From contig NZ_PVEP01000001.1 in the NCBI RefSeq assembly GCF_002973535.1, positions 310,001-374,000 of the forward strand: a DNA stretch of 64,000 nucleotides. Reading direction: 5' to 3'. The notes under the pieces were generated by a model that was not told where the DNA came from, did no database searches, and saw only the letters and a program-made list of their open reading frames with translations. The DNA comes from Albidovulum denitrificans (GTDB lineage: Bacteria; Pseudomonadota; Alphaproteobacteria; Rhodobacterales; Rhodobacteraceae). Every line of letters starts with the position of its first letter. Within the stretch, counting starts at the first letter, position 1. Positions 1 through 64,000 of the stretch are shown in pieces. The translations under genes and the position numbers were made by a program.

Positions 1-147
1 GGGTGGGAGAGCGGGCTTGCCATACATAGCTATGCCATGCTGCGGGGCCGCCCGAAGCGGCAGCGCCGCAAGCGTCAGGATCATCGCCGTCGCGACAATC
101 CGCGACAGCCCGAGGGGGATGGTTTTCATTCTGGCGACACTGCTCAT
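1..147 (-). CDS. Peptide ABC transporter substrate-binding protein, N-terminal fragment
   Basis: Only the first ~49 codons lie in the window; the gene runs off the left edge. The visible part is a signal peptide: a short basic start, a hydrophobic core (about residues 16-30) and an Ala-rich cleavage region. It is followed by HGIAMYGKPALPP, which resembles the mature N-terminus of family 5 (oligopeptide/YejA-like) periplasmic binding proteins, where an AMYG-P-LPP stretch is typical. The product would capture peptides in the periplasm for an ABC importer. ATG codons at 153, 147 and 129 are all in frame and none has a strong ribosome site, so the start is uncertain. The family call rests on a short stretch. 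Confidence 0.6.
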   Translation of the reverse strand, partial: MSSVARMKTIPLGLSRIVATAMILTLAALPLRAAPQHGIAMYGKPALPP

Positions 148-204
148 GTCCATTGTCTTTGTCCAAAGGCTAGCCGGGCTTCCTTGGCTTTTCAAACTTT
201 TAGC

Positions 205-233
205 TTGGACAGCGGCGAAGGACCGCGTATAAA
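205..233 (+). promoter_or_regulatory. Strong sigma70-type promoter of putative sRNA
   Basis: A -35 box TTGGAC (205-210), a 17-bp spacer and a -10 box TATAAA (228-233) give near-ideal housekeeping promoter geometry. Transcription would begin at about 240. The next downstream signal is a terminator at 287-314, not a gene, so the promoter appears to serve a short RNA. Confidence 0.6.
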
Positions 234-239
234 GGGGCT

Positions 240-314
240 ACTGCTCGATAGGTTTCTTGCCTGTATGAAACCTGCCTCAATAACTTAACGCCCGCCTCGT
301 GCGGGCGTTTTTTT
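240..314 (+). ncRNA. Putative small regulatory RNA (~75 nt)
   Basis: The stretch lies between a well-formed promoter (205-233) and a strong intrinsic terminator. The predicted transcript starts near 240 and ends in the U-tract near 314. It holds two hairpins: AGGTTTC (250-256) pairing with GAAACCT (267-273), and the terminator stem. A short unpaired AU-rich stretch between them would suit Hfq binding. No convincing open reading frame fits inside. I do not recognise the family. It is encoded divergently from the peptide transporter gene and upstream of bdhA on the same strand. The RNA is inferred from layout and structure only. Confidence 0.5.
287..314 (+). terminator. Rho-independent terminator of putative sRNA
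   Basis: A 9-bp perfect stem AACGCCCGC (287-295) / GCGGGCGTT (301-309) with a 5-nt loop leads straight into a run of T. No gene upstream on this strand needs it, which supports the small-RNA interpretation. Confidence 0.75.
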
Positions 315-483
315 ATTCGGTCGGAGGTAGTCCCGGGCCGGGCACCCGCAACCCAGACCCGTCGCCGCGAATCGCATCTTCGCAACTTTTCCTCCCACCG
401 CGGCACAAGCGCGTGAAGACAGTGGCATTCGCTAACGCAGCGTCTATGTTCGCTGCATTGCAACATGTATCGAGGAGGCGACA

Positions 484-1257
484 ATGTCCCTATCCGGCAA
501 GACGGCCATCGTGACGGGATCGAATTCCGGCATCGGTCTGGGATGCGCCCGGGAACTGGCGCGGGCGGGCGCGGATGTGGTGCTGAATTCTTTCACCGAC
601 CGGGATGAGGATCACAAGCTGGCCGAAGACATGGCGAAGGAATTCGGCGTCAAGGTCCGCTACATCAAGGCCGACATGTCGAAGGGCGACGAATGCCGGG
701 CGCTGGTCGAGAAGGCCGGTGGCTGCGACATCCTGGTCAACAATGCCGGGATCCAGTTCGTGTCCCCGATCGAGGAGTTCCCGGTCGAGAAGTGGAACGC
801 CATCATCGCGATCAACCTGACCTCGTCTTTCCACACCATCGCGGCGGCGCTGCCGGGGATGCGCGAAAAGGGCTGGGGCCGGATCGTCAACATCGCCTCG
901 GCCCACGGGCTGACGGCATCGCCCTTCAAATCGGCCTATATCGCGGCCAAGCACGGGATCGTCGGGCTGACCAAGACCGTGGCGCTTGAGGCGGCGGGCA
1001 AGGGCGTGACCTGCAACGCGATCTGCCCCGGCTATGTGCTGACCCCGCTGGTCGAGGCGCAGATCCCCGAGCAGATGAAGGTTCACAACATGGACCGAGA
1101 GACGGTGATCCGCGAGGTGATGCTGGACCGCCAGCCCTCGCGCCAGTTCGCGACGGTGGAAGAGATCGGCGGGACGGCGGTGTTCCTGTGTTCCGATGCG
1201 GCAGCGCAGATCACCGGGACGACGATTTCCGTCGATGGCGGCTGGACCGCGATGTGA
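484..1257 (+). CDS. bdhA: D-3-hydroxybutyrate dehydrogenase
   Basis: This 257-aa short-chain dehydrogenase interconverts D-3-hydroxybutyrate and acetoacetate with NAD+ in the cytoplasm, a step in polyhydroxybutyrate and ketone-body use. The Rossmann motif TGSNSGIG is at residues 11-18, NNAG at 86-89, the catalytic Ser at about 139, and Y152-x3-K156 completes the SDR triad. The C-terminal SVDGGWTAM ending is typical of 3-hydroxybutyrate dehydrogenases. A good ribosome site GAGGAGG sits at 472-478. A patatin-like gene follows on the same strand after a GC-rich hairpin. Length and motifs fit the family fully; the substrate is inferred from family resemblance. Confidence 0.9.
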   Translation: MSLSGKTAIVTGSNSGIGLGCARELARAGADVVLNSFTDRDEDHKLAEDMAKEFGVKVRYIKADMSKGDECRALVEKAGGCDILVNNAGIQFVSPIEEFPVEKWNAIIAINLTSSFHTIAAALPGMREKGWGRIVNIASAHGLTASPFKSAYIAAKHGIVGLTKTVALEAAGKGVTCNAICPGYVLTPLVEAQIPEQMKVHNMDRETVIREVMLDRQPSRQFATVEEIGGTAVFLCSDAAAQITGTTISVDGGWTAM

Positions 1258-1262
1258 GGTGG

Positions 1263-1343
1263 CGTGTCGCCCGCACAAGCGGGCGACACGGGCGGGGGGC
1301 CAGCCCCCCGCGAGCCCCCCGGAGTATTTTGACAACGAAGAAG
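1263..1343 (+). repeat. Intergenic hairpin plus CGGAGTATTT...AACGAAGAAG motif, copy 1
   Basis: Directly after bdhA there is a perfect 12-bp stem (1263-1274 with 1279-1290, 4-nt loop), then a C/G-rich inverted repeat, then CGGAGTATTT (1320-1329) and AACGAAGAAG (1334-1343). The same two blocks, with a different 12-bp hairpin before them, recur at 27356-27424. There is no T-tract, so it is not a classical terminator. It may be a transcription-end or mRNA-stability element. Confidence 0.6.
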
Positions 1344-1354
1344 TGAGGGGCCGT

Positions 1355-2392
1355 ATGACTGTTCGGCGGATCAATGTCGCGCTTCAGGGCGGCGGCGCGC
1401 ATGGCGCCTTTACCTGGGGCGTTCTCGACCGGCTGCTTGAGGATGAGACGGTGGAGATCGCCGGTATCTCCGGCACCTCGGCGGGGGCGCTGAACGGGGC
1501 CGCGCTGAAGGCGGGGCTGGTGACCGGGGGGCGGGATGCTGCGCGCGCGAACCTCGACTGGCTTTGGGAACAACTGGGCGCGGTGGGCGACATGCGGCTG
1601 GCGCATTGGTTCCGGGCCTTCCTGCCGATGGCGGGGATCTGGAACGACCTGACCGAGCGGCTGGCGCCGTTTTCGCCCATGGCCACCTGGCAGCGCGTCG
1701 TCAGCCCCTATGACTACGGCTGGTTCTATGCCAATCCGCTGGAACCCGTCGTGGCCGAGTTTCATTCCGACGCGGTCTGTCACACCGATGGCCCGTTCTT
1801 CTGCGTCGCCGCCACCAATGTGCGCAGCGGCAAGATCCGCGTGTTCACCGGCAATGAGATCACCACCGAGGCGATCCTCGCCTCTGCCTGCCTGCCGACG
1901 GTGTTTCAGGCGGTGGAGATCGCCGATCCCGCGACCGGGCGGATGGAGGCCTATTGGGATGGCGGCTATACCGGCAACCCGGCGCTGTTCCCGCTGTTCG
2001 ATCCGGCGCTGCCACGCGACATCGTCGTGGTCAGCATCAACCCCTTCGTGCGCGATGCGGTGCCGAAAACCGTGATCGAGGTGCAGGACCGGATCAACGA
2101 GATCAGCTTCAACACCTCGCTCCTGCGCGAATTCCGGGCAATCAATTTCGTCAACAAGCTGATTGCCGGAAAGGCGGTGGCCGAGGGCGTGATGAAGGAC
2201 GTTCTGGTCCATATCGTCTCGGACGACGATCTGATGGACGCGCTGACGGCGTCGAGCAAGATGACCCCTTGGCCGGGCTTGCTGCTGGCGCTGAAAGAGG
2301 CGGGACGCGCCGCCGCCGACCGCTTCCTGGCCGAGGATGGCGCCAACCTGAACGTCAAAAGCTCGGTCGAGCTGCCCTCGCTATTCGGCTGA
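1355..2392 (+). CDS. Patatin-like phospholipase family protein
   Basis: This 345-aa protein carries the patatin signature: an oxyanion-hole motif GGGAHGAF at residues 12-19, the nucleophile Ser42 in GTSAG (40-44), and a later DGG motif for the catalytic Asp in the segment YWDGGYTGNP. These make a Ser-Asp dyad lipase or acyl hydrolase, usually acting on phospholipids or lipid esters. No signal peptide is visible, so it is probably cytoplasmic. The ATG at 1355 follows GAGGGG. A longer in-frame extension to 1196 would lie inside bdhA and is rejected. The pairing with bdhA suggests a role in lipid or polyhydroxybutyrate turnover, but that is inference. The 3' end overlaps the convergent DUF502 gene by 12 bp. 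Confidence 0.85.
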   Translation: MTVRRINVALQGGGAHGAFTWGVLDRLLEDETVEIAGISGTSAGALNGAALKAGLVTGGRDAARANLDWLWEQLGAVGDMRLAHWFRAFLPMAGIWNDLTERLAPFSPMATWQRVVSPYDYGWFYANPLEPVVAEFHSDAVCHTDGPFFCVAATNVRSGKIRVFTGNEITTEAILASACLPTVFQAVEIADPATGRMEAYWDGGYTGNPALFPLFDPALPRDIVVVSINPFVRDAVPKTVIEVQDRINEISFNTSLLREFRAINFVNKLIAGKAVAEGVMKDVLVHIVSDDDLMDALTASSKMTPWPGLLLALKEAGRAAADRFLAEDGANLNVKSSVELPSLFG

Positions 2393-3166
2393 GATCGCTT
2401 CGCGCGGGGTGTCGGCCGGGCCGTCTTCGGCGGCGTCTTTCGCGGGCGGGTAGACAAGGCCGGCGGAAATCACCAGCTTTGCCGCATCCTCGACCGTCAT
2501 CGACAGGAACTTCACGTCGCGTTTGGGGACGTAAAGCAGGAAACCCGAGGTCGGGTTGGGTGTCGTCGGCAGGAAGACCGTCATCACCTCATCCTCGGGC
2601 AGCTTGGCCAGCACCTCGCCCTTGGCGACGGTCGAGACAAAGCCGATGGCCCAGATGCCGGGGCGGGGGTATTCGATCAGGCAGGCCTTGTCGAACTTCG
2701 CCTCGGTCTGGTTGAAGACCGTTTCCGCGACCTGCTTGACGCCGTTATAGACCGACCGGACCACCGGCATCCGGTCGACCAGGCTTTCGCCCCAGGCCAG
2801 AAGCGACCGCCCCATGATGCCCTTGGCGATCCAGCCGACGACGACGGTGAAGATCAGGAAGACGACGACGCCGATCCCGCGCAGGTGGATCGCGTCGGGC
2901 TGGCAGTAGAAGGGCAGGCCGGTGGGGTCGGAAAGGTCGCAGAAATAGGTGCGGATCAGCGCGTCGGGGCGGTAGCCCGAGGGGATGAAGGGCCAGACCC
3001 AGCTGTCGATCCAGCCGGTCACGGTCCAGATCAGCCAAAGCGTCAACCCGATCGGGGCGATCACCACGACGCCGGTCAGGAAATTCGCCCGAAGCCGCGC
3101 CAGAAGCCCGCGGCGGCGGGGCGGCGCGGGATGAAGGATGTCATGCGTCTCGCGGTCGTCGGTCAT
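2381..3166 (-). CDS. DUF502 family membrane protein
   Basis: This 261-aa protein has a basic N-terminus (RRRG...R) followed by a hydrophobic segment at about residues 28-50 and a second at about 95-115, i.e. two membrane spans. The conserved core, with RSVYNGVKQVAETV and a PTTPNPTSGFLLYVP segment, matches the DUF502 family of inner-membrane proteins of unknown function. It ends in an acidic Pro/Ala-rich tail. It is the last gene of the leftward cupin-psuK-psuG group, 84 bp after psuG, and may be cotranscribed. Nothing points to a biochemical role. Confidence 0.85.
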   Translation of the reverse strand: MTDDRETHDILHPAPPRRRGLLARLRANFLTGVVVIAPIGLTLWLIWTVTGWIDSWVWPFIPSGYRPDALIRTYFCDLSDPTGLPFYCQPDAIHLRGIGVVVFLIFTVVVGWIAKGIMGRSLLAWGESLVDRMPVVRSVYNGVKQVAETVFNQTEAKFDKACLIEYPRPGIWAIGFVSTVAKGEVLAKLPEDEVMTVFLPTTPNPTSGFLLYVPKRDVKFLSMTVEDAAKLVISAGLVYPPAKDAAEDGPADTPREAISAE

Positions 3167-3250
3167 TGCGCCCCAGCCCCGTTCTTCGCGCTGAATGTAG
3201 GGGGCGGCAGGCGGCGCGGCAATGGGGCGCGCGCGGGTTCGGGGCCTGGC

Positions 3251-4171
3251 TTAGCGCATCTCGATCAGCGCGCGGGCAATCCCGGCCGCAAGGCGGGCAT
3301 TGTTGAGGACAAGCGCGATATTGGCGTCAAGCGAGTGGCCCCCGGTCAGTTCGAAAATGCGTTGCAGCAGGAAGGGGGTGACGGCTTTGGCGGCGATGCC
3401 CCTTGCGTCTGCCTCGGCCAGCGCGGCCTCGATATGGGGCAGGATCACCGCGCGCGGCAGTTCGTCGGCCTCAAGGATCGGGTTGGCGACAAGCTGACCG
3501 CCCTTCAGGCCAAGGCGCGCCTTCAGCGCATGGGCGGCGGCGATCTCGGCCGCGCTGTCCATCCTGAGCGGCGCTGGCAGGCCGGAGGAGCGCGACCAGA
3601 AGGCGGGAAACTCGTCCTGACCATAGGCGATGACGGGAACGCCGAGGGTTTCCAGCACCTCAAGCGTTTTCGGCAGGTCAAGGATCGCCTTGGCCCCGGC
3701 GGCGACGACCGTGACCGGGGTTTGCGCCAGTTCGTGCAGGTCGGCGGAGATGTCGAAGCTGTCCTCCGCGCCCCGGTGGACGCCGCCGATACCGCCGGTG
3801 GCGAAGACCTCGATCCCCGCCAGATGGGCGCAGATCATCGTCGCGGCGACGGTCGTGGCGCCGGTCCGGCCCGCGGCGAGGCAGGCGGCGAGATCGGCGC
3901 GAGAGAGCTTCAGCGCGTCGGGCGTGCGGGCAAGCGTCTCCAGCGTCGCGGCGTCAAGGCCCGCATGGATCGCGCCGCCCATGACCGCCATGGTCGCAGG
4001 CACGGCGCCTGCGGCGCGGACCGTGTCCTCCACCCGCCGCGCTGTTTCCAAGTTCTGCGGGAATGGCATTCCGTGCGTGATGATCGTCGATTCAAGCGCA
4101 ACAATTGGCGCCCCGGCGGCGCTGGCCTCGGCCACTTCGGGGGAGAAGGTCAGGGGCAGGGGGGTGGTCAT
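3251..4171 (-). CDS. psuG: Pseudouridine-5'-phosphate glycosidase
   Basis: This 306-aa enzyme splits pseudouridine 5'-phosphate into uracil and ribose 5-phosphate, the second step of pseudouridine catabolism. Characteristic family segments are visible: VALESTIITHGMPFPQN near the start, the VMGGAIHAGL region, ATGGIGGVHRGAE mid-protein, and a NPI motif in the C-terminal third. The ATG overlaps the psuK stop by 4 bp (ATGA), indicating translational coupling with the kinase that makes its substrate. Full length and convincing. Confidence 0.95.
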   Translation of the reverse strand: MTTPLPLTFSPEVAEASAAGAPIVALESTIITHGMPFPQNLETARRVEDTVRAAGAVPATMAVMGGAIHAGLDAATLETLARTPDALKLSRADLAACLAAGRTGATTVAATMICAHLAGIEVFATGGIGGVHRGAEDSFDISADLHELAQTPVTVVAAGAKAILDLPKTLEVLETLGVPVIAYGQDEFPAFWSRSSGLPAPLRMDSAAEIAAAHALKARLGLKGGQLVANPILEADELPRAVILPHIEAALAEADARGIAAKAVTPFLLQRIFELTGGHSLDANIALVLNNARLAAGIARALIEMR

Positions 4172-5061
4172 GTTCCGATATCTCCCGAGACATATTGGGC
4201 GGCCGCGCGCAGGGCCGATTGCAGGGCGGTCGGCCGATCTTCGCCGCGCCGTTCGGCGACGATATGGGCGGCCATGAAGGTGTCGCCCGCGCCGGTGATG
4301 CGGGTGACGAGGACCGGGGGCGGGGCGGCAGCGATCACGTCGGCACCGGCACCGTCCGCCGTCGCCTCACCGCCATTCGTGACAAGCACCCGGCGCGCGC
4401 CACGATCCAGCAGCGCGCGGGCCGCTTCTGGTGCGCCCGCGAAACGGCGCTGGCACAGCAGCCCCGCCTCTTCAAGATTGACGTAAAGCGTGGCGTTTTC
4501 CAGCGGCAGAAGCGGCAGCAACCGTTCCGCCTTGCCGGGGCTGGCGGGCGCGACACGCAGGTCGGCGGCGGCAAAAAGCGGGGAGCGCGCGATATCCGAC
4601 AAAAGCGCCAGCGTCAGGTTGCCGTCAAGCGCGATCAACCCGGTCCAGGGGGCCTCTGCCGTCCCCAGCCGCCCGTCGGCCAAGGGCCGCAGGATCTTGT
4701 CCCCCGCGCCCTCCAGCGAATGCGCATCGGCGATGGCGGCGATCAGGCCGTTGCCGCCCTCGATCGCCATATAGCGGTCGGTTGGCAGGTCGTCCGAGCG
4801 ATAGGCATGATCGGTCACAAGACCCAGCCGGGCGGCGGCGCGGGTCAGCTCCTCCCCCTCCGCATCGCGGCCGATGGCGGTCAGAAGCGCGGGCCGCAGC
4901 CCGAAGCGCGCGAAGGTCATGGCAAGGTTCATCGCCACCCCGCCGGGCAGCCGCGCGATGCGGCCCGGCACATCCGCCCCGGCCTCCATATGCGCGGGCG
5001 TGCGGCCGATGATGTCCCACAGGACCGAGCCGATGCAGAGAATGTCGACGGGGCTGTTCAT
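4168..5061 (-). CDS. psuK: Pseudouridine kinase (PfkB family)
   Basis: This 297-aa PfkB-family sugar kinase probably phosphorylates pseudouridine to pseudouridine 5'-phosphate for PsuG. It shows the N-terminal GSVLWDIIG strand, a RLPGGVAMNLAMTFARFG substrate-binding segment, and the C-terminal PfkB signature TGAGDTFMAAH with the catalytic Asp. ATG at 5061 is preferred because it begins at the conserved kinase N-terminus; a longer in-frame extension lacks family character and would run through the upstream cupin gene. It is coupled to psuG by an ATGA overlap and follows the cupin gene by 38 bp. Pseudouridine as substrate is inferred from the neighbour. Confidence 0.88.
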   Translation of the reverse strand: MNSPVDILCIGSVLWDIIGRTPAHMEAGADVPGRIARLPGGVAMNLAMTFARFGLRPALLTAIGRDAEGEELTRAAARLGLVTDHAYRSDDLPTDRYMAIEGGNGLIAAIADAHSLEGAGDKILRPLADGRLGTAEAPWTGLIALDGNLTLALLSDIARSPLFAAADLRVAPASPGKAERLLPLLPLENATLYVNLEEAGLLCQRRFAGAPEAARALLDRGARRVLVTNGGEATADGAGADVIAAAPPPVLVTRITGAGDTFMAAHIVAERRGEDRPTALQSALRAAAQYVSGDIGT

Positions 5062-5099
5062 CCCCCCGTCTTGCCGCCTTTCACGCGGGGCGGCAAGTG

Positions 5100-5432
5100 T
5101 CAGCGCAGGGGATAGCGGTCGGGTTCCTCGAACACGTCCACGACCACGGTCCCGGCCGGGACCTTCACCGCATGAACCGCGCCCGAGGGGATCGAATAGC
5201 TGTCCCCCGGCCGATAGGTGCGGGTGGTGCCGTCGATGGTCAGCGCGATCTGGCCTTCGATCACCGTCCCCCATTGCGCCTTGTGGGCATGGGCGGGCAG
5301 ATCGAGGTCCTTGTGGAAGGTGAAGAAGACCACCAGCCCCGCCTCGGACCGCACCGCATTGGCGCTGACCACATCGTCGGGAAAGGGAATGTCGAGCGTG
5401 GGCATCGCGCGGATGAAGTCGGGCAAGGGCAT
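5100..5432 (-). CDS. Small cupin-domain protein
   Basis: This 110-aa single-domain cupin has the first cupin motif with metal-type histidines (PAHAHKAQWGTVIEG) and the second motif (PGDSYSIPSGAVHAVKV), so a divalent-metal beta-barrel is likely. The ATG at 5432 is preceded by AAAGGA. It is the first gene of the leftward group ending in DUF502, 38 bp before psuK, so it may act on a pseudouridine-derived sugar or serve as an accessory protein. No specific reaction can be assigned. It is divergent from the DUF2461 gene across 72 bp that must hold both promoters. Confidence 0.8.
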   Translation of the reverse strand: MPLPDFIRAMPTLDIPFPDDVVSANAVRSEAGLVVFFTFHKDLDLPAHAHKAQWGTVIEGQIALTIDGTTRTYRPGDSYSIPSGAVHAVKVPAGTVVVDVFEEPDRYPLR

Positions 5433-5504
5433 GGTTTGGTCCTTTCGGCTCTTGGCGCTATAGTGCCTCCAGCAGCCCCATCAGACAAGGAAGGAGGCGC
5501 GACC

Positions 5505-6185
5505 ATGTCGCGGTTTGCCGGTTTCCCGCCCGAGACCTTCGAATTTCTCACCGAACTGTCGCAGCATAACCGCCGCAGCTGGTTCGAGGCCAATCGCGAC
5601 CGCTATGAGCGGGACTGGAAGGACCCCGCGCTTGCCTTCATCGCGGCGCTGGGGCCGGGAATGGCGGCGATGGACCCGGCCATGAAGGCCGAGGCGAAGC
5701 TGAACGCCTCGCTCCGCCGGATCAACCGCGACACGCGCTTTTCGGCCGACAAGGCGCCCTATGAGCCGTGGCTGCACCTGATCTTCTGGCCGGGGGAGCG
5801 GGCGAACAAGGGCGCGGGCTTTCACTTCGTCCTGCGCGGCGACGGGATCGGCTATGGCGCCGGGCGCTATGCCTTCGACGGGCCGTCGCTGACCCGCTAC
5901 CGCGAAAAGGTGCAGGACCCGAAGGCGCGCCAGCAGTTGCTGGACGCGATCGAGGACGCCCGCGCGCTGGGTTGCTATCTGGATGAGCCGCATCTGAAGA
6001 CCCTGCCGAAGGGCATCAAGGCAGACCCGGAATGGGATTTCCTCCTGCGCTACAAGGGCCTTGTCCTGCGCACGATGGACAGCCAGTTCATGCCCGCCTG
6101 GATCGCGGGGCCAGAGGCGGTGGAGGAAGTGCTGGAACGCTGCCGCAAGCTGATGCCGCTGGTCGCCTGGCTGCACGACCTGTAA
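5505..6185 (+). CDS. DUF2461 family protein
   Basis: This 226-aa cytoplasmic protein matches the DUF2461 (TIGR02453-type) family of unknown function. Recognisable parts are the N-terminal F-P-E-T-F-FL-EL...NR-WFEANRD stretch, [16 protein letters not shown], and the GAGFHFVLR segment. Start ATG 5505 has a strong AAGGAGG site at 5491-5497; the longer reading frame starting at 5097 lies antisense to the cupin gene and is rejected. It stands upstream of rpsB on the same strand but rpsB has its own promoter. Function unknown. Confidence 0.88.
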
Positions 6186-6204
6186 GGCGCCCGGCCCAAG
6201 GGGC

Positions 6205-6233
6205 TTGCGCCGCCGCCAATTCCGTCCTATACG
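6205..6233 (+). promoter_or_regulatory. Promoter of rpsB-tsf
   Basis: TTGCGC (6205-6210), a 17-bp spacer and TATACG (6228-6233) form a good sigma70-type promoter just after the DUF2461 stop. Transcription would start near 6240, leaving a leader of about 110 nt before rpsB. Confidence 0.6.
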
Positions 6234-6239
6234 CGCGCC

Positions 6240-6351
6240 ACTTCACAGGCGAGGCTTGGGCTTTCGCGGGGAGACATCCCGCAAGGTCCGCCGGTTGCCC
6301 CTTTCGGGGGGTGAGGGCTTCGCCGAGGCGCAAACCGGAAAGGAAATGGAC
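6240..6351 (+). promoter_or_regulatory. Structured rpsB mRNA leader
   Basis: The predicted 5' untranslated region holds CCGGTTGC near 6290 pairing with GCAAACCGG near 6331-6339 (one bulged A), enclosing smaller G/C hairpins. The stem ends just before the ribosome site AAAGGA at 6340-6345. This layout suits autogenous control by ribosomal protein S2, as known for rpsB leaders in other bacteria. The control itself is inference. Confidence 0.4.
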
Positions 6352-7119
6352 ATGGCGCTTCCCGATTTCTCCATGCGTCAGCTCTTGGAAGCTGGCGTTC
6401 ACTACGGTCACCAGACGCAGCGCTGGAACCCGCGGATGGCCGAATACATCTACGGCGACCGCAACGGCATTCACATCATCGACCTGACGCAGACCGTCCC
6501 GATGCTGGACGCCGCGCTGAACGTGATCCGCGAAACGGTGGCCAAGGGCGGCCGCATCCTTTTCGTCGGCACCAAGCGGCAGGCGCAAAAGCCGGTGGCC
6601 GAGGCCGCCGAGAAATGCGCGCAATACTACATGAACCACCGCTGGCTTGGCGGCACGCTGACCAACTGGAAGACCGTGTCCCAGTCGATCGCGCGTCTCA
6701 AGCAGATCGACGAGGTCATGGCATCCGGCGCGGAAGGCCTGACCAAGAAAGAGCGTCTGGGCATGGAGCGTGAGCAGGCGAAACTTCAGGCCTCGCTTGG
6801 CGGTATCCGCGAGATGGGCGGCCTGCCGGACCTTCTGTTCATCATCGACGTGAACAAGGAAGACCTCGCCATCCTCGAAGCGCAGAAGCTGGGCATCCCG
6901 GTCGTGGCCGTGGTCGACACCAACTGCTCGCCCAAGGGTGTGGATTACATCATCCCCGGCAACGACGACGCCGCCCGCGCCATCGCGCTTTACTGCGACC
7001 TCGTCAGCCGTGCCGCGCTTGACGGCATGTCCGCCCAGATGGGCGCGGCCGGCATCGACCTTGGCGCGCTGGAAGCGGCACCCGAGGAAGAGACCGTCGC
7101 CGAGGGCGCCGAGGCCTGA
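6352..7119 (+). CDS. rpsB: 30S ribosomal protein S2
   Basis: This 255-aa protein is a component of the small ribosomal subunit head. Hallmarks are [15 protein letters not shown] near the N-terminus, [14 protein letters not shown], the GTKRQAQ segment, [12 protein letters not shown], and the C-terminal [12 protein letters not shown]...[10 protein letters not shown] stretch. The ATG at 6352 is preferred over one two codons upstream (6346), from spacing to AGGA and the usual [15 protein letters not shown] start. It forms a two-gene transcription unit with tsf. Unlike many bacteria, pyrH and frr do not follow but lie at 60.6-62 kb. Confidence 0.97.
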
Positions 7120-7215
7120 TCGGGGCAGGGGGCCGCACAGGCCCCTGTCACGCGACAGTCATCAGGCGGGGATATGCCCCGCCTGACCCATTTCGAAGTT
7201 GAAGGAGAGCCAGAC

Positions 7216-8124
7216 ATGGCGATCACCGCACAGATGGTGAAGGAACTGCGCGAAGCGACCGGCGCAGGCATGATGGATGCGAAAAAAGCGCTGACCGAGG
7301 TCGATGGCGACATGGAAGCCGCCGTTGACTGGCTGCGCACCAAGGGCCTTGCCAAGGCCGCCAAGAAGGCCGACCGCGTCGCGGCCGAGGGCCTGATCGG
7401 CGTTGCCGTCAATGACGGCCGTGGCGTCGCGATCGAGATCAACTCGGAAACCGACTTCGTCGCCAAGAACGCCGATTTCCAGGACATGGTCCGCGACATC
7501 ACCAATGTCGCCCTTCAGACGGGCGAGGATCTTGAGGTCCTGAAAGCCACGCATCTGAACGGCAAGCCGGTGGAACAGGTTCTGACCGACGCCATCGCGC
7601 GCATCGGCGAAAACATGACCCTGCGCCGGATGCACGTTCTGGAAGGCGACACGGTCGTGTCCTATGTCCACTCCGCCGCGGCCGAAGGCATGGGCAAGAT
7701 CGGCGTTCTCGTCGCCGTGAAGGGTCCGAAGGACAAAGCGCAAGAGATCGGCAAGCAGTTCGCGATGCACATCGCCGCGACCTCGCCGCTGGCGCTGTCG
7801 GAGGCGCAGCTTGACCCGGCCGTGTTGGAGCGTGAGCTTCAGGTCCAGACCCAGAAGGCGCTGGAAGAAAACGCCACCTCGGCCAAGCCGAAGCCGGATC
7901 AGGTGATCCACAACAACATCATCCCCGGCCGGATGAAGAAATTCCTGTCCGAGAACACGCTTCTTGGCCAGCAATTCGTCATCAACCCGGACCTGACCGT
8001 CGAACAGGCGGCCAAGGACGCGGGCGTCGAGATCACCGGCTATGCCCGCGTGATGGTCGGCGAAGGCATCGAGAAGAAGGAAGAGGATTTCGCCGCCGAG
8101 GTCGCCAAGACCCGCGGCGCTTAA
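7216..8124 (+). CDS. tsf: Translation elongation factor Ts
   Basis: This 302-aa factor exchanges GDP for GTP on EF-Tu. Family signatures are the N-terminal UBA-like part ([19 protein letters not shown]) and the TDFVAKN motif, followed by two core subdomains. The ATG at 7216 has a strong GAAGGAG site; the in-frame start at 7174 is rejected. It follows rpsB by 96 bp and ends at a strong terminator at 8143. Length is normal for the family. Confidence 0.97.
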
Positions 8125-8142
8125 GCCCTTCGGACATGCAGG

Positions 8143-8175
8143 AAACGGCCGGGCCAACGCGCCCGGCCGTTTTCA
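8143..8175. terminator. Bidirectional terminator between tsf and halogenase gene
   Basis: A 12-bp perfect stem (8143-8154 with 8161-8172, loop 8155-8160) has A residues on one side and T residues on the other, so it can end transcription of tsf rightward and of the convergent halogenase gene leftward. Confidence 0.85.
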
Positions 8176-8177
8176 TT

Positions 8178-9863
8178 TCAGAACAGCTGCAAATCCTTCT
8201 TGCCGCTCTGGATTTCGGCGAAGTTGGGCATGTTCTGAACCACTACGGGCGCCATCGCGGCCCCCGGCATCGCCACCGTCGGCTTCGCCGCCAGCGCCAT
8301 GCCGAAGGCCGGTCGATCAAGCTCCCCCCGGATATCACGGAGCAGCGTCTTGTGATCCGGCATCGCCTTGAGGATCTGCGCAAGGTCGGCCTTCGCGTTC
8401 TTGCAGAACTGAAACCAGATCGGCTTCTTCAGCGGCCGGATCCGGTCGCGGATACCGGCGCCAAAGCCTGTATCGTAAACCTGCTTGCCCAGAAGAACCG
8501 CCTGATAGACGCGATGGCTGAAGAGCGTAGCGGACTCGATGTCGCGTTCGACCGGCAGCCGGTGCTGCCAAAGCTCAAGGTTCTCGGCCAGGCGATCGGG
8601 GATCTTCATCTCTGTCCGCGCGTCGATCCAGTACGGGTCGTCGGTGCGGTTGTTCAGGCGATAATGCAGGCAGATGAAATCCAGCACCTCATTGTAAAGC
8701 CGGTCCATCTCGCGATTGTATCTTGTCCGCAGCGACGGCTCGATCGCGCGCGTCGGCAGGTTCTCGGCCAGCCAGCGCACCGAATAGTCGATCATGTGGA
8801 TCGCGGTGCTTTCCAGCGGCTCGATGAACCCGCCAGAGAGACCGATCGCCACACAGTTCTTGACCCAGCCGTTGCGCATCCGCCCGATCCGCATCGGAAT
8901 GATACGCGGCGTCGCGCCCTTGCCGCTGTCGCCCAGCCAGTCGAGATATTCCGCCGCCGCCTGATCGTCCGTCCGGTGGGCAGAGGAATAGACATAGCCG
9001 GTGCCAACCCGGTTATAGAGCGGCACCCGCCACGTCCAGCCCGCGCCAAGCGCGGTGGAACGCGTCAGGCTTTCGATCCTGTCCGGGTCGGGATGTTCGA
9101 TCTGCAAGGCCATGGCCCGGTCGTTGGGCAGATAGGCCGAATAATCCAGAAACGGCTCGCCAAGCGCCTGATTGATGATAAGCCCGCGAAACCCGGTGCA
9201 ATCCACGACCATCTCGACGTCATGGCGCCCCGCGCGTTCAAGCATCAGGTGGCCGACATTGCCCTCTTCATCCAGCTCGACCGATTGCACCTCATCGCGG
9301 ATATGTTCCACCCCGCGCTTGGTGCAGAACTTCGCAAGCATGCCCGCGAATTTCACCGCGTCCAGATGGTAGGCATAGCCGAAGCGCTGCTGAAACTCCG
9401 GCTCCCCCAGCGGCCGCGCGCCCTTGCAGTGACGGGCCAGATCGTCATGCGGGGTGATGGACTGGGTGAAATCCATGTCGCCATTGCCGAAGCGCAGGAA
9501 ATACTCGGCCGCATCCACCCCTTCCAGCATCTGGCCATAGGCAAAGGGGTTCACATAGTCGATGCGATTGCCCTGCGCATCCGTGTTCCAGTTGCAGAAC
9601 TTCACCCCGAGCTTGAATGAGGCGTTGGTCTCACGGAAGAAATCCCGCTCGGAAATCCCGGCAAGGCGCAGCCTGCGCGGCATTTCCGGCACCGTCGCCT
9701 CGCCCACGCCCACGGTGGCGATATTCGGGCTTTCGATCAGGCAGATACGCGGGCGATCCTTGGGCGACGAGGTGTGCGAAAACTCGGTTTCAAGGATCAA
9801 GGCGGTCATCCAACCCGCCGTCCCACCACCAACGATGGTGATCTTACGCAAACGATTATTCAT
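8178..9863 (-). CDS. Tryptophan 7-halogenase family flavin-dependent protein
   Basis: This 561-aa protein has the full flavin-dependent halogenase layout. The FAD motif GGGTAGW is at residues 12-18. Lys84 in the FKLGVKF-NW stretch aligns with the catalytic lysine of PrnA/RebH. The diagnostic W-x-W-x-(I/V)-P appears as WTWRVP at 276-281, and PLES at 349-352 carries the catalytic Glu. It should use FADH2, O2 and halide to make a lysine-bound hypohalous species. Many such alphaproteobacterial proteins have unknown substrates, so tryptophan is not assured. ATG 9863 starts directly before the FAD strand; the in-frame extension to 10235 is rejected. A solo LuxR regulator lies upstream on the same strand. 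No flavin reductase is seen nearby. Confidence 0.88.
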   Translation of the reverse strand: MNNRLRKITIVGGGTAGWMTALILETEFSHTSSPKDRPRICLIESPNIATVGVGEATVPEMPRRLRLAGISERDFFRETNASFKLGVKFCNWNTDAQGNRIDYVNPFAYGQMLEGVDAAEYFLRFGNGDMDFTQSITPHDDLARHCKGARPLGEPEFQQRFGYAYHLDAVKFAGMLAKFCTKRGVEHIRDEVQSVELDEEGNVGHLMLERAGRHDVEMVVDCTGFRGLIINQALGEPFLDYSAYLPNDRAMALQIEHPDPDRIESLTRSTALGAGWTWRVPLYNRVGTGYVYSSAHRTDDQAAAEYLDWLGDSGKGATPRIIPMRIGRMRNGWVKNCVAIGLSGGFIEPLESTAIHMIDYSVRWLAENLPTRAIEPSLRTRYNREMDRLYNEVLDFICLHYRLNNRTDDPYWIDARTEMKIPDRLAENLELWQHRLPVERDIESATLFSHRVYQAVLLGKQVYDTGFGAGIRDRIRPLKKPIWFQFCKNAKADLAQILKAMPDHKTLLRDIRGELDRPAFGMALAAKPTVAMPGAAMAPVVVQNMPNFAEIQSGKKDLQLF

Positions 9864-10344
9864 GTGCTTCCGTCCCTGGTTTTTGCTTTTTTTTGGTTTT
9901 TTGGGGCGCGGTATAGCAGCTTTGCGCCCTTCGCATAAGGGATATGATGCAAAAGCATGGCTGGGCGCCCGCGCCGGGCGCCAACCGGATCGCCGGTCCT
10001 GGGCGCGTCGCAGGGGGCAAACGACGGAAAGCGGCGTGCGCCGACCAAAGCACACACCGCTCCCGTAATGCGCGCCGCACCTGTTGGGGATGAGGACAGG
10101 GCGCGTCTGGTGCCGCGCCTGCCAGGTGTGAAATGCACCCGACAGGCCCGGCGTCCGGTTTCCCGGAGCTTCCCGTTCCCCCGCAAATTGCGGGCTGGTC
10201 CGGGTCGCTTGTTCCTGGCCAATGCCACCACTCACGGAACAGGGGTGAGAGTGCCTGTTTACCCAGCGTAAGGGAAGTACGAGAATCCTTACCTCGACAG
10301 GCCGAATCTACCCTCGCGGGAGCCCGGCCGCTTCACGGCGCGAC
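9864..10344. other. Non-coding, inverted-repeat-rich region between LuxR and halogenase genes
   Basis: No convincing gene. It holds several hairpins: GGCGCCCG/CGGGCGCC near 9965-9985, CCCGCAA/TTGCGGG near 10180-10194, TGTTCC/GGAACA spanning about 10209-10240, and a nested pair GCCTGT/ACAGGC enclosing GTAAGG/CCTTAC at about 10253-10304. Nested pairing suggests a folded RNA, either the end of the luxR message or a leader of the halogenase gene, but I cannot match it to a known family. An A-rich leader on the minus strand (9870-9905) precedes the halogenase start. Confidence 0.4.
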
Positions 10345-11115
10345 TCAGTTCGCCTCGATAAAGATCTGATTCTGATAGGAAGCCTTCAGGACCGCCTGCG
10401 CCGTCGTGTCCACGTCCAGCGCCTCGCGCGCAAGGCGCAGATGCTTTTCCACCGTCGCCGGGGTCAGCCCCATGATCGTGGCGATGTCCTGCATGGTCTT
10501 GCCGTCGCCCACCCATTCCAGCGCCTCGCGCTGACGCGGCGTCAGCGCCCGGCGGGATGAGGCGAAGGGCATCGAGGTCAGCTTCAGATGGACAAGGTTG
10601 TTGGCCACCGTGATCTCCCGCCCGTGTTCGGCCCAGACCTCCTCTACCGCGTCCTGGGTCACATCGCGGCGGGCGCAAAGGCCGATCGCCCCCTTGGCAC
10701 GCACCGACATATCACGAAAACTGATCGAATAGCCGGCCGTCACGCCGAATTTCTGGTTCAATTCCACGACCTTACGCTCCGTCTGCGTCAGGTCGCCCAT
10801 TGCCACCACCTGTTGAAGCAACCGCCATGAGGCCGGCCCTTCATTCTCCAACGCCCAACGGACCATCGGCGCGTGGTTGTAAAGGCCCGACCGGACGAAG
10901 GCGTCGATATAGGCCTCATCATGGTTCGACAGCATCAAGAGGTCTTCGGCGCTGCCGAACTGCGTCTGGGCGGTGCGGAACCGGGTGAAGCCGTAAAGCA
11001 GCCGGTCGAACCCGTATTCTGCCATCTTGGCCAGATGAAGCGCCCAGATCTCCTGGATCGTCTTCGCCTCAAGGACACGTTCCATATGTGGAATGAGCGG
11101 GCTGATTTCCGTCAT
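10345..11115 (-). CDS. LuxR-family regulator with autoinducer-binding-type domain (solo)
   Basis: This 256-aa protein has an N-terminal autoinducer-binding-like domain (about residues 10-165) and a C-terminal GerE/LuxR helix-turn-helix (about 190-250, with LTPRQREALEWVGDGKTM and ATVEKHLRLAREAL). No luxI synthase is present nearby, so it is a solo receptor in this window. The motif that reads Asp-Pro-Val in many acyl-homoserine-lactone receptors appears here as NHAPMV, so the ligand may differ. ATG 11115 is chosen because GAAGG lies about 9 bp upstream; a TTG start at 11130 is possible. It is the upstream neighbour of the halogenase gene, 481 bp away, and is a candidate regulator of it. Confidence 0.85.
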   Translation of the reverse strand: MTEISPLIPHMERVLEAKTIQEIWALHLAKMAEYGFDRLLYGFTRFRTAQTQFGSAEDLLMLSNHDEAYIDAFVRSGLYNHAPMVRWALENEGPASWRLLQQVVAMGDLTQTERKVVELNQKFGVTAGYSISFRDMSVRAKGAIGLCARRDVTQDAVEEVWAEHGREITVANNLVHLKLTSMPFASSRRALTPRQREALEWVGDGKTMQDIATIMGLTPATVEKHLRLAREALDVDTTAQAVLKASYQNQIFIEAN

Positions 11116-11317
11116 AGAAGCCGCCTTCAATCAATACTTGCCTGAGGGGTACCAGAACACCACCCGTCGCCGCACCGACACGGGCTCATCAGCCGAAAAA
11201 AACTGTGCCGGATGGCAAAGTTGACATCGCGCATCATAAAGAATCCCCATAGTTATTTGCCACGCCCAGACTCATCTGTCGAGAGAGTGGGGCGTTCGCA
11301 GGCGGAAGGGGGCCGGA

Positions 11318-12496
11318 ATGGCAAGCTGGGACGTGGTGATAATCGGCGGCGCGGTGACCGGCGCTTCGGCGGCGTGGTGGCTGATGGGGGCGGTGCCGGG
11401 ACTGCGGGTTCTGGTGGTGGAAAAGGACCCGACCTATGCCCGCGCGGCAACCGCGCTGTCGGTCGCCTCGGTCCGGCAGCAGTTTTCAAACCCCGTGAAC
11501 GTGGAAATCTCACGCTTCGGCATCGACGTCATCCGCAACTTCGGCGACTTCATCGGGCCAGAGGGCGGCGTGCCGTCGCTGGGCCTGAAGGAGAATGGCT
11601 ATCTCTTCCTGACCGGGACGGAGGCGGGCAGGGCGGTGATGGAGGAGATCGCCGCCATGCAGCGCGGCCTTGGCGCCGCGACCGAGGTTCTCGACCGCGA
11701 CGCGCTTGCCCGGCGCTTCCCCTGGATGACCCTCGACGATGTCGTCGCGGGCAGCTTCGGCCCCCGCGATGAGGGCTGGTTCGACAATATGGGCCTTCTG
11801 AACGGCTTTCGCGCCGCCGCCATCGCCCGTGGGGCGGTCTTTACCGCCGATGAGGTGGTGGGCCTGGACCGCGAAGGTGACCGGATCACCGGCGTCACGC
11901 TCGCCTCCGGCGCGACCCATGCGGCGGGGCAGGTGCTTTGCACCGCCGGGACCGGCAGCACCCGCATCGCCGCCATGGCGGGCATCGACCTGCCGGTCGA
12001 GACGCGTAAGCGCACCGTCTTCCTGATCGACAGCCCGAACGCCCGCCACCCCGACGCGCCGCTGATCGTCGATCATTCAGGCATCTACCTCAGGCCCGAA
12101 CATCACGGCTGGATCACCGCCACGGTCCCCGATGAGGACGGCCCCTGCGACCCCGACGACTGGGAACCCGACCACGCCCAGTTCGAGGAGCTGATCTGGG
12201 AACGGCTCTACAACCGCGCCGAGGGCTTCGATGCCGTCAAGGTGCAGCGCTTCTGGACCGGGCATTACGATTACAACCGGCTTGACCAGAACGCGATCAT
12301 CGGGCTGTGGCCGGGCTACGCGAATTTCTTCGTCGCCGCCGGGTTTTCCGGCCACGGGCTGCAACAGGCCCCGGCGGTCGGGCGCGGGCTGTCGGAACTT
12401 ATGCTGAGCGGGGGATACAGCACCATCGACCTTTCGCCCCTGTCCCCCGACCGGGTGCTGAGCGGGACGCCGTTTCTGGAACGCGCGGTGGTCTGA
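11318..12496 (+). CDS. FAD-dependent oxidoreductase (DAO/FOXRED1-like)
   Basis: This 392-aa flavoenzyme starts with the dinucleotide-binding strand VVIIGGAVTGAS (about residues 6-17) and ends with the conserved flavin-closing segment FFVAAGFSGHGLQQAPAVGR, as in D-amino-acid-oxidase-like proteins. The second glycine of the usual GxGxxG is Ala, which is common in the FOXRED1-like branch. It probably oxidises an amine or amino acid; the substrate is unknown. It starts 202 bp from the divergent luxR gene, in a region with a TTGACA element at 11221, and converges on the persulfide dioxygenase-like gene with 12 bp between them. Confidence 0.82.
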   Translation: MASWDVVIIGGAVTGASAAWWLMGAVPGLRVLVVEKDPTYARAATALSVASVRQQFSNPVNVEISRFGIDVIRNFGDFIGPEGGVPSLGLKENGYLFLTGTEAGRAVMEEIAAMQRGLGAATEVLDRDALARRFPWMTLDDVVAGSFGPRDEGWFDNMGLLNGFRAAAIARGAVFTADEVVGLDREGDRITGVTLASGATHAAGQVLCTAGTGSTRIAAMAGIDLPVETRKRTVFLIDSPNARHPDAPLIVDHSGIYLRPEHHGWITATVPDEDGPCDPDDWEPDHAQFEELIWERLYNRAEGFDAVKVQRFWTGHYDYNRLDQNAIIGLWPGYANFFVAAGFSGHGLQQAPAVGRGLSELMLSGGYSTIDLSPLSPDRVLSGTPFLERAVV

Positions 12497-12508
12497 CGCG
12501 GCACGCCC

Positions 12509-13384
12509 TCAAAGCCCGTTCACCGGCACCTTCAGATAGGTCTTGCCCTGATCGTCCTTGGGCGGCATCTGGCCCGCGCGCATGTTGACCTGAAGCGAGG
12601 GGATAATCAGCTTCGGCATCCCCAGCGTCTTGTCGCGCGCCTCGCGCATCGTCACGAACTCCGCAGCACTCCGCCCGCCGCCGATATGGACGTTCTTCGC
12701 CCGTTCCTCGGCCACGGTGGTTTCCCAGACGAACGTGTCGCGCCCCTCGGGCTTGTAGTCATGGCCAACGAAGATCCGCGTCGCGTCCGGCAGCGACAGG
12801 ATCTTCTGGATCGAGGCATATAGCATCTCCGCCGACCCGCCGGGAAAGTCGCAGCGCGCGGTGCCGAAATCGGGCATGAAAAGCGTATCGCCGACGAAAG
12901 CCGCGTCCCCGATGACATAGGTCAGGCAGGCGGGTGTGTGGCCCGGCGTGTGCAGGACCCGGCCACTGAGCGCACCAATCTCGAACGTATCCCCCTCGCG
13001 GAACAGGCGGTCGAACTGGCTGCCGTCGCGCTGAAACTCCGTCCCCTCGTTGAAGATCTTGCCGAACGTGTCCTGCACCACGGTGATCTTCTCGCCAATG
13101 CCGATCTTGCCGCCGATACGCGCCTGTATATAGGGCGCGGCGGACAGGTGATCGGCATGGACATGGGTTTCAAGGATCCAGACCGGGTCAAGCCCCTCGG
13201 CCCGCACATGGTCGATCACCCGGTCGGCGGAACGGGTATCGGTCCGGCCCGAGGCATAGTCGAAATCCAGCACGGAATCGATGATCGCGCAGGCCCGGCT
13301 TTCCGGGTCGCGGACGACATAGGTGACGGTGTTCGTCGCCTCGTCGAAGATCCCGTGGACCAGCGGTTTGACATCTGACGGCAT
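12509..13384 (-). CDS. MBL-fold persulfide dioxygenase-like hydrolase
   Basis: This 291-aa metallo-beta-lactamase-fold protein has the metal motif HVHADH at residues 74-79, then TPGHTPACLTY, and GDTLFMPDFGTARCDFPGG, a stretch typical of the ETHE1/Blh persulfide dioxygenase branch rather than glyoxalase II. It likely oxidises glutathione persulfide to sulfite in the cytoplasm using Fe(II). ATG 13384 is preferred for its GGGAGAAA ribosome site. It is the last gene of a leftward three-gene set with a thiol peroxidase-like protein and a Tat-exported MBL protein behind a SqrR-like operator. The sulfur role is inferred from family and context. Confidence 0.8.
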   Translation of the reverse strand: MPSDVKPLVHGIFDEATNTVTYVVRDPESRACAIIDSVLDFDYASGRTDTRSADRVIDHVRAEGLDPVWILETHVHADHLSAAPYIQARIGGKIGIGEKITVVQDTFGKIFNEGTEFQRDGSQFDRLFREGDTFEIGALSGRVLHTPGHTPACLTYVIGDAAFVGDTLFMPDFGTARCDFPGGSAEMLYASIQKILSLPDATRIFVGHDYKPEGRDTFVWETTVAEERAKNVHIGGGRSAAEFVTMREARDKTLGMPKLIIPSLQVNMRAGQMPPKDDQGKTYLKVPVNGL

Positions 13385-13472
13385 GGCGTTTCTCCCCGAT
13401 CGTCCTTTGCGAGAATATGGGGGCAGGGGGACGCATATCAATGCGTGAATGTGACCGCCCCGACCTTTCGCC

Positions 13473-14027
13473 TCAGGCCGCCTTCCACTTGATCGAACAG
13501 CCCATGGAAGCGACCTGATCCCGCGGCCCCCGGCCGGTCTCCGCGACCTGCTTCATGCCCTCGTAAAGCTCCCGCCGCACGTCGGGTGCCGCGGCCTGAC
13601 GGCCCGACGCATCAAGCCGCCCGCGATACTGCAAGCCGCCCGCGGCGTTGAAGCCGAAGAAATCCGGTGTGCAGGCGGCGCCATAGGCCTGTGCGACCGC
13701 CTGGGTTTCGTCATAGAGGTAGGGGAAGCTGAACCCGTGCTTCGCCGCCTCAAGCTTCATGTTGTCGAAACTGTCGGCGGGGTATTCGGCGGCATCATTG
13801 GCCGAAATCGCCGCGACCCCGATGCCGAGGTCCTGCAACGCCTTCGCATCGCGCACCATCCGGTCCATCACCGCCTGAACGTAGGGGCAGTGGTTGCAGA
13901 TGAACATGACAAGCGTGCCGTTCGGCCCGGCGATGTCCTTCAGCGACCAGTCGCGCCCGTCAGTCCCCGGCAGGGTGAAATCCGGCGCGGGCCAGTCGAA
14001 ATCGCAGACGGGGGGAGAGACAGCCAT
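13473..14027 (-). CDS. Thioredoxin-fold AhpC/TSA-like protein
   Basis: This 184-aa protein has a thioredoxin fold with a CNHCPYV active site (CxxC at about residues 44-47) following a VMFICNH strand, and a later cis-Pro region (CTPDFFGF). It matches the redoxin-like family often named thioredoxin family protein with AhpC/TSA domain. It has no signal peptide, so it would work in the cytoplasm as a thiol or persulfide reductant. It sits between the two MBL genes, 18 bp after the upstream one, so all three are probably one operon. The exact partner is unknown. Confidence 0.83.
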   Translation of the reverse strand: MAVSPPVCDFDWPAPDFTLPGTDGRDWSLKDIAGPNGTLVMFICNHCPYVQAVMDRMVRDAKALQDLGIGVAAISANDAAEYPADSFDNMKLEAAKHGFSFPYLYDETQAVAQAYGAACTPDFFGFNAAGGLQYRGRLDASGRQAAAPDVRRELYEGMKQVAETGRGPRDQVASMGCSIKWKAA

Positions 14028-14045
14028 GGAAAGTCCTTTGAAATC

Positions 14046-14954
14046 CTAGAGTTCGGCGGTGAACCTGTAGGCGCCATCGGCCCTCTCGACCCGGCCCGCA
14101 CCGCCATCCGGCAGATGATAGCCGATCATCGGCATCTGCGAAACCGCAAGCCTGTCGAGAAGCGCCTGCCGCGTGGCGATGCCCGTCTCAGGATCCTGAT
14201 CGGCGCCCGCAATCAGACCGGGCGCGGCGAAGGCAACATGGCCGTTGCCGATGGCATCGCCAACGATCATGCAGGCGGCATTGCCCTGACGAATCTCAAA
14301 GGCCATGTGGCCGGGCGTGTGGCCAAAGCTTGCATGGGCGTGGATGCCGGGAAGGATTTCCGTTTCGGCGCTGAAGGTTAGAAGCCTGTCCTCAAGCACC
14401 TGAAGCCGCCGCAGCGCCCCGGCGGCAAAGACCTTGCGGCCCTCGTCCAGCGTCTCGGCGGCGGCAGGGTCGATCCAGAAATCGAACTCCGCCTTGCCCA
14501 TCATGTGCTGCGCATTGGCGAAAAGCGGCTCATCGAAATCATCCAGAACCCCCCAAAGATGGTCCGGGTGGGCATGGGTGAAGACGACATGGGTGATGTC
14601 CTCGGGCGTCACGCCAAGCGCATCGAGCGCGGCGGACAGCTTGCCCGCCGTCGGCATGAAATCCGGTCCCGCGCCAACGTCGAACAGCACCGTATGGGTC
14701 CCGTCGCGCAAGAGCGTGACGTTGCACGGCGCCTCAACCTGCGGTGTGGTGATACCGAAACCCGTCAGGATTTCAGTGGCTTGCGGATCGGGACTGACGA
14801 ACGACGCGGGCAGGACAAGATGCCCGTCCGACAGCGTGTCGATCTCTGCGGCGCCAAGCGTCATCGTGGTCGCCGCGAAGGACATGCGGGGCAGGGCGGC
14901 CATGGCCCCCGTGGCGGCGGCCGCGCCCAGAAGGCGGCGTCTGGTGATCTTCAT
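14046..14954 (-). CDS. Tat-exported MBL-fold hydrolase (SoxH-like)
   Basis: This 302-aa protein begins with a twin-arginine signal (TRRRLLGAAAA, residues 4-14, cleavage probably near residue 28), so it is exported folded to the periplasm. The metal motif THAHPDH is at 126-132, with later GHTPGHM and a VGDAIG segment for further ligands. It resembles the SoxH/quinoprotein-relay-associated MBL proteins. First gene of the leftward operon with a thioredoxin-fold protein and a persulfide dioxygenase-like enzyme; a perfect ATTC-N8-GAAT site lies 21-36 bp upstream. The reaction is not known with certainty. Confidence 0.8.
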   Translation of the reverse strand: MKITRRRLLGAAAATGAMAALPRMSFAATTMTLGAAEIDTLSDGHLVLPASFVSPDPQATEILTGFGITTPQVEAPCNVTLLRDGTHTVLFDVGAGPDFMPTAGKLSAALDALGVTPEDITHVVFTHAHPDHLWGVLDDFDEPLFANAQHMMGKAEFDFWIDPAAAETLDEGRKVFAAGALRRLQVLEDRLLTFSAETEILPGIHAHASFGHTPGHMAFEIRQGNAACMIVGDAIGNGHVAFAAPGLIAGADQDPETGIATRQALLDRLAVSQMPMIGYHLPDGGAGRVERADGAYRFTAEL

Positions 14955-14974
14955 GGTCCCTCCCCGGATCAGAT

Positions 14975-14990
14975 ATTCGCGATACCGAAT
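14975..14990 (-). promoter_or_regulatory. BigR/SqrR-type operator
   Basis: ATTC (14975-14978), 8 bp, GAAT (14987-14990) matches the reported ATTC-N8-GAAT site of the sulfide/persulfide-responsive repressors SqrR and BigR. It is part of a longer inverted repeat, ATATTCG/CGAATAT. It lies 21 bp upstream of the first gene of the MBL/thioredoxin operon, a fitting repressor position. Confidence 0.65.
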
Positions 14991-15023
14991 ATGTATCCGT
15001 ATCGCCGCCGGGGCAAGCCTTCG

Positions 15024-15713
15024 TTAGAGCGCCGCCTCCGCAGCCGCCCGAAGCGCCGCGATATTGGCGCCGTAGACCTCGGGTTTTTGCACCGAACCGC
15101 CGGAAAAGACCGCCGACCCAGCCACCAGGACATCCGCACCAGCCGCCGCGACCAGCGGTGCGGTTTCGGTCGTGACGCCGCCATCGACCTGGATATGGAT
15201 CGGCCGATCGCCAATCATCTTGCGCAAGGAACGGACTTTATCCACTTGATTATGAATGAATTTCTGCCCGCCAAAGCCCGGATTGACCGACATCACCAGC
15301 ACCATGTCGAGCATGTCCAGCAGATACTCGACCGCCGATAGCGGCGTGCCGGGATTCAGCGAGACACCGGCTTTCTTGCCCGTCGCCTTGATCGCCTGCA
15401 CGGTGCGGTGAATATGCGGGCCGGCCTCGACATGCGCGGTGATGATATCGGCGCCAGCCTCGGCAAAGGCCTCGATATAGGGATCGACCGGCGCGATCAT
15501 CAGATGCACGTCCATGACGGTTTTCACATGCGGCCGAAAGGCTTTGACCGCAGGGGCGCCGAAGGTCAGGTTCGGCACGAAATGGCCGTCCATGACGTCG
15601 ATATGAACCCAGTCGGCGCCTTGCGCCTCGATCGCGCGAATCTCCTCGCCGAAATTGGCGAAGTCGGCGGAAAGGATCGACGGCGCGATCTTGATGCGGC
15701 GATCGAAGGACAT
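15024..15713 (-). CDS. rpe: Ribulose-phosphate 3-epimerase
   Basis: This 229-aa TIM-barrel enzyme interconverts ribulose 5-phosphate and xylulose 5-phosphate in the pentose phosphate (and Calvin) pathway. Seen are [17 protein letters not shown], the [16 protein letters not shown] metal/catalytic segment, [17 protein letters not shown] and the IQVDGG strand with the second catalytic Asp. ATG 15713 is preferred over an upstream in-frame ATG at 15749 from family alignment and a GGAG site. It stands alone; the operator-bearing intergenic stretch separates it from the sulfur operon. Confidence 0.96.
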
Positions 15714-15872
15714 GGGCGCAGCTCCGGTCAGAGGGGGTTGGCGCTCCATAGCGCTTTTCGTGCCGGGGGGTCCAGAAGCGATCTGTCCGGGGGGCTTTCG
15801 GGGGTTCCGGCAAGCGGATGTATTACATAATTCTGCTTATCGGATAAACGCGCACCCGACGACCAACCACCC

Positions 15873-16496
15873 TCACGTCAGGCTCGTCACCCACAGGATC
15901 GTCGCATCCTCGGCGCTGACGGAGATCACATTATGCCCCATCGTCGCGTCGTAATAGGCGCTGTCGCCGCGCTTTAGGTCCACCGGCTCGTAGAACTCGG
16001 TATAAAGGCGGACCACGCCGGTCAGCACCATCAGGAATTCCTCGCCGTCATGGCGCACCCAGCCGCCGAATTCCTCAAGGCTGCGGGCGCGGATGCGGGC
16101 CGTGTAAGGCAGCATCTTCTTCGCGGACAGCGCACCGGCCAGAAGCCGGTGTTCGTAGGTCGCGGTCGCCTGCGCCTGCCCCTCATCCGCCATCGTCACC
16201 GCCATCCGGCCCGAGGCCTGGGCGCGCGCGGGCGGCGTGAAAAGCTGCGGGACAGAGATCTTCAGCCCCTCGGCCAGCTTCTTCAGCGCCTCATAGGTCG
16301 GCGACATCTGGCCATTCTCGATCTTCGAAAGCGTCGAACGCGCCAGCCCCGCCTGCACCGCCGCCTGTTCCAGCGTCCAGCCGCGCGCCTTGCGCAGGCC
16401 GCGCACCCGCTGGCCAAGGTCGATGGGTTCGACACGCTCGGTCGCGCCGCCCTCACGGGCGATGCGGATCAGTCCGGCAGGGTCGATATCGCTCAT
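15873..16496 (-). CDS. XRE-family regulator with C-terminal cupin
   Basis: This 207-aa protein combines an N-terminal XRE helix-turn-helix (about residues 28-85: RKARGWTLEQAAVQAGLARSTL then SKIENGQMSPTYEALKKLA) with a C-terminal cupin sensor domain (DGEEFLMVLTGVV...RGDSAYYD). Such regulators often bind small metabolites and control a neighbouring catabolic gene. It is divergent from the acyl-CoA synthetase operon with 85 bp between starts, so that operon is the likely target. The start at 16496 is chosen for the MSDIDP terminus; longer in-frame starts exist upstream but overlap the divergent gene. Confidence 0.85.
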   Translation of the reverse strand: MSDIDPAGLIRIAREGGATERVEPIDLGQRVRGLRKARGWTLEQAAVQAGLARSTLSKIENGQMSPTYEALKKLAEGLKISVPQLFTPPARAQASGRMAVTMADEGQAQATATYEHRLLAGALSAKKMLPYTARIRARSLEEFGGWVRHDGEEFLMVLTGVVRLYTEFYEPVDLKRGDSAYYDATMGHNVISVSAEDATILWVTSLT

Positions 16497-16581
16497 CTGT
16501 TCATTCCCGATGGGGTCGTTGTGCAATAGCGCCAAAGCGTCATGGCTTGCAACGCCCCGGCGGGGCGCGTAGCCAAGACGC

Positions 16582-18093
16582 ATGCTTTCCGTCATCGACA
16601 CCGGCGCGCCCGCGCCCTGCCCCGCGCCCTTCAACCTTGCCGCCTATGTGCTGGCTGCAGGTCAGGCGACGCCCGAACGCATCGCGCTTCAGATCCTGCG
16701 CCCCGGCGGCGCGGAACGGTGGAGCTATGGGCGCCTGACCGAGGCGGTTCTGGGTGTTGCGGGCGGTCTGCTGGACCGGGGTCTGAAGCCCGGCGACCGG
16801 CTGATGCTGCGCCTTGGCAACGGGGTCAGCTTTCCGCTGGCCTTTCTGGGCGCCATCGCCGCCGGGATCGTCCCGGTGCCGACGCCCGCGGGCCTGACGG
16901 CGGCCGAGGTCGCGCGCGTCGCCGCCGTGATCCGCCCGGCGATGATCGTCGCGGGGCCGGGCATCGCCATCCCCGACCCCGCGCCCTGCCCCGTGCTGAC
17001 CGAGGCGGAGCTGCGCGGCTTCGAAGGCGGCCCCGCCCCCGACTGGGCCATGGGCGATCCCGACCGGCTGGCCTATGTCGTCATGACCTCTGGCACCTCT
17101 GGCACGCCGCGTGCCGTCGCCCATGCCCATCGCGCGGTCTGGGCGCGGCGGATGATGCATGACGGGTGGGAAGGTCTGGGTCCAACGGATCGCCTGTTCC
17201 ATGCGGGCGCGCTGAACTGGACCTATACGCTGGGGACCGGGCTTCTGGACCCGTGGTCGGTCGGCGCCACCGCGATGGTGATGCAGGACGGCACCGACAT
17301 TGCCCAGATCCCGCTTCTGTTGAAGCGCTTCGATGTGACGATTTTCGCCGCCGTTCCGGGCGTTTATCGCAAAGTCCTCAGCGATCACGCGAAGATTTCC
17401 CTGCCCCATCTGCGCCATGCCCTTTCAGCCGGGGAGAAACTGCCCCCCGCGCTGCGTGCCGCCTGGCGCGCCGCGACCGGGACCGACATGCACGAGGCGC
17501 TTGGCATGTCGGAATGTTCCACCTTCATCTCCTCCGCGCCTGCCCGCCCTGCCGCCGATGGCGCCACCGGCTATGCCCAGCCCGGCCGCCATGTCGCGGT
17601 TCTGGATGAGGGCGCAAGCCCCGTCCCGCGCGGTGAAACCGGGGTGCTGTCGATCCGCACCGACGATCCGGGCCTGTTCCTCGGCTATCTCGACGGCGAA
17701 ACGATCGACGCGCCGCAGGGCGATTGGTTCCGTACTGGCGACATTGTGATGATGGATGAGGATGGCGCGCTGCACAGCCTTGGCCGCAGCGACGACATGA
17801 TCAATGCGGGCGGTTTCCGCGTTTCCCCGGCCGAGATCGAGGCCGCGATGAACGCCCATCCCGACGTCACCGCCTGCGCCGCCATCGCGCTGCCGGTCAG
17901 GCAGGACGTGGAGGTCATCGCGCTTGCCTATACCGGCGGCGCGACGGAGGGGGCGCTTCAGGCCCATGCCGAAACCCGCCTTGCACCCTACAAACGCCCG
18001 CGCCTCTACCTGCACCGAGACGCCCTGCCGACCACCGCGAACGGCAAGATCAACCGCCGCGCTCTGCGTGAGGAATGGAAGGCAAGCCAATGA
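16582..18093 (+). CDS. Acyl-CoA synthetase (AMP-forming, benzoate-CoA-ligase-like)
   Basis: This 503-aa ANL-superfamily enzyme should activate a carboxylic acid to its CoA thioester via an acyl-AMP. Motifs: MTSGTSGTPRAVAH (the P-loop-like A3 motif, about residues 170-185), SAGEKLPP, GMSECS (A5-like), FRTGDI, the RSDDMI-GGFRVSP hinge, and the C-terminal NGKINRRAL with the adenylation lysine. The SAGEKLPP and WYSW-like contexts recall benzoate-type ligases, but the substrate cannot be fixed. Its stop overlaps the start of the next gene by 4 bp. Regulation by the divergent XRE-cupin protein is likely. Confidence 0.85.
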   Translation: MLSVIDTGAPAPCPAPFNLAAYVLAAGQATPERIALQILRPGGAERWSYGRLTEAVLGVAGGLLDRGLKPGDRLMLRLGNGVSFPLAFLGAIAAGIVPVPTPAGLTAAEVARVAAVIRPAMIVAGPGIAIPDPAPCPVLTEAELRGFEGGPAPDWAMGDPDRLAYVVMTSGTSGTPRAVAHAHRAVWARRMMHDGWEGLGPTDRLFHAGALNWTYTLGTGLLDPWSVGATAMVMQDGTDIAQIPLLLKRFDVTIFAAVPGVYRKVLSDHAKISLPHLRHALSAGEKLPPALRAAWRAATGTDMHEALGMSECSTFISSAPARPAADGATGYAQPGRHVAVLDEGASPVPRGETGVLSIRTDDPGLFLGYLDGETIDAPQGDWFRTGDIVMMDEDGALHSLGRSDDMINAGGFRVSPAEIEAAMNAHPDVTACAAIALPVRQDVEVIALAYTGGATEGALQAHAETRLAPYKRPRLYLHRDALPTTANGKINRRALREEWKASQ

Positions 18094-18740
18094 TAAAGAT
18101 TGATATAATCTCCGACGTCGTCTGCCCCTGGTGCTATGTCGGCAAGGCTTATCTCGACCGCGCGCTTGAGGCGCGGCCAGATCATCCCTTCGCCATCGAA
18201 TGGCACCCGTTTCAGCTGAACCCGGACATGCCCGCGGGTGGCATGGCCCGGCAGGACTACCTTGAACTGAAATTCGGCGGCCGCGAGGGGGCGGTGCGCG
18301 CCTATGCGCCGCTGGTCGATCACGCCGCGGCGGCAGGCGTGGCGCTGAACCACGACCTGATCCGCACCACGCCAAATTCGCTCGACGCGCATCGCCTGAT
18401 CCACTGGGCGGGGCTCGAGGGGCGGCAGACCCCTGTCGTCTCCGCCCTTTTCCGCGCCTACTGGAGCGAAGGCCGCGACATCGGCGACACGGACGTTCTG
18501 GCCGACATCGCCGGTCAGGCCGGGCTTGACCGCGCGATGACCCTGCGCCTCCTGTCTAGCGACGCCGACCGTGAGGATATTCGCGCCCGCGACGCCCATG
18601 CCCGCGCGCGCGGCGTCAGCGGTGTGCCGACCTTCATCATCGCCGAACGTCACGCCGTCCAGGGGGCGCAGCCGGTCGAAACGTGGTTGAAGATCATCGG
18701 CGAACTCATTGAAAAAGCAAAAGACATCGACGATGAATAG
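18090..18740 (+). CDS. DsbA-family (FrnE-like) oxidoreductase
   Basis: This 216-aa protein has the DsbA/2-hydroxychromene-2-carboxylate isomerase fold with a CPWCYVG redox motif near residue 12, PFQLNPDMP, and the SGVPTFIIAERHAVQGAQP cis-Pro segment at the C-terminus. It lacks a signal peptide and is cytoplasmic, like FrnE. It is translationally coupled to the acyl-CoA synthetase (ATGA) and overlaps the MFS gene, so the three form one operon. Its substrate thiol is unknown; it might be a glutathione-dependent isomerase rather than a disulfide oxidase. Confidence 0.85.
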   Translation: MIKIDIISDVVCPWCYVGKAYLDRALEARPDHPFAIEWHPFQLNPDMPAGGMARQDYLELKFGGREGAVRAYAPLVDHAAAAGVALNHDLIRTTPNSLDAHRLIHWAGLEGRQTPVVSALFRAYWSEGRDIGDTDVLADIAGQAGLDRAMTLRLLSSDADREDIRARDAHARARGVSGVPTFIIAERHAVQGAQPVETWLKIIGELIEKAKDIDDE

Positions 18741-19929
18741 CCCTTCGTCGCCCGCCCGCCTGTCGCCGGTGGAGTTCACGGGCATGCTCGCGCTTCTCTT
18801 CGCGACGCTGGCCTTTTCCATCGACGCGATGCTGCCCGCACTGCCGGAAATCGGGGCGGAGCTGTCGCCCGACGCCCTGAACCGCGCGCAGCTGGTCTTG
18901 TCGGCCTTCGTGCTGGGCATGGGCGTTGGCACCTTCTTCGTCGGCCCGATTTCCGACGCCATCGGGCGCAAGGTTACCATCGCGGGTGGCTTCGCGCTTT
19001 ACATCGCGGCCTCCGTCACCGCGCATTACGCGGGCAGCCTTGAACTGCTGCTGGCCGCGCGGGTCATCCAGGGCATCGGCGCCTCTGCCCCCCGTGTCGC
19101 GGGCGTTGCCATGCTGCGCGACCTTTATGCGGGGCGCGAGATGGCGCGGATCATGTCCTTCGTGATGATGATCTTCATGGTCGTCCCGGCGCTGGCGCCG
19201 CTGGTCGGGCAGACCATCATCCTCTTCTTCGACTGGCGCGCGATCTTTCTTGTCTATATCGGCTTTGCGCTGATCGCCTTTGGCTGGCTCTGGCTGCGCC
19301 AGCCCGAGACTCTGACCCCGGACCGCCGCCGCGCGCTGACCCCAGCGAACCTCATCAGCGCCTTCCGCGAGGTTGTCGGGAACCGTGAGGTCAAACTATA
19401 TACCGCAGCAATGACATTGGGTTACGGGCAGATGTTCGCACTTCTGTCCTCGATCCAGCAGGTCTTTGACCAGACCTATGACCGGGCGCAAAGCTTCCCC
19501 CTGTGGTTCGCGGGCATCGCCGCGATTTCCGCCACCGGGTCCTTCATCAACTCCGCCTTCGTGATGCGCCTGGGGATGCGGCGGATCGTGATCCTAGCCT
19601 ATATCGGCGCCTCTGCACTGTCGCTTGTCGCGCTCGCGCTCAGCCTGGCCGGTGTCCTCGGGTTTCCGGCCTTCTTTGTCTGGGCGACCTCGGTCTTCTT
19701 CATCGCGGGGCTGACTTTCGGCAACCTGAACGCGCTCGCGGTGCAGAAGATGGGCCATATCGCGGGGATGGCGACCTCGATCGTCACGGCGATCTCCACC
19801 ATGCTGGCAACGCTGATCGCGGGGCCGGTGGGGCTTCTCTTCGACGGCACGGCGGGGCCCGCGATCCTGACGGCGGTGATCTGTTCGATCCTTGCGCTGG
19901 TCCTTATGACGCGGTCGGAAAGGTTCTGA
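18733..19929 (+). CDS. MFS transporter, Bcr/CflA drug-resistance type
   Basis: This 398-aa inner-membrane protein shows about 12 hydrophobic segments and the Bcr/CflA layout: an N-terminal FSIDAMLPALPEIG, the loop GPISDAIGRK (MFS motif A) and VIQGIGASAPRVAG. It likely exports a small molecule by proton antiport. The ATG at 18733 overlaps the preceding stop by 8 bp; a TTG at 18709 is a less likely start. Operon position suggests it moves a compound processed by the acyl-CoA synthetase operon. It converges on mfd with 4 bp between stops. Confidence 0.88.
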   Translation: MNSPSSPARLSPVEFTGMLALLFATLAFSIDAMLPALPEIGAELSPDALNRAQLVLSAFVLGMGVGTFFVGPISDAIGRKVTIAGGFALYIAASVTAHYAGSLELLLAARVIQGIGASAPRVAGVAMLRDLYAGREMARIMSFVMMIFMVVPALAPLVGQTIILFFDWRAIFLVYIGFALIAFGWLWLRQPETLTPDRRRALTPANLISAFREVVGNREVKLYTAAMTLGYGQMFALLSSIQQVFDQTYDRAQSFPLWFAGIAAISATGSFINSAFVMRLGMRRIVILAYIGASALSLVALALSLAGVLGFPAFFVWATSVFFIAGLTFGNLNALAVQKMGHIAGMATSIVTAISTMLATLIAGPVGLLFDGTAGPAILTAVICSILALVLMTRSERF

Positions 19930-19933
19930 CGCC

Positions 19934-22900
19934 TCAGCCTGCCTTTGCGGGTTTCTTCGGCCCCTCGACCTTTTCCGCCAGATCCTTGGCGATGGCGAAG
20001 GCACCCTTGATCTTGTCGCTGTCCTTGACCCAGTCACGGCGCACGATGATCTTGTTGTCCTTGATCTTCGCAAGCCCGTTCTGCGCCTGAAGAAACTCCA
20101 CCAACCCTTTGGGATTGGGGAATTTGTCCTGATGGAACTGCACCGTCGCGCCCTTCGGCCCGGCATCCAGCCGGGCGATATGCGCGCGCCGGCACATGGC
20201 CTTGATCCGCATCACGAGGAGGAGCGTGTTGACCTCTTTCGGGACCGGGCCGAAACGGTCGATCAACTCGGCGGCGAAGCCCTCAAGCTCTACCTTCGTG
20301 GTCAGCGACGACAAGCGCCGGTAAAGTCCCAGCCGCACGTCGAGGTCGGGGATATAGCCTTCGGGGATCATCACCGGCACGCCAAGGTTGATCTGCGGCG
20401 ACCATTGCCCATCATCGGCGCCGGGGCTGTCCAGCTCGCCCGACTTGATGCGGGAAATCGTCTCTTCCAGCATCTGTTGATAAAGTTCGTAGCCTACCTC
20501 ATTGATATGGCCCGATTGTTCTTCACCCAGGATATTGCCCGCGCCGCGCAGATCGAGATCCTGAGAGGCCAGCGAAAAGCCCGCGCCGAGGCTGTCGAGG
20601 CTGCCTAGAAGCCTGAGCCGCTTCTGCGCATTCGGCGTCAGCGGCGCGCGGGGTTTGGTGGTCAGGTAGCAATAGGCGCGGACCTTCGACCGCCCGACCC
20701 TGCCCCGGATCTGGTAAAGCTGGCTGAGGCCGAACATATCCGCACGGTGGACAATCATGGTGTTCGCGGCGGGAATATCCAGTCCACTTTCAACAATCGT
20801 CGTGGCAAGCAGCACGTCATACTTGCCGTCATAGAAGGCGTTCATCCGCTCATCCAGCTCCCCCGCCGCCATCTGGCCGTGGGCCACGACATAGGAAACC
20901 TCGGGGACATGGGTCTTCAGGAACTCCTCGATCTCCGGCAGGTCCTTGATGCGCGGGACGACGTAAAAGCTTTGCCCGCCCCGGTAGCGTTCGCGCAGAA
21001 GCGCCTCGCGCAAGGTGACGGTGTCGAATTCCGAAACATAGGTGCGGATCGCCAGCCGGTCGACCGGGGGCGTGCCGATGATCGACAGGTCGCGGACCCC
21101 GGTCAGCGACAGTTGCAGCGTGCGCGGGATCGGCGTCGCGGTCAGGGTCAGGACGTGGATCTCTGACCGCATCTCCTTCAGCCGCTCTTTGTGCTGAACG
21201 CCGAAATGTTGTTCTTCATCAATGACTAACAGGCCGAGGTTGCGAAACTTCACCGACTTTGCCAGCACCGCATGGGTACCGATGACGATGTCCACCGTCC
21301 CCTCGGCCAGCCCCTCGCGCGTGACACCCGCGTCCTTGGCGGTCACGAAGCGCGACAGCGGCCGCACGGTGATGGCGGTGCCGCGGAAACGGTCGGCGAA
21401 GGTGCGGAAATGCTGCCGCGCCAGCAGCGTTGTGGGCGCGATGACGGCGACCTGGACGCCCGACATCGCGGCGATGAAGGCCGCGCGCATCGCGACTTCG
21501 GTCTTGCCAAAGCCGACATCGCCGACGATCAGCCGGTCCATCGGGCGCCCGGCACCAAGATCGTCGCCGACCTCGTCGATGGCGGAGAGCTGGTCATCCG
21601 TCTCCTGATAGGGAAACTTCGCGGCGAAGGCGTCATATTCGTGATGCGGCGCCTCAAGGATCGGCGCCTTGCGCAGATGGCGTTCGGCGGCGATGCGGAT
21701 CAGCCGTTCGGCGATCTGGCGGATACGCTCCTTCAGCCGCGCCTTCTTGGCCTGCCAGGCGCCGCCGCCCAGCTTGTCGAGCAGCCCCTCCTCATGCCCG
21801 TAGCGGCTGAGGAGTTCGATGTTCTCGACCGGAAGATAAAGCCGGTCGCCGCCGGCATATTCCAGCGCCACGCAATCATGCGGCGCGCCAAGCGCGGTGA
21901 TCGTCTCAAGCCCCGTGTAGCGGCCGACCCCGTGATCGACGTGGACGACCAGGTCGCCCGGAGAAAGCGATTGAGCTTCGGTCAGGAAGTTCTCGGCTTT
22001 CCTGCGTTTTTTTGCGCCACGGATCAGCCGTTCGCCGAGCACGTCCTGTTCGGAGATCACCGTAAGGCCCTGCGCCGCGAACCCGTGTTCCAGCGCCCAG
22101 ACGGTCAGGAAAAGGCCGCCCTTGCCGTCCGGCACGTCGCGCATGTCGCGGATCAGCCTGGCCCCATGGACCTCTTCATCCTCCAGAAGCCCCTTCAACC
22201 GTTCCCGCGCGCCGTCAGAGTAGGAGGCGACAACCACCTGTCCCTCTGCCTGGCGCGCGTGAATATGATCGGCCAGCGCGCTGAAAAGGTTGACGTTCTC
22301 CAATTGACGCTCGGCCGAGAAATTGCGCCCGATGCGCCCGCCCGCGTCCAGCACCCCCGGCCCCGTGGCTTGTGGCAGGGCGACAAGCTGCACCACGCGA
22401 TGCCCCGCGATCGCCCCTTCCCACCCGTCGTCGTCCAGATAAAGCAGCCCCGGCGCCGAAGGTTTATAGACCGAATCCAGCCGGTCCTTGCGCTTCATCG
22501 CCTCCAATCGCGTGTCGTATTGATCCGCGATCCCCTCCCAGCGCGACAGCCGGGCTGGCGTCAACTGATCGTCCAGCATCACCGAGGCGTCGGGGAGATA
22601 GTCGAACAGCGTCTCAAGCCGGTCGTGGAAGAAGGGCAGCCAGTGTTCCATCCCGGCATGTTTGCGCCCCGCGCTGACCGCCTCATAAAGCGGGTCGTCG
22701 GTTCCGGCGGCGCCGAATTCGATGCGGTAGTTCTGCCGGAACCGGGTGATGGAGGCATCGTCGAGGATCACCTCGGACACCGGGGCAAGCTCCACCGCCG
22801 TCAGCTTTTCCGTGGTGCGCTGGGTGGCCGGATCAAAGCGCCGCGCGCCGTCCAGAACGTCGCCGAAAAGGTCAAGGCGGACCGGCCCGCCCTCACCCGG

Positions 22901-23395
22901 CGGGTAGATGTCGATGATGCCGCCGCGCACGGCGTAGTCGCCGGGTTCGGTCACCGTGGGCGATTGTGAAAAGCCCATGCGGACGAGGAAATCGCGCAAC
23001 CCCGCCTCATTCACCCGATGGCCGACACGGGCGGTGAAGGAGGACGCCTGCAACACCTCGCGCGCGGGCAGCTTCTGGGTCGCGGCGTTCAGCGTCGTCA
23101 GCAGGATCACCGGCGCGGGCAAGCCCTGCGCCAGCGCCGCCAGCGTCGCCATCCGGGTCGCGGAGACATCGGCATTGGGTGAGACGCGGTCGTAAGGCAG
23201 GCAGTCCCAGGCCGGGAAGGTCAGGACCAGCGCGTCGGGCGCGAAGAAGGCCAGCGCGGCGCGCATCGCCTCCATCCGCCGGTCATCGCGCGCGACATGC
23301 AGGACCGAGGCGCCGCGCGACAATTCGCGCGCGACGAGGCGCGCGTCAAACCCCTCGGGCGCGCCCGAAAGCGTGATGTGGTCGGCTGCGGTCAT
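19934..23395 (-). CDS. mfd: Transcription-repair coupling factor
   Basis: This 1153-aa translocase removes RNA polymerase stalled at lesions and recruits UvrA. Domains in order: a UvrB-like N-terminal region, an RNA-polymerase-interaction domain around GDLVVHVDHGVGRYTGLE, then the RecG-like helicase core with Walker A GDVGFGKTEVAMRAAF, the DEEQHFG box, LTATPIPRTLQ, and motif VI QIRGRVGRS, and a C-terminal TRCF domain. ATG 23395 is preferred, with AGGTG upstream; a GTG at 23404 is possible. A 93-bp TA-flanked repeat lies just upstream (23406-23498), between this gene and its upstream neighbour, where the mfd promoter would be expected. Confidence 0.97.
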   Translation of the reverse strand: MTAADHITLSGAPEGFDARLVARELSRGASVLHVARDDRRMEAMRAALAFFAPDALVLTFPAWDCLPYDRVSPNADVSATRMATLAALAQGLPAPVILLTTLNAATQKLPAREVLQASSFTARVGHRVNEAGLRDFLVRMGFSQSPTVTEPGDYAVRGGIIDIYPPGEGGPVRLDLFGDVLDGARRFDPATQRTTEKLTAVELAPVSEVILDDASITRFRQNYRIEFGAAGTDDPLYEAVSAGRKHAGMEHWLPFFHDRLETLFDYLPDASVMLDDQLTPARLSRWEGIADQYDTRLEAMKRKDRLDSVYKPSAPGLLYLDDDGWEGAIAGHRVVQLVALPQATGPGVLDAGGRIGRNFSAERQLENVNLFSALADHIHARQAEGQVVVASYSDGARERLKGLLEDEEVHGARLIRDMRDVPDGKGGLFLTVWALEHGFAAQGLTVISEQDVLGERLIRGAKKRRKAENFLTEAQSLSPGDLVVHVDHGVGRYTGLETITALGAPHDCVALEYAGGDRLYLPVENIELLSRYGHEEGLLDKLGGGAWQAKKARLKERIRQIAERLIRIAAERHLRKAPILEAPHHEYDAFAAKFPYQETDDQLSAIDEVGDDLGAGRPMDRLIVGDVGFGKTEVAMRAAFIAAMSGVQVAVIAPTTLLARQHFRTFADRFRGTAITVRPLSRFVTAKDAGVTREGLAEGTVDIVIGTHAVLAKSVKFRNLGLLVIDEEQHFGVQHKERLKEMRSEIHVLTLTATPIPRTLQLSLTGVRDLSIIGTPPVDRLAIRTYVSEFDTVTLREALLRERYRGGQSFYVVPRIKDLPEIEEFLKTHVPEVSYVVAHGQMAAGELDERMNAFYDGKYDVLLATTIVESGLDIPAANTMIVHRADMFGLSQLYQIRGRVGRSKVRAYCYLTTKPRAPLTPNAQKRLRLLGSLDSLGAGFSLASQDLDLRGAGNILGEEQSGHINEVGYELYQQMLEETISRIKSGELDSPGADDGQWSPQINLGVPVMIPEGYIPDLDVRLGLYRRLSSLTTKVELEGFAAELIDRFGPVPKEVNTLLLVMRIKAMCRRAHIARLDAGPKGATVQFHQDKFPNPKGLVEFLQAQNGLAKIKDNKIIVRRDWVKDSDKIKGAFAIAKDLAEKVEGPKKPAKAG

Positions 23396-23405
23396 GCGCG
23401 TCACC

Positions 23406-23498
23406 TATAGCATTTCGGGTTTACACTGAATCAGAATTTGAACTTATTTCGTTCGAATTCTGATACTTGCTTTCTCGACGTAAACCCGAAACGCTTTA
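23406..23498 (-). repeat. 93-bp TA-flanked palindromic repeat (MITE-like), copy 1
   Basis: Bounded by TA at 23406-23407 and 23497-23498. Terminal inverted repeats carry GCRTTTCGGGTTTAC; the inner arms pair TCAGAATT-GAAC with GTTCGAATTCTGA around GAAATAA. It is in the opposite orientation to copies 2-4; read in reverse complement it is almost identical to copy 2. It lies between the start of mfd and the stop of the neighbouring membrane-protein gene, so it may affect mfd transcription. Confidence 0.9.
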
Positions 23499-23516
23499 TC
23501 CCGCCCGGCGGCGGTG

Positions 23517-24041
23517 TCAACCGAAGATGGCGATGTTGAAGTTCTGGAGCATCCCCCAGAAGGCGGTCACGAAGATGGAGATCATGCCGATCACCTGCAC
23601 CGTGAGGCGATGCACCGCCAGCCGCTTGTGCAACGCCTCTGCGGCATCGCCATCGGTGCGGATGCGGCGCGCGGTGCGGATGCTGAGGAACATCACCAGC
23701 GACATCGGCAGCAGGATCAGCGACAGCGCCTGGCAGAACTCCACATGGTAGACGAAGCCGAGCAGGAGGAGCGTGCTCATCCCGAAGGCCCAGAAGGCCA
23801 TCAGGATCAGCCCCGCCTCATCGGCGATGTAAAGCAGGCGCGAGACATTGACGCGGGTGATGTCGGCAAGGTCCGTTTCCGCCTGCCCGCCGACGCGCCG
23901 CGCCCGAAGGACCATGTCATAGGGAATACCAAGCACCCAATGCGAGGCCGAGGACCAGGTCACCGCAAGTGCAATCCAGTACCAGAGGTTCGAGAATGAC
24001 CGAAAGTCGATCAGCTCGAAGATCAAACGTGTTGGCTCCAA
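23517..24041 (-). CDS. Polytopic membrane protein, often named SufBCD-complex component
   Basis: This ~174-aa protein has about four membrane segments (roughly residues 18-38, 70-98, 103-122 and 145-168) and no enzymatic motif. Proteins of this size and layout in Rhodobacterales are frequently labelled component of SufBCD complex, but I see nothing that proves a link to Fe-S assembly and no suf genes are nearby. The start is uncertain: the reading frame opens with TTG at 24041 behind a GGCAGG-like site. It is divergent from hemB and followed by MITE copy 1. Confidence 0.65.
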   Translation of the reverse strand: MEPTRLIFELIDFRSFSNLWYWIALAVTWSSASHWVLGIPYDMVLRARRVGGQAETDLADITRVNVSRLLYIADEAGLILMAFWAFGMSTLLLLGFVYHVEFCQALSLILLPMSLVMFLSIRTARRIRTDGDAAEALHKRLAVHRLTVQVIGMISIFVTAFWGMLQNFNIAIFG

Positions 24042-24175
24042 TGCCTGCCCCCGGGAAGTCGATGCCTTATACGGCGTTTGGCGCGATGCTATCCGCCGGC
24101 TTCGGCGGTTTCCACCCTTGTGATAGGATAAAAACCGTGGCAGGCGAAAGGCCTATCCGAACGGAGAGAGCGCCC

Positions 24176-25171
24176 ATGACACCGTTTCACACCCCCTTCC
24201 CCGCCCTGCGCTTCCGTCGCTTGCGCCAATCCGCCGCACTGCGCGATCTGGTCGCCGAGGAACGGCTGAGCGTGAAGGACCTGATCTGGCCGGTTTTCGT
24301 GACCGACGTGCCGGGCGCGGATGTCGAGGTGCCTTCCATGCCCGGCGTGGTGCGGCGCACGGTCGAGGGCGTGGTGCGCGCGGCCGAAGAGGCGGCGGGC
24401 CTGGGCATTCCGGCGATCTGCCTGTTTCCCTACACCGACCCGGCCCTGAAGACCGAGACCTGCGAAGAGGCGTGGAGCCCCGACAACCTGTCGAACCGCG
24501 CCGTGCGCGCGATCAAGGCCGCGGTGCCGGAGATCGCGGTGATGACGGACATCGCGCTCGACCCCTATAACGCCAACGGGCATGACGGGATCGTGCGCGA
24601 CGGGATCATCCTGAACGACGAAACGGTCGAGGCGCTGGTGAAGATGGCGCTCGCGCAGGCCGAGGCCGGGGCGGATATCCTTGGCCCCTCGGACATGATG
24701 GACGGGCGGATCGGTGCGATGCGGGCGGCGCTTGAGGCGGCGGGGCATAAGGACGTGACGATCCTCTCTTACGCCGCGAAATATGCCAGCGCCTTTTATG
24801 GCCCGTTCCGCGATGCGGTGGGCGCGGCGGGCGCGCTGAAGGGCGACAAGAAGACCTATCAGATGAACCCCGCCAATGCCGATGAGGCGCTGCGCCTGGT
24901 CGCCCGCGATCTGGCCGAGGGCGCGGATATGGTGATGGTCAAGCCCGGCATGCCCTATCTCGATATCTGCCGCGCGGTGAAGGACAGCTTCGGCGTGCCG
25001 ACCTTCGCCTATCAGGTGTCGGGTGAATACGCGATGCTGAAGGGCGCGATCCTGAATGGCTGGGTCAAGGATGAGGTGATTCTCGAAAGCCTGATGTGTT
25101 TCCGTCGGGCGGGCTGCGACGGGGTGCTGACCTATTTCGCACCCGAGGTCGCGCGGCGCCTGAAGGGCTAA
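24176..25171 (+). CDS. hemB: Porphobilinogen synthase (delta-aminolevulinate dehydratase)
   Basis: This 331-aa enzyme condenses two 5-aminolevulinate molecules to porphobilinogen in tetrapyrrole synthesis. The Schiff-base lysines appear in SYAAKYASAFYGPFRDA and MVMVKPGMPYLD. The loop that carries zinc-binding cysteines in Zn-type enzymes reads TDIALDPYNANGHDG here, Asp-rich, so this is a non-zinc type as known for Rhodobacter. ATG 24176 follows GGAGAG; the in-frame region from 23969 is rejected. Its TAA stop (25169-25171) is formed by the TA edge of MITE copy 2. A -10-like TATACG occurs near 24066. Confidence 0.96.
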   Translation: MTPFHTPFPALRFRRLRQSAALRDLVAEERLSVKDLIWPVFVTDVPGADVEVPSMPGVVRRTVEGVVRAAEEAAGLGIPAICLFPYTDPALKTETCEEAWSPDNLSNRAVRAIKAAVPEIAVMTDIALDPYNANGHDGIVRDGIILNDETVEALVKMALAQAEAGADILGPSDMMDGRIGAMRAALEAAGHKDVTILSYAAKYASAFYGPFRDAVGAAGALKGDKKTYQMNPANADEALRLVARDLAEGADMVMVKPGMPYLDICRAVKDSFGVPTFAYQVSGEYAMLKGAILNGWVKDEVILESLMCFRRAGCDGVLTYFAPEVARRLKG

Positions 25172-25261
25172 AGCGTTTCGGGTTTACGTTGAGAAAGTAA
25201 GTATCAGAATTCGAACGAAATAAGTTCAAATTCCGATTCAGTGTAAACCCGAAATGCTATA
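25169..25261 (+). repeat. 93-bp TA-flanked palindromic repeat (MITE-like), copy 2
   Basis: TA at 25169-25170 and 25260-25261. The left TA plus the next A makes the hemB stop codon. Nearly identical to copy 1 in reverse complement. Removing the element and one TA restores CTAG at the junction, i.e. an original TAG stop. It may also fold into a hairpin at the end of the hemB message. Confidence 0.92.
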
Positions 25262-25518
25262 GGCGCAGGACTCCGGGCCGGTTCACCCGATCCGGGCCGC
25301 CCTTGCGGACCGGCGCCCCCGATGCCGTCGCTTGGGGTTTTTAACGAACTCTTTGGATCTACCGCCATAGAAAACAGGAACGGTTTTGTCCGTTCCCGCA
25401 TGGAGGGCGACGGATTGACCCAGTTCAATCGTAAGTTGGGGCGTTGCCACGATGGGGTCAAAAAGCTCTTATACCGAACTCAACCAGTTCGAACCTTCTT
25501 CATGTAACGAGTGTGCCC

Positions 25519-26649
25519 ATGGCCTATACTGACGTCATCAACGACTATACCAACGGCGCCACCGGAACCATCACGACCAGCAATGGCGGCACCGTCGGGT
25601 ACACCGTTACAGGAACCGCCACGAACCGGGACATCGGCACCAATGTAGGCGGTGCGGGCGTCACGCTAAATGGCGAGGATTATTTCGACGTTCACTTCAA
25701 CAACGAGGTCTCGGACGCGGTCCTGTTCATGACGGGAAGCGAGAACTACGAAGAATATTTTGTCCGCATCGACGGGGTCGTCGTCGATCTGAACACACTT
25801 ATCGCGAATGGCGACCTGACGATCACCAGCATTGGAACGCCGCCGATCATCACCGCCAGCGGTGGCATCGCAGGCGGCACCTCCGTTTACGACGGGTCCA
25901 GTTATGAACTGGTGTTTCACTTCCCGATCACCAGCATCGGGGTTTTCGGCTCCGGGGGCGGGACGAGCAACTGGGACTATTTCGAGGTTGGCATCAACTC
26001 CACCACCACCGTCATCTGCTTCGCGCAAGGGACAGCGATTGAAACCGACCATGGACCTGTCGCCATCGAGACGCTCGGCGTGGGGGATCTGGTCATGACA
26101 TGGGGCGGGGACGTCGCCCCCATCCGCTGGATCAGCAAGCGTGAGATCACCGCGCGCGGCCTGCATCACAATCCGGCCCTTTGTCCGATCAGGCTGTCGG
26201 CCGGAAGTCTGGGGACCGGCATTCCGAAGCGCGATCTTATGGTCTCGCCGCAGCACCGGATTCTGGCGTCCTCGGCCGTCGCGCGGCGGATGTTCGGGCA
26301 GCCAGAGGTCCTTGTCGCGGCGCACAGGCTTGTCGGGCTGCCGGGCATCTTCGTCGCGGATGAGGTGGAGGCCGTATCCTATTACCACATCCTGCTCGAC
26401 AGGCATGAGATTCTGGTGGCAGAGGGCTGCCCGGCGGAAAGCCTTTATCCGGGTCCCGAGGCGATGAAGTCGATCCCTTCCACGGTAAGGAAAATACTGT
26501 CTGCCGGGGTCCCAGCCCTTGCCGGGGACAACGGCCCGCAGCCGCCAGCCAGGATGATCCCGAAGGGCCACTGCCAAAGGCAGCTTGCCCGCCGCCTGCT
26601 GAAAAACACCAGACCCGTCCTTGAAACGGCCGACCTGCCGATGGGCTGA
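25519..26649 (+). CDS. Hint-domain protein
   Basis: This 376-aa protein has a Gly/Thr/Asn-rich N-terminal half (residues 1-165) that reads like a secreted beta-sandwich, then a Hint_2-type domain from Cys167 (VICFAQGTAIETDHGPVAIETLGVGD, given here in its parts: CFAQGTAIET, then GPVAIETLGVGDLV) through VSPQHRIL to about residue 320, and a basic tail. Hint domains can self-cleave at their first Cys, but the Rhodobacterales Hint_2 proteins are of unknown role and often secreted without a classical signal, possibly by type I secretion. No type I export genes or calcium-binding repeats are seen here. ATG 25519 follows a weak ribosome site. Codon use is less GC-biased at the 5' end. Confidence 0.75.
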   Translation: MAYTDVINDYTNGATGTITTSNGGTVGYTVTGTATNRDIGTNVGGAGVTLNGEDYFDVHFNNEVSDAVLFMTGSENYEEYFVRIDGVVVDLNTLIANGDLTITSIGTPPIITASGGIAGGTSVYDGSSYELVFHFPITSIGVFGSGGGTSNWDYFEVGINSTTTVICFAQGTAIETDHGPVAIETLGVGDLVMTWGGDVAPIRWISKREITARGLHHNPALCPIRLSAGSLGTGIPKRDLMVSPQHRILASSAVARRMFGQPEVLVAAHRLVGLPGIFVADEVEAVSYYHILLDRHEILVAEGCPAESLYPGPEAMKSIPSTVRKILSAGVPALAGDNGPQPPARMIPKGHCQRQLARRLLKNTRPVLETADLPMG

Positions 26650-26778
26650 GGCCGCGCCTGCCGCGCCAATTGTTGCCGGTGCTGACACAACAGGTAATGA
26701 CAGGGCGTGACGACTGACCTATAGATAGTGGTGAACCGGCCGCAAAAGGCCGGGCGAGGTCAGAGCGGAGGCTTTCAG

Positions 26779-27336
26779 ATGAACACGATTTCGCGCAGGG
26801 GTATGGTCCTTTCGGGCGGCGCCTTGCTGGGGCTTGCCGCCTGCGGCAACGGGATCGGCAGCCAGGGCGCGGCGAAGCTTGACGCCCGTGTCGATGCGAC
26901 GCGCGATTACCTGCGCAGCCGCTATCCGGGCGTGGCCGAGCTGATGGGCAAGGCCAATGGGGTCCTCTACATCCCGCTGGTGACCGAGGCCGGGTTCATC
27001 TTCGGCGGCGCCTATGGCCAGGGCGCGCTGCGGATCAACGATGTGACGGTGGATTACTATTCCGCGACGCAGGCAAGCTGGGGCCTTCAGGTCGGCGCCC
27101 AGCAATATGCCCATGCGCTGTTCTTCATGACGCCCGACGCGCTGGCCGATTTCCGCCGCGCCGAGGGTTGGGAAGCGGGCGCGGACGTCGTCTACGCCCT
27201 GCCCGATCGCGGCGGCGCGGCCGGGGTGGATACCACGACCTCACTGGCGCCGGTGATCGGCTTCGTCTTCGGCCAGTCCGGGTTCATCGCCGGGGCGACG
27301 GTCAAGGGGACGAAATACACCCGTATCATTCCGTGA
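26779..27336 (+). CDS. SYLF (YSC84-type) domain lipoprotein
   Basis: This 185-aa protein begins with a lipoprotein signal, LGLAAC (Cys at about residue 21), after a twin-arginine-like SRRGM start. The rest matches the SYLF/YSC84 lipid-binding family: a GVLYIPLVTEAGFIFGGAYGQG core, the YYSATQASWGLQVGAQQY stretch, and a C-terminal SLAPVIGFVFGQSGFIAG segment. Predicted to be anchored in the envelope and to bind lipids; its physiological role is unknown. ATG 26779 follows GGAGG-like bases at 26767-26771. It is followed by the second copy of the hairpin/CGGAGTATTT repeat. Confidence 0.85.
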   Translation: MNTISRRGMVLSGGALLGLAACGNGIGSQGAAKLDARVDATRDYLRSRYPGVAELMGKANGVLYIPLVTEAGFIFGGAYGQGALRINDVTVDYYSATQASWGLQVGAQQYAHALFFMTPDALADFRRAEGWEAGADVVYALPDRGGAAGVDTTTSLAPVIGFVFGQSGFIAGATVKGTKYTRIIP

Positions 27337-27355
27337 AGCGGGCGGGGGCCAGCCC

Positions 27356-27424
27356 GTCGTCCATTGGGCTTGAACCAATGGCGCACCAATGGACGACCCC
27401 CGGAGTATTTCGGCAACGAAGAAG
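27356..27424 (+). repeat. Intergenic hairpin plus CGGAGTATTT...AACGAAGAAG motif, copy 2
   Basis: A perfect 12-bp inverted repeat GTCGTCCATTGG (27356-27367) / CCAATGGACGAC (27386-27397) is followed by CGGAGTATTT (27401-27410) and AACGAAGAAG (27415-27424). It sits between two convergent genes. The hairpin sequence differs from copy 1 but the order of parts is the same. Confidence 0.6.
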
Positions 27425-27429
27425 CGCGA

Positions 27430-28302
27430 TCAGTCGGGCTTGCGCAGCCGTGCGATAAGGCTTGACGTATCCCAGCGGTTGCCGCCCATCGCCTGCACGT
27501 CCTTGTAGAACTGGTCGACCAGCGCGGTGACCGGCAGGCTTGCCCCGATCTCATCGGCGGTTTTCAGGCAGATCCCCAGATCCTTGCGCATCCAGTCGAC
27601 GGCGAAACCGTGGTCGAACTTGTCCTCGGCCATGGTCTTGTGGCGGTTGGCCATCTGCCAGGAGCCGGCGGCACCCTGGCTGATGACCTCGACCAGCGCC
27701 TCGATGTCGAGGCCCGCGCGGGTGGCGAAGTTCAGCCCTTCGGAGAGCGCCTGGACAAGGCCCGCGATGCAGATCTGGTTGACCATCTTCGCCATCTGCC
27801 CCGCGCCCGAGGGGCCAAGCAGGCGGCAGATGCGGGCATAGGCGGCGATCACGGGTTCGGCGCGGTCATAATCGGCCTCGGCGCCGCCGCACATGACGGA
27901 GAGGACGCCATTTTCCGCCCCGGCCTGACCGCCCGAGACGGGGGCGTCGACGAAGCCGATGCCGCTGTCGCGGGCCACGCCCTCAAGTTCGCGCGTAACG
28001 GCGGCGGAGACGGTGGTGTGATCGGTGAAGACGGTGCCGGGGTCCATGCCCGCGAAGGCACCGTCATCCCCCAGGCAGACCGCGCTGAGGTCGTCATCAT
28101 TGCCGACGCAGGCCATGACGAACTCCGCGCCCTTCGCCGCCTCGGCGGGCGTCGGGGCGGCGCGGCCGGGATGGGTCTCCACCCAGCGGCGGGCCTTGTC
28201 GGGCGAGCGGTTATAGACCGTCACCTCATGCCCCTTGGCCGCCAGATGCCCCGCCATCGGAAAGCCCATCACGCCCAAGCCAAGAAATGCCACCTTCACC
28301 AT
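27430..28302 (-). CDS. NAD(P)-dependent beta-hydroxyacid dehydrogenase (HIBADH family)
   Basis: This 290-aa enzyme has an N-terminal Rossmann motif FLGLGVMGFPMAGHLA (residues 5-20), the substrate motif DAPVSGGQAGAENG, and the catalytic lysine in GQMAKMVNQ. It belongs with 3-hydroxyisobutyrate, tartronate semialdehyde and glyoxylate/succinic semialdehyde reductases; the substrate cannot be chosen from sequence alone. ATG 28302 starts directly at the Rossmann strand. It converges with the SYLF gene and is divergent from the penicillin acylase gene. Confidence 0.87.
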   Translation of the reverse strand: MVKVAFLGLGVMGFPMAGHLAAKGHEVTVYNRSPDKARRWVETHPGRAAPTPAEAAKGAEFVMACVGNDDDLSAVCLGDDGAFAGMDPGTVFTDHTTVSAAVTRELEGVARDSGIGFVDAPVSGGQAGAENGVLSVMCGGAEADYDRAEPVIAAYARICRLLGPSGAGQMAKMVNQICIAGLVQALSEGLNFATRAGLDIEALVEVISQGAAGSWQMANRHKTMAEDKFDHGFAVDWMRKDLGICLKTADEIGASLPVTALVDQFYKDVQAMGGNRWDTSSLIARLRKPD

Positions 28303-28431
28303 CGCCAACCCCCTTGCGCATTGCGTCCATTCGCTAACTGTCCTAGTTAACCGCCCTGACCCGGCCGTCAACCGCCCGTCGCGGCGCTTCAGCGGCCTTT
28401 CGCAGCCTCACGGGGATCTGGCGCTTCGACC

Positions 28432-30909
28432 ATGCTGACCGCTTTTCGCTGGCTTTTGCGCATCTTCGTGGCGATGGCGGTCCTGACCGTCGCGGCCCTA
28501 GTGCTGGTCTATTACTTCGCCTCGCGATCCCTGCCCGAATATACCGGCGATTACGAGGTGGAGGGGATTTCCGCCCCGCTTGAGATCGTGCGCGATACGG
28601 CGGACGTGCCGCATGTCTTCGGTGCGACGGATGAGGATGTCTATTACGCGCTGGGCTTTGCCCATGCCGAGGACCGGCTTTGGCAGATGACGATCCTGCG
28701 CCGGACCGTGCAGGGGCGGCTCTCGGAGGTGTTCGGGGTCGAGACGGTCAGGACCGATGAGCTGATGCGGCGGCTTGACCTTTACGGGCTGGCGACAAAA
28801 TCGGTGGCGGCGCAGGACCCCGACGTGCAGCGCGCTTTGGAGGCCTATGCAAAGGGCGTGAACGCCTGGATCGGGATCGTGAACAGCCAGGCCAAGGGGC
28901 GCGGCGCGCCGGAGTTCTTCCTGTTCAACAACGAGATTTCCTATTGGCAGCCGGCCGACAGCCTCGCCATCCTGAAGCTGATGGCCTTCAAGGCCTCGAC
29001 GCAGATTTCCACCGAGGTCCTGCGGGCGCGGTTGTCGCTTCTCGATACCGGCTGGGCCGAAGACCTGATGCCGGAGATCAGCGGGCCGGGGACCGCCGCC
29101 CTGCCCCCTTACGCGAGCCTCGTCCCCGACGTGCCGCGTAGTTTCGCGGCGCTGGGGGGGGAGAATCTGCCCTTCCTGCCGCGCATCGCGGCACCCTTTG
29201 GCGGCGCTTCGAACGCCTGGGCGGCGGCGCCGTCGCGGTCGGCCGCCGGGGGCGCGCTTTTGGCCAACGACCCGCATGTCGATCTTTCGGCGCCCTCGCT
29301 GTGGTATCTGGCGCGGCTGGAACTGACCTCGGGCGGGGTGATCGGGGCGACGATACCGGGGGTTCCGGCGGTGCTGGCCGGGCGGAATGCCGATCTTGGC
29401 TGGGGCATCACGACCGCCTGGGCCGACGATCAGGACATCAAGCTTGAGGAGCTGAACCCCGCCGATGCGACCCGCTACCGCTCCCCCGAGGGTTGGAAGC
29501 CGTTCGTGACCCGCAAGTCGATCATCACCGTCAGGGACGCGCAGCCGATCACCGTGACGCTGCGCTGGACCGATAATGGCCCGGTCCTGCCGGGGACGCA
29601 TTTCGACCTTGCCCCCATCACGCCGCCGAACCATGTCGCGGCGCTAAGCTGGACGGCACTTGACGGGGCGGACCGTTCGATGACCTCGGCGATCAGACTG
29701 ATGCGGGCGAAGACGCGGGACGAAGGGATCGCTGCGGGTGAGGATTTCGTCGCCCCGGCGCAGAACGTGGTGATGGCCGATCATGACGGCATCGCCATGG
29801 TGATGTTCGGCGCCATGCCGGGGCGCGATCCGAAGATGCAGGGCCAGGGGCGGTTGCCGTCGCTGGGCTGGATGGCGGAGAACCGCTGGGGGCCGCGCCT
29901 GCCCTATGCCGACAACCCGCGCTTCACCGATCCGACCGGCGGGATCGTCGGGAACACCAACAACAAGACCATCGACCGCAGCTTCCCGCGCCATGTCACC
30001 TTCGACTGGGGCGATACCCAGCGGGTGCAGCGCTGGACCCGGCTGATGCAGGAACGCGAGGTGCATAGCCGCGAAAGCTTCATCGCCGCGCAGCTTGACA
30101 CCACATCGCCCACCGCGCGCACGCTTCTGCCGCTGATCGCCGCCGATCTGTGGTTCACGGGCGAGGCCGCGCCCGAAGGCACGCCGGAACGGCTGCGGCA
30201 GGACGCGCTGGGCCTTCTGGCCGAATGGGACGGCGACATGAACGAACACCTGCCGGAGCCGTTGATCTACGCCGCCTGGGTCCGCGCGCTTCAGACCCGC
30301 CTGCTGCGGGATGAGCTTGGGCCGCTTTCGGACAGCATCACCTCGGTCCAGCCACTCTTTATCGAGCGGGTCTATCGTGACGTGGGCGGCGCGGCGCGCT
30401 GGTGCGACATCATGCAATCGGCGCCGGTGGAAACCTGTACCGAGATCGCGCGGATGGCGCTGGACGACGCGCTTTTGCAGTTGTCCGAGAAATACGGGCG
30501 CAATGTCGAAAGCTGGCGCTGGGGCGATGCGCATCAGGCGATGCAGGACCACGAGGTGTTGGGGAAATTCCCGGTGCTGAAATGGATCGTGAATATCCGC
30601 CAGTCGACCAGCGGCGGCGACAATACGCTGAACCGGGGGCTGACCTCGGGGCGCGGGCCGGACCCTTACATGAACGTCAACGGGGCGGGCTATCGCGGGG
30701 TTTACGATTTCGCCGATCCCGACAGTTCGGTCTTCATCATCTCAACCGGCCAGTCGGGCCATCCGCTCAGCCGCTATTACGACGATATGAGCGAGCTTTG
30801 GCGGCGCGGCGAATATGTGCCGATGTCGCTGGACCCGGCGCTGGCGCGGGCGGCGGCGACGGGGATCACCCGGCTGCACCCGGCGGGCGCCGCGCGGGCC
30901 GCCAACTGA
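28432..30909 (+). CDS. Penicillin acylase family Ntn hydrolase
   Basis: This 825-aa protein has an N-terminal membrane/signal segment (about residues 8-32), an alpha-subunit region with ATDEDVYYALGFAHAEDRLWQM, and an autoprocessing site before Ser of SNAWAAAP (preceded by FGGA, about residue 260), which would become the catalytic N-terminal Ser of the beta subunit. The C-terminal part has NRGLTSGRGPDPYMNVNGAGYRGVYD and FIISTGQSGHPLS, typical of the family. It should be a periplasmic amidase cleaving acyl amides; some relatives degrade acyl-homoserine lactones, others penicillin-like compounds. The substrate is unknown. It stands alone, followed by a repeat-rich gap. Confidence 0.9.
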   Translation: MLTAFRWLLRIFVAMAVLTVAALVLVYYFASRSLPEYTGDYEVEGISAPLEIVRDTADVPHVFGATDEDVYYALGFAHAEDRLWQMTILRRTVQGRLSEVFGVETVRTDELMRRLDLYGLATKSVAAQDPDVQRALEAYAKGVNAWIGIVNSQAKGRGAPEFFLFNNEISYWQPADSLAILKLMAFKASTQISTEVLRARLSLLDTGWAEDLMPEISGPGTAALPPYASLVPDVPRSFAALGGENLPFLPRIAAPFGGASNAWAAAPSRSAAGGALLANDPHVDLSAPSLWYLARLELTSGGVIGATIPGVPAVLAGRNADLGWGITTAWADDQDIKLEELNPADATRYRSPEGWKPFVTRKSIITVRDAQPITVTLRWTDNGPVLPGTHFDLAPITPPNHVAALSWTALDGADRSMTSAIRLMRAKTRDEGIAAGEDFVAPAQNVVMADHDGIAMVMFGAMPGRDPKMQGQGRLPSLGWMAENRWGPRLPYADNPRFTDPTGGIVGNTNNKTIDRSFPRHVTFDWGDTQRVQRWTRLMQEREVHSRESFIAAQLDTTSPTARTLLPLIAADLWFTGEAAPEGTPERLRQDALGLLAEWDGDMNEHLPEPLIYAAWVRALQTRLLRDELGPLSDSITSVQPLFIERVYRDVGGAARWCDIMQSAPVETCTEIARMALDDALLQLSEKYGRNVESWRWGDAHQAMQDHEVLGKFPVLKWIVNIRQSTSGGDNTLNRGLTSGRGPDPYMNVNGAGYRGVYDFADPDSSVFIISTGQSGHPLSRYYDDMSELWRRGEYVPMSLDPALARAAATGITRLHPAGAARAAN

Positions 30910-30970
30910 GGCGCCGGGCGCGCGACAATATCGCGCCCGTGCAACGACTGCAAAGCACCAGATAGTTCCG

Positions 30971-31366
30971 CCTTTTTCGTCAGAAGCATTGCCTCTGACC
31001 TGGCGGCCTACGTCGAAGCGGCCCTTCGCTGCGATGGTCATGAGCGTCGGTTGTGCGGGACTTTTCTGCCGTTTGAAAGGCCGGGCATTGCCCGACCGCG
31101 GGTGGGCGTAGGGCGGGCTGTTCGGCAGCACTTTATGGTGAGATCCACAGCCAACGGCTGTTCGGGGCAAGACGGTGCCGTATCGCCCGCCCGGTGGGGC
31201 GGTCGGGCGATGCCCGGCGGCGCGGGACGCGCCTTGGTTCCGGGCAAGAGGGAATGACTGCGAAGGCCTCAGCGCCGCCGTTCGCCGCGGCGTGGATGAA
31301 CGGCAGCTTCGGGTGCTGATGGGCGCCACCTGGCCCGTGAAAGGCAAGCCTTTCTGACGAAAAAGG
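30971..31366. repeat. 396-bp element with perfect 15-bp terminal inverted repeats
   Basis: CCTTTTTCGTCAGAA (30971-30985) is repeated in reverse complement as TTCTGACGAAAAAGG (31352-31366). Inside, an 18-bp arm at 31082-31099 pairs with 31199-31216 with one G-T wobble, and further GC-rich arms lie between. No credible protein is encoded; short frames here look like chance. It has the form of a non-autonomous mobile element or a large folded RNA, unrelated to the 93-bp family. The remaining part of this 715-bp gap (30910-31624) shows only the leader of the next gene. Confidence 0.7.
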
Positions 31367-31624
31367 TAATCCGCCTCCGCGCTGAGACTTTGCTCCCTGT
31401 TTCCAAACGATATTTCTCCGCGCCGGAGGCAGAACTGTGTGCTGCCGCCAACGACTGGGTGTCGCGTGGTGCCTTCGACGCGAAAGGGCTGCAACCATAC
31501 GAAAAATTCGCTATGCTCGGCTGGCGCGGGGACGGTGCGGAAGGATTTTCATGACGACGCCTATTTGCACGATCTTCGGCGGCCGGGCCGCCCGCGCGGA
31601 ATTTGTGTCAAAGGCCGTGACCCC

Positions 31625-32629
31625 GTGACCGATCCCGCCCCCCTGCCCGTCCCGACCCTGAGCCTCGTCATCGCCGCCTATAACGAAGAGGACGTGCTGC
31701 ACATCCTGTTCGAGCGGCTTGAAACCGTGATGGCCGGGCTTGGCGAAAGCTATGAGATCGTCTGCGTCAACGACGGCAGCCGCGACCGCACGGCCCAGAT
31801 CCTGAACGCCGCGCATGAGGCCGATCCGCGGATCAAGGTCATTCACCTGGCGCGCAATTTCGGCAAGGAGCTGGCCCTGACCGCGGGCCTCGACTTTGCC
31901 ACCGGCAAGGCGGTGATCCCTCTCGATGCCGATCTTCAGGACCCGCCGGAACTGATCGCGGATTTCCTGCGGCTCTGGCGCGAGGGCTATGACGTCGTCT
32001 TTGCCGTGCGTGAGGCGCGCGACACCGACAGCTGGCTGAAGCGCACGACGGCGGGGGCGTTCTATGCCACGCTGGGGCGCATGTCGAATGTGCGCATCCC
32101 GGCCAATGCGGGCGATTTCCGGCTGATGGACCGCCGCGTGGTCGATGCGCTGAAGCAGTTGCGCGAACGCAACCGCTTCATGAAGGGGCTGTTCTCCTGG
32201 GTCGGGTTCCGCCAGACCTCCATCCCCTATCGGCGGCCCGAACGCGCGGCGGGCAAGACCAAGTTCAACTACTGGAAGCTGTGGAATTTCGCGCTGGACG
32301 GGATCACCGGCTATTCCACCCTGCCCTTGCGGATCGCGGGCTATTCCGGCCTGATCTTCGCGCTTGTGGCGATGATCTACGGCCTTTTTCTGCTGCTGAG
32401 GACAGTGGTCCTTGGTGTCGATCTGCCTGGCTATGCCTCGATGATGGTGGCGGTGATCTTCATGGGCGGCGTGCAGCTTGTCGTGCTGGGGATCATCGGG
32501 GAATATCTCGGCCGCATGTATGATGAGGCCAAGCAGCGCCCGCTTTACGTCGTCGACAGCGTCAAGGGGCTTGAGACGCCGCCGCTCGTCGCCGTAGCCC
32601 TACCGCAGCCGGTGCGGGAGAGGGCATGA
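31625..32629 (+). CDS. GtrB/DPM1-like polyprenyl-phosphate glycosyltransferase
   Basis: This 334-aa GT2 enzyme has LSLVIAAYNEEDVL at the start, VNDGSRDRT, the DADLQDPPE (DxD) motif, ANAGDFRLMDRRVVDALKQL, and two C-terminal membrane spans (about residues 238-262 and 273-296). It probably transfers a sugar from UDP- or GDP-sugar to undecaprenyl phosphate on the inner face of the membrane. The GTG at 31625, with AAGG about 10 bp upstream, is chosen because the family N-terminus begins there. Its stop overlaps the start of the next gene (ATGA), coupling it to a GtrII-type glucosyltransferase. No GtrA flippase gene is seen. Confidence 0.87.
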   Translation: MTDPAPLPVPTLSLVIAAYNEEDVLHILFERLETVMAGLGESYEIVCVNDGSRDRTAQILNAAHEADPRIKVIHLARNFGKELALTAGLDFATGKAVIPLDADLQDPPELIADFLRLWREGYDVVFAVREARDTDSWLKRTTAGAFYATLGRMSNVRIPANAGDFRLMDRRVVDALKQLRERNRFMKGLFSWVGFRQTSIPYRRPERAAGKTKFNYWKLWNFALDGITGYSTLPLRIAGYSGLIFALVAMIYGLFLLLRTVVLGVDLPGYASMMVAVIFMGGVQLVVLGIIGEYLGRMYDEAKQRPLYVVDSVKGLETPPLVAVALPQPVRERA

Positions 32630-34452
32630 CCCTGCCGGGGCGGTCAGGGCCGCTGACAGCGCGGGGCAGCCTTCTGGCGGCGGCGCTGCTTTATGTCGCC
32701 GTGACCGCCTATGGGGTGGCGAACGACGGCTACCATTCCGACGACTGGCGCCACCTGACCGGCGCCTCGCCGCTTTGGGTGGCGGTGGAGGGGCGCTGGC
32801 TTCTGGACCTGATCTATCGCGATCTGCTGGGGGAGCGGTTCCTGCTGCCGGTGCAACTGCTGCTGGCGTTCCCGTGCCTTTTCGGGGTGGCATGGCTGCT
32901 GGCGCGGCGCGCGGTGCCTGAGGGGTATCAGGGCCTTGGCGCGGTGCTGATCTTCGGCCTTGGCGTCAACCATCCCTTCATGTCGGACGCGCTGACCTTT
33001 GCGTCGAACGTCTTCGCCTATCCGCTGGCGCTTTTCCTCTCCGTCGCCGCCTTCGTGCTGGTGGAGGAAAGCCGGGGCCGGTCCGTGGCGGCGCAGGCGG
33101 GGTTGGCCGCGCTGGCCGCACTTCTCCTGTCCTTCAGCGTCGGCATCTACCAGACCTTCGCGGTCGCCGGGCTGATCGTGCCGGTGCTGGCGCTGGTCAG
33201 GGCCGACCGGGTGGCTTTCGCCGCCGCGGTCAGGCTGGCGGGGATCGGGGCGCTGGTCTCCGTCGCCGCCATCGCGCTTTACCTTGCCGAATGGCGCCTT
33301 TACGCGGCGCTTCAGGGCGTGACCATCGCGTCAGAGAGGTTTCAGGCCGCGGGTGCGGCGGGGATGGCGGCAAAGCTGGGGCAGTTGCCCGGCCTGATCC
33401 GCAGCCTGCAAACCGGCACGCTGATGGCGCTGCCCTTCGTGCTGCGCGCCACCATGGGGATGCTGTCGCTGGCCGTTCTGGCGCTGGGCGCTGTCGCCGC
33501 GCTCAGGATGCTGGCGGGGCAACTGCCGGGCGGCCGCATCCTTGGGCCACTGCGCATCGGGCTGGGGCTGGGCCTTGCGCTTTTCGTCTTTCCGGTTCTC
33601 TTTTGGGTGGCCTATGAGGGCGACACCGTCCCCGCCCGCGCCTTCGGTTATTTCGGCTTTTGGGTCGCGGCCCTTCTGCTGGCCACGCTGACCATGGCCG
33701 TTACCGGCCATGTCCTGCGCATCGCGGGGTTAAGCGGCGCCGCGCTGGGCGGCATGATCTTCGCCCTGACCGCCAGCGCCTTCTGGTCCGACACCGCGCG
33801 GTCCGGCCAGCGCGATATCGAACTGGCGCGCGCGATCGAGGCCCGCATCACCACCCTGCCCGGCTATGACGGCGGCCCCTTTCGCCTGGTCGGTGGCGTT
33901 ACCAACCCCGATCTGGACTGGGGGACGCTGGCGAACTGGTCGAGCTTTCATGGCGGCAACCCGAGTATCGGCATCTTCCGCGAGCTTTACGGGCAGGACC
34001 ATTACACCGCCTCCCTCCCCGCCAGCCCGCGCGCCTGCCGGGCCTTTCCGGCGGACGGGTCGGCCTTTGTCCTGAACGGTATGGCCTATCTCTGCCTTGA
34101 GAATTTCCCCGCCTTCACCGACGACCTTCGCTGCGCCGCCCTGACAGGCCTGCCGGGGCAAAGCCTGTGCCTTGGCCCGAAGATCATGGTCCATGTCGGC
34201 CCGACCTGCCTGCCAACCGGGCCGGACGATCCGGCGCTGACCGTCGCCTTCCGCAGCGCGGGCCAGCCCTACGCGCCCGAACGCAATTTCAGCGTGGCGA
34301 GCTTTGCCGTGCCGCTGGACGGGCGCTGCGCCACGCTGGCGCTGGCCCCGGCCAGCCCAAAGCTCTCCACGCTTGAGGTCGCTTTGCGCGGGGGGGACGG
34401 TGCGCCGCTCTGGCAGCAGGACATCGCCGTTGCCGACATGACCGCGCCCTGA
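32626..34452 (+). CDS. GtrII-like polytopic glucosyltransferase
   Basis: This 608-aa membrane protein has about ten hydrophobic segments in the first 390 residues and a soluble C-terminal domain. An early NDGYHSDDWRHL loop with an acidic pair and a GRWLLDL segment after it match the GT-C fold and the GtrII domain family. It would move glucose from polyprenyl-phosphate-glucose to a surface polysaccharide in the periplasm. It is translationally coupled to the GtrB-like gene. The acceptor (O-antigen or other glycan) is unknown. It ends 4 bp from the convergent LacI regulator gene. Confidence 0.75.
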   Translation: MTLPGRSGPLTARGSLLAAALLYVAVTAYGVANDGYHSDDWRHLTGASPLWVAVEGRWLLDLIYRDLLGERFLLPVQLLLAFPCLFGVAWLLARRAVPEGYQGLGAVLIFGLGVNHPFMSDALTFASNVFAYPLALFLSVAAFVLVEESRGRSVAAQAGLAALAALLLSFSVGIYQTFAVAGLIVPVLALVRADRVAFAAAVRLAGIGALVSVAAIALYLAEWRLYAALQGVTIASERFQAAGAAGMAAKLGQLPGLIRSLQTGTLMALPFVLRATMGMLSLAVLALGAVAALRMLAGQLPGGRILGPLRIGLGLGLALFVFPVLFWVAYEGDTVPARAFGYFGFWVAALLLATLTMAVTGHVLRIAGLSGAALGGMIFALTASAFWSDTARSGQRDIELARAIEARITTLPGYDGGPFRLVGGVTNPDLDWGTLANWSSFHGGNPSIGIFRELYGQDHYTASLPASPRACRAFPADGSAFVLNGMAYLCLENFPAFTDDLRCAALTGLPGQSLCLGPKIMVHVGPTCLPTGPDDPALTVAFRSAGQPYAPERNFSVASFAVPLDGRCATLALAPASPKLSTLEVALRGGDGAPLWQQDIAVADMTAP

Positions 34453-34456
34453 AGGG

Positions 34457-35482
34457 CTATTTCACCGTCAATACGCCCGGCGGATAGATCACGCCCTCCG
34501 GCCCCGGCCCGCCTTCGGCGGCAAGCGCCTTCAAAAGCGTATCGCCCAGAAGCCGCCCGGCCTCCTGAATATCCTCGTAGATACAGTCCACCTCGGGGTC
34601 GATCAGGCCAAGCAGGCTCGAGGAGACCTTGACGACGGCGTTGTAATCCCGCCCGCGCAGCAGGCCGCGCGGTTTCAGGCCCGCCGTGGCGGCAAGGAAG
34701 GTCAGCTCGCCGGGAAAGATGAACCCGTCGGGGACATCGGCCAGCCCCTCGGCCCAGGCGCGGACGGTTTCGGGGGGCGAGTCGATCGACAGCCGGTCGG
34801 GGATGGTGACGGACAGCCCGCGCTCCTCCGCCGCGCGGTGAACGCCCGCGTGAAGATGGCCGGCGAAGGTGTATTCCGCAGGCGGCAGGATGATGCAGAG
34901 CGATCGCGCGCCCAGATCGGCCAGCCGGATCGCCGCGTTATAGGCAAAGTCGCGGTTGTCGAAATCGACGAAGGGGTGGCGCGTGGACAGCGTCGTTCGG
35001 CCATGGCAGGCGAAGGGCACACCCCGGTCCAGCAGGAAGCGGACCCGGCTGTCATCTTCCCGCGTGCGCGAAAAGATCAGCCCGTCGGCAAGGTTGTTGC
35101 GCACGACATGCAGGACCGGCGCAAGGCTGTCGGCGCCCGCGACCTGGGGAAAGACCGTCAGGTGATAGCCGGTCCCGGCCAGCGCGCCGGTCAGCCCCGC
35201 CAGCAATTCGTTGGTGAAGCCGAGGATTTCCTGATGCGGGTCAAGGATCAGGCTGATGACCTTGGTCCGCCCGGTGCGCAGGCGTTGCGCCGCGCGGTCG
35301 GGGACATAGCCCAGCCGTTCGGCGGCCTCGGCCACGATCTGACGCGTCGATTCGGCGATCTTGGGGTCCTTGGCCAGCGCCCGGCTGACGGTCGCCACCG
35401 CAAAGCCGGTATCGGCGGCCAGCGTGCGCAGGGTCGGCCGGGTCCGTGCGGTGCCTTCCTTCTCCCTGATATCGCCTGCCAC
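34457..35482 (-). CDS. LacI-family transcriptional repressor
   Basis: This 341-aa regulator has the LacI helix-turn-helix at about residues 17-40 (TLRTLAADTGFAVATVSRAL) with the hinge helix RAAQRLRTGRTKVI, then a periplasmic-binding-protein-like sugar domain. It is divergent from the sugar ABC transporter operon, and two related half-sites lie between them downstream of that operon's promoter, so it is most likely a local repressor released by the transported sugar. The start at 35482 fits the HTH spacing. Similar to AglR-type regulators by placement, but the effector is unknown. Confidence 0.9.
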   Translation of the reverse strand: MAGDIREKEGTARTRPTLRTLAADTGFAVATVSRALAKDPKIAESTRQIVAEAAERLGYVPDRAAQRLRTGRTKVISLILDPHQEILGFTNELLAGLTGALAGTGYHLTVFPQVAGADSLAPVLHVVRNNLADGLIFSRTREDDSRVRFLLDRGVPFACHGRTTLSTRHPFVDFDNRDFAYNAAIRLADLGARSLCIILPPAEYTFAGHLHAGVHRAAEERGLSVTIPDRLSIDSPPETVRAWAEGLADVPDGFIFPGELTFLAATAGLKPRGLLRGRDYNAVVKVSSSLLGLIDPEVDCIYEDIQEAGRLLGDTLLKALAAEGGPGPEGVIYPPGVLTVK

Positions 35483-35524
35483 GCGCCCTCCCCCTCACCG
35501 CGAAAACCGGGGCCATGATCCCCG

Positions 35525-35553
35525 CTGAAACCTTCGTCCCGCCATGCTATAAT
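35525..35553 (+). promoter_or_regulatory. Promoter of sugar ABC transporter operon
   Basis: CTGAAA (35525-35530), 17 bp, and a perfect -10 TATAAT (35548-35553). Transcription would start near 35560, just upstream of the operator pair, so a bound LacI protein would block it. Confidence 0.65.
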
Positions 35554-35572
35554 GCCGCCTTCGGGGACTGCA

Positions 35573-35629
35573 ATAAAACGTTACAAAAATCTCTTGCCGC
35601 ATCAAGAGAGATTTTGTAACGATTTAAAA
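35573..35629. promoter_or_regulatory. Paired LacI-type operator sites
   Basis: Two copies of the motif TTTTGTAACG(T/A)TTTA face each other: the first reads on the minus strand around 35573-35588, the second on the plus strand at 35612-35626. They form the ends of a long inverted repeat whose arms are 35580-35596 and 35603-35620 (one-base slip). Central CG within TAACG(W)TT is a LacI-family trait. Position after the promoter suits repression. Confidence 0.65.
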
Positions 35630-35654
35630 AGCCATAAACCAATGGGAGGAAATC

Positions 35655-36911
35655 ATGGCATTCGTTCGCAAGCTCGCCCTCGGCGGGGCTGTTGCCGCGT
35701 TGATGGGCACCACCTCGGTCGCCTCTGCCGCCGAACAGGTGGAAGTACTCCACTGGTGGACCTCGGGCGGTGAGGCCGCGGCCCTTAACGTGTTGAAGGA
35801 AGACCTGGCCAAGAAGGGCGTCGAATGGCTGGACATGCCGGTCGCCGGTGGCGGGGGTGAGGCCGCGATGACGGCGCTGCGCGCCCGCGTGACGGCAGGC
35901 AACCCGCCGACCGCCGTGCAGATGCTGGGCTTCGACATCAAGGACTGGGCCAAGGAAGGCGCGCTTGGCAACCTTGATGAGGTCGCGACGGCCGAGGGCT
36001 GGGACGCGGTGATCCCCGGCGCGCTTCAGGAGTTTTCCAAATATGACGGCCACTGGGTTGCAGCGCCCGTGAACGTCCATTCGACCAACTGGGTCTGGAT
36101 CAACAAGGCGGCGCTGGACGCGACCGGGCTTGGCGTTCCGGCCAACTGGGATGAGCTTGTCGCCGTTCTCGACAAGATGAAGGAAAACGGCATCACGCCC
36201 TTGGCCCATGGCGGTCAGGCCTGGCAGGACGCGACGATCTTCGACGCGGTCGTGCTGTCGATGGGCAATGACTTCTACAAGCGTTCGATGATCGACCTCG
36301 ATCCGGCCGCGCTGAACAGCCCGGAAATGGTCGAGGTGTTCAACCGCATGACCAAGCTGCGGTCCTATGTCGATGACAACTTCTCTGGCCGCGACTGGAA
36401 CCTCGCCTCGGCGATGGTGATCAACAACGAAGCCGGCATGCAGATGATGGGCGACTGGGCCAAGGGCGAGTTCCTGAAGGCCGGCAAGGTGCCGGGCACC
36501 GATTTCGTCTGCATCCGTTTCCCCGGCACGCAGGGCTCCGTCACCTTCAACTCCGACCAGTTCGCGATGTTCAACGTGACCGATGCCGACGCCAAGGCGG
36601 CTCAGGCCAAGATGGCCTCCTCGGTCGAAGACCCGGTGTTCCAGTCGGCCTTCAACGTCGTCAAGGGATCGGTCCCGGCGCGGACCGACGTGCCTGACAC
36701 CGACTTTGACGATTGCGGCAAGAAGGGCATCGCCGACCTCGCCGAAGCCAACGGCAATGGCGGGCTTTTCGGCTCCATGGCGCATGGCCATGCCGCCCCG
36801 GCGGCGATCAAGAACGCCGTCTATGACGTCGTCACCGCCCAGTTCAACGGCGAATACGATGCCGAAACGGCGGCGGCGGAACTGGCCAACGCGGTCGCCG
36901 AGGCGCAGTAA
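35655..36911 (+). CDS. Sugar ABC transporter substrate-binding protein
   Basis: This 418-aa periplasmic protein has a signal peptide (basic MAFVRK, hydrophobic core, cleavage near ASA at about residue 26) and the family 1 solute-binding fold beginning [15 protein letters not shown], with [12 protein letters not shown] and GDWAKGEF segments typical of glucose/mannose-type binding proteins. It is the first gene of a six-gene operon with two permeases, an ATPase, an aldose 1-epimerase and a lyxose/mannose isomerase. A GGGAGGA ribosome site precedes ATG 35655. Glucose-, mannose- or lyxose-type monosaccharides are plausible ligands. Confidence 0.93.
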
Positions 36912-36921
36912 CGCCCTCCTC

Positions 36922-36980
36922 CTGCGGGGCCTTCTCCCGGCCCCGCAGCCTGACCGGCCCCGGCATGAGGGGGCCGGCAC
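36922..36980 (+). promoter_or_regulatory. Two intercistronic stem-loops after the binding-protein gene
   Basis: A perfect 10-bp stem CTGCGGGGCC (36922-36931) / GGCCCCGCAG (36939-36948) with a 7-nt loop is followed by a CCGGCCC / GGGCCGG stem (36954-36980). Such hairpins stabilise upstream mRNA in transporter operons (for example malE-malF), giving more binding protein than permease. There is no T-tract. Confidence 0.65.
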
Positions 36981-37002
36981 ACCCTTCGGGAGGTAACGGG
37001 AC

Positions 37003-37878
37003 ATGATCGACCGCTTGCAGCAATGGCTGCCCCGGCTCGTGCTTGCGCCGAGCTTCATCGTCATCCTTCTCTTCGTCTACGGCTTCATCGCCTATACAGG
37101 CGTCTTGTCCTTTACCGACAGCAAGATGCTGGCGAGCTATGACTTCGTGGGGTTCGAGAATTACGCCAAGCTTTTCGGGCTGACGAACTGGAAGACGGCG
37201 CTGGTGAACCTCGCGATCTTCGCGACGCTCTACATCGTCATCTGTTCCGTCGTGGGCCTTCTGATCGCGATCCTTCTGGACCAGAAGATCCGCGCCGAGG
37301 GCCTCTTGCGGCCGATCTACCTGTACCCGATGGCGCTTAGCTTCATCGTCACCGGGACGGCGTGGAAATGGTTTCTTGACCCCGGTATCGGGCTTGAGAA
37401 CATCATGCATCTCTGGGGGTGGGACAGCTTTTCCTTCACCTGGATCAAGGACCGCGATTTCGCGATCTATACGCTGGTGATCGCCGCTGTCTGGCAATCC
37501 TCGGGCTTTGTCATGGCGATGTTCCTGGCAGGTCTCAGGGGCGTGGATAACGAGATCATCCGCGCCGCCCAGATCGACGGCGCGACCGGCATCCGCATCT
37601 ATACGCGGATCATCGTGCCGATGATGCGGCCGGTGTTCCTGTCGGCCTTCGTCGTGCTGATGCATCTGGCGATCAAGGTCTATGACCTTGTGATCGCCAT
37701 GACCGGCGGCGGGCCGGGCCGGGCGACGGAAATGCCCGCGACCTTCATGTATTCCTACACCTTCACCCGCAACCAGATGGGCATTGGCGCGACCTCGGCC
37801 GTCATCATGCTGATGATGATCTTCGCCATCGTCGTGCCTTACGTCTACAGCGAACTGTCCAGAGGAGGCCGGAGATGA
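37003..37878 (+). CDS. Sugar ABC transporter permease, first subunit
   Basis: This 291-aa inner-membrane protein has about six membrane segments and the MalF-type EAA loop (ENEIIRAAQIDGATGIRIYTRIIVP, seen as IIRAAQIDGATG at about residues 187-198) that docks to the ATPase. Start ATG 37003 follows GGGAGG. Its end overlaps the next permease start by 4 bp. Partner of the MalG-type subunit and the UgpC/MalK-type ATPase. Confidence 0.93.
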   Translation: MIDRLQQWLPRLVLAPSFIVILLFVYGFIAYTGVLSFTDSKMLASYDFVGFENYAKLFGLTNWKTALVNLAIFATLYIVICSVVGLLIAILLDQKIRAEGLLRPIYLYPMALSFIVTGTAWKWFLDPGIGLENIMHLWGWDSFSFTWIKDRDFAIYTLVIAAVWQSSGFVMAMFLAGLRGVDNEIIRAAQIDGATGIRIYTRIIVPMMRPVFLSAFVVLMHLAIKVYDLVIAMTGGGPGRATEMPATFMYSYTFTRNQMGIGATSAVIMLMMIFAIVVPYVYSELSRGGRR

Positions 37879-38759
37879 GCGGCGGCACCAGTCAGGATGT
37901 CGCGATCCGTGGCAACACGGTCACGCGCATCATCATCCATGTCGTGCTGTTCCTGTTTGCGGTCTATTACCTGCTGCCGCTTTGGGTGATGCTCGTCAAT
38001 TCGGTCAAGCCGCTGGACGAAATCCGTGGCGGCAACATGATCGCCACGCCGCAGCACTGGACGTTCGAGCCGTGGTTGCAGGCCTGGTCGCAGGCCCAGA
38101 TCGGGGTGCAGGCGACGGGGCTGAAGCCTTATTTCCTGAACTCCATCATGATGGTGGTTCCCGCCGTCGCGATCTCCACCATCCTTGGCGCGCTGAACGG
38201 CTATGTCCTGACCAAGTGGCGCTTCAAGGGCGACGGGATCGTCTTCGCGATGCTGCTTTTGTCCTGCTTCATCCCGTTTCAGATCGTGTTGATCCCGATG
38301 GCGCGGGTGCTGGGGGTTCTGGGGCTGGCGGGCACCATTCCGGGGCTTGTCCTTGTCCATGTCGTCTATGGGCTTGGCTTCACGACGCTCTTTTTCCGCA
38401 ACTACTACGCCGCCTTCCCGACCGAGCTGATCCGGGCGGCGCAGATCGACGGGGCGGGGTTCTTCCGCATCTTCTTCCGTATCCTGCTGCCCTCCTCGGC
38501 GCCGATCATCGTGGTGTCGGTCATCTGGCAGTTCACGAATATCTGGAACGACTTCCTCTTCGGGGCATCCTTCTCGGACGTCGACTCGGTGCCGATGACG
38601 GTCGCCTTGAACAACCTCGTGAACTCCTCCACCGGCGTGAAGGAATACAACGTCCATTTCGCGGGCGCGATCCTTGCCGCCCTTCCCACCCTCATCGTCT
38701 ACGTCCTGTCGGGCCGCTACTTCGTGCGCGGGCTGATGGCGGGCGCGGTCAAAGGATAA
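37875..38759 (+). CDS. Sugar ABC transporter permease, second subunit
   Basis: This 294-aa MalG-type permease has an N-terminal cytoplasmic tail, about six membrane segments and an EAA-type loop ELIRAAQIDGAGFFRIFF (about residues 186-203). It overlaps the first permease (ATGA) and is 3 bp from the ATPase gene, so the three are made together as one membrane complex. Confidence 0.93.
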   Translation: MSGGTSQDVAIRGNTVTRIIIHVVLFLFAVYYLLPLWVMLVNSVKPLDEIRGGNMIATPQHWTFEPWLQAWSQAQIGVQATGLKPYFLNSIMMVVPAVAISTILGALNGYVLTKWRFKGDGIVFAMLLLSCFIPFQIVLIPMARVLGVLGLAGTIPGLVLVHVVYGLGFTTLFFRNYYAAFPTELIRAAQIDGAGFFRIFFRILLPSSAPIIVVSVIWQFTNIWNDFLFGASFSDVDSVPMTVALNNLVNSSTGVKEYNVHFAGAILAALPTLIVYVLSGRYFVRGLMAGAVKG

Positions 38760-38762
38760 GTC

Positions 38763-39875
38763 ATGGCCTCTCTGACCATTCGCAACCTCAAGAAGAACTA
38801 CGGCGCGGTGGAGATCCTGAAAGGGATCGACATCGAGATCGAGGATGGCGGTTTCCTTGTCCTCGTCGGCCCGTCGGGCTGCGGCAAGTCCACGCTGCTG
38901 AACACCATCGCGGGGCTTGAGGACATTACTTCGGGCGACATCCTGATCGGCGACAAGTCGATCGCCGGGCTGCACCCGTCGAAGCGCGACATCGCCATGG
39001 TGTTCCAGTCCTACGCGCTTTACCCCAACATGACGGTGGCCAAGAACATCGCCTTCGGGATGGAAATGCGCGGCGTGTCGAAGGCCGAGCGGGACAAGGC
39101 CGTGGCCGATGTGGCGGAGCTCTTGCAGATTTCCCAACTCCTCGACCGCAAGCCGAGCCAGTTGTCGGGCGGCCAACGGCAGCGGGTGGCGATGGGCCGC
39201 GCGCTGGTCCGCGATCCGCAGGTGTTCCTGTTCGACGAACCCTTGTCGAACCTTGACGCCAAGCTGCGGGTGGACATGCGGACAGAGATCAAGCGCATGC
39301 ACCTGCGCATGGCCACGACCACGGTCTATGTCACCCATGACCAGATCGAGGCGCTGACGCTGGCGACCAAGATCGCGGTCCTGAAGGACGGCGAGTTGCA
39401 ACAGTTCGGTACCCCGGACGAAATCTATAACGACCCCGCCAATGTCTTCGTGGCCGAGTTCATGGGCTCACCGTCGATGAACATGCTGACCGTGCCGGTG
39501 GAGGAGGACGCGAAGGGCCTCTTCCTGACCCTGACGCGGGCCGGGGGCGACGCGCTGCGCCTGCCGCTGCCCGCCTCCGCCGCCATGAAGGCCCGCATCG
39601 GCAAGCCGGTGATCTTCGGGCTGCGGCCCGAGGCGATGACCGACCCCGCCAGCGCCGACCGGCAGGGGGCGGAAATCCTTGAGGATCAGTTCCTTGTCGA
39701 TGTGGTCGAACCCGCGGGCGCCGATGTCTTTGCCGTCACGGTGCTGAACGGCACCCCCCTGACCGCGCGGATGAAGCCCTCCGCGCGGGTGAAGGAAGGT
39801 GAAATGGCACCCTTCGCGCTGAACCTCTCCCGCGCGGTCTTCTTCGACCCCGACACGCAGGTCCGCCTGCGTTAG
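38763..39875 (+). CDS. Sugar ABC transporter ATP-binding protein (UgpC/MalK type)
   Basis: This 370-aa ATPase shows Walker A GPSGCGKSTLLN (about residues 37-48), the Q-loop VFQSYALYPNM, signature LSGGQRQRVAMGRAL, Walker B VFLFDEPLSNLD and the H-loop THDQIEAL, then a regulatory TOBE-type domain (about residues 240-370) as in MalK/UgpC. It energises the two permeases just upstream and may sense sugar status through its C-terminal domain. Confidence 0.96.
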   Translation: MASLTIRNLKKNYGAVEILKGIDIEIEDGGFLVLVGPSGCGKSTLLNTIAGLEDITSGDILIGDKSIAGLHPSKRDIAMVFQSYALYPNMTVAKNIAFGMEMRGVSKAERDKAVADVAELLQISQLLDRKPSQLSGGQRQRVAMGRALVRDPQVFLFDEPLSNLDAKLRVDMRTEIKRMHLRMATTTVYVTHDQIEALTLATKIAVLKDGELQQFGTPDEIYNDPANVFVAEFMGSPSMNMLTVPVEEDAKGLFLTLTRAGGDALRLPLPASAAMKARIGKPVIFGLRPEAMTDPASADRQGAEILEDQFLVDVVEPAGADVFAVTVLNGTPLTARMKPSARVKEGEMAPFALNLSRAVFFDPDTQVRLR

Positions 39876-39879
39876 GGCG

Positions 39880-40815
39880 ATGGCGGACACAACGCTTTGC
39901 CATCTGCGGTCGCGTTTCGGACGGGGGACCGTCCGGGCGCTGTCGGGCGCGCTGGTCGATCTGGAATTCGATCTCGGCGGGCGGGTGATCCGCCCGCTGG
40001 CCTCTGCGCCATGGGGCGTGTTGCCGCCGATGGCGGACCCGCAACCCGCCGCCCATCTGACGGCGCTCGGGGGCGAATGGCCCTGTGTCCCCTTCGGCCG
40101 CAGTTCCGCCGACCCGGTCAAGCACGGGCATGGCACCGATACCGACTGGCATCTGATCGCGGCGGGACCGGCGCAGGCAACGCTTGCCATCGACTATCCC
40201 ACGGGCCACGCGGTCCGGCGGCTGGAACGCACCGTCACGCTTTCGGACGACGCCCCGCGCGTGGAATTCAGCCTGACCATCCACGCCACCCGTGCCGCCA
40301 CGATCCCCGTCGGCCTGCACCCGATCTTGGCCTTTCCCGACCATGGCACCCTGCGCCTGACGCCCGCGGCCCATGGCGCGATCCGCACCGCGCCCGCATC
40401 CCTGGCCCCCGCCAACGCCTCCCTTGCCCCCGATCAAGCCATCGGCCCCGACGGCATCGCGCGGCGGCGTGATGGCACCACCACCTGTCTCTGGGATCAG
40501 CCGGGGCGGCAGGGCGAGGACCTGATCCTTGTCCAGAACTGCGCGGGAGGTGTGGAGGCCGACGACGGCACCACCCTCACCCGCCTGACATGGGAAGCCA
40601 GCGCCCTGCCCCATCTCCTCATCTGGATCGCCAATCCCGGCCTTGGGCAGGAACCCCGCCTGAAGGGCTTTCGTGGCCTCGGGCTTGAACCCGTCGCGGC
40701 CCATTTCGACGCCACGCCCGCGGGTCAGGGCCTGACCCTGTCGCCCGACCGCCCGACCATCATCCGCTATGCCATCGACTGCCGACCCAGCCGCCCAAAG
40801 GAGCCCCGGCCATGA
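39880..40815 (+). CDS. Aldose 1-epimerase family protein
   Basis: This 311-aa galactose-mutarotase-like protein has a beta-sandwich character with a SLTIHATRAATIPVGLHPILAF segment carrying the active-site His and a later GLGLEPVAAHFD acid region. It would interconvert alpha and beta anomers of the incoming sugar. It follows the ATPase by 4 bp and overlaps the next gene by 4 bp, placing it firmly in the sugar operon. The substrate is likely the same sugar that the isomerase uses. Confidence 0.82.
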   Translation: MADTTLCHLRSRFGRGTVRALSGALVDLEFDLGGRVIRPLASAPWGVLPPMADPQPAAHLTALGGEWPCVPFGRSSADPVKHGHGTDTDWHLIAAGPAQATLAIDYPTGHAVRRLERTVTLSDDAPRVEFSLTIHATRAATIPVGLHPILAFPDHGTLRLTPAAHGAIRTAPASLAPANASLAPDQAIGPDGIARRRDGTTTCLWDQPGRQGEDLILVQNCAGGVEADDGTTLTRLTWEASALPHLLIWIANPGLGQEPRLKGFRGLGLEPVAAHFDATPAGQGLTLSPDRPTIIRYAIDCRPSRPKEPRP

Positions 40816-41492
40816 ACCGTTCCGACGTCAACGAAATCCTGCTATCCGCCGACCGCTTCATCCGCTCCTTCGGCTATGTCCTGCCGCCCTTCGCCTACTG
40901 GACGCCCGATCAGATGAAAGCCGCCCCGCATGGCGAGATCGTGCGCCGCGCGATGGGCTGGGACATCACCGATTATGGTCAGGGCAGGTTCGAGGAGCTG
41001 GGGCTGTTCCTTTTCACCGTGCGCAACGGCCTGACCGCCGACCTGCGGACCGGCGGCGGCATGGTCTATGCCGAAAAGATCATGATCAGCCGCGAGCGTC
41101 AGATTTCCCCCATGCACCGCCATTTCCTCAAGACCGAGGACATCATCAATCGCGGTGGCGGCGATCTGGTGCTTGAACTTTTCATGGCGGGCGAAGACGG
41201 CACCATCGACCGCGACGCCGAGGTCAGCGTGCTGGTCGATGGCAGCCGCAGGCGGCAGAAGGGCGGCGAACACCTGCGCCTGAAGCCCGGCGAAAGCGTC
41301 ACCCTGACACCGACGGTCTGGCATGCCTTCTGGGGCGAAAACGGTGACGTGCTGATCGGTGAGGTCTCTACCGTCAACGATGACAGCACCGACAACTGGT
41401 TCGAGATGGACATCCCGCGCTACACGAAGATCGCCGAGGATACCGATCCGGTGCATCTTCTGGTGTCGGATTACGCGACCTGGCTGGGCTAA
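40812..41492 (+). CDS. D-lyxose/D-mannose isomerase family protein
   Basis: This 226-aa cupin-fold sugar isomerase matches the D-lyxose isomerase family (Lyx_isomer). Metal-type residues appear in SPMHRHFLKTEDIINRGGG (two His and a Glu) and in the second cupin part LTPTVWHAFWGE. Relatives convert D-lyxose to D-xylulose and D-mannose to D-fructose with Mn2+. As last gene of the ABC transporter operon, it suggests the operon imports D-mannose or D-lyxose. No dedicated kinase is in the cluster. Its TAA stop (41490-41492) is formed by MITE copy 3. Confidence 0.87.
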   Translation: MNRSDVNEILLSADRFIRSFGYVLPPFAYWTPDQMKAAPHGEIVRRAMGWDITDYGQGRFEELGLFLFTVRNGLTADLRTGGGMVYAEKIMISRERQISPMHRHFLKTEDIINRGGGDLVLELFMAGEDGTIDRDAEVSVLVDGSRRRQKGGEHLRLKPGESVTLTPTVWHAFWGENGDVLIGEVSTVNDDSTDNWFEMDIPRYTKIAEDTDPVHLLVSDYATWLG

Positions 41493-41582
41493 GGCGTTTC
41501 GAGCTTGCGTTCGGTAAGTAAGTATCAGAATTTGAACGAAATAAGTTCGAATTCCGATTCAGTGCAAACCCGAAATGCCATA
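41490..41582 (+). repeat. 93-bp TA-flanked palindromic repeat (MITE-like), copy 3
   Basis: TA at 41490-41491 and 41581-41582. The most diverged of the four copies, especially in the left terminal repeat (GTTTCGAGCTTGC in place of GTTTCGGGTTTAC). The left TA forms the isomerase stop codon; without the element the junction would read CTAA, i.e. an original TAA stop. Confidence 0.9.
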
Positions 41583-41591
41583 AGGCCGGGG

Positions 41592-41783
41592 TCAGGCCCC
41601 GCCGCCGCGCGTGTGGCTGACAAAGACCCAAAGTGCGTATAGTCCCGCCGCCGCGAACAGCATCGCCCAGCCGGGGGAGCCGAAGACAAGTTCCACCACC
41701 GCCCAGAGAAGCGCCAGCCCGACAACCGCGACGCGGACCCAGACGGGCCGGAAGAACGGGTGGTCGGGATCGAGGAGTTTCAT
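41592..41783 (-). CDS. Small two-span membrane protein
   Basis: This 63-aa protein has a short start MKLLDPDHPFF and two hydrophobic stretches (about residues 16-34 and 38-56), ending in a small Gly-rich tail. A similar MKLLDPDHPFF-type small protein is, as far as I recall, common in Rhodobacterales, with no known function. The ATG at 41783 follows AAAGG. It is 10 bp beyond MITE copy 3 and converges on the sugar operon. Confidence 0.7.
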   Translation of the reverse strand: MKLLDPDHPFFRPVWVRVAVVGLALLWAVVELVFGSPGWAMLFAAAGLYALWVFVSHTRGGGA

Positions 41784-41939
41784 GGGCGGGGCCTTTCGGG
41801 GCTGGCGCGGGGCGCATGAAGATTGCCGCGTAGCGCTTTGATTTTCAATCGTTCCGGCCGCAGAGGTGCGCGACCGTCCCGCCGAACTCCCCCAAAGTTA
41901 ACCCCGTCACGGCGTCCCTGTCCATCCGCTTCGCCCAGA

Positions 41940-41976
41940 TAAAAAAACCGCCGCATTCCCTTGCGGGGTGCGGCGG
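41940..41976 (-). terminator. Rho-independent terminator (leftward)
   Basis: On the minus strand the stem CCGCCGCACCCC / GGGAATGCGGCGG with a GCAA loop is followed by seven T. It lies 109 bp past the stop of the 40-aa gene at 42085-42207 and probably ends that message, or a short RNA from a TATATG promoter near 42040. The stretch 41784-42084 otherwise holds nothing I recognise. Confidence 0.75.
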
Positions 41977-42084
41977 GGAAGTGGCGATTTCCGACATCCG
42001 GGCGCTTGGGCTTGGGGAAGCCGCGTGACAGGGGACAGGCGCATATACCGGCGGAGAACCGCGAGGCAGAAAACCGTGAAAAAC

Positions 42085-42207
42085 TCAGATCAGGTTGGGC
42101 AGATGCAGCGCGACGATCAGCATCGCGACCAGCGAGGCAACCCCGGCGGCGTCGCGCGCCAGCGTGTCGCGGTTGCGAAGGATGACGGATTTGATGTCCT
42201 TGGCCAT
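42085..42207 (-). CDS. Very small single-span membrane protein (40 aa)
   Basis: Forty residues starting MAKDIKSVILRNRDTLARD, then a hydrophobic helix (about residues 21-40) ending HLPNLI. A good ribosome site GAGGA is 7 bp upstream of ATG 42207. A charged N-terminus and one membrane helix are consistent with a real small envelope protein. I do not recognise a named family. It is upstream of the leftward terminator at 41940 and downstream of recG on the same strand, separated from it by 105 bp. Confidence 0.6.
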   Translation of the reverse strand: MAKDIKSVILRNRDTLARDAAGVASLVAMLIVALHLPNLI

Positions 42208-42312
42208 GCTCTGTCCTCATTCAGATCGTCTTGTTGCTTATTTGTTCTCATATCGGAACCGATCTGTAAAGAACTTTTTAAGAACATTTGCGGACAAAGC
42301 GGAACGAAGCGG

Positions 42313-46661
<4,349 letters not shown>

Positions 46662-46718
46662 TCAGGCAGGCCAGACAGCGATAACGTGGCCCACCCCGCC
46701 TGTCCAGAAGCCGGTCAG

Positions 46719-47330
46719 CTAGCCAAGCCGCAGCCGAAGAAGGCGTGGCGCGACCCGGCCAAGGGGCGGCGGCAGGCCGGTGGCGTCGAAGGGATCGGCC
46801 CCCTCGATCCGCCAGCGCGGGAAGGCGCGGGCAAGCGCATCCTCGTCCAGCCCGCGCGGCAGCGGCCCTCGCCGTCCAGGCGCCCAGACCAAAAGGACCA
46901 GCGCCGCGCCCGGCGCGGCCAGCGCCGTGATCCCCGCCGCCGCGGCGGCCAGATCGCCGGGCGAAAGCCCGTGCAAAGCACCGAAATCCCAGAAGAAATC
47001 GAACATGCCAAGGGCCATCGCCCCTTCAAGACGGGTCAGATCTGCCTGACAGAAGCGGACCGAAACCCCGGACGAGGCGGCCCTTTGCCGCGCCTGGCGC
47101 AGCGCACCGGGAACATTGTCGACCCCCGTCACCTGCCAGCCGCGCCGGGCGAGGTCGACCGACCAATGCCCGCGCCCGCAGCCGATGTCGAGCGCCCGCC
47201 CCGGCCCGCCGCGCGCGACCGTGACCGCGTCGAAACAGGCCGCGACCTGGCGCGAGGCGACCGGATGGGTCGCCGCCGCTTCCCAGGGCGTCAGCCCCAG
47301 ACGATAGGCTATCTTGAAAAACAGGCTCAC
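46719..47330 (-). CDS. Class I SAM-dependent methyltransferase
   Basis: This 203-aa protein has the SAM-binding motif I ALDIGCGRGHWS (about residues 46-57), an acidic end of strand 2 (VTGVDNVPGAL), and a later FCQADLTRLEG, so a class I Rossmann methyltransferase fold is clear. No substrate motif is visible. It precedes ligA on the same strand by 72 bp and follows ctrA, with both neighbours unrelated in function. Confidence 0.8.
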   Translation of the reverse strand: MSLFFKIAYRLGLTPWEAAATHPVASRQVAACFDAVTVARGGPGRALDIGCGRGHWSVDLARRGWQVTGVDNVPGALRQARQRAASSGVSVRFCQADLTRLEGAMALGMFDFFWDFGALHGLSPGDLAAAAAGITALAAPGAALVLLVWAPGRRGPLPRGLDEDALARAFPRWRIEGADPFDATGLPPPLGRVAPRLLRLRLG

Positions 47331-47417
47331 GGCGGCAAAGGATAGTCACCGCCCGGCGCCGTGAACAGCCGTCACGAAAGGCCCCGGCGGTCCCCCGCCG
47401 AAGCCCGTGGCATTACC

Positions 47418-48131
47418 TCAGGCGCCGACGGCGAGCTTGCGCGGTGCCATCTCGCCCATCGGTTCGCGCAGCACATAGCCGCGGCCCCAGACGGTCTCGA
47501 TATAGTTCTCGCCGCCCGTCGCCTCGGCCAGTTTCTTGCGCAGCTTGCAGATGAAGACGTCGATGATCTTCAGCTCCGGCTCATCCATGCCGCCGTAGAG
47601 ATGGTTCAGGAACATCTCTTTGGTCAGCGTGGTCCCCTTGCGCAGGCTCAAAAGCTCAAGCATCTGGTATTCCTTGCCGGTCAGATGCACCGCCTGCCCG
47701 TCCGCCTCGACCGTCTTGGCGTCGAGGTTGACAGCGATCTTGCCGGTATGGATCACCGATTGCGCATGGCCCTTGGACCGGCGGATGATCGCATGGATGC
47801 GCGCGATCAGCTCTTCCCGGTGGAACGGCTTGGTCAGATAGTCATCGGCGCCGAAGCCGAAGCTGCGGACCTTGTTTTCGGTGTCATCCGTCCCGGTCAG
47901 GATCAGGATCGGTGTGTCCACCTTGGCCATCCGCAACTGGCGCAACACCTCATGCCCGGTCATGTCGGGCAGGTTGAGGTCCAGGAGGATCAGGTCGTAG
48001 TCGTAAAGCTTCGCCAGGTCGACGCCCTCTTCGCCCAGGTCGGTGCAATAGACATTCAGGTTCGCGTGGCCCAGCATCAGCTCGATACTGCGCGAGGTGG
48101 TCGGGTCGTCCTCTACCAACAGAATTCTCAT
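47418..48131 (-). CDS. ctrA: Cell-cycle response regulator CtrA
   Basis: This 237-aa OmpR-type regulator has a receiver domain with the acidic pair EDD (8-10), phosphoacceptor Asp51 (LLDLNLPDM), and KPF lysine, then a winged-helix DNA-binding domain (about residues 125-225) with [17 protein letters not shown] and [11 protein letters not shown]. The sequence is that of CtrA, controlling the cell cycle in Caulobacter and motility and gene-transfer-agent production in Rhodobacterales. A CtrA-like box lies 53-67 bp upstream, suggesting self-regulation, and the inhibitor gene sciP is directly upstream. Confidence 0.96.
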
Positions 48132-48183
48132 CTGGCGTACTCCACATTAATCCCTCGATCACGGAGAGCTTGGCTCAGATTGG

Positions 48184-48198
48184 TTAACCACAAGTTAC
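48184..48198 (-). promoter_or_regulatory. CtrA-like binding box upstream of ctrA
   Basis: TTAA (48184-48187), 7 bp, TTAC (48195-48198) differs by one base from the CtrA consensus TTAA-N7-TTAA. It lies between sciP and ctrA, 53 bp before the ctrA start, so autoregulation is likely. Confidence 0.5.
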
Positions 48199-48225
48199 TG
48201 GTACGCGGGCCTTCCGCGAATCTAC

Positions 48226-48504
48226 TCACGGTTGTCGGTAACGCTGGATCGCGGTAACTTTGAGGCCGCTTTCGCCATATTTCGTCACCGCGGCCCGCCA
48301 AAGCTCAAACTCCTCCTCGGACAGCGCGTAGCGTTCAAGCGCCTCGGTCAGCGGCAAGAGCCCACAGGTCACCGCCTGCACGACGCGGACCTTGCGGCTG
48401 GCCACCCAGCGGCGGGTATTTTCCGGCGGCAGGTCCGCCCGTGTCAGGATCGTGCCATCCGGCAGCGTAACGGCCCTTGGCCCGTCGATTTTCTTCAGGT
48501 ACAT
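48226..48504 (-). CDS. sciP: SciP (DUF1153) inhibitor of CtrA
   Basis: This 92-aa helix-turn-helix protein matches DUF1153/SciP: MYLKKIDGPRAVTLPDG, TRADLPPENTRRWVASRKVRVVQ (seen in parts: LPPENTRRWV, then ASRKVRVVQAV), and LTEALERYALSEEEFELWRA. In Caulobacter SciP binds CtrA and blocks its activation of target promoters. Its gene directly precedes ctrA on the same strand. Length is normal (about 90 aa). Confidence 0.92.
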   Translation of the reverse strand: MYLKKIDGPRAVTLPDGTILTRADLPPENTRRWVASRKVRVVQAVTCGLLPLTEALERYALSEEEFELWRAAVTKYGESGLKVTAIQRYRQP

Positions 48505-48626
48505 GTCTCACCCCTTGGTCTTCACCCGGGGACAAACCTTGACGCGCAGCCTTAAGGACGGGTGAAACCGGACATTGTGAGTGTTTCGGATTTTCCTATA
48601 TTCCTACCGATCCGAAGGAGAAAAAG

Positions 48627-49769
48627 ATGGCGCTCGATCATGGCCAACTGAATTCGCTGGGCTTTTCCAAGGCCCCCGCCGACACGCGGGTCGTCGTCGC
48701 CATGTCGGGCGGCGTGGACAGTTCCGTGGTCGCCGCGATGCTGAAGGACGAAGGCTATGACGTCGTCGGCGTGACCTTGCAGCTTTACGATCACGGCGCG
48801 GCGCTGGCCAAGAAGGGCGCCTGCTGCGCCGGTCAGGACATCCACGACGCCCGCCGCGTGGCCGAGGCGATGGGGTTCCCGCATTATGTCCTTGATTACG
48901 AAAACATCTTCCGCGACGCGGTGATCGACGAATTTGCCGACGCCTATCTGGCGGGCGCGACGCCGGTCCCCTGCATCCGCTGCAATGAGAGGGTGAAGTT
49001 CAAGGACCTGCTGGCAACCGCCAGGGACCTTGACGCCGATTGCATGGCAACCGGGCATTACATCCAGCGCAAGCTGGGTGAGGCCGGGCCGGAACTGCAT
49101 TCGGCCGCCGATCCGAACCGCGATCAGAGCTATTTCCTTTTCTCCACCACGCCGGAACAACTGGCCTTCCTGCGCTTCCCGCTGGGCCATCTGGCGTCGA
49201 AAACCGAAACGCGGGCGCTGGCGGCGAAATACGGGCTGTCGGTCGCCGACAAGCCCGACAGCCAGGACATCTGCTTTGTCCCGAACGGCAATTATGCCAG
49301 CGTGATCGAAAAGCTGCGCCCCGGCGCCGCCGATCCGGGGGAGATCGTGGATATGGAGGGCAATGTCCTTGGCACCCACCGGGGCGTGATCCATTACACC
49401 ATCGGCCAGCGCCGCGGGCTTGGTATCGGCGGGCTGGAAGACCCGCTTTACGTCGTGCGGCTGGACCCCGATGCGCGCCGCGTCATCGTCGGCCCGAAAG
49501 AGGCGCTGTCGACCCGCATCGTTCCGGTGCGGGAGATCAACTGGCTGGGCGACGGGGCGTTCGACGCGCGCGCGGAATGGCCGGTCTCGGTCAAGGTCCG
49601 CTCAACCCGCCCGCCGCGCCCGGCGGTGATCCGGCCCTTGTCGCCGACAACGGCAGAGGTGGAGCTTCTGGACCCCGAGGAAGGCGTCAGCCCCGGACAG
49701 GCCTGCGTCTTCTACGAAACCGGCGGCAGCCGCATCCTTGGCGGCGGCTGGATCTGGCGCGGGTACTAA
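48627..49769 (+). CDS. mnmA: tRNA-specific 2-thiouridylase
   Basis: This 380-aa enzyme makes 2-thiouridine at position 34 of Lys, Glu and Gln tRNAs, using sulfur from the cysteine desulfurase relay. The PP-loop motif SGGVDSS is at about residues 28-34, catalytic cysteines appear in [11 protein letters not shown] and QDICFVP, and ATGHYIQR marks the N-type pyrophosphatase core. AAGGAG precedes ATG 48627. The TAA stop (49767-49769) is created by the edge of MITE copy 4, which also forms the stop of convergent lpxB. Confidence 0.96.
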
Positions 49770-49859
49770 GGCGTTTCGGGTTTTCGTTGAGAAAGCAAGT
49801 ATCAGAATTCGAACGAAATAAGTTCGAATTCTGAGTCAGTGTAAACCCGAAATGCTTTA
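49767..49859 (+). repeat. 93-bp TA-flanked palindromic repeat (MITE-like), copy 4
   Basis: TA at 49767-49768 and 49858-49859. Inner arms TCAGAATTCGAAC / GTTCGAATTCTGA form a perfect 13-bp stem. The left TA starts the mnmA stop codon, while the right TA ends the lpxB stop codon read from the other strand, so one insertion separates two stop codons that must once have shared a single TA. Confidence 0.93.
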
Positions 49860-50999
49860 AAGCCGCGCCAGCACTGACCGCGCCGCGCGCAGGCCCGGCG
49901 CCTCGCCGCCCGCGCCAAGGCGCTCCATCGTCAGGGCCATGGCGGCGAATTGCCGTTCGCGCGCGTCCTTGTCGTCGATCAGCGCCATCAGCGCATTGGC
50001 GATCGGTCCCGGCTGGCAGGCGGGGCCAAGATATTCCGGCACCGCGCGGGTGTCCGAGACGATATTGACCAGCGTTACCGTGTCGATCAGCGCCGCGCGT
50101 TTCATCATCCACCAGGTCAGGCGGTTGAAATCATGTGCGATCACCATCGGCACATGGTTCGCCGCAAGCTCAAGGCTGACGGTGCCGGAGGCGGCCAGCG
50201 CCAGATCGGCGGCGGCGAAGGCGGCGCGCTTGTCCTCGGCCGTCTCGACCACCAGCGGCGCGACCTTCCAGCGCGCGGCAAGGTCGCGGACAAGGCCCGC
50301 CACGCCCTTGACCGTCGGCAGGACGACGCGCAGGTCGGGTTCACGGTCGCGCAGCCGCGCGATCGCCTCTTCAAAGCGCGGGGCAAGGCGGCTGACCTCG
50401 CCCTTCCGCGAGCCGGGCAGGCAGAGGAGGACCGGCTGATCGGGGCTGATGGCGTGGGTGTCGCGAAAGGCCGCCGCCTCATCTGCCGTCCCGCGCCGTT
50501 CGGCCACGACCGGATGGCCGACGAAATCGCAGCTCATCCCGGCGGCTTCCATATAGGGCGGCTCGAACGGGAAGAGCGCAAGGACATGATCCACCACCCC
50601 GGCCATCTTCGCCGCGCGGCCCGGACGCCAGGCCCAGACGGTCGGCGCGACGTAATGGGTGACGAACTGCCCCGGATCGGCGGCGCGGACAAGGCGCGCG
50701 ACGCGCAGGCAGAAATCGGGGCTGTCGATGGTGATCAGCGCGTCGGGCTTCAGCGCGGTGACGGCGGCGGCGGCCTCGGCGATGCGGCGCTTCAACTGGC
50801 GGTATTTCGGCAGGACCTCAATCAGCCCCATGACCGAAAGCTCCTCCATCGGGAACAGGCTTTGCAGCCCCTCGGCCTCCATCTTCGGGCCGCCGACACC
50901 GTGAAATTCCACCCCCGGCGCCAGTGTCCTCATCCCCGCCATCAACGCCGCCCCCAGAGCGTCGCCCGAGGCTTCACCGGCGATCAGGAAGATCTTCAT
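49857..50999 (-). CDS. lpxB: Lipid-A-disaccharide synthase
   Basis: This 380-aa glycosyltransferase joins UDP-diacylglucosamine to lipid X, releasing UDP, in lipid A synthesis at the inner membrane. Visible: IFLIAGEASGDALGAALM at the N-terminus, VEFHGVGGPKM, YVAPTVWAWRPGRA, LPGSRKGEV (UDP-binding), and the C-terminal half with ASGTVSLELA. ATG 50999 overlaps the lpxI stop by 4 bp. The stop is inside MITE copy 4. Confidence 0.96.
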   Translation of the reverse strand: MKIFLIAGEASGDALGAALMAGMRTLAPGVEFHGVGGPKMEAEGLQSLFPMEELSVMGLIEVLPKYRQLKRRIAEAAAAVTALKPDALITIDSPDFCLRVARLVRAADPGQFVTHYVAPTVWAWRPGRAAKMAGVVDHVLALFPFEPPYMEAAGMSCDFVGHPVVAERRGTADEAAAFRDTHAISPDQPVLLCLPGSRKGEVSRLAPRFEEAIARLRDREPDLRVVLPTVKGVAGLVRDLAARWKVAPLVVETAEDKRAAFAAADLALAASGTVSLELAANHVPMVIAHDFNRLTWWMMKRAALIDTVTLVNIVSDTRAVPEYLGPACQPGPIANALMALIDDKDARERQFAAMALTMERLGAGGEAPGLRAARSVLARL

Positions 51000-51814
51000 G
51001 GCTCCCGCGCCCAAAGGAACAGCCCCGCCGCCGCCGCCGCTGCGACCATCGCGGGGCGGTCGAGAAGGATCACGCCGCCTGCCTCCCACGCGATCCCGGC
51101 AAGGCCCGCCTTGGCGGCGCGCTCCACCGTGCCGGGGCCAAGCGTCGGCAGGTCGATCCGGCGGTCCTGACCGGGTTTCGGCGCCTTGTAGAAGACGCCG
51201 CGCCCGGCCTTCGGATCGGGACGGAGCGCCCCGGCATGGGCGCCGGCAAAGTCCAGCATCGCATCGGTGCCGGGCAGCGTCTCGACCGCGAGGCAAAGCC
51301 CCTGCGCCACCACCGCCCCCTGCCCCAGATCGAGCGGACCAAGCGCCGCGACGATCTCTGCCGCGCGGGCGGCGTCGGAACGATCGGCGGCGGACGGATC
51401 ACCGGTCAGCAGCCCCGCAGCGGGGACCAGATCGGGCGCCACGGCATCGGCGCCGGTCACCGTGAACCCCCAGTCCTCGAAAATCGCGATCACGGCGCGC
51501 AAGAGCGCGTCGTCGCCCGACTGAAGCGCGCCCAGAAGGCGCGGCACCAGCGTGGCGGTCCGCGCGTCGATCAGTTCCGCCTCGATCGGCGGGCGGCGCA
51601 TGGACCCGGCGAAGACGACGCGTTCCACGCCCTGATCGGCCAGCGCGTCAAGGAAAGGCACCAGACGTTCCACCCGGAACCGGAGCGGATCGGCGAGGTC
51701 AGAGGGGAAACCCTCCATCTCGGCCACCACGAACGCCTCCCCCCGGTCGCGAAGCGCCGAGGCGAGCGCCACCGGCAGCGCGCCCTGCCCCGCGATGATC
51801 GCCGTCACGCTCAT
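50996..51814 (-). CDS. lpxI: UDP-2,3-diacylglucosamine diphosphatase LpxI
   Basis: This 272-aa enzyme hydrolyses UDP-2,3-diacylglucosamine to lipid X, replacing LpxH in most alphaproteobacteria. It has the N-terminal AIIAGQGALPVALA strand, FAGSMRRPP, and the C-terminal DLPTLGPGTVERAAKAGLAGIAWEAGG segment (seen in parts: DLPTLGPGTVE and AGLAGIAWEAGG), matching the LpxI/DUF1009 family. Overlaps both neighbours by ATGA, so translation of lpxA, lpxI and lpxB is coupled. Confidence 0.94.
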   Translation of the reverse strand: MSVTAIIAGQGALPVALASALRDRGEAFVVAEMEGFPSDLADPLRFRVERLVPFLDALADQGVERVVFAGSMRRPPIEAELIDARTATLVPRLLGALQSGDDALLRAVIAIFEDWGFTVTGADAVAPDLVPAAGLLTGDPSAADRSDAARAAEIVAALGPLDLGQGAVVAQGLCLAVETLPGTDAMLDFAGAHAGALRPDPKAGRGVFYKAPKPGQDRRIDLPTLGPGTVERAAKAGLAGIAWEAGGVILLDRPAMVAAAAAAGLFLWAREP

Positions 51815-52605
51815 CGCGGCGTCAGGAAGGATCGGTCAGAGGGGCCAAGGATGAAGTCCAGCACTTCCTTCACCAGCGCGTTGTCGCTGCCCTTGGCGGC
51901 CTCGGCGCGGGCGGTGTCGCGGAACGTCCCCTGCGCCAGCGCGCCCAGAAGATCGCGCAGCGCCGCGATATCCGCCCGCCCCGCGCCGCGCCGTTTCAGC
52001 CCGACAAGGTTCAGCCCGTCCAGCGTCCCGCGCGGCCCCTGCACAAGGCCGTAAGGCACCACGTCGGCGGTCACCATGGTGACAGCCCCGATCATCGCCC
52101 CGCGCCCGATGCGGACGAACTGATGCACGCCGGAAAGGCCGCCGACGATCACCCCGTCTTCCAACACGCAATGCCCGGCAAGGGCCGCGTTGTTCACAAG
52201 GATCACATGGTCGCCCAACTGGCAGTCATGGGCGACATGGCTTCCGGCCATGAAAAGCCCGTCATTGCCCACCCGCGTGATGCCCCCGCCGCCCTCGGTG
52301 CCGGGGTTCATGGTGACGTTTTCGCGGATGCGGTTGCGCGCGCCGATGATCAGCCGCGTCTCCTCGCCCTTGAACTTCAGGTCCTGCGGGATCTCGCCCA
52401 GCGTGGTGAAGGGGAAGACGACCGTCTCTTCGCCGATCTCCGTCTGGCCGGTGATGACGACATGGGATTTCAGTTCAACCCCGCGCGCCAGCACGACCTT
52501 GGGGCCGACGACGCAGAACGGCCCGATCCGGCAATCCGGGCCGACGACCGCCCCCGGCTCGATCACCGCCGAGGGATGGATAGTCGCGCTGGGGTCCAGA
52601 GACAT
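51811..52605 (-). CDS. lpxA: UDP-N-acetylglucosamine acyltransferase
   Basis: This 264-aa enzyme adds the first 3-hydroxyacyl chain to UDP-GlcNAc. Hexapeptide repeats (IHPSAVIEPGAVVGPDCRIG and onward) form a left-handed beta helix to about residue 190; the catalytic His lies in FMAGSHVAHDCQLGDHV and the C-terminal helical part follows GLKRRG. It is 2 bp after fabZ, as in most Gram-negative genomes. Confidence 0.96.
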   Translation of the reverse strand: MSLDPSATIHPSAVIEPGAVVGPDCRIGPFCVVGPKVVLARGVELKSHVVITGQTEIGEETVVFPFTTLGEIPQDLKFKGEETRLIIGARNRIRENVTMNPGTEGGGGITRVGNDGLFMAGSHVAHDCQLGDHVILVNNAALAGHCVLEDGVIVGGLSGVHQFVRIGRGAMIGAVTMVTADVVPYGLVQGPRGTLDGLNLVGLKRRGAGRADIAALRDLLGALAQGTFRDTARAEAAKGSDNALVKEVLDFILGPSDRSFLTPR

Positions 52606-52607
52606 CG

Positions 52608-53066
52608 TCAGTCCCTGAGGTCCATCATCGCGGCGATGTCCGCCTCGCAGCAGATATCGTCACCGACCTTGGCGACACCGTGGAATTTCCAGATCTTGCC
52701 GCCGCCGCGCTTCACGGTCATGTGCAGTTCCAGCCTGTCGCCCGGCACCACCATGCGGCGGAACCGGCAGCCGTCGATGGTCAGGAAATAGGTCAGCAGA
52801 TCGCGGCCCACCACGTCCATCGAAATGCCGACCAGCACCGCCGCCGCCTGCGCCATCGCCTCGACGACGAGGACACCGGGCATGATCGGCTTGGACGGGA
52901 AATGGCCCTGGAAATGCGGCTCGTTGAAGGTGACGTTCTTGATCCCGACACAGCCCTTGTCAGGGACGATGTCGATCACCTTGTCGATCAGCAGAAAGGG
53001 ATAGCGATGCGGAATGATCCGCTGGATGAGGTCAAGATCGGCCTCGGTGATCGCGTCCACGCTCAT
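52608..53066 (-). CDS. fabZ: (3R)-hydroxyacyl-ACP dehydratase
   Basis: This 152-aa hot-dog-fold enzyme removes water from 3-hydroxyacyl-ACP in fatty acid synthesis and competes with LpxA for substrate. Key residues His55 (HFQGHFP) and Glu69 (VVEAMAQ) are in place, and [14 protein letters not shown] is typical. ATG 53066 has AAGGAG upstream; the in-frame start at 53105 is rejected. Confidence 0.96.
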
Positions 53067-53137
53067 GCGCGCTCCTTCCGGGATTGTTTTGGCGATAGCT
53101 AGCAACTCCCCCCCGGCGAGGCAAGCATGCCGTCGGT

Positions 53138-53785
53138 CTAGTTGCCACCCCCGGCGGCGTCGGGCGCGGGCGCAGGCTCTGGCGCGGCGGGCTTTGGCGC
53201 CGGGCGCACGGCCTCTGGCTCGGCCCCCGGTTCGGGGGCGGGATCGGGGGCGTCGGTGCCTGCGCCGACCTCATCGTTGATGGCGCGGATCATCTCATCC
53301 GTCACGTCGATGGCATCCGCCGAAACGAAGATCGCGCGGGAATCGAGGACCACGACCGCGCCGCGCCTGCGCAACACCTCGCCCATCACCGGCAGGGCGG
53401 CGGTGTAGAAGCTCTGCCGCTCGGCCTCCGCAATCCGGCCGATGGCGCGACCCTTGGCGTCCTGCACCCGGCGCAGTTCCACCACCCGCGCGTCGAAATC
53501 GTCGGCCTCCTTGCGGAAGGCTTCGGGGTCCATCGTCGGGCGGGCATCGGTCAGCGCGCGTTCCTCGGCCACCAGCTGCGCCTCAAGCGCGCGGTTCTCG
53601 GCCGCAAGGCGCGATGACACCTCGGCCAGATGCTCCGCCGCGCGCTTGCCCCAGTCAGAGGTCGCGTAAAGCCGGTCCTGATCTATGGTCAGGATCGCGC
53701 TTTGCGCCGCCGGGGGCGTTCCATCCTGCGCAAGAAGCGGCGAGGCCAGAAGCACCGCCGCCAGCCATGCGAACCGTAGCCGCAT
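53138..53785 (-). CDS. skp: Periplasmic OmpH/Skp-family chaperone
   Basis: This 215-aa protein has a signal peptide ([20 protein letters not shown], residues 1-20), a Skp-like core starting [19 protein letters not shown], a long charged coiled-coil (about residues 55-125), and an unusual Pro/Ala/Glu-rich tail (about 175-215) not needed for Skp. It would hold outer-membrane proteins for BamA, whose gene directly precedes it with a 1-bp overlap. The gene between skp and fabZ in many genomes, lpxD, is missing here. Confidence 0.85.
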
Positions 53786-56109
53786 CAGAACTTCGTCGAG
53801 ATCGTCAGATCGAAATTCTGGGTCTTGTCATAGCTTTGCTTGTCGAGCGCCTTGGAGAAGTTGAAGCGCAGGGGACCGATCGGCGTGGTCCAGAACAGTG
53901 AGAATCCGACAGAGGACCGCAGGTGCATCTTGTCGTCGATCGTCCCGGTCCCGGCGGTGTTGTCCAGCCCCCAGACCGAGCCGACATCGGCAAAAAGACC
54001 GCCCGTCAGCCCGTATTCTTCCGGCAGGCCCAGCGGGAATTCCGCCTCAAGCCGCGCGACGGCAAAGTAATTGCCGCCGACCGCGTCCTGGTTCACGGCC
54101 GTGACGTCGCGCGGACCGATGCCGTTCGGTTCGAACCCGCGGATCTTGCCGTTGCCGGTAAAGCGGTTGATGAGAAGGCTGTCACCGCCCGAAGTCACCA
54201 GCGCGCCGCCCTCGATCTCGGCCCGCAGCGTTACCTCCTCACGGAAGGCCTTGACCTGATAGGAGGCCAGCGCCGTCGTGGAAACCGAGGTGATGTCGCC
54301 GCCAAGCCCGGCAAAATCCTGACCGAAGCGGAACAGGAAGCCGCGATTGGGGTCAAGCCCGCCGATCCGCGTGTCATAGCTGTAGTTGTAGCCAATCGCG
54401 CTGGTCACCTGCGGGCCAAGCGCCTCTTCGGCTTGCAGCAACGCCGAGGAACTGGCGCTGACGTTGTAAAGCTTGTCGCTCGACCCGGTGTAATGCACGC
54501 CCAGCCGGCCATATTCGCTGATCGGGAATTCCAGCCCGATCTCGGTCCCGTAACGCTTGGTCGAGTAGTAGGAATTCTGGTTCTCGGACGTGTTGTACCA
54601 GACCTTCCAGCTGAACTTCAGGTCGCGGTCAAGGAAGGCCGGTTCGATGAAGGTGAACCCGCTCGACTTGTTATCGACCCCGCCGGACAGGTTGAAGCTG
54701 ACATATTGCCCGCGACCGAGGAAGTTCGATTCGCTCAGCCCGATCAGAAGGCCGACGCCGTCCGACACGCTGTAGGTGGCGCCGAAGTTGAGCGAGCCGG
54801 TGGGCTTTTCATCGACGTTCACATCGACGATGACCTGATCGCTGGCCGACCCCTGACGCGCGTTCACATCGGCAGTGCCGAAGAAATCGAGCGCGCGGAT
54901 GCGTTCGGCGGCCTGGCGGATCTCACGCGGGTTGAAGGGATCGCCCTCCACGGTACGGAACTGGCGCCGGATGACCTTGTCGAGCGTCGTGGCGTTACCC
55001 TCGATGTCGATCCGTTCGACGAACACGCGCGGCCCCTTGGTCAGCGCGAAGGTCACGTCAAGCGTCTGGGTTTCCGGGTTGCGGGTGATGCGCGGCTCGA
55101 CCGCAAGGAAGTTCAGCCCCTGCTTCAGCGCGATGTTTTCCATCCGCGTGATCGTGGTGTCGATCGCGGTCGGCGAATAGGTCACGCCCGACCGGATGCG
55201 GATCGCCTTTTCATACTCGGCCGCATCGACGCCGTCATATTCGCTGACGACGCGGACCGAGTTGATCTTGTAGCTCAGCCCCTCGCGCACACTGTAGGTG
55301 AGGAAGAAACCTTCGCGGTCACGGGCATATTCCTGCGCGACGGAGAGGACCTGAAAGTCGATGAAGCCGCGTTCGCGGTAGAAATCCGTCAGAAGCTGCT
55401 TGTCGAATTCGATCCGGTCGGCGTTGTAGCTGTCGCGCTGGATGATCGCGCGCAGGAAACCGGCCTGCTTGCTGGCCAGGACCTGCCGCAAGCGGCGGTC
55501 GGAATAGCTGCGGTTGCCGGTGAAGGACAGACGCTCCACCTCGGTGATCTTGCCTTCGCGGATCTCGAAAACGACATCGACGCGGTTGTCGCCCCGGTCG
55601 ATGACGCGCGGTTCGACCCGCGCCGCCTGACGGCCGGCATCGGCATAGGCCTTGGTGATGGCGGCGGCGTCTGCCTCGATCTGGGCGGTCGAATAGACGC
55701 GCCGGGCCTGCGATTTCACCACGGCGGCCAGCGCCTCGTCCTTCAGCCGGGCGTTGCCTTCGAAATCGACGACGTTGATCGTCGGATTTTCCACCACCTT
55801 GATGATGAGCGTGCCACCCGACGGTACCAGTTCGACGCTGGAAAAGAGACCCGAGTTGTTCAGCCGCTGATAGGCGTCGTTCAGACCGGCGCCCGAGATC
55901 GCGCTGCCCTTCGCCACCTTGGCGAAATTGGCGATGGTCGCCGGTTCGATGCGGTCGTTGCCCTCGACCACGATGTTGTTGAAAACGTAGCTCTGCGCCT
56001 GCGCCAGACCGCCCGAAAAGGCGACCGACGCGGCGATCAGACCAACCGCGCCCACACGACGCGCCCCAGCAAGGGAAAACCTGCTTCCGCCGTCCCGTTC
56101 CTGCGCCAT
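53785..56109 (-). CDS. bamA: Outer membrane protein assembly factor BamA
   Basis: This 774-aa protein inserts beta-barrel proteins into the outer membrane. A signal peptide (about residues 1-40) is followed by five POTRA domains (to about residue 440; repeats such as VEGNDRIEPATI, VDFEGNARLKDEAL and IDIEGNATTLDKVIRRQF) and a 16-strand barrel ending in a C-terminal Phe (LTISTKF). It is followed by skp and preceded by a 54-aa gene and a terminator-like hairpin. A TTGACA element lies in that hairpin, so bamA may have its own promoter. Confidence 0.96.
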   Translation of the reverse strand: MAQERDGGSRFSLAGARRVGAVGLIAASVAFSGGLAQAQSYVFNNIVVEGNDRIEPATIANFAKVAKGSAISGAGLNDAYQRLNNSGLFSSVELVPSGGTLIIKVVENPTINVVDFEGNARLKDEALAAVVKSQARRVYSTAQIEADAAAITKAYADAGRQAARVEPRVIDRGDNRVDVVFEIREGKITEVERLSFTGNRSYSDRRLRQVLASKQAGFLRAIIQRDSYNADRIEFDKQLLTDFYRERGFIDFQVLSVAQEYARDREGFFLTYSVREGLSYKINSVRVVSEYDGVDAAEYEKAIRIRSGVTYSPTAIDTTITRMENIALKQGLNFLAVEPRITRNPETQTLDVTFALTKGPRVFVERIDIEGNATTLDKVIRRQFRTVEGDPFNPREIRQAAERIRALDFFGTADVNARQGSASDQVIVDVNVDEKPTGSLNFGATYSVSDGVGLLIGLSESNFLGRGQYVSFNLSGGVDNKSSGFTFIEPAFLDRDLKFSWKVWYNTSENQNSYYSTKRYGTEIGLEFPISEYGRLGVHYTGSSDKLYNVSASSSALLQAEEALGPQVTSAIGYNYSYDTRIGGLDPNRGFLFRFGQDFAGLGGDITSVSTTALASYQVKAFREEVTLRAEIEGGALVTSGGDSLLINRFTGNGKIRGFEPNGIGPRDVTAVNQDAVGGNYFAVARLEAEFPLGLPEEYGLTGGLFADVGSVWGLDNTAGTGTIDDKMHLRSSVGFSLFWTTPIGPLRFNFSKALDKQSYDKTQNFDLTISTKF

Positions 56110-56180
56110 AACTGCCCCTCACCGCCGCTGCTTTTAAATTTGCCTTGGCAATGTGAGTACCGATAAAGCCGGACCTTGTC

Positions 56181-56203
56181 AAAAGCCGCGACGCGGCCTT
56201 TTT
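56181..56203. terminator. Terminator-like hairpin upstream of bamA
   Basis: AAAAGCCGCG (56181-56190), one base, CGCGGCCTTTTT (56192-56203) forms a short symmetric stem with A/T ends, able to act on either strand. It would partly separate bamA from the upstream rseP/54-aa message. A minus-strand TTGACA at 56182-56177 overlaps it, but no good -10 box follows at 17 bp. Confidence 0.45.
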
Positions 56204-56250
56204 AAGGGGCCGCGCCGTGTAAATTCAAACGTGATTGATTTGCTTCGGTT

Positions 56251-56415
56251 TCAGCGCATGAAGTCGTGCTGAGGGGCCTGAATCCGGGCGATTTCCGACC
56301 CGATCATCGCGCCGCCGACAAGGCCGACCACGATGGCGAGGGGAATCAGTATGCGGTCGGAGGCCAGCGCCAGCACCAGCGTCATCCCGCGATAGCCGTT
56401 CTGAATTGCCTGCAT
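56251..56415 (-). CDS. Small membrane protein between rseP and bamA (54 aa)
   Basis: Fifty-four residues: MQAIQNGYRGMTLVLALASD, then a hydrophobic helix (about residues 20-40, RILIPLAIVVGLVGGAMIG) and a short polar tail ending HDFMR. A clear GGGAGG site lies 9 bp before ATG 56415. Codon use is normal for this genome and no other gene covers the gap. I recall similar MQAIQNGYRG-type proteins in Rhodobacterales, with no known function. Its place inside the envelope-biogenesis operon hints at a role near RseP or BamA. Confidence 0.7.
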   Translation of the reverse strand: MQAIQNGYRGMTLVLALASDRILIPLAIVVGLVGGAMIGSEIARIQAPQHDFMR

Positions 56416-56532
56416 CGTCCGCGCCTCCCGAATCCGCCGGTCAACTCCGGCGTTCCGTTACGCTAGGGGGCGAATGTGGCGGCAATGGGGCGGTCGCGCG
56501 GGGTCTGGCTCTACGGCCCCGCGAGCGTTTCC

Positions 56533-57870
56533 CTATTGGCAAAAAAGATCGTTTGTCAGGCCGAAAAGCATCAATCCCAGAACCAATGCCAGCCCGATCC
56601 CCATCGCCGCATTCATCACCCGATCCGAGGGCGGGCGGCCAAAGGCCCATTCATAGGCGTGAAACACCAGATGCCCGCCGTCGAGAACCGGAATCGGGAA
56701 GAGGTTCACCAGCCCGATGGCGGTCGAAAGCCCCGCGATGAGGCCGATGAAGGCGACCAGCCCGGCCGTGGCGGCGGTCCCCGTCACCTTGGCCATGCCG
56801 ATCGGCCCGTTGATGTTGCAGGTCGAAATACTGCCCGCGATCATGCTGCCGATGGCGGTGAAGGTGTTGTCGATCACCCCCCAGGTCGCCCTGACCCCGC
56901 CCGTCAGCGCCTCGACCGGCCCCGGCATCCGGGTCGTGGGGGTGAAGAAGGTGCCACCCGCGATACCGATCTGATAGCCGGTCTCGAACCCGCCGCCCTC
57001 GGCCTCGACCGGCCTTTCGCGCGGCGTCAGCGTGGTGTCGAAGGTCGCGCCATCGCGCCAGACGGTCAGGTCCACCGGCGCACCCTCGCTTTTCATCACC
57101 TCATCGCGCAGGTCGTCGAAACGGGCAAGCGCGCGGCCATTGGCGGCGGTGATGACGTCACCCTCCTTCAGCCCGGCATCCTCGGCCGCGCTCAGCGGAA
57201 TGATGCTGCCGATCAGGGGCGGGATCAGCGTCGGGCCGGTCACGGTCAGCGTGCGCCCGTCGCGGCTGACCTCATATGGGATCTGGTCGGCCTCGGGCAA
57301 CGTGTTGGCGACATCGCCCAACGCCTCGAAATCCGGGGTGGCGGTGCCGTTCACCGACAGGATCACATCGCCCGGCTGCAATTCGTTCACGACCGGCAGC
57401 GCGGGCAGTTTCGCGATGCTGGGCGGTTCGGTCACGATGCCGGTGGAAAAGCCAAGCCCCGCGAAGACGACGATGGAGAGAAGAAAGTTGAAGGCAGGCC
57501 CGGCAAAGACCGTCGCCGCCCGCGCCCAAAGCGGCGCGCCATGCAGGGTGTGGCGCTTTTCCTCGTCCGACAGATGCGACATCGTCTGTTCGTCGGCCCC
57601 GGCCGAACTGGCATTCGCGTCGCCCAGGAATTTCACATAGCCGCCGAAGGGAAGTGCCGCGAGTTGCCAGCGCGTTCCGCGCTTGTCCATCCGGCTCCAG
57701 ACCTTCGGGCCAAAGCCGATGGAGAAGACTTCCGCCCGGATGCCCGACCAGCGGCCGACGATGTAATGGCCGAATTCGTGGACGAAGACGATGATCGACA
57801 GCGCGACGACGAAGGTCACGACGGTGTAAAGAAAGCTGCCGAAGCTGACGAGAAGGGCGGGAAATTCCAC
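56533..57870 (-). CDS. rseP: Site-2 intramembrane metalloprotease RseP
   Basis: This 445-aa inner-membrane protease cuts membrane-bound regulators. The zinc site HEFGH is near residue 31, one or two PDZ domains occupy the middle (LQPGDVILSVNG and LKEGDVITAANG), and the third metal-ligand motif PVLDGGHL lies near the C-terminus (about residue 402). About four membrane segments. It lies 20 bp after dxr in the pyrH-to-lpxB cluster, the usual order. Confidence 0.95.
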   Translation of the reverse strand: MEFPALLVSFGSFLYTVVTFVVALSIIVFVHEFGHYIVGRWSGIRAEVFSIGFGPKVWSRMDKRGTRWQLAALPFGGYVKFLGDANASSAGADEQTMSHLSDEEKRHTLHGAPLWARAATVFAGPAFNFLLSIVVFAGLGFSTGIVTEPPSIAKLPALPVVNELQPGDVILSVNGTATPDFEALGDVANTLPEADQIPYEVSRDGRTLTVTGPTLIPPLIGSIIPLSAAEDAGLKEGDVITAANGRALARFDDLRDEVMKSEGAPVDLTVWRDGATFDTTLTPRERPVEAEGGGFETGYQIGIAGGTFFTPTTRMPGPVEALTGGVRATWGVIDNTFTAIGSMIAGSISTCNINGPIGMAKVTGTAATAGLVAFIGLIAGLSTAIGLVNLFPIPVLDGGHLVFHAYEWAFGRPPSDRVMNAAMGIGLALVLGLMLFGLTNDLFCQ

Positions 57871-57890
57871 TGGCGGCGTCCTGTCCGTGT

Positions 57891-59057
57891 TCAGTTCATA
57901 AGGTCTGCGGCGGTGCGACGCGCCAGCCGGTCGGTGTCCAGAACCATATCGAGGCTACCGGGCGCTTTGCCAAGCCCCCCGTCCCCCGATAGCCGGTCCA
58001 GCACCCGTTCGACCAGCCCCGCCATCTCGGTAAAGCGCAGCCGCCCGGCGATAAAGGCGTCAAGGGCCGCCTCTTTCGCGGCGTTGAAGGCAGCCCCCGT
58101 CAGCCCGCCCGCCGCCATCACCTCGCGCGCCAGGCGCAGCGCGGGGTAGCGCGCCTCATCGGGGGCGCGGAAGGTCAGGGCGCCGATTTTCGCCAGGTCC
58201 AGCCGCGCCACGGGAAGATGGGCGCGTTCGGGCCAGTTCAGGGCATAGCCGATGGCATGGCGCATATCGGGCGCGCCGAGATGGGCGATCATGCCGCCGT
58301 CGCGAAAGCCGACAAGGGCGTGGATCAGGGATTCGGGGTGGATCACGACCTTGATCTGGTCCGGCGCGATACCGAAGAACTCTTTCGTCTCAATGACTTC
58401 CAGCGCCTTGTTGAACATGGACGCGCTGTCGATGGTGATCCTTTGTCCCATCGCCCAGTTGGGGTGCGAGGATGCCTGCTCTACCGTCGCGCCCGCCAGC
58501 CGATCGACCGGCCAGTCGCGGAACGCCCCGCCCGAGGCGGTGATGGTGATATGTTCCACCGCCGCCATATCCTCGCCCGTCAGGGACTGGAAAATGGCGG
58601 AATGTTCGCTGTCCACCGGCAGGATCGTCGCGCCGTGGCGTTTGGCCTCGGCCATCAGAAGCGGGCCTGCGGTCACAAGGCTTTCCTTGTTGGCCAGCGC
58701 CAAAGTCGCGCCATGGGAAAGCGCCCGGAACCCCGGCACAAGGCCCGCCGCGCCGACGATGCCGGACATGACCCAGTCCGCCGGACGGTCGGCGGCCTCG
58801 GCCACCGCCGCCTGACCGCCCGCAACCTCTATCCCCGTCCCGGCCAGCGCCGCGCGCAGGTCGGGCAGCAACGCCGCATCCGCGATCACGGCCAGTTCCG
58901 CCCGCAGGGCGCGCGCCTGTTCGGCCAGCCGTGCGACATTTCGCCCCGCCGTCAGGGCAACGGTGCGATAGCGCCCTGCCCCGCCCTGCCGCATCAGAAG
59001 ATCGAAGGTGCTTTCGCCAATGGACCCGGTCGCGCCGAAAACGGAAATGCTGCGCAT
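57891..59057 (-). CDS. dxr: 1-deoxy-D-xylulose-5-phosphate reductoisomerase
   Basis: This 388-aa NADPH enzyme makes methylerythritol 4-phosphate in isoprenoid synthesis. Seen are FGATGSIGESTFDL (NADPH site), LANKESLVTAG, PVDSEHSAIFQ with metal ligands, SGGAFRD, and NWAMGQRITIDSASMFNKALEVIE (in parts: NWAMGQRITIDSA, MFNKALEVIE). 4 bp after cdsA. Confidence 0.97.
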   Translation of the reverse strand: MRSISVFGATGSIGESTFDLLMRQGGAGRYRTVALTAGRNVARLAEQARALRAELAVIADAALLPDLRAALAGTGIEVAGGQAAVAEAADRPADWVMSGIVGAAGLVPGFRALSHGATLALANKESLVTAGPLLMAEAKRHGATILPVDSEHSAIFQSLTGEDMAAVEHITITASGGAFRDWPVDRLAGATVEQASSHPNWAMGQRITIDSASMFNKALEVIETKEFFGIAPDQIKVVIHPESLIHALVGFRDGGMIAHLGAPDMRHAIGYALNWPERAHLPVARLDLAKIGALTFRAPDEARYPALRLAREVMAAGGLTGAAFNAAKEAALDAFIAGRLRFTEMAGLVERVLDRLSGDGGLGKAPGSLDMVLDTDRLARRTAADLMN

Positions 59058-59061
59058 CGGA

Positions 59062-59868
59062 TCAGAACCGGACCACCGGCACCGGCGTCAACAGCGCCAC
59101 CAGCAGCATCAGAAGTGCCGCCCCCAGAAGCCCGTCGAAACGGTCCATCAACCCGCCATGGCCGGGGATCAGGTTGGAACTGTCCTTGACCCCGGCCCGC
59201 CGCTTGATCGCGCTTTCGGCGATGTCGCCAAGCTGCGAGGCGAAGGCGAGGACGGAGGAGATCCACAGAAGGTCGATCCCGGCGGTGGAGATCTTCAGGA
59301 ACACCGCCCCGATCAGCGCCGCCGCGAGCCAGCCCGCGACGATCCCCGACCAGGTCTTCTTCGGGCTGACCGAGGGCCAGAACTTCGGCCCGCCAAAAAT
59401 CCGCCCGGCGAAATAGCCCGCCACATCGGTCACCACGACCACAAGGACCAGCCAGAGCAGCCAGAGCATCCCATAGCCTTCGCGGAACGCGACCAGACCA
59501 TAGCTCGCCCCCATGATCATCGCGCCGTAAAGCGGGATATAAAGTCGGCTTTGCCCGTCCCGCCGCAGCAGCACCGCCGCCAGCAGCAGAAGCGGCGGCA
59601 CGGCAAGGCTCGCCATGAAGAACGGGTTGCGCCCCAGAAGCACCAGCGCCAGCACAAAGCCCGCCAGCACGCCAAGCCCCTTGGCCTCGAACGGCCGGAT
59701 CGCGGGCGTCATCGACGCCAGTTCCCAGATCATCAGCCCGCCGCAGACGATGGCGAGCGCGGCGAACCAGTAGCCGCCCATCCAGATCAGGAACAACCCG
59801 CCCGCCGCCATCGCCGCGCCCGAGATCAGCCTCGGCGCGAGGTCATTCCATTTCGAAGGCGCGCTCAT
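59062..59868 (-). CDS. cdsA: Phosphatidate cytidylyltransferase
   Basis: This 268-aa membrane enzyme makes CDP-diacylglycerol for phospholipid synthesis. It has about seven hydrophobic segments and the C-terminal CDP-diglyceride synthase signature, here SAIKRRAGVKDSSNLIPGHGG followed by LMDRFDG. It overlaps uppS by 4 bp (ATGA). Confidence 0.95.
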   Translation of the reverse strand: MSAPSKWNDLAPRLISGAAMAAGGLFLIWMGGYWFAALAIVCGGLMIWELASMTPAIRPFEAKGLGVLAGFVLALVLLGRNPFFMASLAVPPLLLLAAVLLRRDGQSRLYIPLYGAMIMGASYGLVAFREGYGMLWLLWLVLVVVVTDVAGYFAGRIFGGPKFWPSVSPKKTWSGIVAGWLAAALIGAVFLKISTAGIDLLWISSVLAFASQLGDIAESAIKRRAGVKDSSNLIPGHGGLMDRFDGLLGAALLMLLVALLTPVPVVRF

Positions 59869-60593
59869 GCCGTCAGCGCGCCGCCATACCGGCGTTCACG
59901 GTCCGAGAAGCGATCCAGCACCTTGGCCAGTTCCTCGGGCGTGAAATCGGGCCAGAGCGTGTCGGTGAATTCATATTCCGCATAGGCCGACTGCCAGAGC
60001 AGATAGTTGGAAATCCGTGTCTCGCCGCTGGTGCGGATCACCAGATCGGGATCGGGAATGTCGAAGGTGTCGAGATAGTCGCCGACCGTGTCCTCGGTCA
60101 CGTCCTCGGGCTTCAACCGGCCCTCGGCGACCGCGGTTGCGATGCGCTGCGCGGCGCGGGCCAGTTCGTCGCGCCCGCCATAGTTGATGGCGACGGTCAG
60201 GTGCAGGCGGTCATTGTCCTTCGTCCGCTCCTCGATCCCGGCCATCAGCTTTTGCAGCTTCTTGTCCAGACGCTCCCGTCCGCCGATGAAGCGCAGCCGC
60301 ACGCCTTCGCGCGACAGCCGCTCTGCCTCGGACTGGATGTAGCGGGCGAAGATCGTCATCAGCCCGATGACCTCTTCGGTCGAGCGTTTCCAGTTCTCGG
60401 TCGAGAAGGCGTAAAGCGTCAGGTAGCGGATGCCAAGGCCCGGTGCCGCCTCGACGATCTTGCGCACGCCCTCGGCGCCGCGCCGGTGGCCGACCAGACG
60501 CGGCCAGCCACGGGCCGTGGCCCAGCGTCCGTTGCCATCCATGATGATCGCAACGTGGGACGGCATCGTGCCGGTAATGTCCTTCGCGGCCAT
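59865..60593 (-). CDS. uppS: Undecaprenyl diphosphate synthase
   Basis: This 242-aa cis-prenyltransferase makes the C55 lipid carrier for cell-wall sugars. Catalytic Asp and substrate residues are in IIMDGNGRWA (about residues 15-24), with YAFSTENWKR, and RTSGETRISNYLLWQSAY near the C-terminus. ATG 60593 is chosen over the longer frame from 60632 on alignment with the family start. 43 bp after frr. Confidence 0.96.
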   Translation of the reverse strand: MAAKDITGTMPSHVAIIMDGNGRWATARGWPRLVGHRRGAEGVRKIVEAAPGLGIRYLTLYAFSTENWKRSTEEVIGLMTIFARYIQSEAERLSREGVRLRFIGGRERLDKKLQKLMAGIEERTKDNDRLHLTVAINYGGRDELARAAQRIATAVAEGRLKPEDVTEDTVGDYLDTFDIPDPDLVIRTSGETRISNYLLWQSAYAEYEFTDTLWPDFTPEELAKVLDRFSDRERRYGGALTA

Positions 60594-60636
60594 TGGCCCT
60601 GCCCTTTCCGGCCGTGATCCCGCCCCCTGCAAGCCC

Positions 60637-61200
60637 TCAGACCTGCATGATCTCCGCCTGTTTCTCTTCCAACGCCTTGTCGACGGCGGCGATGGCCTTG
60701 TCGGTCAGACCCTGCACCTCATCGTGCCAGAATTTCTGATCGTCCTCGCTCATCCCGTCGGCCTTCGCCTTCTTGATCTGGTCCATTCCGTCACGGCGCA
60801 CGTTGCGGACCGCCACGCGCGCGTGTTCGGCATATTGTGCCGCGACCTTGGTTAACTCACGACGCCGTTCTTCATTAAGTTCAGGAATGGGCAACATTAT
60901 GATGGTGCCATTGGTCTGCGGATTGATGCCAAGCCCGCTTTCGCGGATCGCCTTTTCCACCTTGCCGACCAGACCCTTGTCCCAGACATTGACCGTGACC
61001 ATGCGCGGTTCCGGCACGTTGATCGTACCGACCTGGTTGATCGGCGTCATGGAGCCATAGGCATCGACCATCACAGGCTCAACAATCGCGGCCGAGGCGC
61101 GCCCGGTCCTGAGGCTGGCGAATTCGTGCCGGAGCGACACCATCGCGCCATCCATGCGCCGGGACAGGTCATCCACGTCAATTTCGATCTCGTCGGACAT
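60637..61200 (-). CDS. frr: Ribosome recycling factor
   Basis: This 187-aa protein splits post-termination ribosomes with EF-G. Typical parts are [23 protein letters not shown] (in parts: [13 protein letters not shown]), [22 protein letters not shown], and [16 protein letters not shown], forming the three-helix bundle. It follows pyrH by 75 bp. Confidence 0.97.
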
Positions 61201-61275
61201 CTTGAGGTTCCGTTTCTGCTCGTACAGTCGTGTTGAGCGCCCTTTTACTAAGAACGCCCGAAGAAAGATACAGTT

Positions 61276-62007
61276 TCAGCCGCCGACCCGCGTATAGGTG
61301 CCATGGCCTGCAAGAATGCCACGGAACCCGCCCGGCTCGTCGAGCGAAAAGACGATGATCGGCAGATTGTTGTCCCGCGCCAGCGCGATGGCCGAGGCGT
61401 CCATGACGCCCAGATGCCGTTGCAGCACCTCGTCATAGCTGATCGTGTCATAGCGCGTGGCGTCGGCGTGTTTCTTGGGATCCTTGTCATAGACCCCGTC
61501 CACCTTGGTGCCTTTGAAGATCGCCTCGCACGCCATTTCGTTGGCGCGCAGGGTCGCGGCGGTGTCGGTGGTGAAATAGGGGTTGCCGGTGCCGGCGGCG
61601 AAGATGCAGACCCGCTTTTTCTCAAGATGCCGGACGGCGCGGCGGCGGATATAGGGTTCGCAGACCTGATCCATCGGGATCGCGCTGATGACGCGGGTAT
61701 GGACGCCAAGCTGTTCAAGCGCCGCCTGCATCGCCAGCGCGTTCATCACGGTGGCGAGCATGCCCATATAGTCGGCCGTCGTCCGCTCCATCCCCTGCGC
61801 GGAACCTTGCAACCCGCGAAAGATGTTGCCGCCGCCGATCACCATGCAGATCTCGACACCCAGATCGCGGACCGATTTCACTTCCGCCGCGATGCGGGCC
61901 ACGGTCGGGGGGTGCAGGCCGTAGCCCTGATCGCCCATCAGCGCTTCCCCCGATATCTTCAGAAGAACACGGTTATACTTTACCTTTGGCTCTTCCGACC
62001 CGTTCAT
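61276..62007 (-). CDS. pyrH: UMP kinase
   Basis: This 243-aa amino-acid-kinase-fold enzyme makes UDP from UMP and is the first gene of the leftward envelope cluster. Motifs: [39 protein letters not shown], and [13 protein letters not shown] 62007 (MNGSEEP) has a GGAG site; the longer in-frame start is rejected. The usual upstream neighbours rpsB-tsf lie 54 kb away. Confidence 0.96.
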
Positions 62008-62145
62008 TCCGCGCTCCGCTTGCTGCCCCGTGACTTCCGGCGCAAAATGAAGGAAATCCCCGCCGGGTTCAACCACCCGGCACCCGCTTTGGCGTCAATG
62101 CGTCCGGCGGGCGGCGGGAAAGGGTGAAGGACGGCGGGCAGGCGC

Positions 62146-63021
62146 TTGATTCCATGGCATGAAATCTCCTCCGACCGGCCGGTCGTGATCGCCGGGCCGA
62201 CGGCGTCCGGCAAGTCGGCGCTGGCGCTTGAGATTGCCGAACGGCGGGGTGGCGTGATCGTCAATGCCGACGCGCTTCAGGTCTGGTCCTGCTGGCGGGT
62301 TCTGTCGGCGCGCCCGGACGCGGGCGAAGAGGCGCGCGCGCCGCACCGCCTTTACGGCCACCGCGACCCCGGCCAGGACTATTCCGTCGGCCACTGGCTG
62401 CGCGAGGTGGCGGGGCTGCTGCACGCGGGCGCGCGGCCGATCATCGTCGGCGGCACCGGGCTTTACCTGACCGCCCTGACCGAGGGGCTGGCCGAAATTC
62501 CGCCCGTCCCGGCGGCGATCCGGGCCGAGGCCGATGGCCGTCTTGCGGGGGGCGGTCTGGCGGCGATGATCGCGGACCTGGACCCGGAAACGGCCGCCAG
62601 GACCGACCTGCGCAACCCCGCCCGCGTCCAGCGCGCCTGGGAGGTGGCCCGCGCCACCGGGCGCGGTCTGGCGGCCTGGCAGGCAGACACCGGCGCCCCC
62701 CTGCTGCCGATTGAAAGCGCGCACACCTTCCTCCTCTGGCCCGACCGCGACTGGCTGGCGGATCGGATCGACACCCGCTTTGACCGGATGCTTGAAGACG
62801 GCGCGCTGGAGGAGGTACGGGCCGTCCTGCCGATCTGGGACCCCACGGCGCTTTGGGCCAAAGCCATCGGCGCGCCCGAGCTGATCGCCCATCTGCGGCG
62901 GGACCTGCCCCTTGACGAGGCCCGCCGTCAGGCACAGGCGGCCAGCCGCCAATATGCCAAACGCCAGCGCACATGGTTCCGCCGACGGATGCGGGACTGG
63001 GCCGCCATCGACCTGCCCTGA
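62146..63021 (+). CDS. miaA: tRNA dimethylallyltransferase
   Basis: This 291-aa enzyme adds a dimethylallyl group to A37 of tRNAs reading U-starting codons. P-loop [11 protein letters not shown] is near residue 17, with [19 protein letters not shown] (in parts: NADALQVW), [27 protein letters not shown], and a C-terminal [10 protein letters not shown]. The frame opens with TTG at 62146, because the nearby ATG codons are out of frame. The start is therefore uncertain by some codons. Divergent from pyrH. Confidence 0.93.
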
Positions 63022-63131
63022 GACTGCGGCAAAGATTTCTCTTTGTTTATGGGGCATTTCTACATAGGATTGCGCGCGACACAGACACTTTGCGGCCGGA
63101 CACCCCGGCCGGAACCGAGGATACGGGACCG

Positions 63132-64000
63132 TTGAAACTCTTCTCCGGCACGCCTCTGGCGCAGTTCTCGAAGCAGCCGGAAAAGACGGCGCGCGCGCCG
63201 CGTCACGTTGTCGCGCTGCCCGAGGCGCCGGAAACCTCGCCGGTGCGCATCACCCCCATCCCGCGCCTTGCCGCCGGGGGCCGCTGGCGGGTCGAGGCGA
63301 TGCGCTCTCTCTCCGAACCGCTGCTGTTGTGGTTCACGCGCGGTCAAGGCCGGATCACCGTCGGCGGCATCACCCGCGGCTTTGGCGCGCATAACGCGAT
63401 CTTCATCCCGCCGGGCTGCATGCACGGGTTCGAACTTGGCGCCCAAAGCTACGGCACGGCGGTCTTCTTCGGCCGCGGCGGCGCCTTTGACCTGCCGAAG
63501 GAACCGCAACATCTGCGCATCCGCGATGTCGGCCCGCAGGCGGAACTTTCCGGCCTGATCGACAATGTGCAGAAGGAACTGGAAAGCGGCCGCCCCGGCG
63601 CGGAAAAGGCCGCGCAACACCATATGGGATTACTTTGCGTCTGGCTGGAACGAAATATGGCCAGCGCAGGCGACCAGGGCAAACGCCCCGACGCCGCCCG
63701 CCGTCTTGCGCGCCGCTTCGCCGACCTGCTGGAACGCGATTTCAGGACCGGCAAGGGCGTGGCCGATTATGCCCGCGACCTTGGCGTGACCCCGACGCAT
63801 CTGACGCGGGTCTGTAACCAGACCTGCGGGCGATCCGCCTCGGACCTCCTCCACGACCGCCTGACATTCGAGGCGCGGATGCTCCTGAGCGAGACGAAGC
63901 TGCCCGTCGCGCAAATCTCCGAGGCGCTGGGCTATACCTCGGCGGCCTATTTCACCCGCGCCTTCCAGCACCGGACCGGGAAAACCCCGACGGCCTTCCG
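63132..64000 (+). CDS. AraC-family transcriptional regulator (3' truncated by window)
   Basis: An open frame from TTG 63132 (GAGGA 10 bp upstream) runs to the window end without a stop, giving about 289 residues. It has an N-terminal cupin-like sensor part (RITVGGITRGFGAHNAIF, then IPPGCMHGFELGAQ) and a C-terminal AraC two-helix DNA-binding domain: VADYARDLGVTPTHLTRVCN then LPVAQISEALGYTSAAYFTRAFQHRTGKTP. Only the last few residues are cut off. No other start is better. Effector unknown. Confidence 0.85.
   Translation, partial: MKLFSGTPLAQFSKQPEKTARAPRHVVALPEAPETSPVRITPIPRLAAGGRWRVEAMRSLSEPLLLWFTRGQGRITVGGITRGFGAHNAIFIPPGCMHGFELGAQSYGTAVFFGRGGAFDLPKEPQHLRIRDVGPQAELSGLIDNVQKELESGRPGAEKAAQHHMGLLCVWLERNMASAGDQGKRPDAARRLARRFADLLERDFRTGKGVADYARDLGVTPTHLTRVCNQTCGRSASDLLHDRLTFEARMLLSETKLPVAQISEALGYTSAAYFTRAFQHRTGKTPTAF

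Follow-up and report, generated by a model that had tools for sequence, protein, structure and literature searches.

A family of 93-bp palindromic repeats, very probably non-autonomous MITEs, often located in stop codons of Albidovulum denitrificans

The window analysed, a stretch of 64,000 nucleotides of the Albidovulum denitrificans genome (contig NZ_PVEP01000001.1, positions 310,001 to 374,000), contains four copies of a palindromic element, each of them 93 bp long and presenting TA at both ends when read in its own orientation; the coordinates and orientations proposed in the initial annotation were confirmed. Copy 1 (23406..23498, minus strand) is located upstream of mfd (19934..23404, minus strand; Pfam TRCF, CarD_TRCF_RID and DEAD), in the leader of this gene, where its right-end TA merges into TAGGTGA, a ribosome-binding-like stretch. 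Copy 2 (25169..25261, plus strand) follows hemB, coding for delta-aminolevulinic acid dehydratase (24176..25171, plus strand; PF00490 over residues 12-327 of 331, profile 3-316 of 317), and begins with TAA, which serves as the hemB stop codon (25169-25171). The same arrangement was found for copy 3 (41490..41582, plus strand), which starts with the TAA stop (41490-41492) of a D-lyxose isomerase gene (40812..41492, plus strand; PF07385, profile 1-222 of 222). Finally, copy 4 (49767..49859, plus strand) appears between the convergent genes mnmA, coding for a tRNA 2-thiouridylase (48627..49769, plus strand; PF03054, PF20259 and PF20258 reaching residue 376 of 380), and lpxB (49857..50999, minus strand; PF02684, profile 1-350 of 374), so that its left end holds the mnmA stop (49767-49769) and its right end, which reads TAA on the minus strand, that of lpxB (49857-49859).

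Three of the four copies were therefore found in the stop codons of hemB, the D-lyxose isomerase gene and mnmA, as had been noticed initially. The accompanying claim that the insertions in the window spared the proteins is consistent with the affected genes, which look full length by their Pfam extents and by the ends of their homologues (counted as distinct hits, not as genomes). In particular, hemB ended at the same codon as 10 out of 19 homologous hits and within one codon of 7 more, and mnmA at the same codon as 14 out of 23 and within one codon of 6, with 3 others at +3. For the D-lyxose isomerase, 6 of 11 hits shared the end, the others listed being displaced by +1 (one), -4 (three) and +15 codons (one), while lpxB coincided with 7 out of 20 hits, the remaining 13 ending one to seven codons later.

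Regarding its form, the element has terminal inverted repeats, with an outer stem pairing bases 4-24 with bases 70-90, and the nested inner stem around a GAAATAA loop that had been described beforehand was present in all four copies. The right-hand repeat given in the initial annotation stood in copies 1, 2 and 4. The left one has a single change in copy 4 (GTTTTC), and the most diverged of the four is copy 3, with GCGTTTCGAGCTTGC as its left arm. RNA folding of copies 2, 3 and 4 (copy 2 on both strands) yielded energies from -31.8 to -43.2 kcal/mol, with z-values against shuffled sequences of -5.2 to -10.0. Moreover, the consensus is short and non-coding, having no long open frame in any of the six frames, and the search of the window in Rfam gave no family.

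To establish the abundance of the element, the 4.1-Mb genome was scanned with a 17-base end pattern allowing up to 2 mismatches, which gave 109 forward and 111 reverse matches, against 2 and 0 for a control pattern. Such numbers are not attributable to chance, and the genome thus harbours about 110 copies. When spacings of 30-200 bp between the ends were allowed in 20 fetched stretches, 21 copies were found, 20 of them of 93 bp and one of 49 bp lacking the inner stem. For the subsequent analyses, a set of 78 copies was taken from 104 raw matches after removal of duplicates, by a search accepting lengths of 91-95 bp only; the 49-bp copy lies outside this set, which covers all but about 30 of the other copies. 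Within the accepted lengths, 71 copies measured 93 bp, six 94 bp and one 92 bp.

The site of copy 1 was then compared among 21 relatives of the genus, and the insert was absent in 19 of them, with a net difference of 91 bp in 11, 90 bp in 4 and 76-77 bp in 4. The empty site reads CACC-TA-TCCCGCC, presenting a single TA instead of TA-element-TA. The two sister-like genomes G012 and G014 had there about 110 bp of other sequence beginning at the same CTA. A 35-base part of the G014 insert was similar to the element core (none of 500 shuffles scored as high), and the likeness of the G012 insert was weak (24 of 500). Because of this resemblance, an older related insert may possibly have occupied the place of copy 1. 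A second clean empty site, CCC-TA-GATAGG, was provided by a copy of the relative G020, which was missing from orthologous sites having flanks up to 92% identical; among 16 distinct empty-like sites, the net difference was 91 bp in 6, 90 bp in 3, 92 bp in 3 and 79-80 bp in 4. Among the relatives compared, none had both flanks of copies 2 or 3, and gap lengths varied at copy 4, so that the TA duplication rests on the two clean sites. At these two, the occupied and empty states differ by 91 bp and one TA, which bears out the earlier reading of a transposed, non-autonomous element with TA duplication; the opposite outcome, relatives all carrying the sequence or flanks without TA duplication, was looked for and did not appear at either of them.

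The target extends beyond the dinucleotide. The base before TA was C or T in 69 of the 78 copies and the base after it G or A in 75; in the 26 copies away from stop codons, these figures were 24 and 25, respectively. The insertion target is thus YTAR. Furthermore, the distribution of the element is patchy within one Defluviimonas-like genus, as matches were found in 8 of the 21 relatives and hardly outside it, and the plasmid and phage records searched contained no match. No description of such repeats in this genus was found in the literature available through PMC. Altogether, the element is short and non-coding, with inverted ends, TA duplication at empty sites and dispersed, variable copies. 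With high confidence, we therefore consider it a family of non-autonomous MITEs, that is, 91 bp of palindromic DNA moved by a trans-acting transposase into YTAR with duplication of the TA; the family is new, while the element is of a known kind. In such a mechanism, the transposase would probably recognize AAAGCGTTTCGGGTTT-type ends, and the hairpin would be retained for mobility rather than for a function in the host.

The identity of the mobilising enzyme had initially been placed in the IS630/Tc1 group, and this part of the annotation was not supported, since no gene of the genome matched the DDE_3 profile and no IS630-family element with ends matching the repeat was found in this genome or in 21 relatives of the genus. 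Across the genus, DDE_3 matches occurred in 4 out of 22 genomes, the copy-rich G020 and G013 having none. Six fetched DDE_3 loci showed only scattered 13-mers (up to 3 mismatches) resembling the element ends, and the surroundings of the one full-length DDE_3 gene, in G001, had no match to them. However, G001 is a relative with copies, the TA duplication fits this group, and the palindromic form and copy number are like those of RUP, the repeat unit of pneumococcus in Streptococcus pneumoniae, whose ends resemble IS630-Spn1 (PMC2229807). An IS630/Tc1-type transposase since lost from this genome is thus a serious candidate, though we would put it somewhat short of an even chance.

IS5-type elements have a YTAR target, and an IS5/IS427-group transposase would be another candidate mobiliser. 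Most of the IS427-group elements listed for Paracoccus have duplications of 2 bp (PMC3281130); TA alone therefore does not point to IS630. The absence of DDE_3 here and its rarity across the genus agree with this alternative, as does a DDE_Tnp_1 gene, in two pieces, in this genome, but none of the three DDE_Tnp_1 loci of the genome had an inverted repeat resembling the element ends, and we regard this origin as conceivable but rather unlikely. As for a REP-like palindrome moved through single-stranded DNA by a Y1 transposase (RAYT/IS200-type), the element is indeed palindromic, extragenic and placed at gene 3′ ends. However, no Y1_Tnp match was found in this genome, the two genomes of the 22 bearing one (G017 and G012) had no detected copy, and the insertions seem to have duplicated a TA, which Y1 enzymes are not known to do. 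This possibility is accordingly very remote.

No autonomous partner with matching ends was reached in this genome through DDE_3, DDE_Tnp_1 or Y1. In addition, 20 stretches with apparently unpaired or widely spaced ends, among the first 100 matches listed, were inspected for an autonomous copy and contained 20 ordinary copies and the 49-bp one (L224); two ends lying 1.3 kb apart on C3 belonged to two separate copies. The missing partner is not counted against MITE status, because for such repeats it is often not known (PMC2229807).

Of the copies examined in this GC-rich genome, two thirds are located in the stop codon of an adjacent gene. In particular, 52 of the 78 copies occupied such a codon, compared to 38 of 203 non-genic YTAR sites in a background of 20 stretches chosen away from many known copies, which may introduce a slight bias; gene ends were taken from a home-made gene finder. 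This excess over the YTAR supply makes the distinction between target choice and selection directly testable. Moreover, 47 of the 78 copies were found between convergent genes, and within convergent gaps 43 of these 47 were at a stop codon versus 10 of 36 YTAR sites. The orientation was strongly biased, the left end being directed toward the gene in 37 out of the 40 copies touching one stop only. The 50 best-scoring coding frames entering the left end all did so in frame 0 and stopped at element bases 1-3. In 36 of 49 left-end cases the right TA was intact and the next base made it TAG (24) or TAA (12), which implies that the stop existed before the insertion. An insertion in this orientation remakes the stop at once, as the left end begins with TAA, while the consensus in the opposite orientation adds seven codons before reaching TGA. 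In other genomes, 59 raw matches lent weaker support, with genes ending at the left end in 22 and at the right end alone in 3, this set being uncleaned and including false matches, such as six inside genes that are unlike the element.

Regarding harm to genes, no predicted gene spanned any of the 78 copies, which is weak evidence, since stops within the element would cause an interrupted gene to be predicted as two separate halves. Coding-like sequence on one strand at both sides was found for 8 of the 78 copies and fits neighbouring genes. When the copies were grouped by distance, those in stop codons accounted for 15 of 24 (distance up to 4), 13 of 22 (5-6) and 18 of 25 (7 or more); young and old copies thus presented no clear difference, and there was no indication that harmful insertions had been cleared over time. 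Harmlessness does not fully explain why stop codons are over-represented among the copies in convergent gaps. Stop codons may be favoured partly because insertions there are harmless and partly for a further reason. A bolder interpretation would be a transposon that either targets stop codons or is retained in them by selection, acting as a portable gene end whose initial TAA restores the stop and whose hairpin offers a shared 3′ end to packed convergent genes; we consider this doubtful.

A related alternative is that the copies moved as a transposon and those at gene ends were kept because the hairpin works as a gene-end module, in which the stop codon is combined with an RNA 3′ end or with a two-way terminator between packed convergent genes. 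The accumulation at stop codons and between convergent genes, the bias of the left end toward the gene and the strong predicted hairpin are in its favour. Furthermore, changes at both sides of a pair were detected across genomes in 8 of the 35 pairs (19 of 500 shuffles as high), and the covariation score was 0.105, while shuffles gave 0.082 and scored as high in 4 of 500 cases. Where a gene runs into the element from its right side, that end had changed to a stop codon in 6 of 15 copies, compared to 2 of 63 others, pointing to selection on the protein end. In contrast, singleton mutations in the stems (42 in 70 sites) were not rarer than in bulge and loop (8 in 17), 28 of those 42 broke the pair, and the count of further pair types was not above shuffles (252 of 500). 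Hairpin integrity was also equal in copies at stop codons and elsewhere (32.7 and 32.8 of 35 pairs, respectively), and the only terminator-like match in copy 4, the inner stem on the minus strand, was near chance (1 found, 0.5 in shuffles). There was thus no sign of the hairpin being guarded after insertion, and its retention as a gene-end module appears improbable. The idea that the element had taken the place of a different hairpin, GGGRTATTT, which occurs in relatives at these gene ends, also failed. It was rejected as a general rule, because none of the seven genomes sampled had more than a few such motifs, with densities of 0 to 2.0 per 100 kb. A strand test of RNA pairing gave 230 G-U versus 53 A-C cells on the plus strand; no strand preference is claimed, as columns 7/87, 20/74 and 21/73 make the G-U excess.

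With its many countable copies, the element offers an example of how a high-copy repeat may multiply in a GC-rich genome packed with genes and leave these genes intact: outside genes the target TA is scarce, and stop codons form part of the harmless supply. It could also serve as a strain marker in this genus. Among the closest counterparts by description is RUP, with 107 versus 93 bp, 108 versus about 110 copies, and inverted ends, a TA target and an excess between convergent genes in common (PMC2229807 and PMC3049150). However, RUP ends resemble IS630-Spn1 whereas no such partner of the element was found in this genome, and gene-knockout insertions are reported for RUP while the 78 copies held no clear case.

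BOX repeats of S. pneumoniae are modular, including a boxB module. They share with the element the supply of stop codons and the excess between convergent genes, providing the stop at the extreme 3′ end in 36 of 58 overlapped genes, where strong evidence of truncation is not reported (PMC3049150); BOX combines boxA and boxC, whereas the element is one rigid 93-bp unit with a left-end TAA and mostly one orientation. The mycobacterial interspersed repetitive unit, MIRU, is likewise an apparently mobile repeat at gene borders causing little harm (PMC12548453), but it inserts at start codons and carries an ORF coupled to the gene, while the element involves mostly stop codons and its consensus lacks any long open frame. 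Searching for MIRU with DTGA yielded nothing.

Correia elements of Neisseria also have TA flanks, and their ends start with TATAG. They are high-copy MITEs with inverted ends (PMC10969869 and PMC2229807). The positions described for them are mostly upstream ones, where they carry promoters and, in one example shown, an IHF site (PMC10969869), whereas gene 3′ ends dominate here. Finally, CIR, the Caulobacter intergenic repeat, is an alphaproteobacterial palindromic repeat with GANTC, made of arms and linkers and with an unclear mobility mechanism (PMC2229807), while the element has empty sites. GANTC appeared at the stem junction in 68 of the 78 copies and may be a by-product of the pairing.

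The initial annotation had placed four copies of the 93-bp repeat in the window (23406-23498, reverse strand; 25169-25261, 41490-41582 and 49767-49859, forward strand, copies 1 to 4), and these positions were borne out, each copy being 93 bp long with TA at both ends and copy 3 the most diverged among them. One element copy (40 candidates scored out of 111) and a 17-base pattern of the element end were used to search the whole genome (4,107,985 bases in 23 contigs, with the window at C1:310001-374000). The end pattern matched 109 times forward and 111 times in reverse, compared to 2 and 0 times for its control, which indicates about 110 element copies. A total of 78 distinct copies were obtained with flanks, of which 71 were exactly 93 bp, six 94 bp and one 92 bp in a search admitting 91-95 bp; when the spacing could range from 30 to 200 bp, 20 of the 21 copies measured 93 bp, the exception being 49 bp long. 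The distance of the 71 copies of 93 bp from the consensus averaged 5.8 positions (range 0-13). The 49-bp copy (bases 985-1033 of stretch L224, G000:C1:249400-251400 of this genome) had kept both ends and was without the inner stem, and it is of use for finding which part of the element movement needs. Moreover, three copies were clustered within 1.4 kb (G000:C5:64359-65739) and two others lay 58 bases apart (G000:C1:423455-423698).

The insertion with TA duplication proposed initially was seen cleanly at two empty sites, those of copy 1 and of one copy in the relative G020. At the copy 1 site, the net difference in the 21 genus relatives was exactly 91 bp in 11, 90 bp in four and 76-77 bp in four, the clearest empty site reading CACC-TA-TCCCGCC. 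For the independent G020 copy, the orthologous place in other genomes read CCC-TA-GATAGG, with flanks up to 92% identical. No relative examined had both flanks of copy 2 or of copy 3 together, and gap lengths varied at copy 4, so these sites gave no clean test. Within the copy 1 gap, two relatives, G012 and G014 (stretches L097 and L098), carried other sequence of about 110 bp that began at the same CTA. A part of 35 bases in G014 resembled the element core (0/500 shuffles as high), while the weaker resemblance in G012 was matched by 24/500 shuffles; an older or related insert, perhaps of a related repeat family, is therefore possible in both. Furthermore, the relatives G001 and G006 had one insertion site in common, with the same flanks, and copies are therefore also inherited. 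Copy 1 lies in the mfd leader, where the duplicated TA rebuilds TAGGTGA, a ribosome-binding-like stretch before the start (window 23395-23406). Between mnmA and lpxB, at the place of copy 4, relatives (stretches L161, L163 and L182) held a different hairpin of the AAATATCCC...GGGGATATTT type, a motif rare in the genome samples taken.

The base before the left TA was C or T in 69/78 copies and that after the right TA was G or A in 75/78. Since the 26 copies away from stop codons kept the same flanks (C/T before in 24, G/A after in 25), YTAR is the enzyme's own preference and not a by-product of stop codons. According to a simple codon-usage gene finder, element bases 1-3 formed the stop of a gene in 49/78 copies and three more touched a stop by the right end only (52 in total); when coding sequence was allowed to reach the left end in whichever frame, a second count gave 50 such frames, every one of them in frame 0 with its stop at bases 1-3. 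Of the 49 left-end cases, 36 had an unaltered right TA with G (24) or A (12) as the next base, and a stop was therefore present before insertion. Where a gene entered from the right (15 copies), the element end was altered to a stop codon in six, against 2/63 others. In a background of 464 kb, YTAR sites fell at stops in 38 cases, between genes in 165 and within genes in 86 more. The excess at stops (52/78 copies vs. 38/203 non-genic sites) was significant (Fisher P of about 6e−14), also within convergent gaps only (43/47 vs. 10/36; P of about 1e−9), and convergent neighbours flanked 47/78 copies compared to 38/203 background sites. No predicted gene spanned any of the 78 copies, a test that is nearly blind, as a broken gene would show as two halves; coding-like sequence of one strand lay on both sides of 8/78. 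Among copies between tandem genes, the downstream start lay 26-48 bases past the right end in 14/23, as if that end were near a promoter −10 region.

Three of the four window copies had been reported to lie in a stop codon, and this held, the genes being hemB (copy 2), D-lyxose isomerase (copy 3) and mnmA (copy 4). Their Pfam matches ended at most five residues from the C-terminus, and homologous hits had the same end codon in 10/19, 6/11 and 14/23 cases, respectively, the others mostly ending within one to three codons (three isomerase hits at −4 and one at +15). Thus, the insertions hit native stops, or nearly so. For lpxB, adjoining the far side of copy 4, 7/20 hits had the same end codon and the other 13 extended one to seven codons further. 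Downstream of copy 2, window 25513-26649 encodes a Hint_2-domain protein of 378 aa.

Harmlessness of insertion would explain why few copies lie within genes, but alone it does not account for the preference for stops over other YTAR sites between convergent genes, and the stop-codon share did not clearly differ between young and old copies. The element might possibly serve as a functional gene end, for which the mutation pattern, with singleton changes not sparing the stems, gave no support: in this genome, the 70 stem sites had 42 singletons, 28 of which broke their pair, and the 17 unpaired sites had eight. The element ends pair as an outer stem (positions 4-24 against 70-90), which stacks on an inner one (35-48 against 56-69); the left side has a bulge of 10 bases and the loop has 7. 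Copies 2, 3 and 4 had folding energies far lower than those of shuffles. In an alignment of 20 copies taken from several genomes, 8/35 pairs had changed on both sides (a value reached by 19/500 shuffles) and the covariation score was above that of most shuffles (reached by 4/500), while the count of additional pair types was not (reached by 252/500); as kinship of copies can inflate such scores, this is moderate evidence for pairing conserved between subfamilies. These patterns are read as a hairpin whose pairing would be needed for mobility and not guarded once inserted. A GANTC site occupied the junction of the two stems (positions 67-71) in 68/78 copies, a motif also described for Caulobacter CIR repeats (PMC2229807).

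The mobiliser had initially been proposed to be an IS630/Tc1-type transposase, a claim that was not upheld: the DDE_3 profile of IS630-type enzymes had no match in this genome, and its loci, present in 4/22 genus genomes, showed no close match to the element ends where fetched. For the rival IS5/IS427 type, DDE_Tnp_1 gave four matches at three loci of this genome, none with similar ends, and the Y1 profile, for a REP/RAYT origin, found none here. As IS5/IS427-group elements of Paracoccus are also listed with a 2-bp duplication (PMC3281130), no one enzyme family was assigned.

Element matches were found in 8/21 genus relatives and, outside the genus, in one of 39 family members searched (28 bases, E of about 0.001); plasmid and phage records had none. 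When named genome contigs were scanned with an exact pattern, 28 stretches matched, and each belonged either to Defluviimonas sp. WL0050 or to one of two genomes from metagenomes, WOFB24 and 8_bin.76. Compared by published descriptions, the element forms a new family of a known kind, closest in form to RUP (PMC2229807), in idea to MIRU, which seats at start codons (PMC12548453), and in position to the pneumococcal BOX, which gives the stop codon in 36 of the 58 genes it overlaps (PMC3049150).
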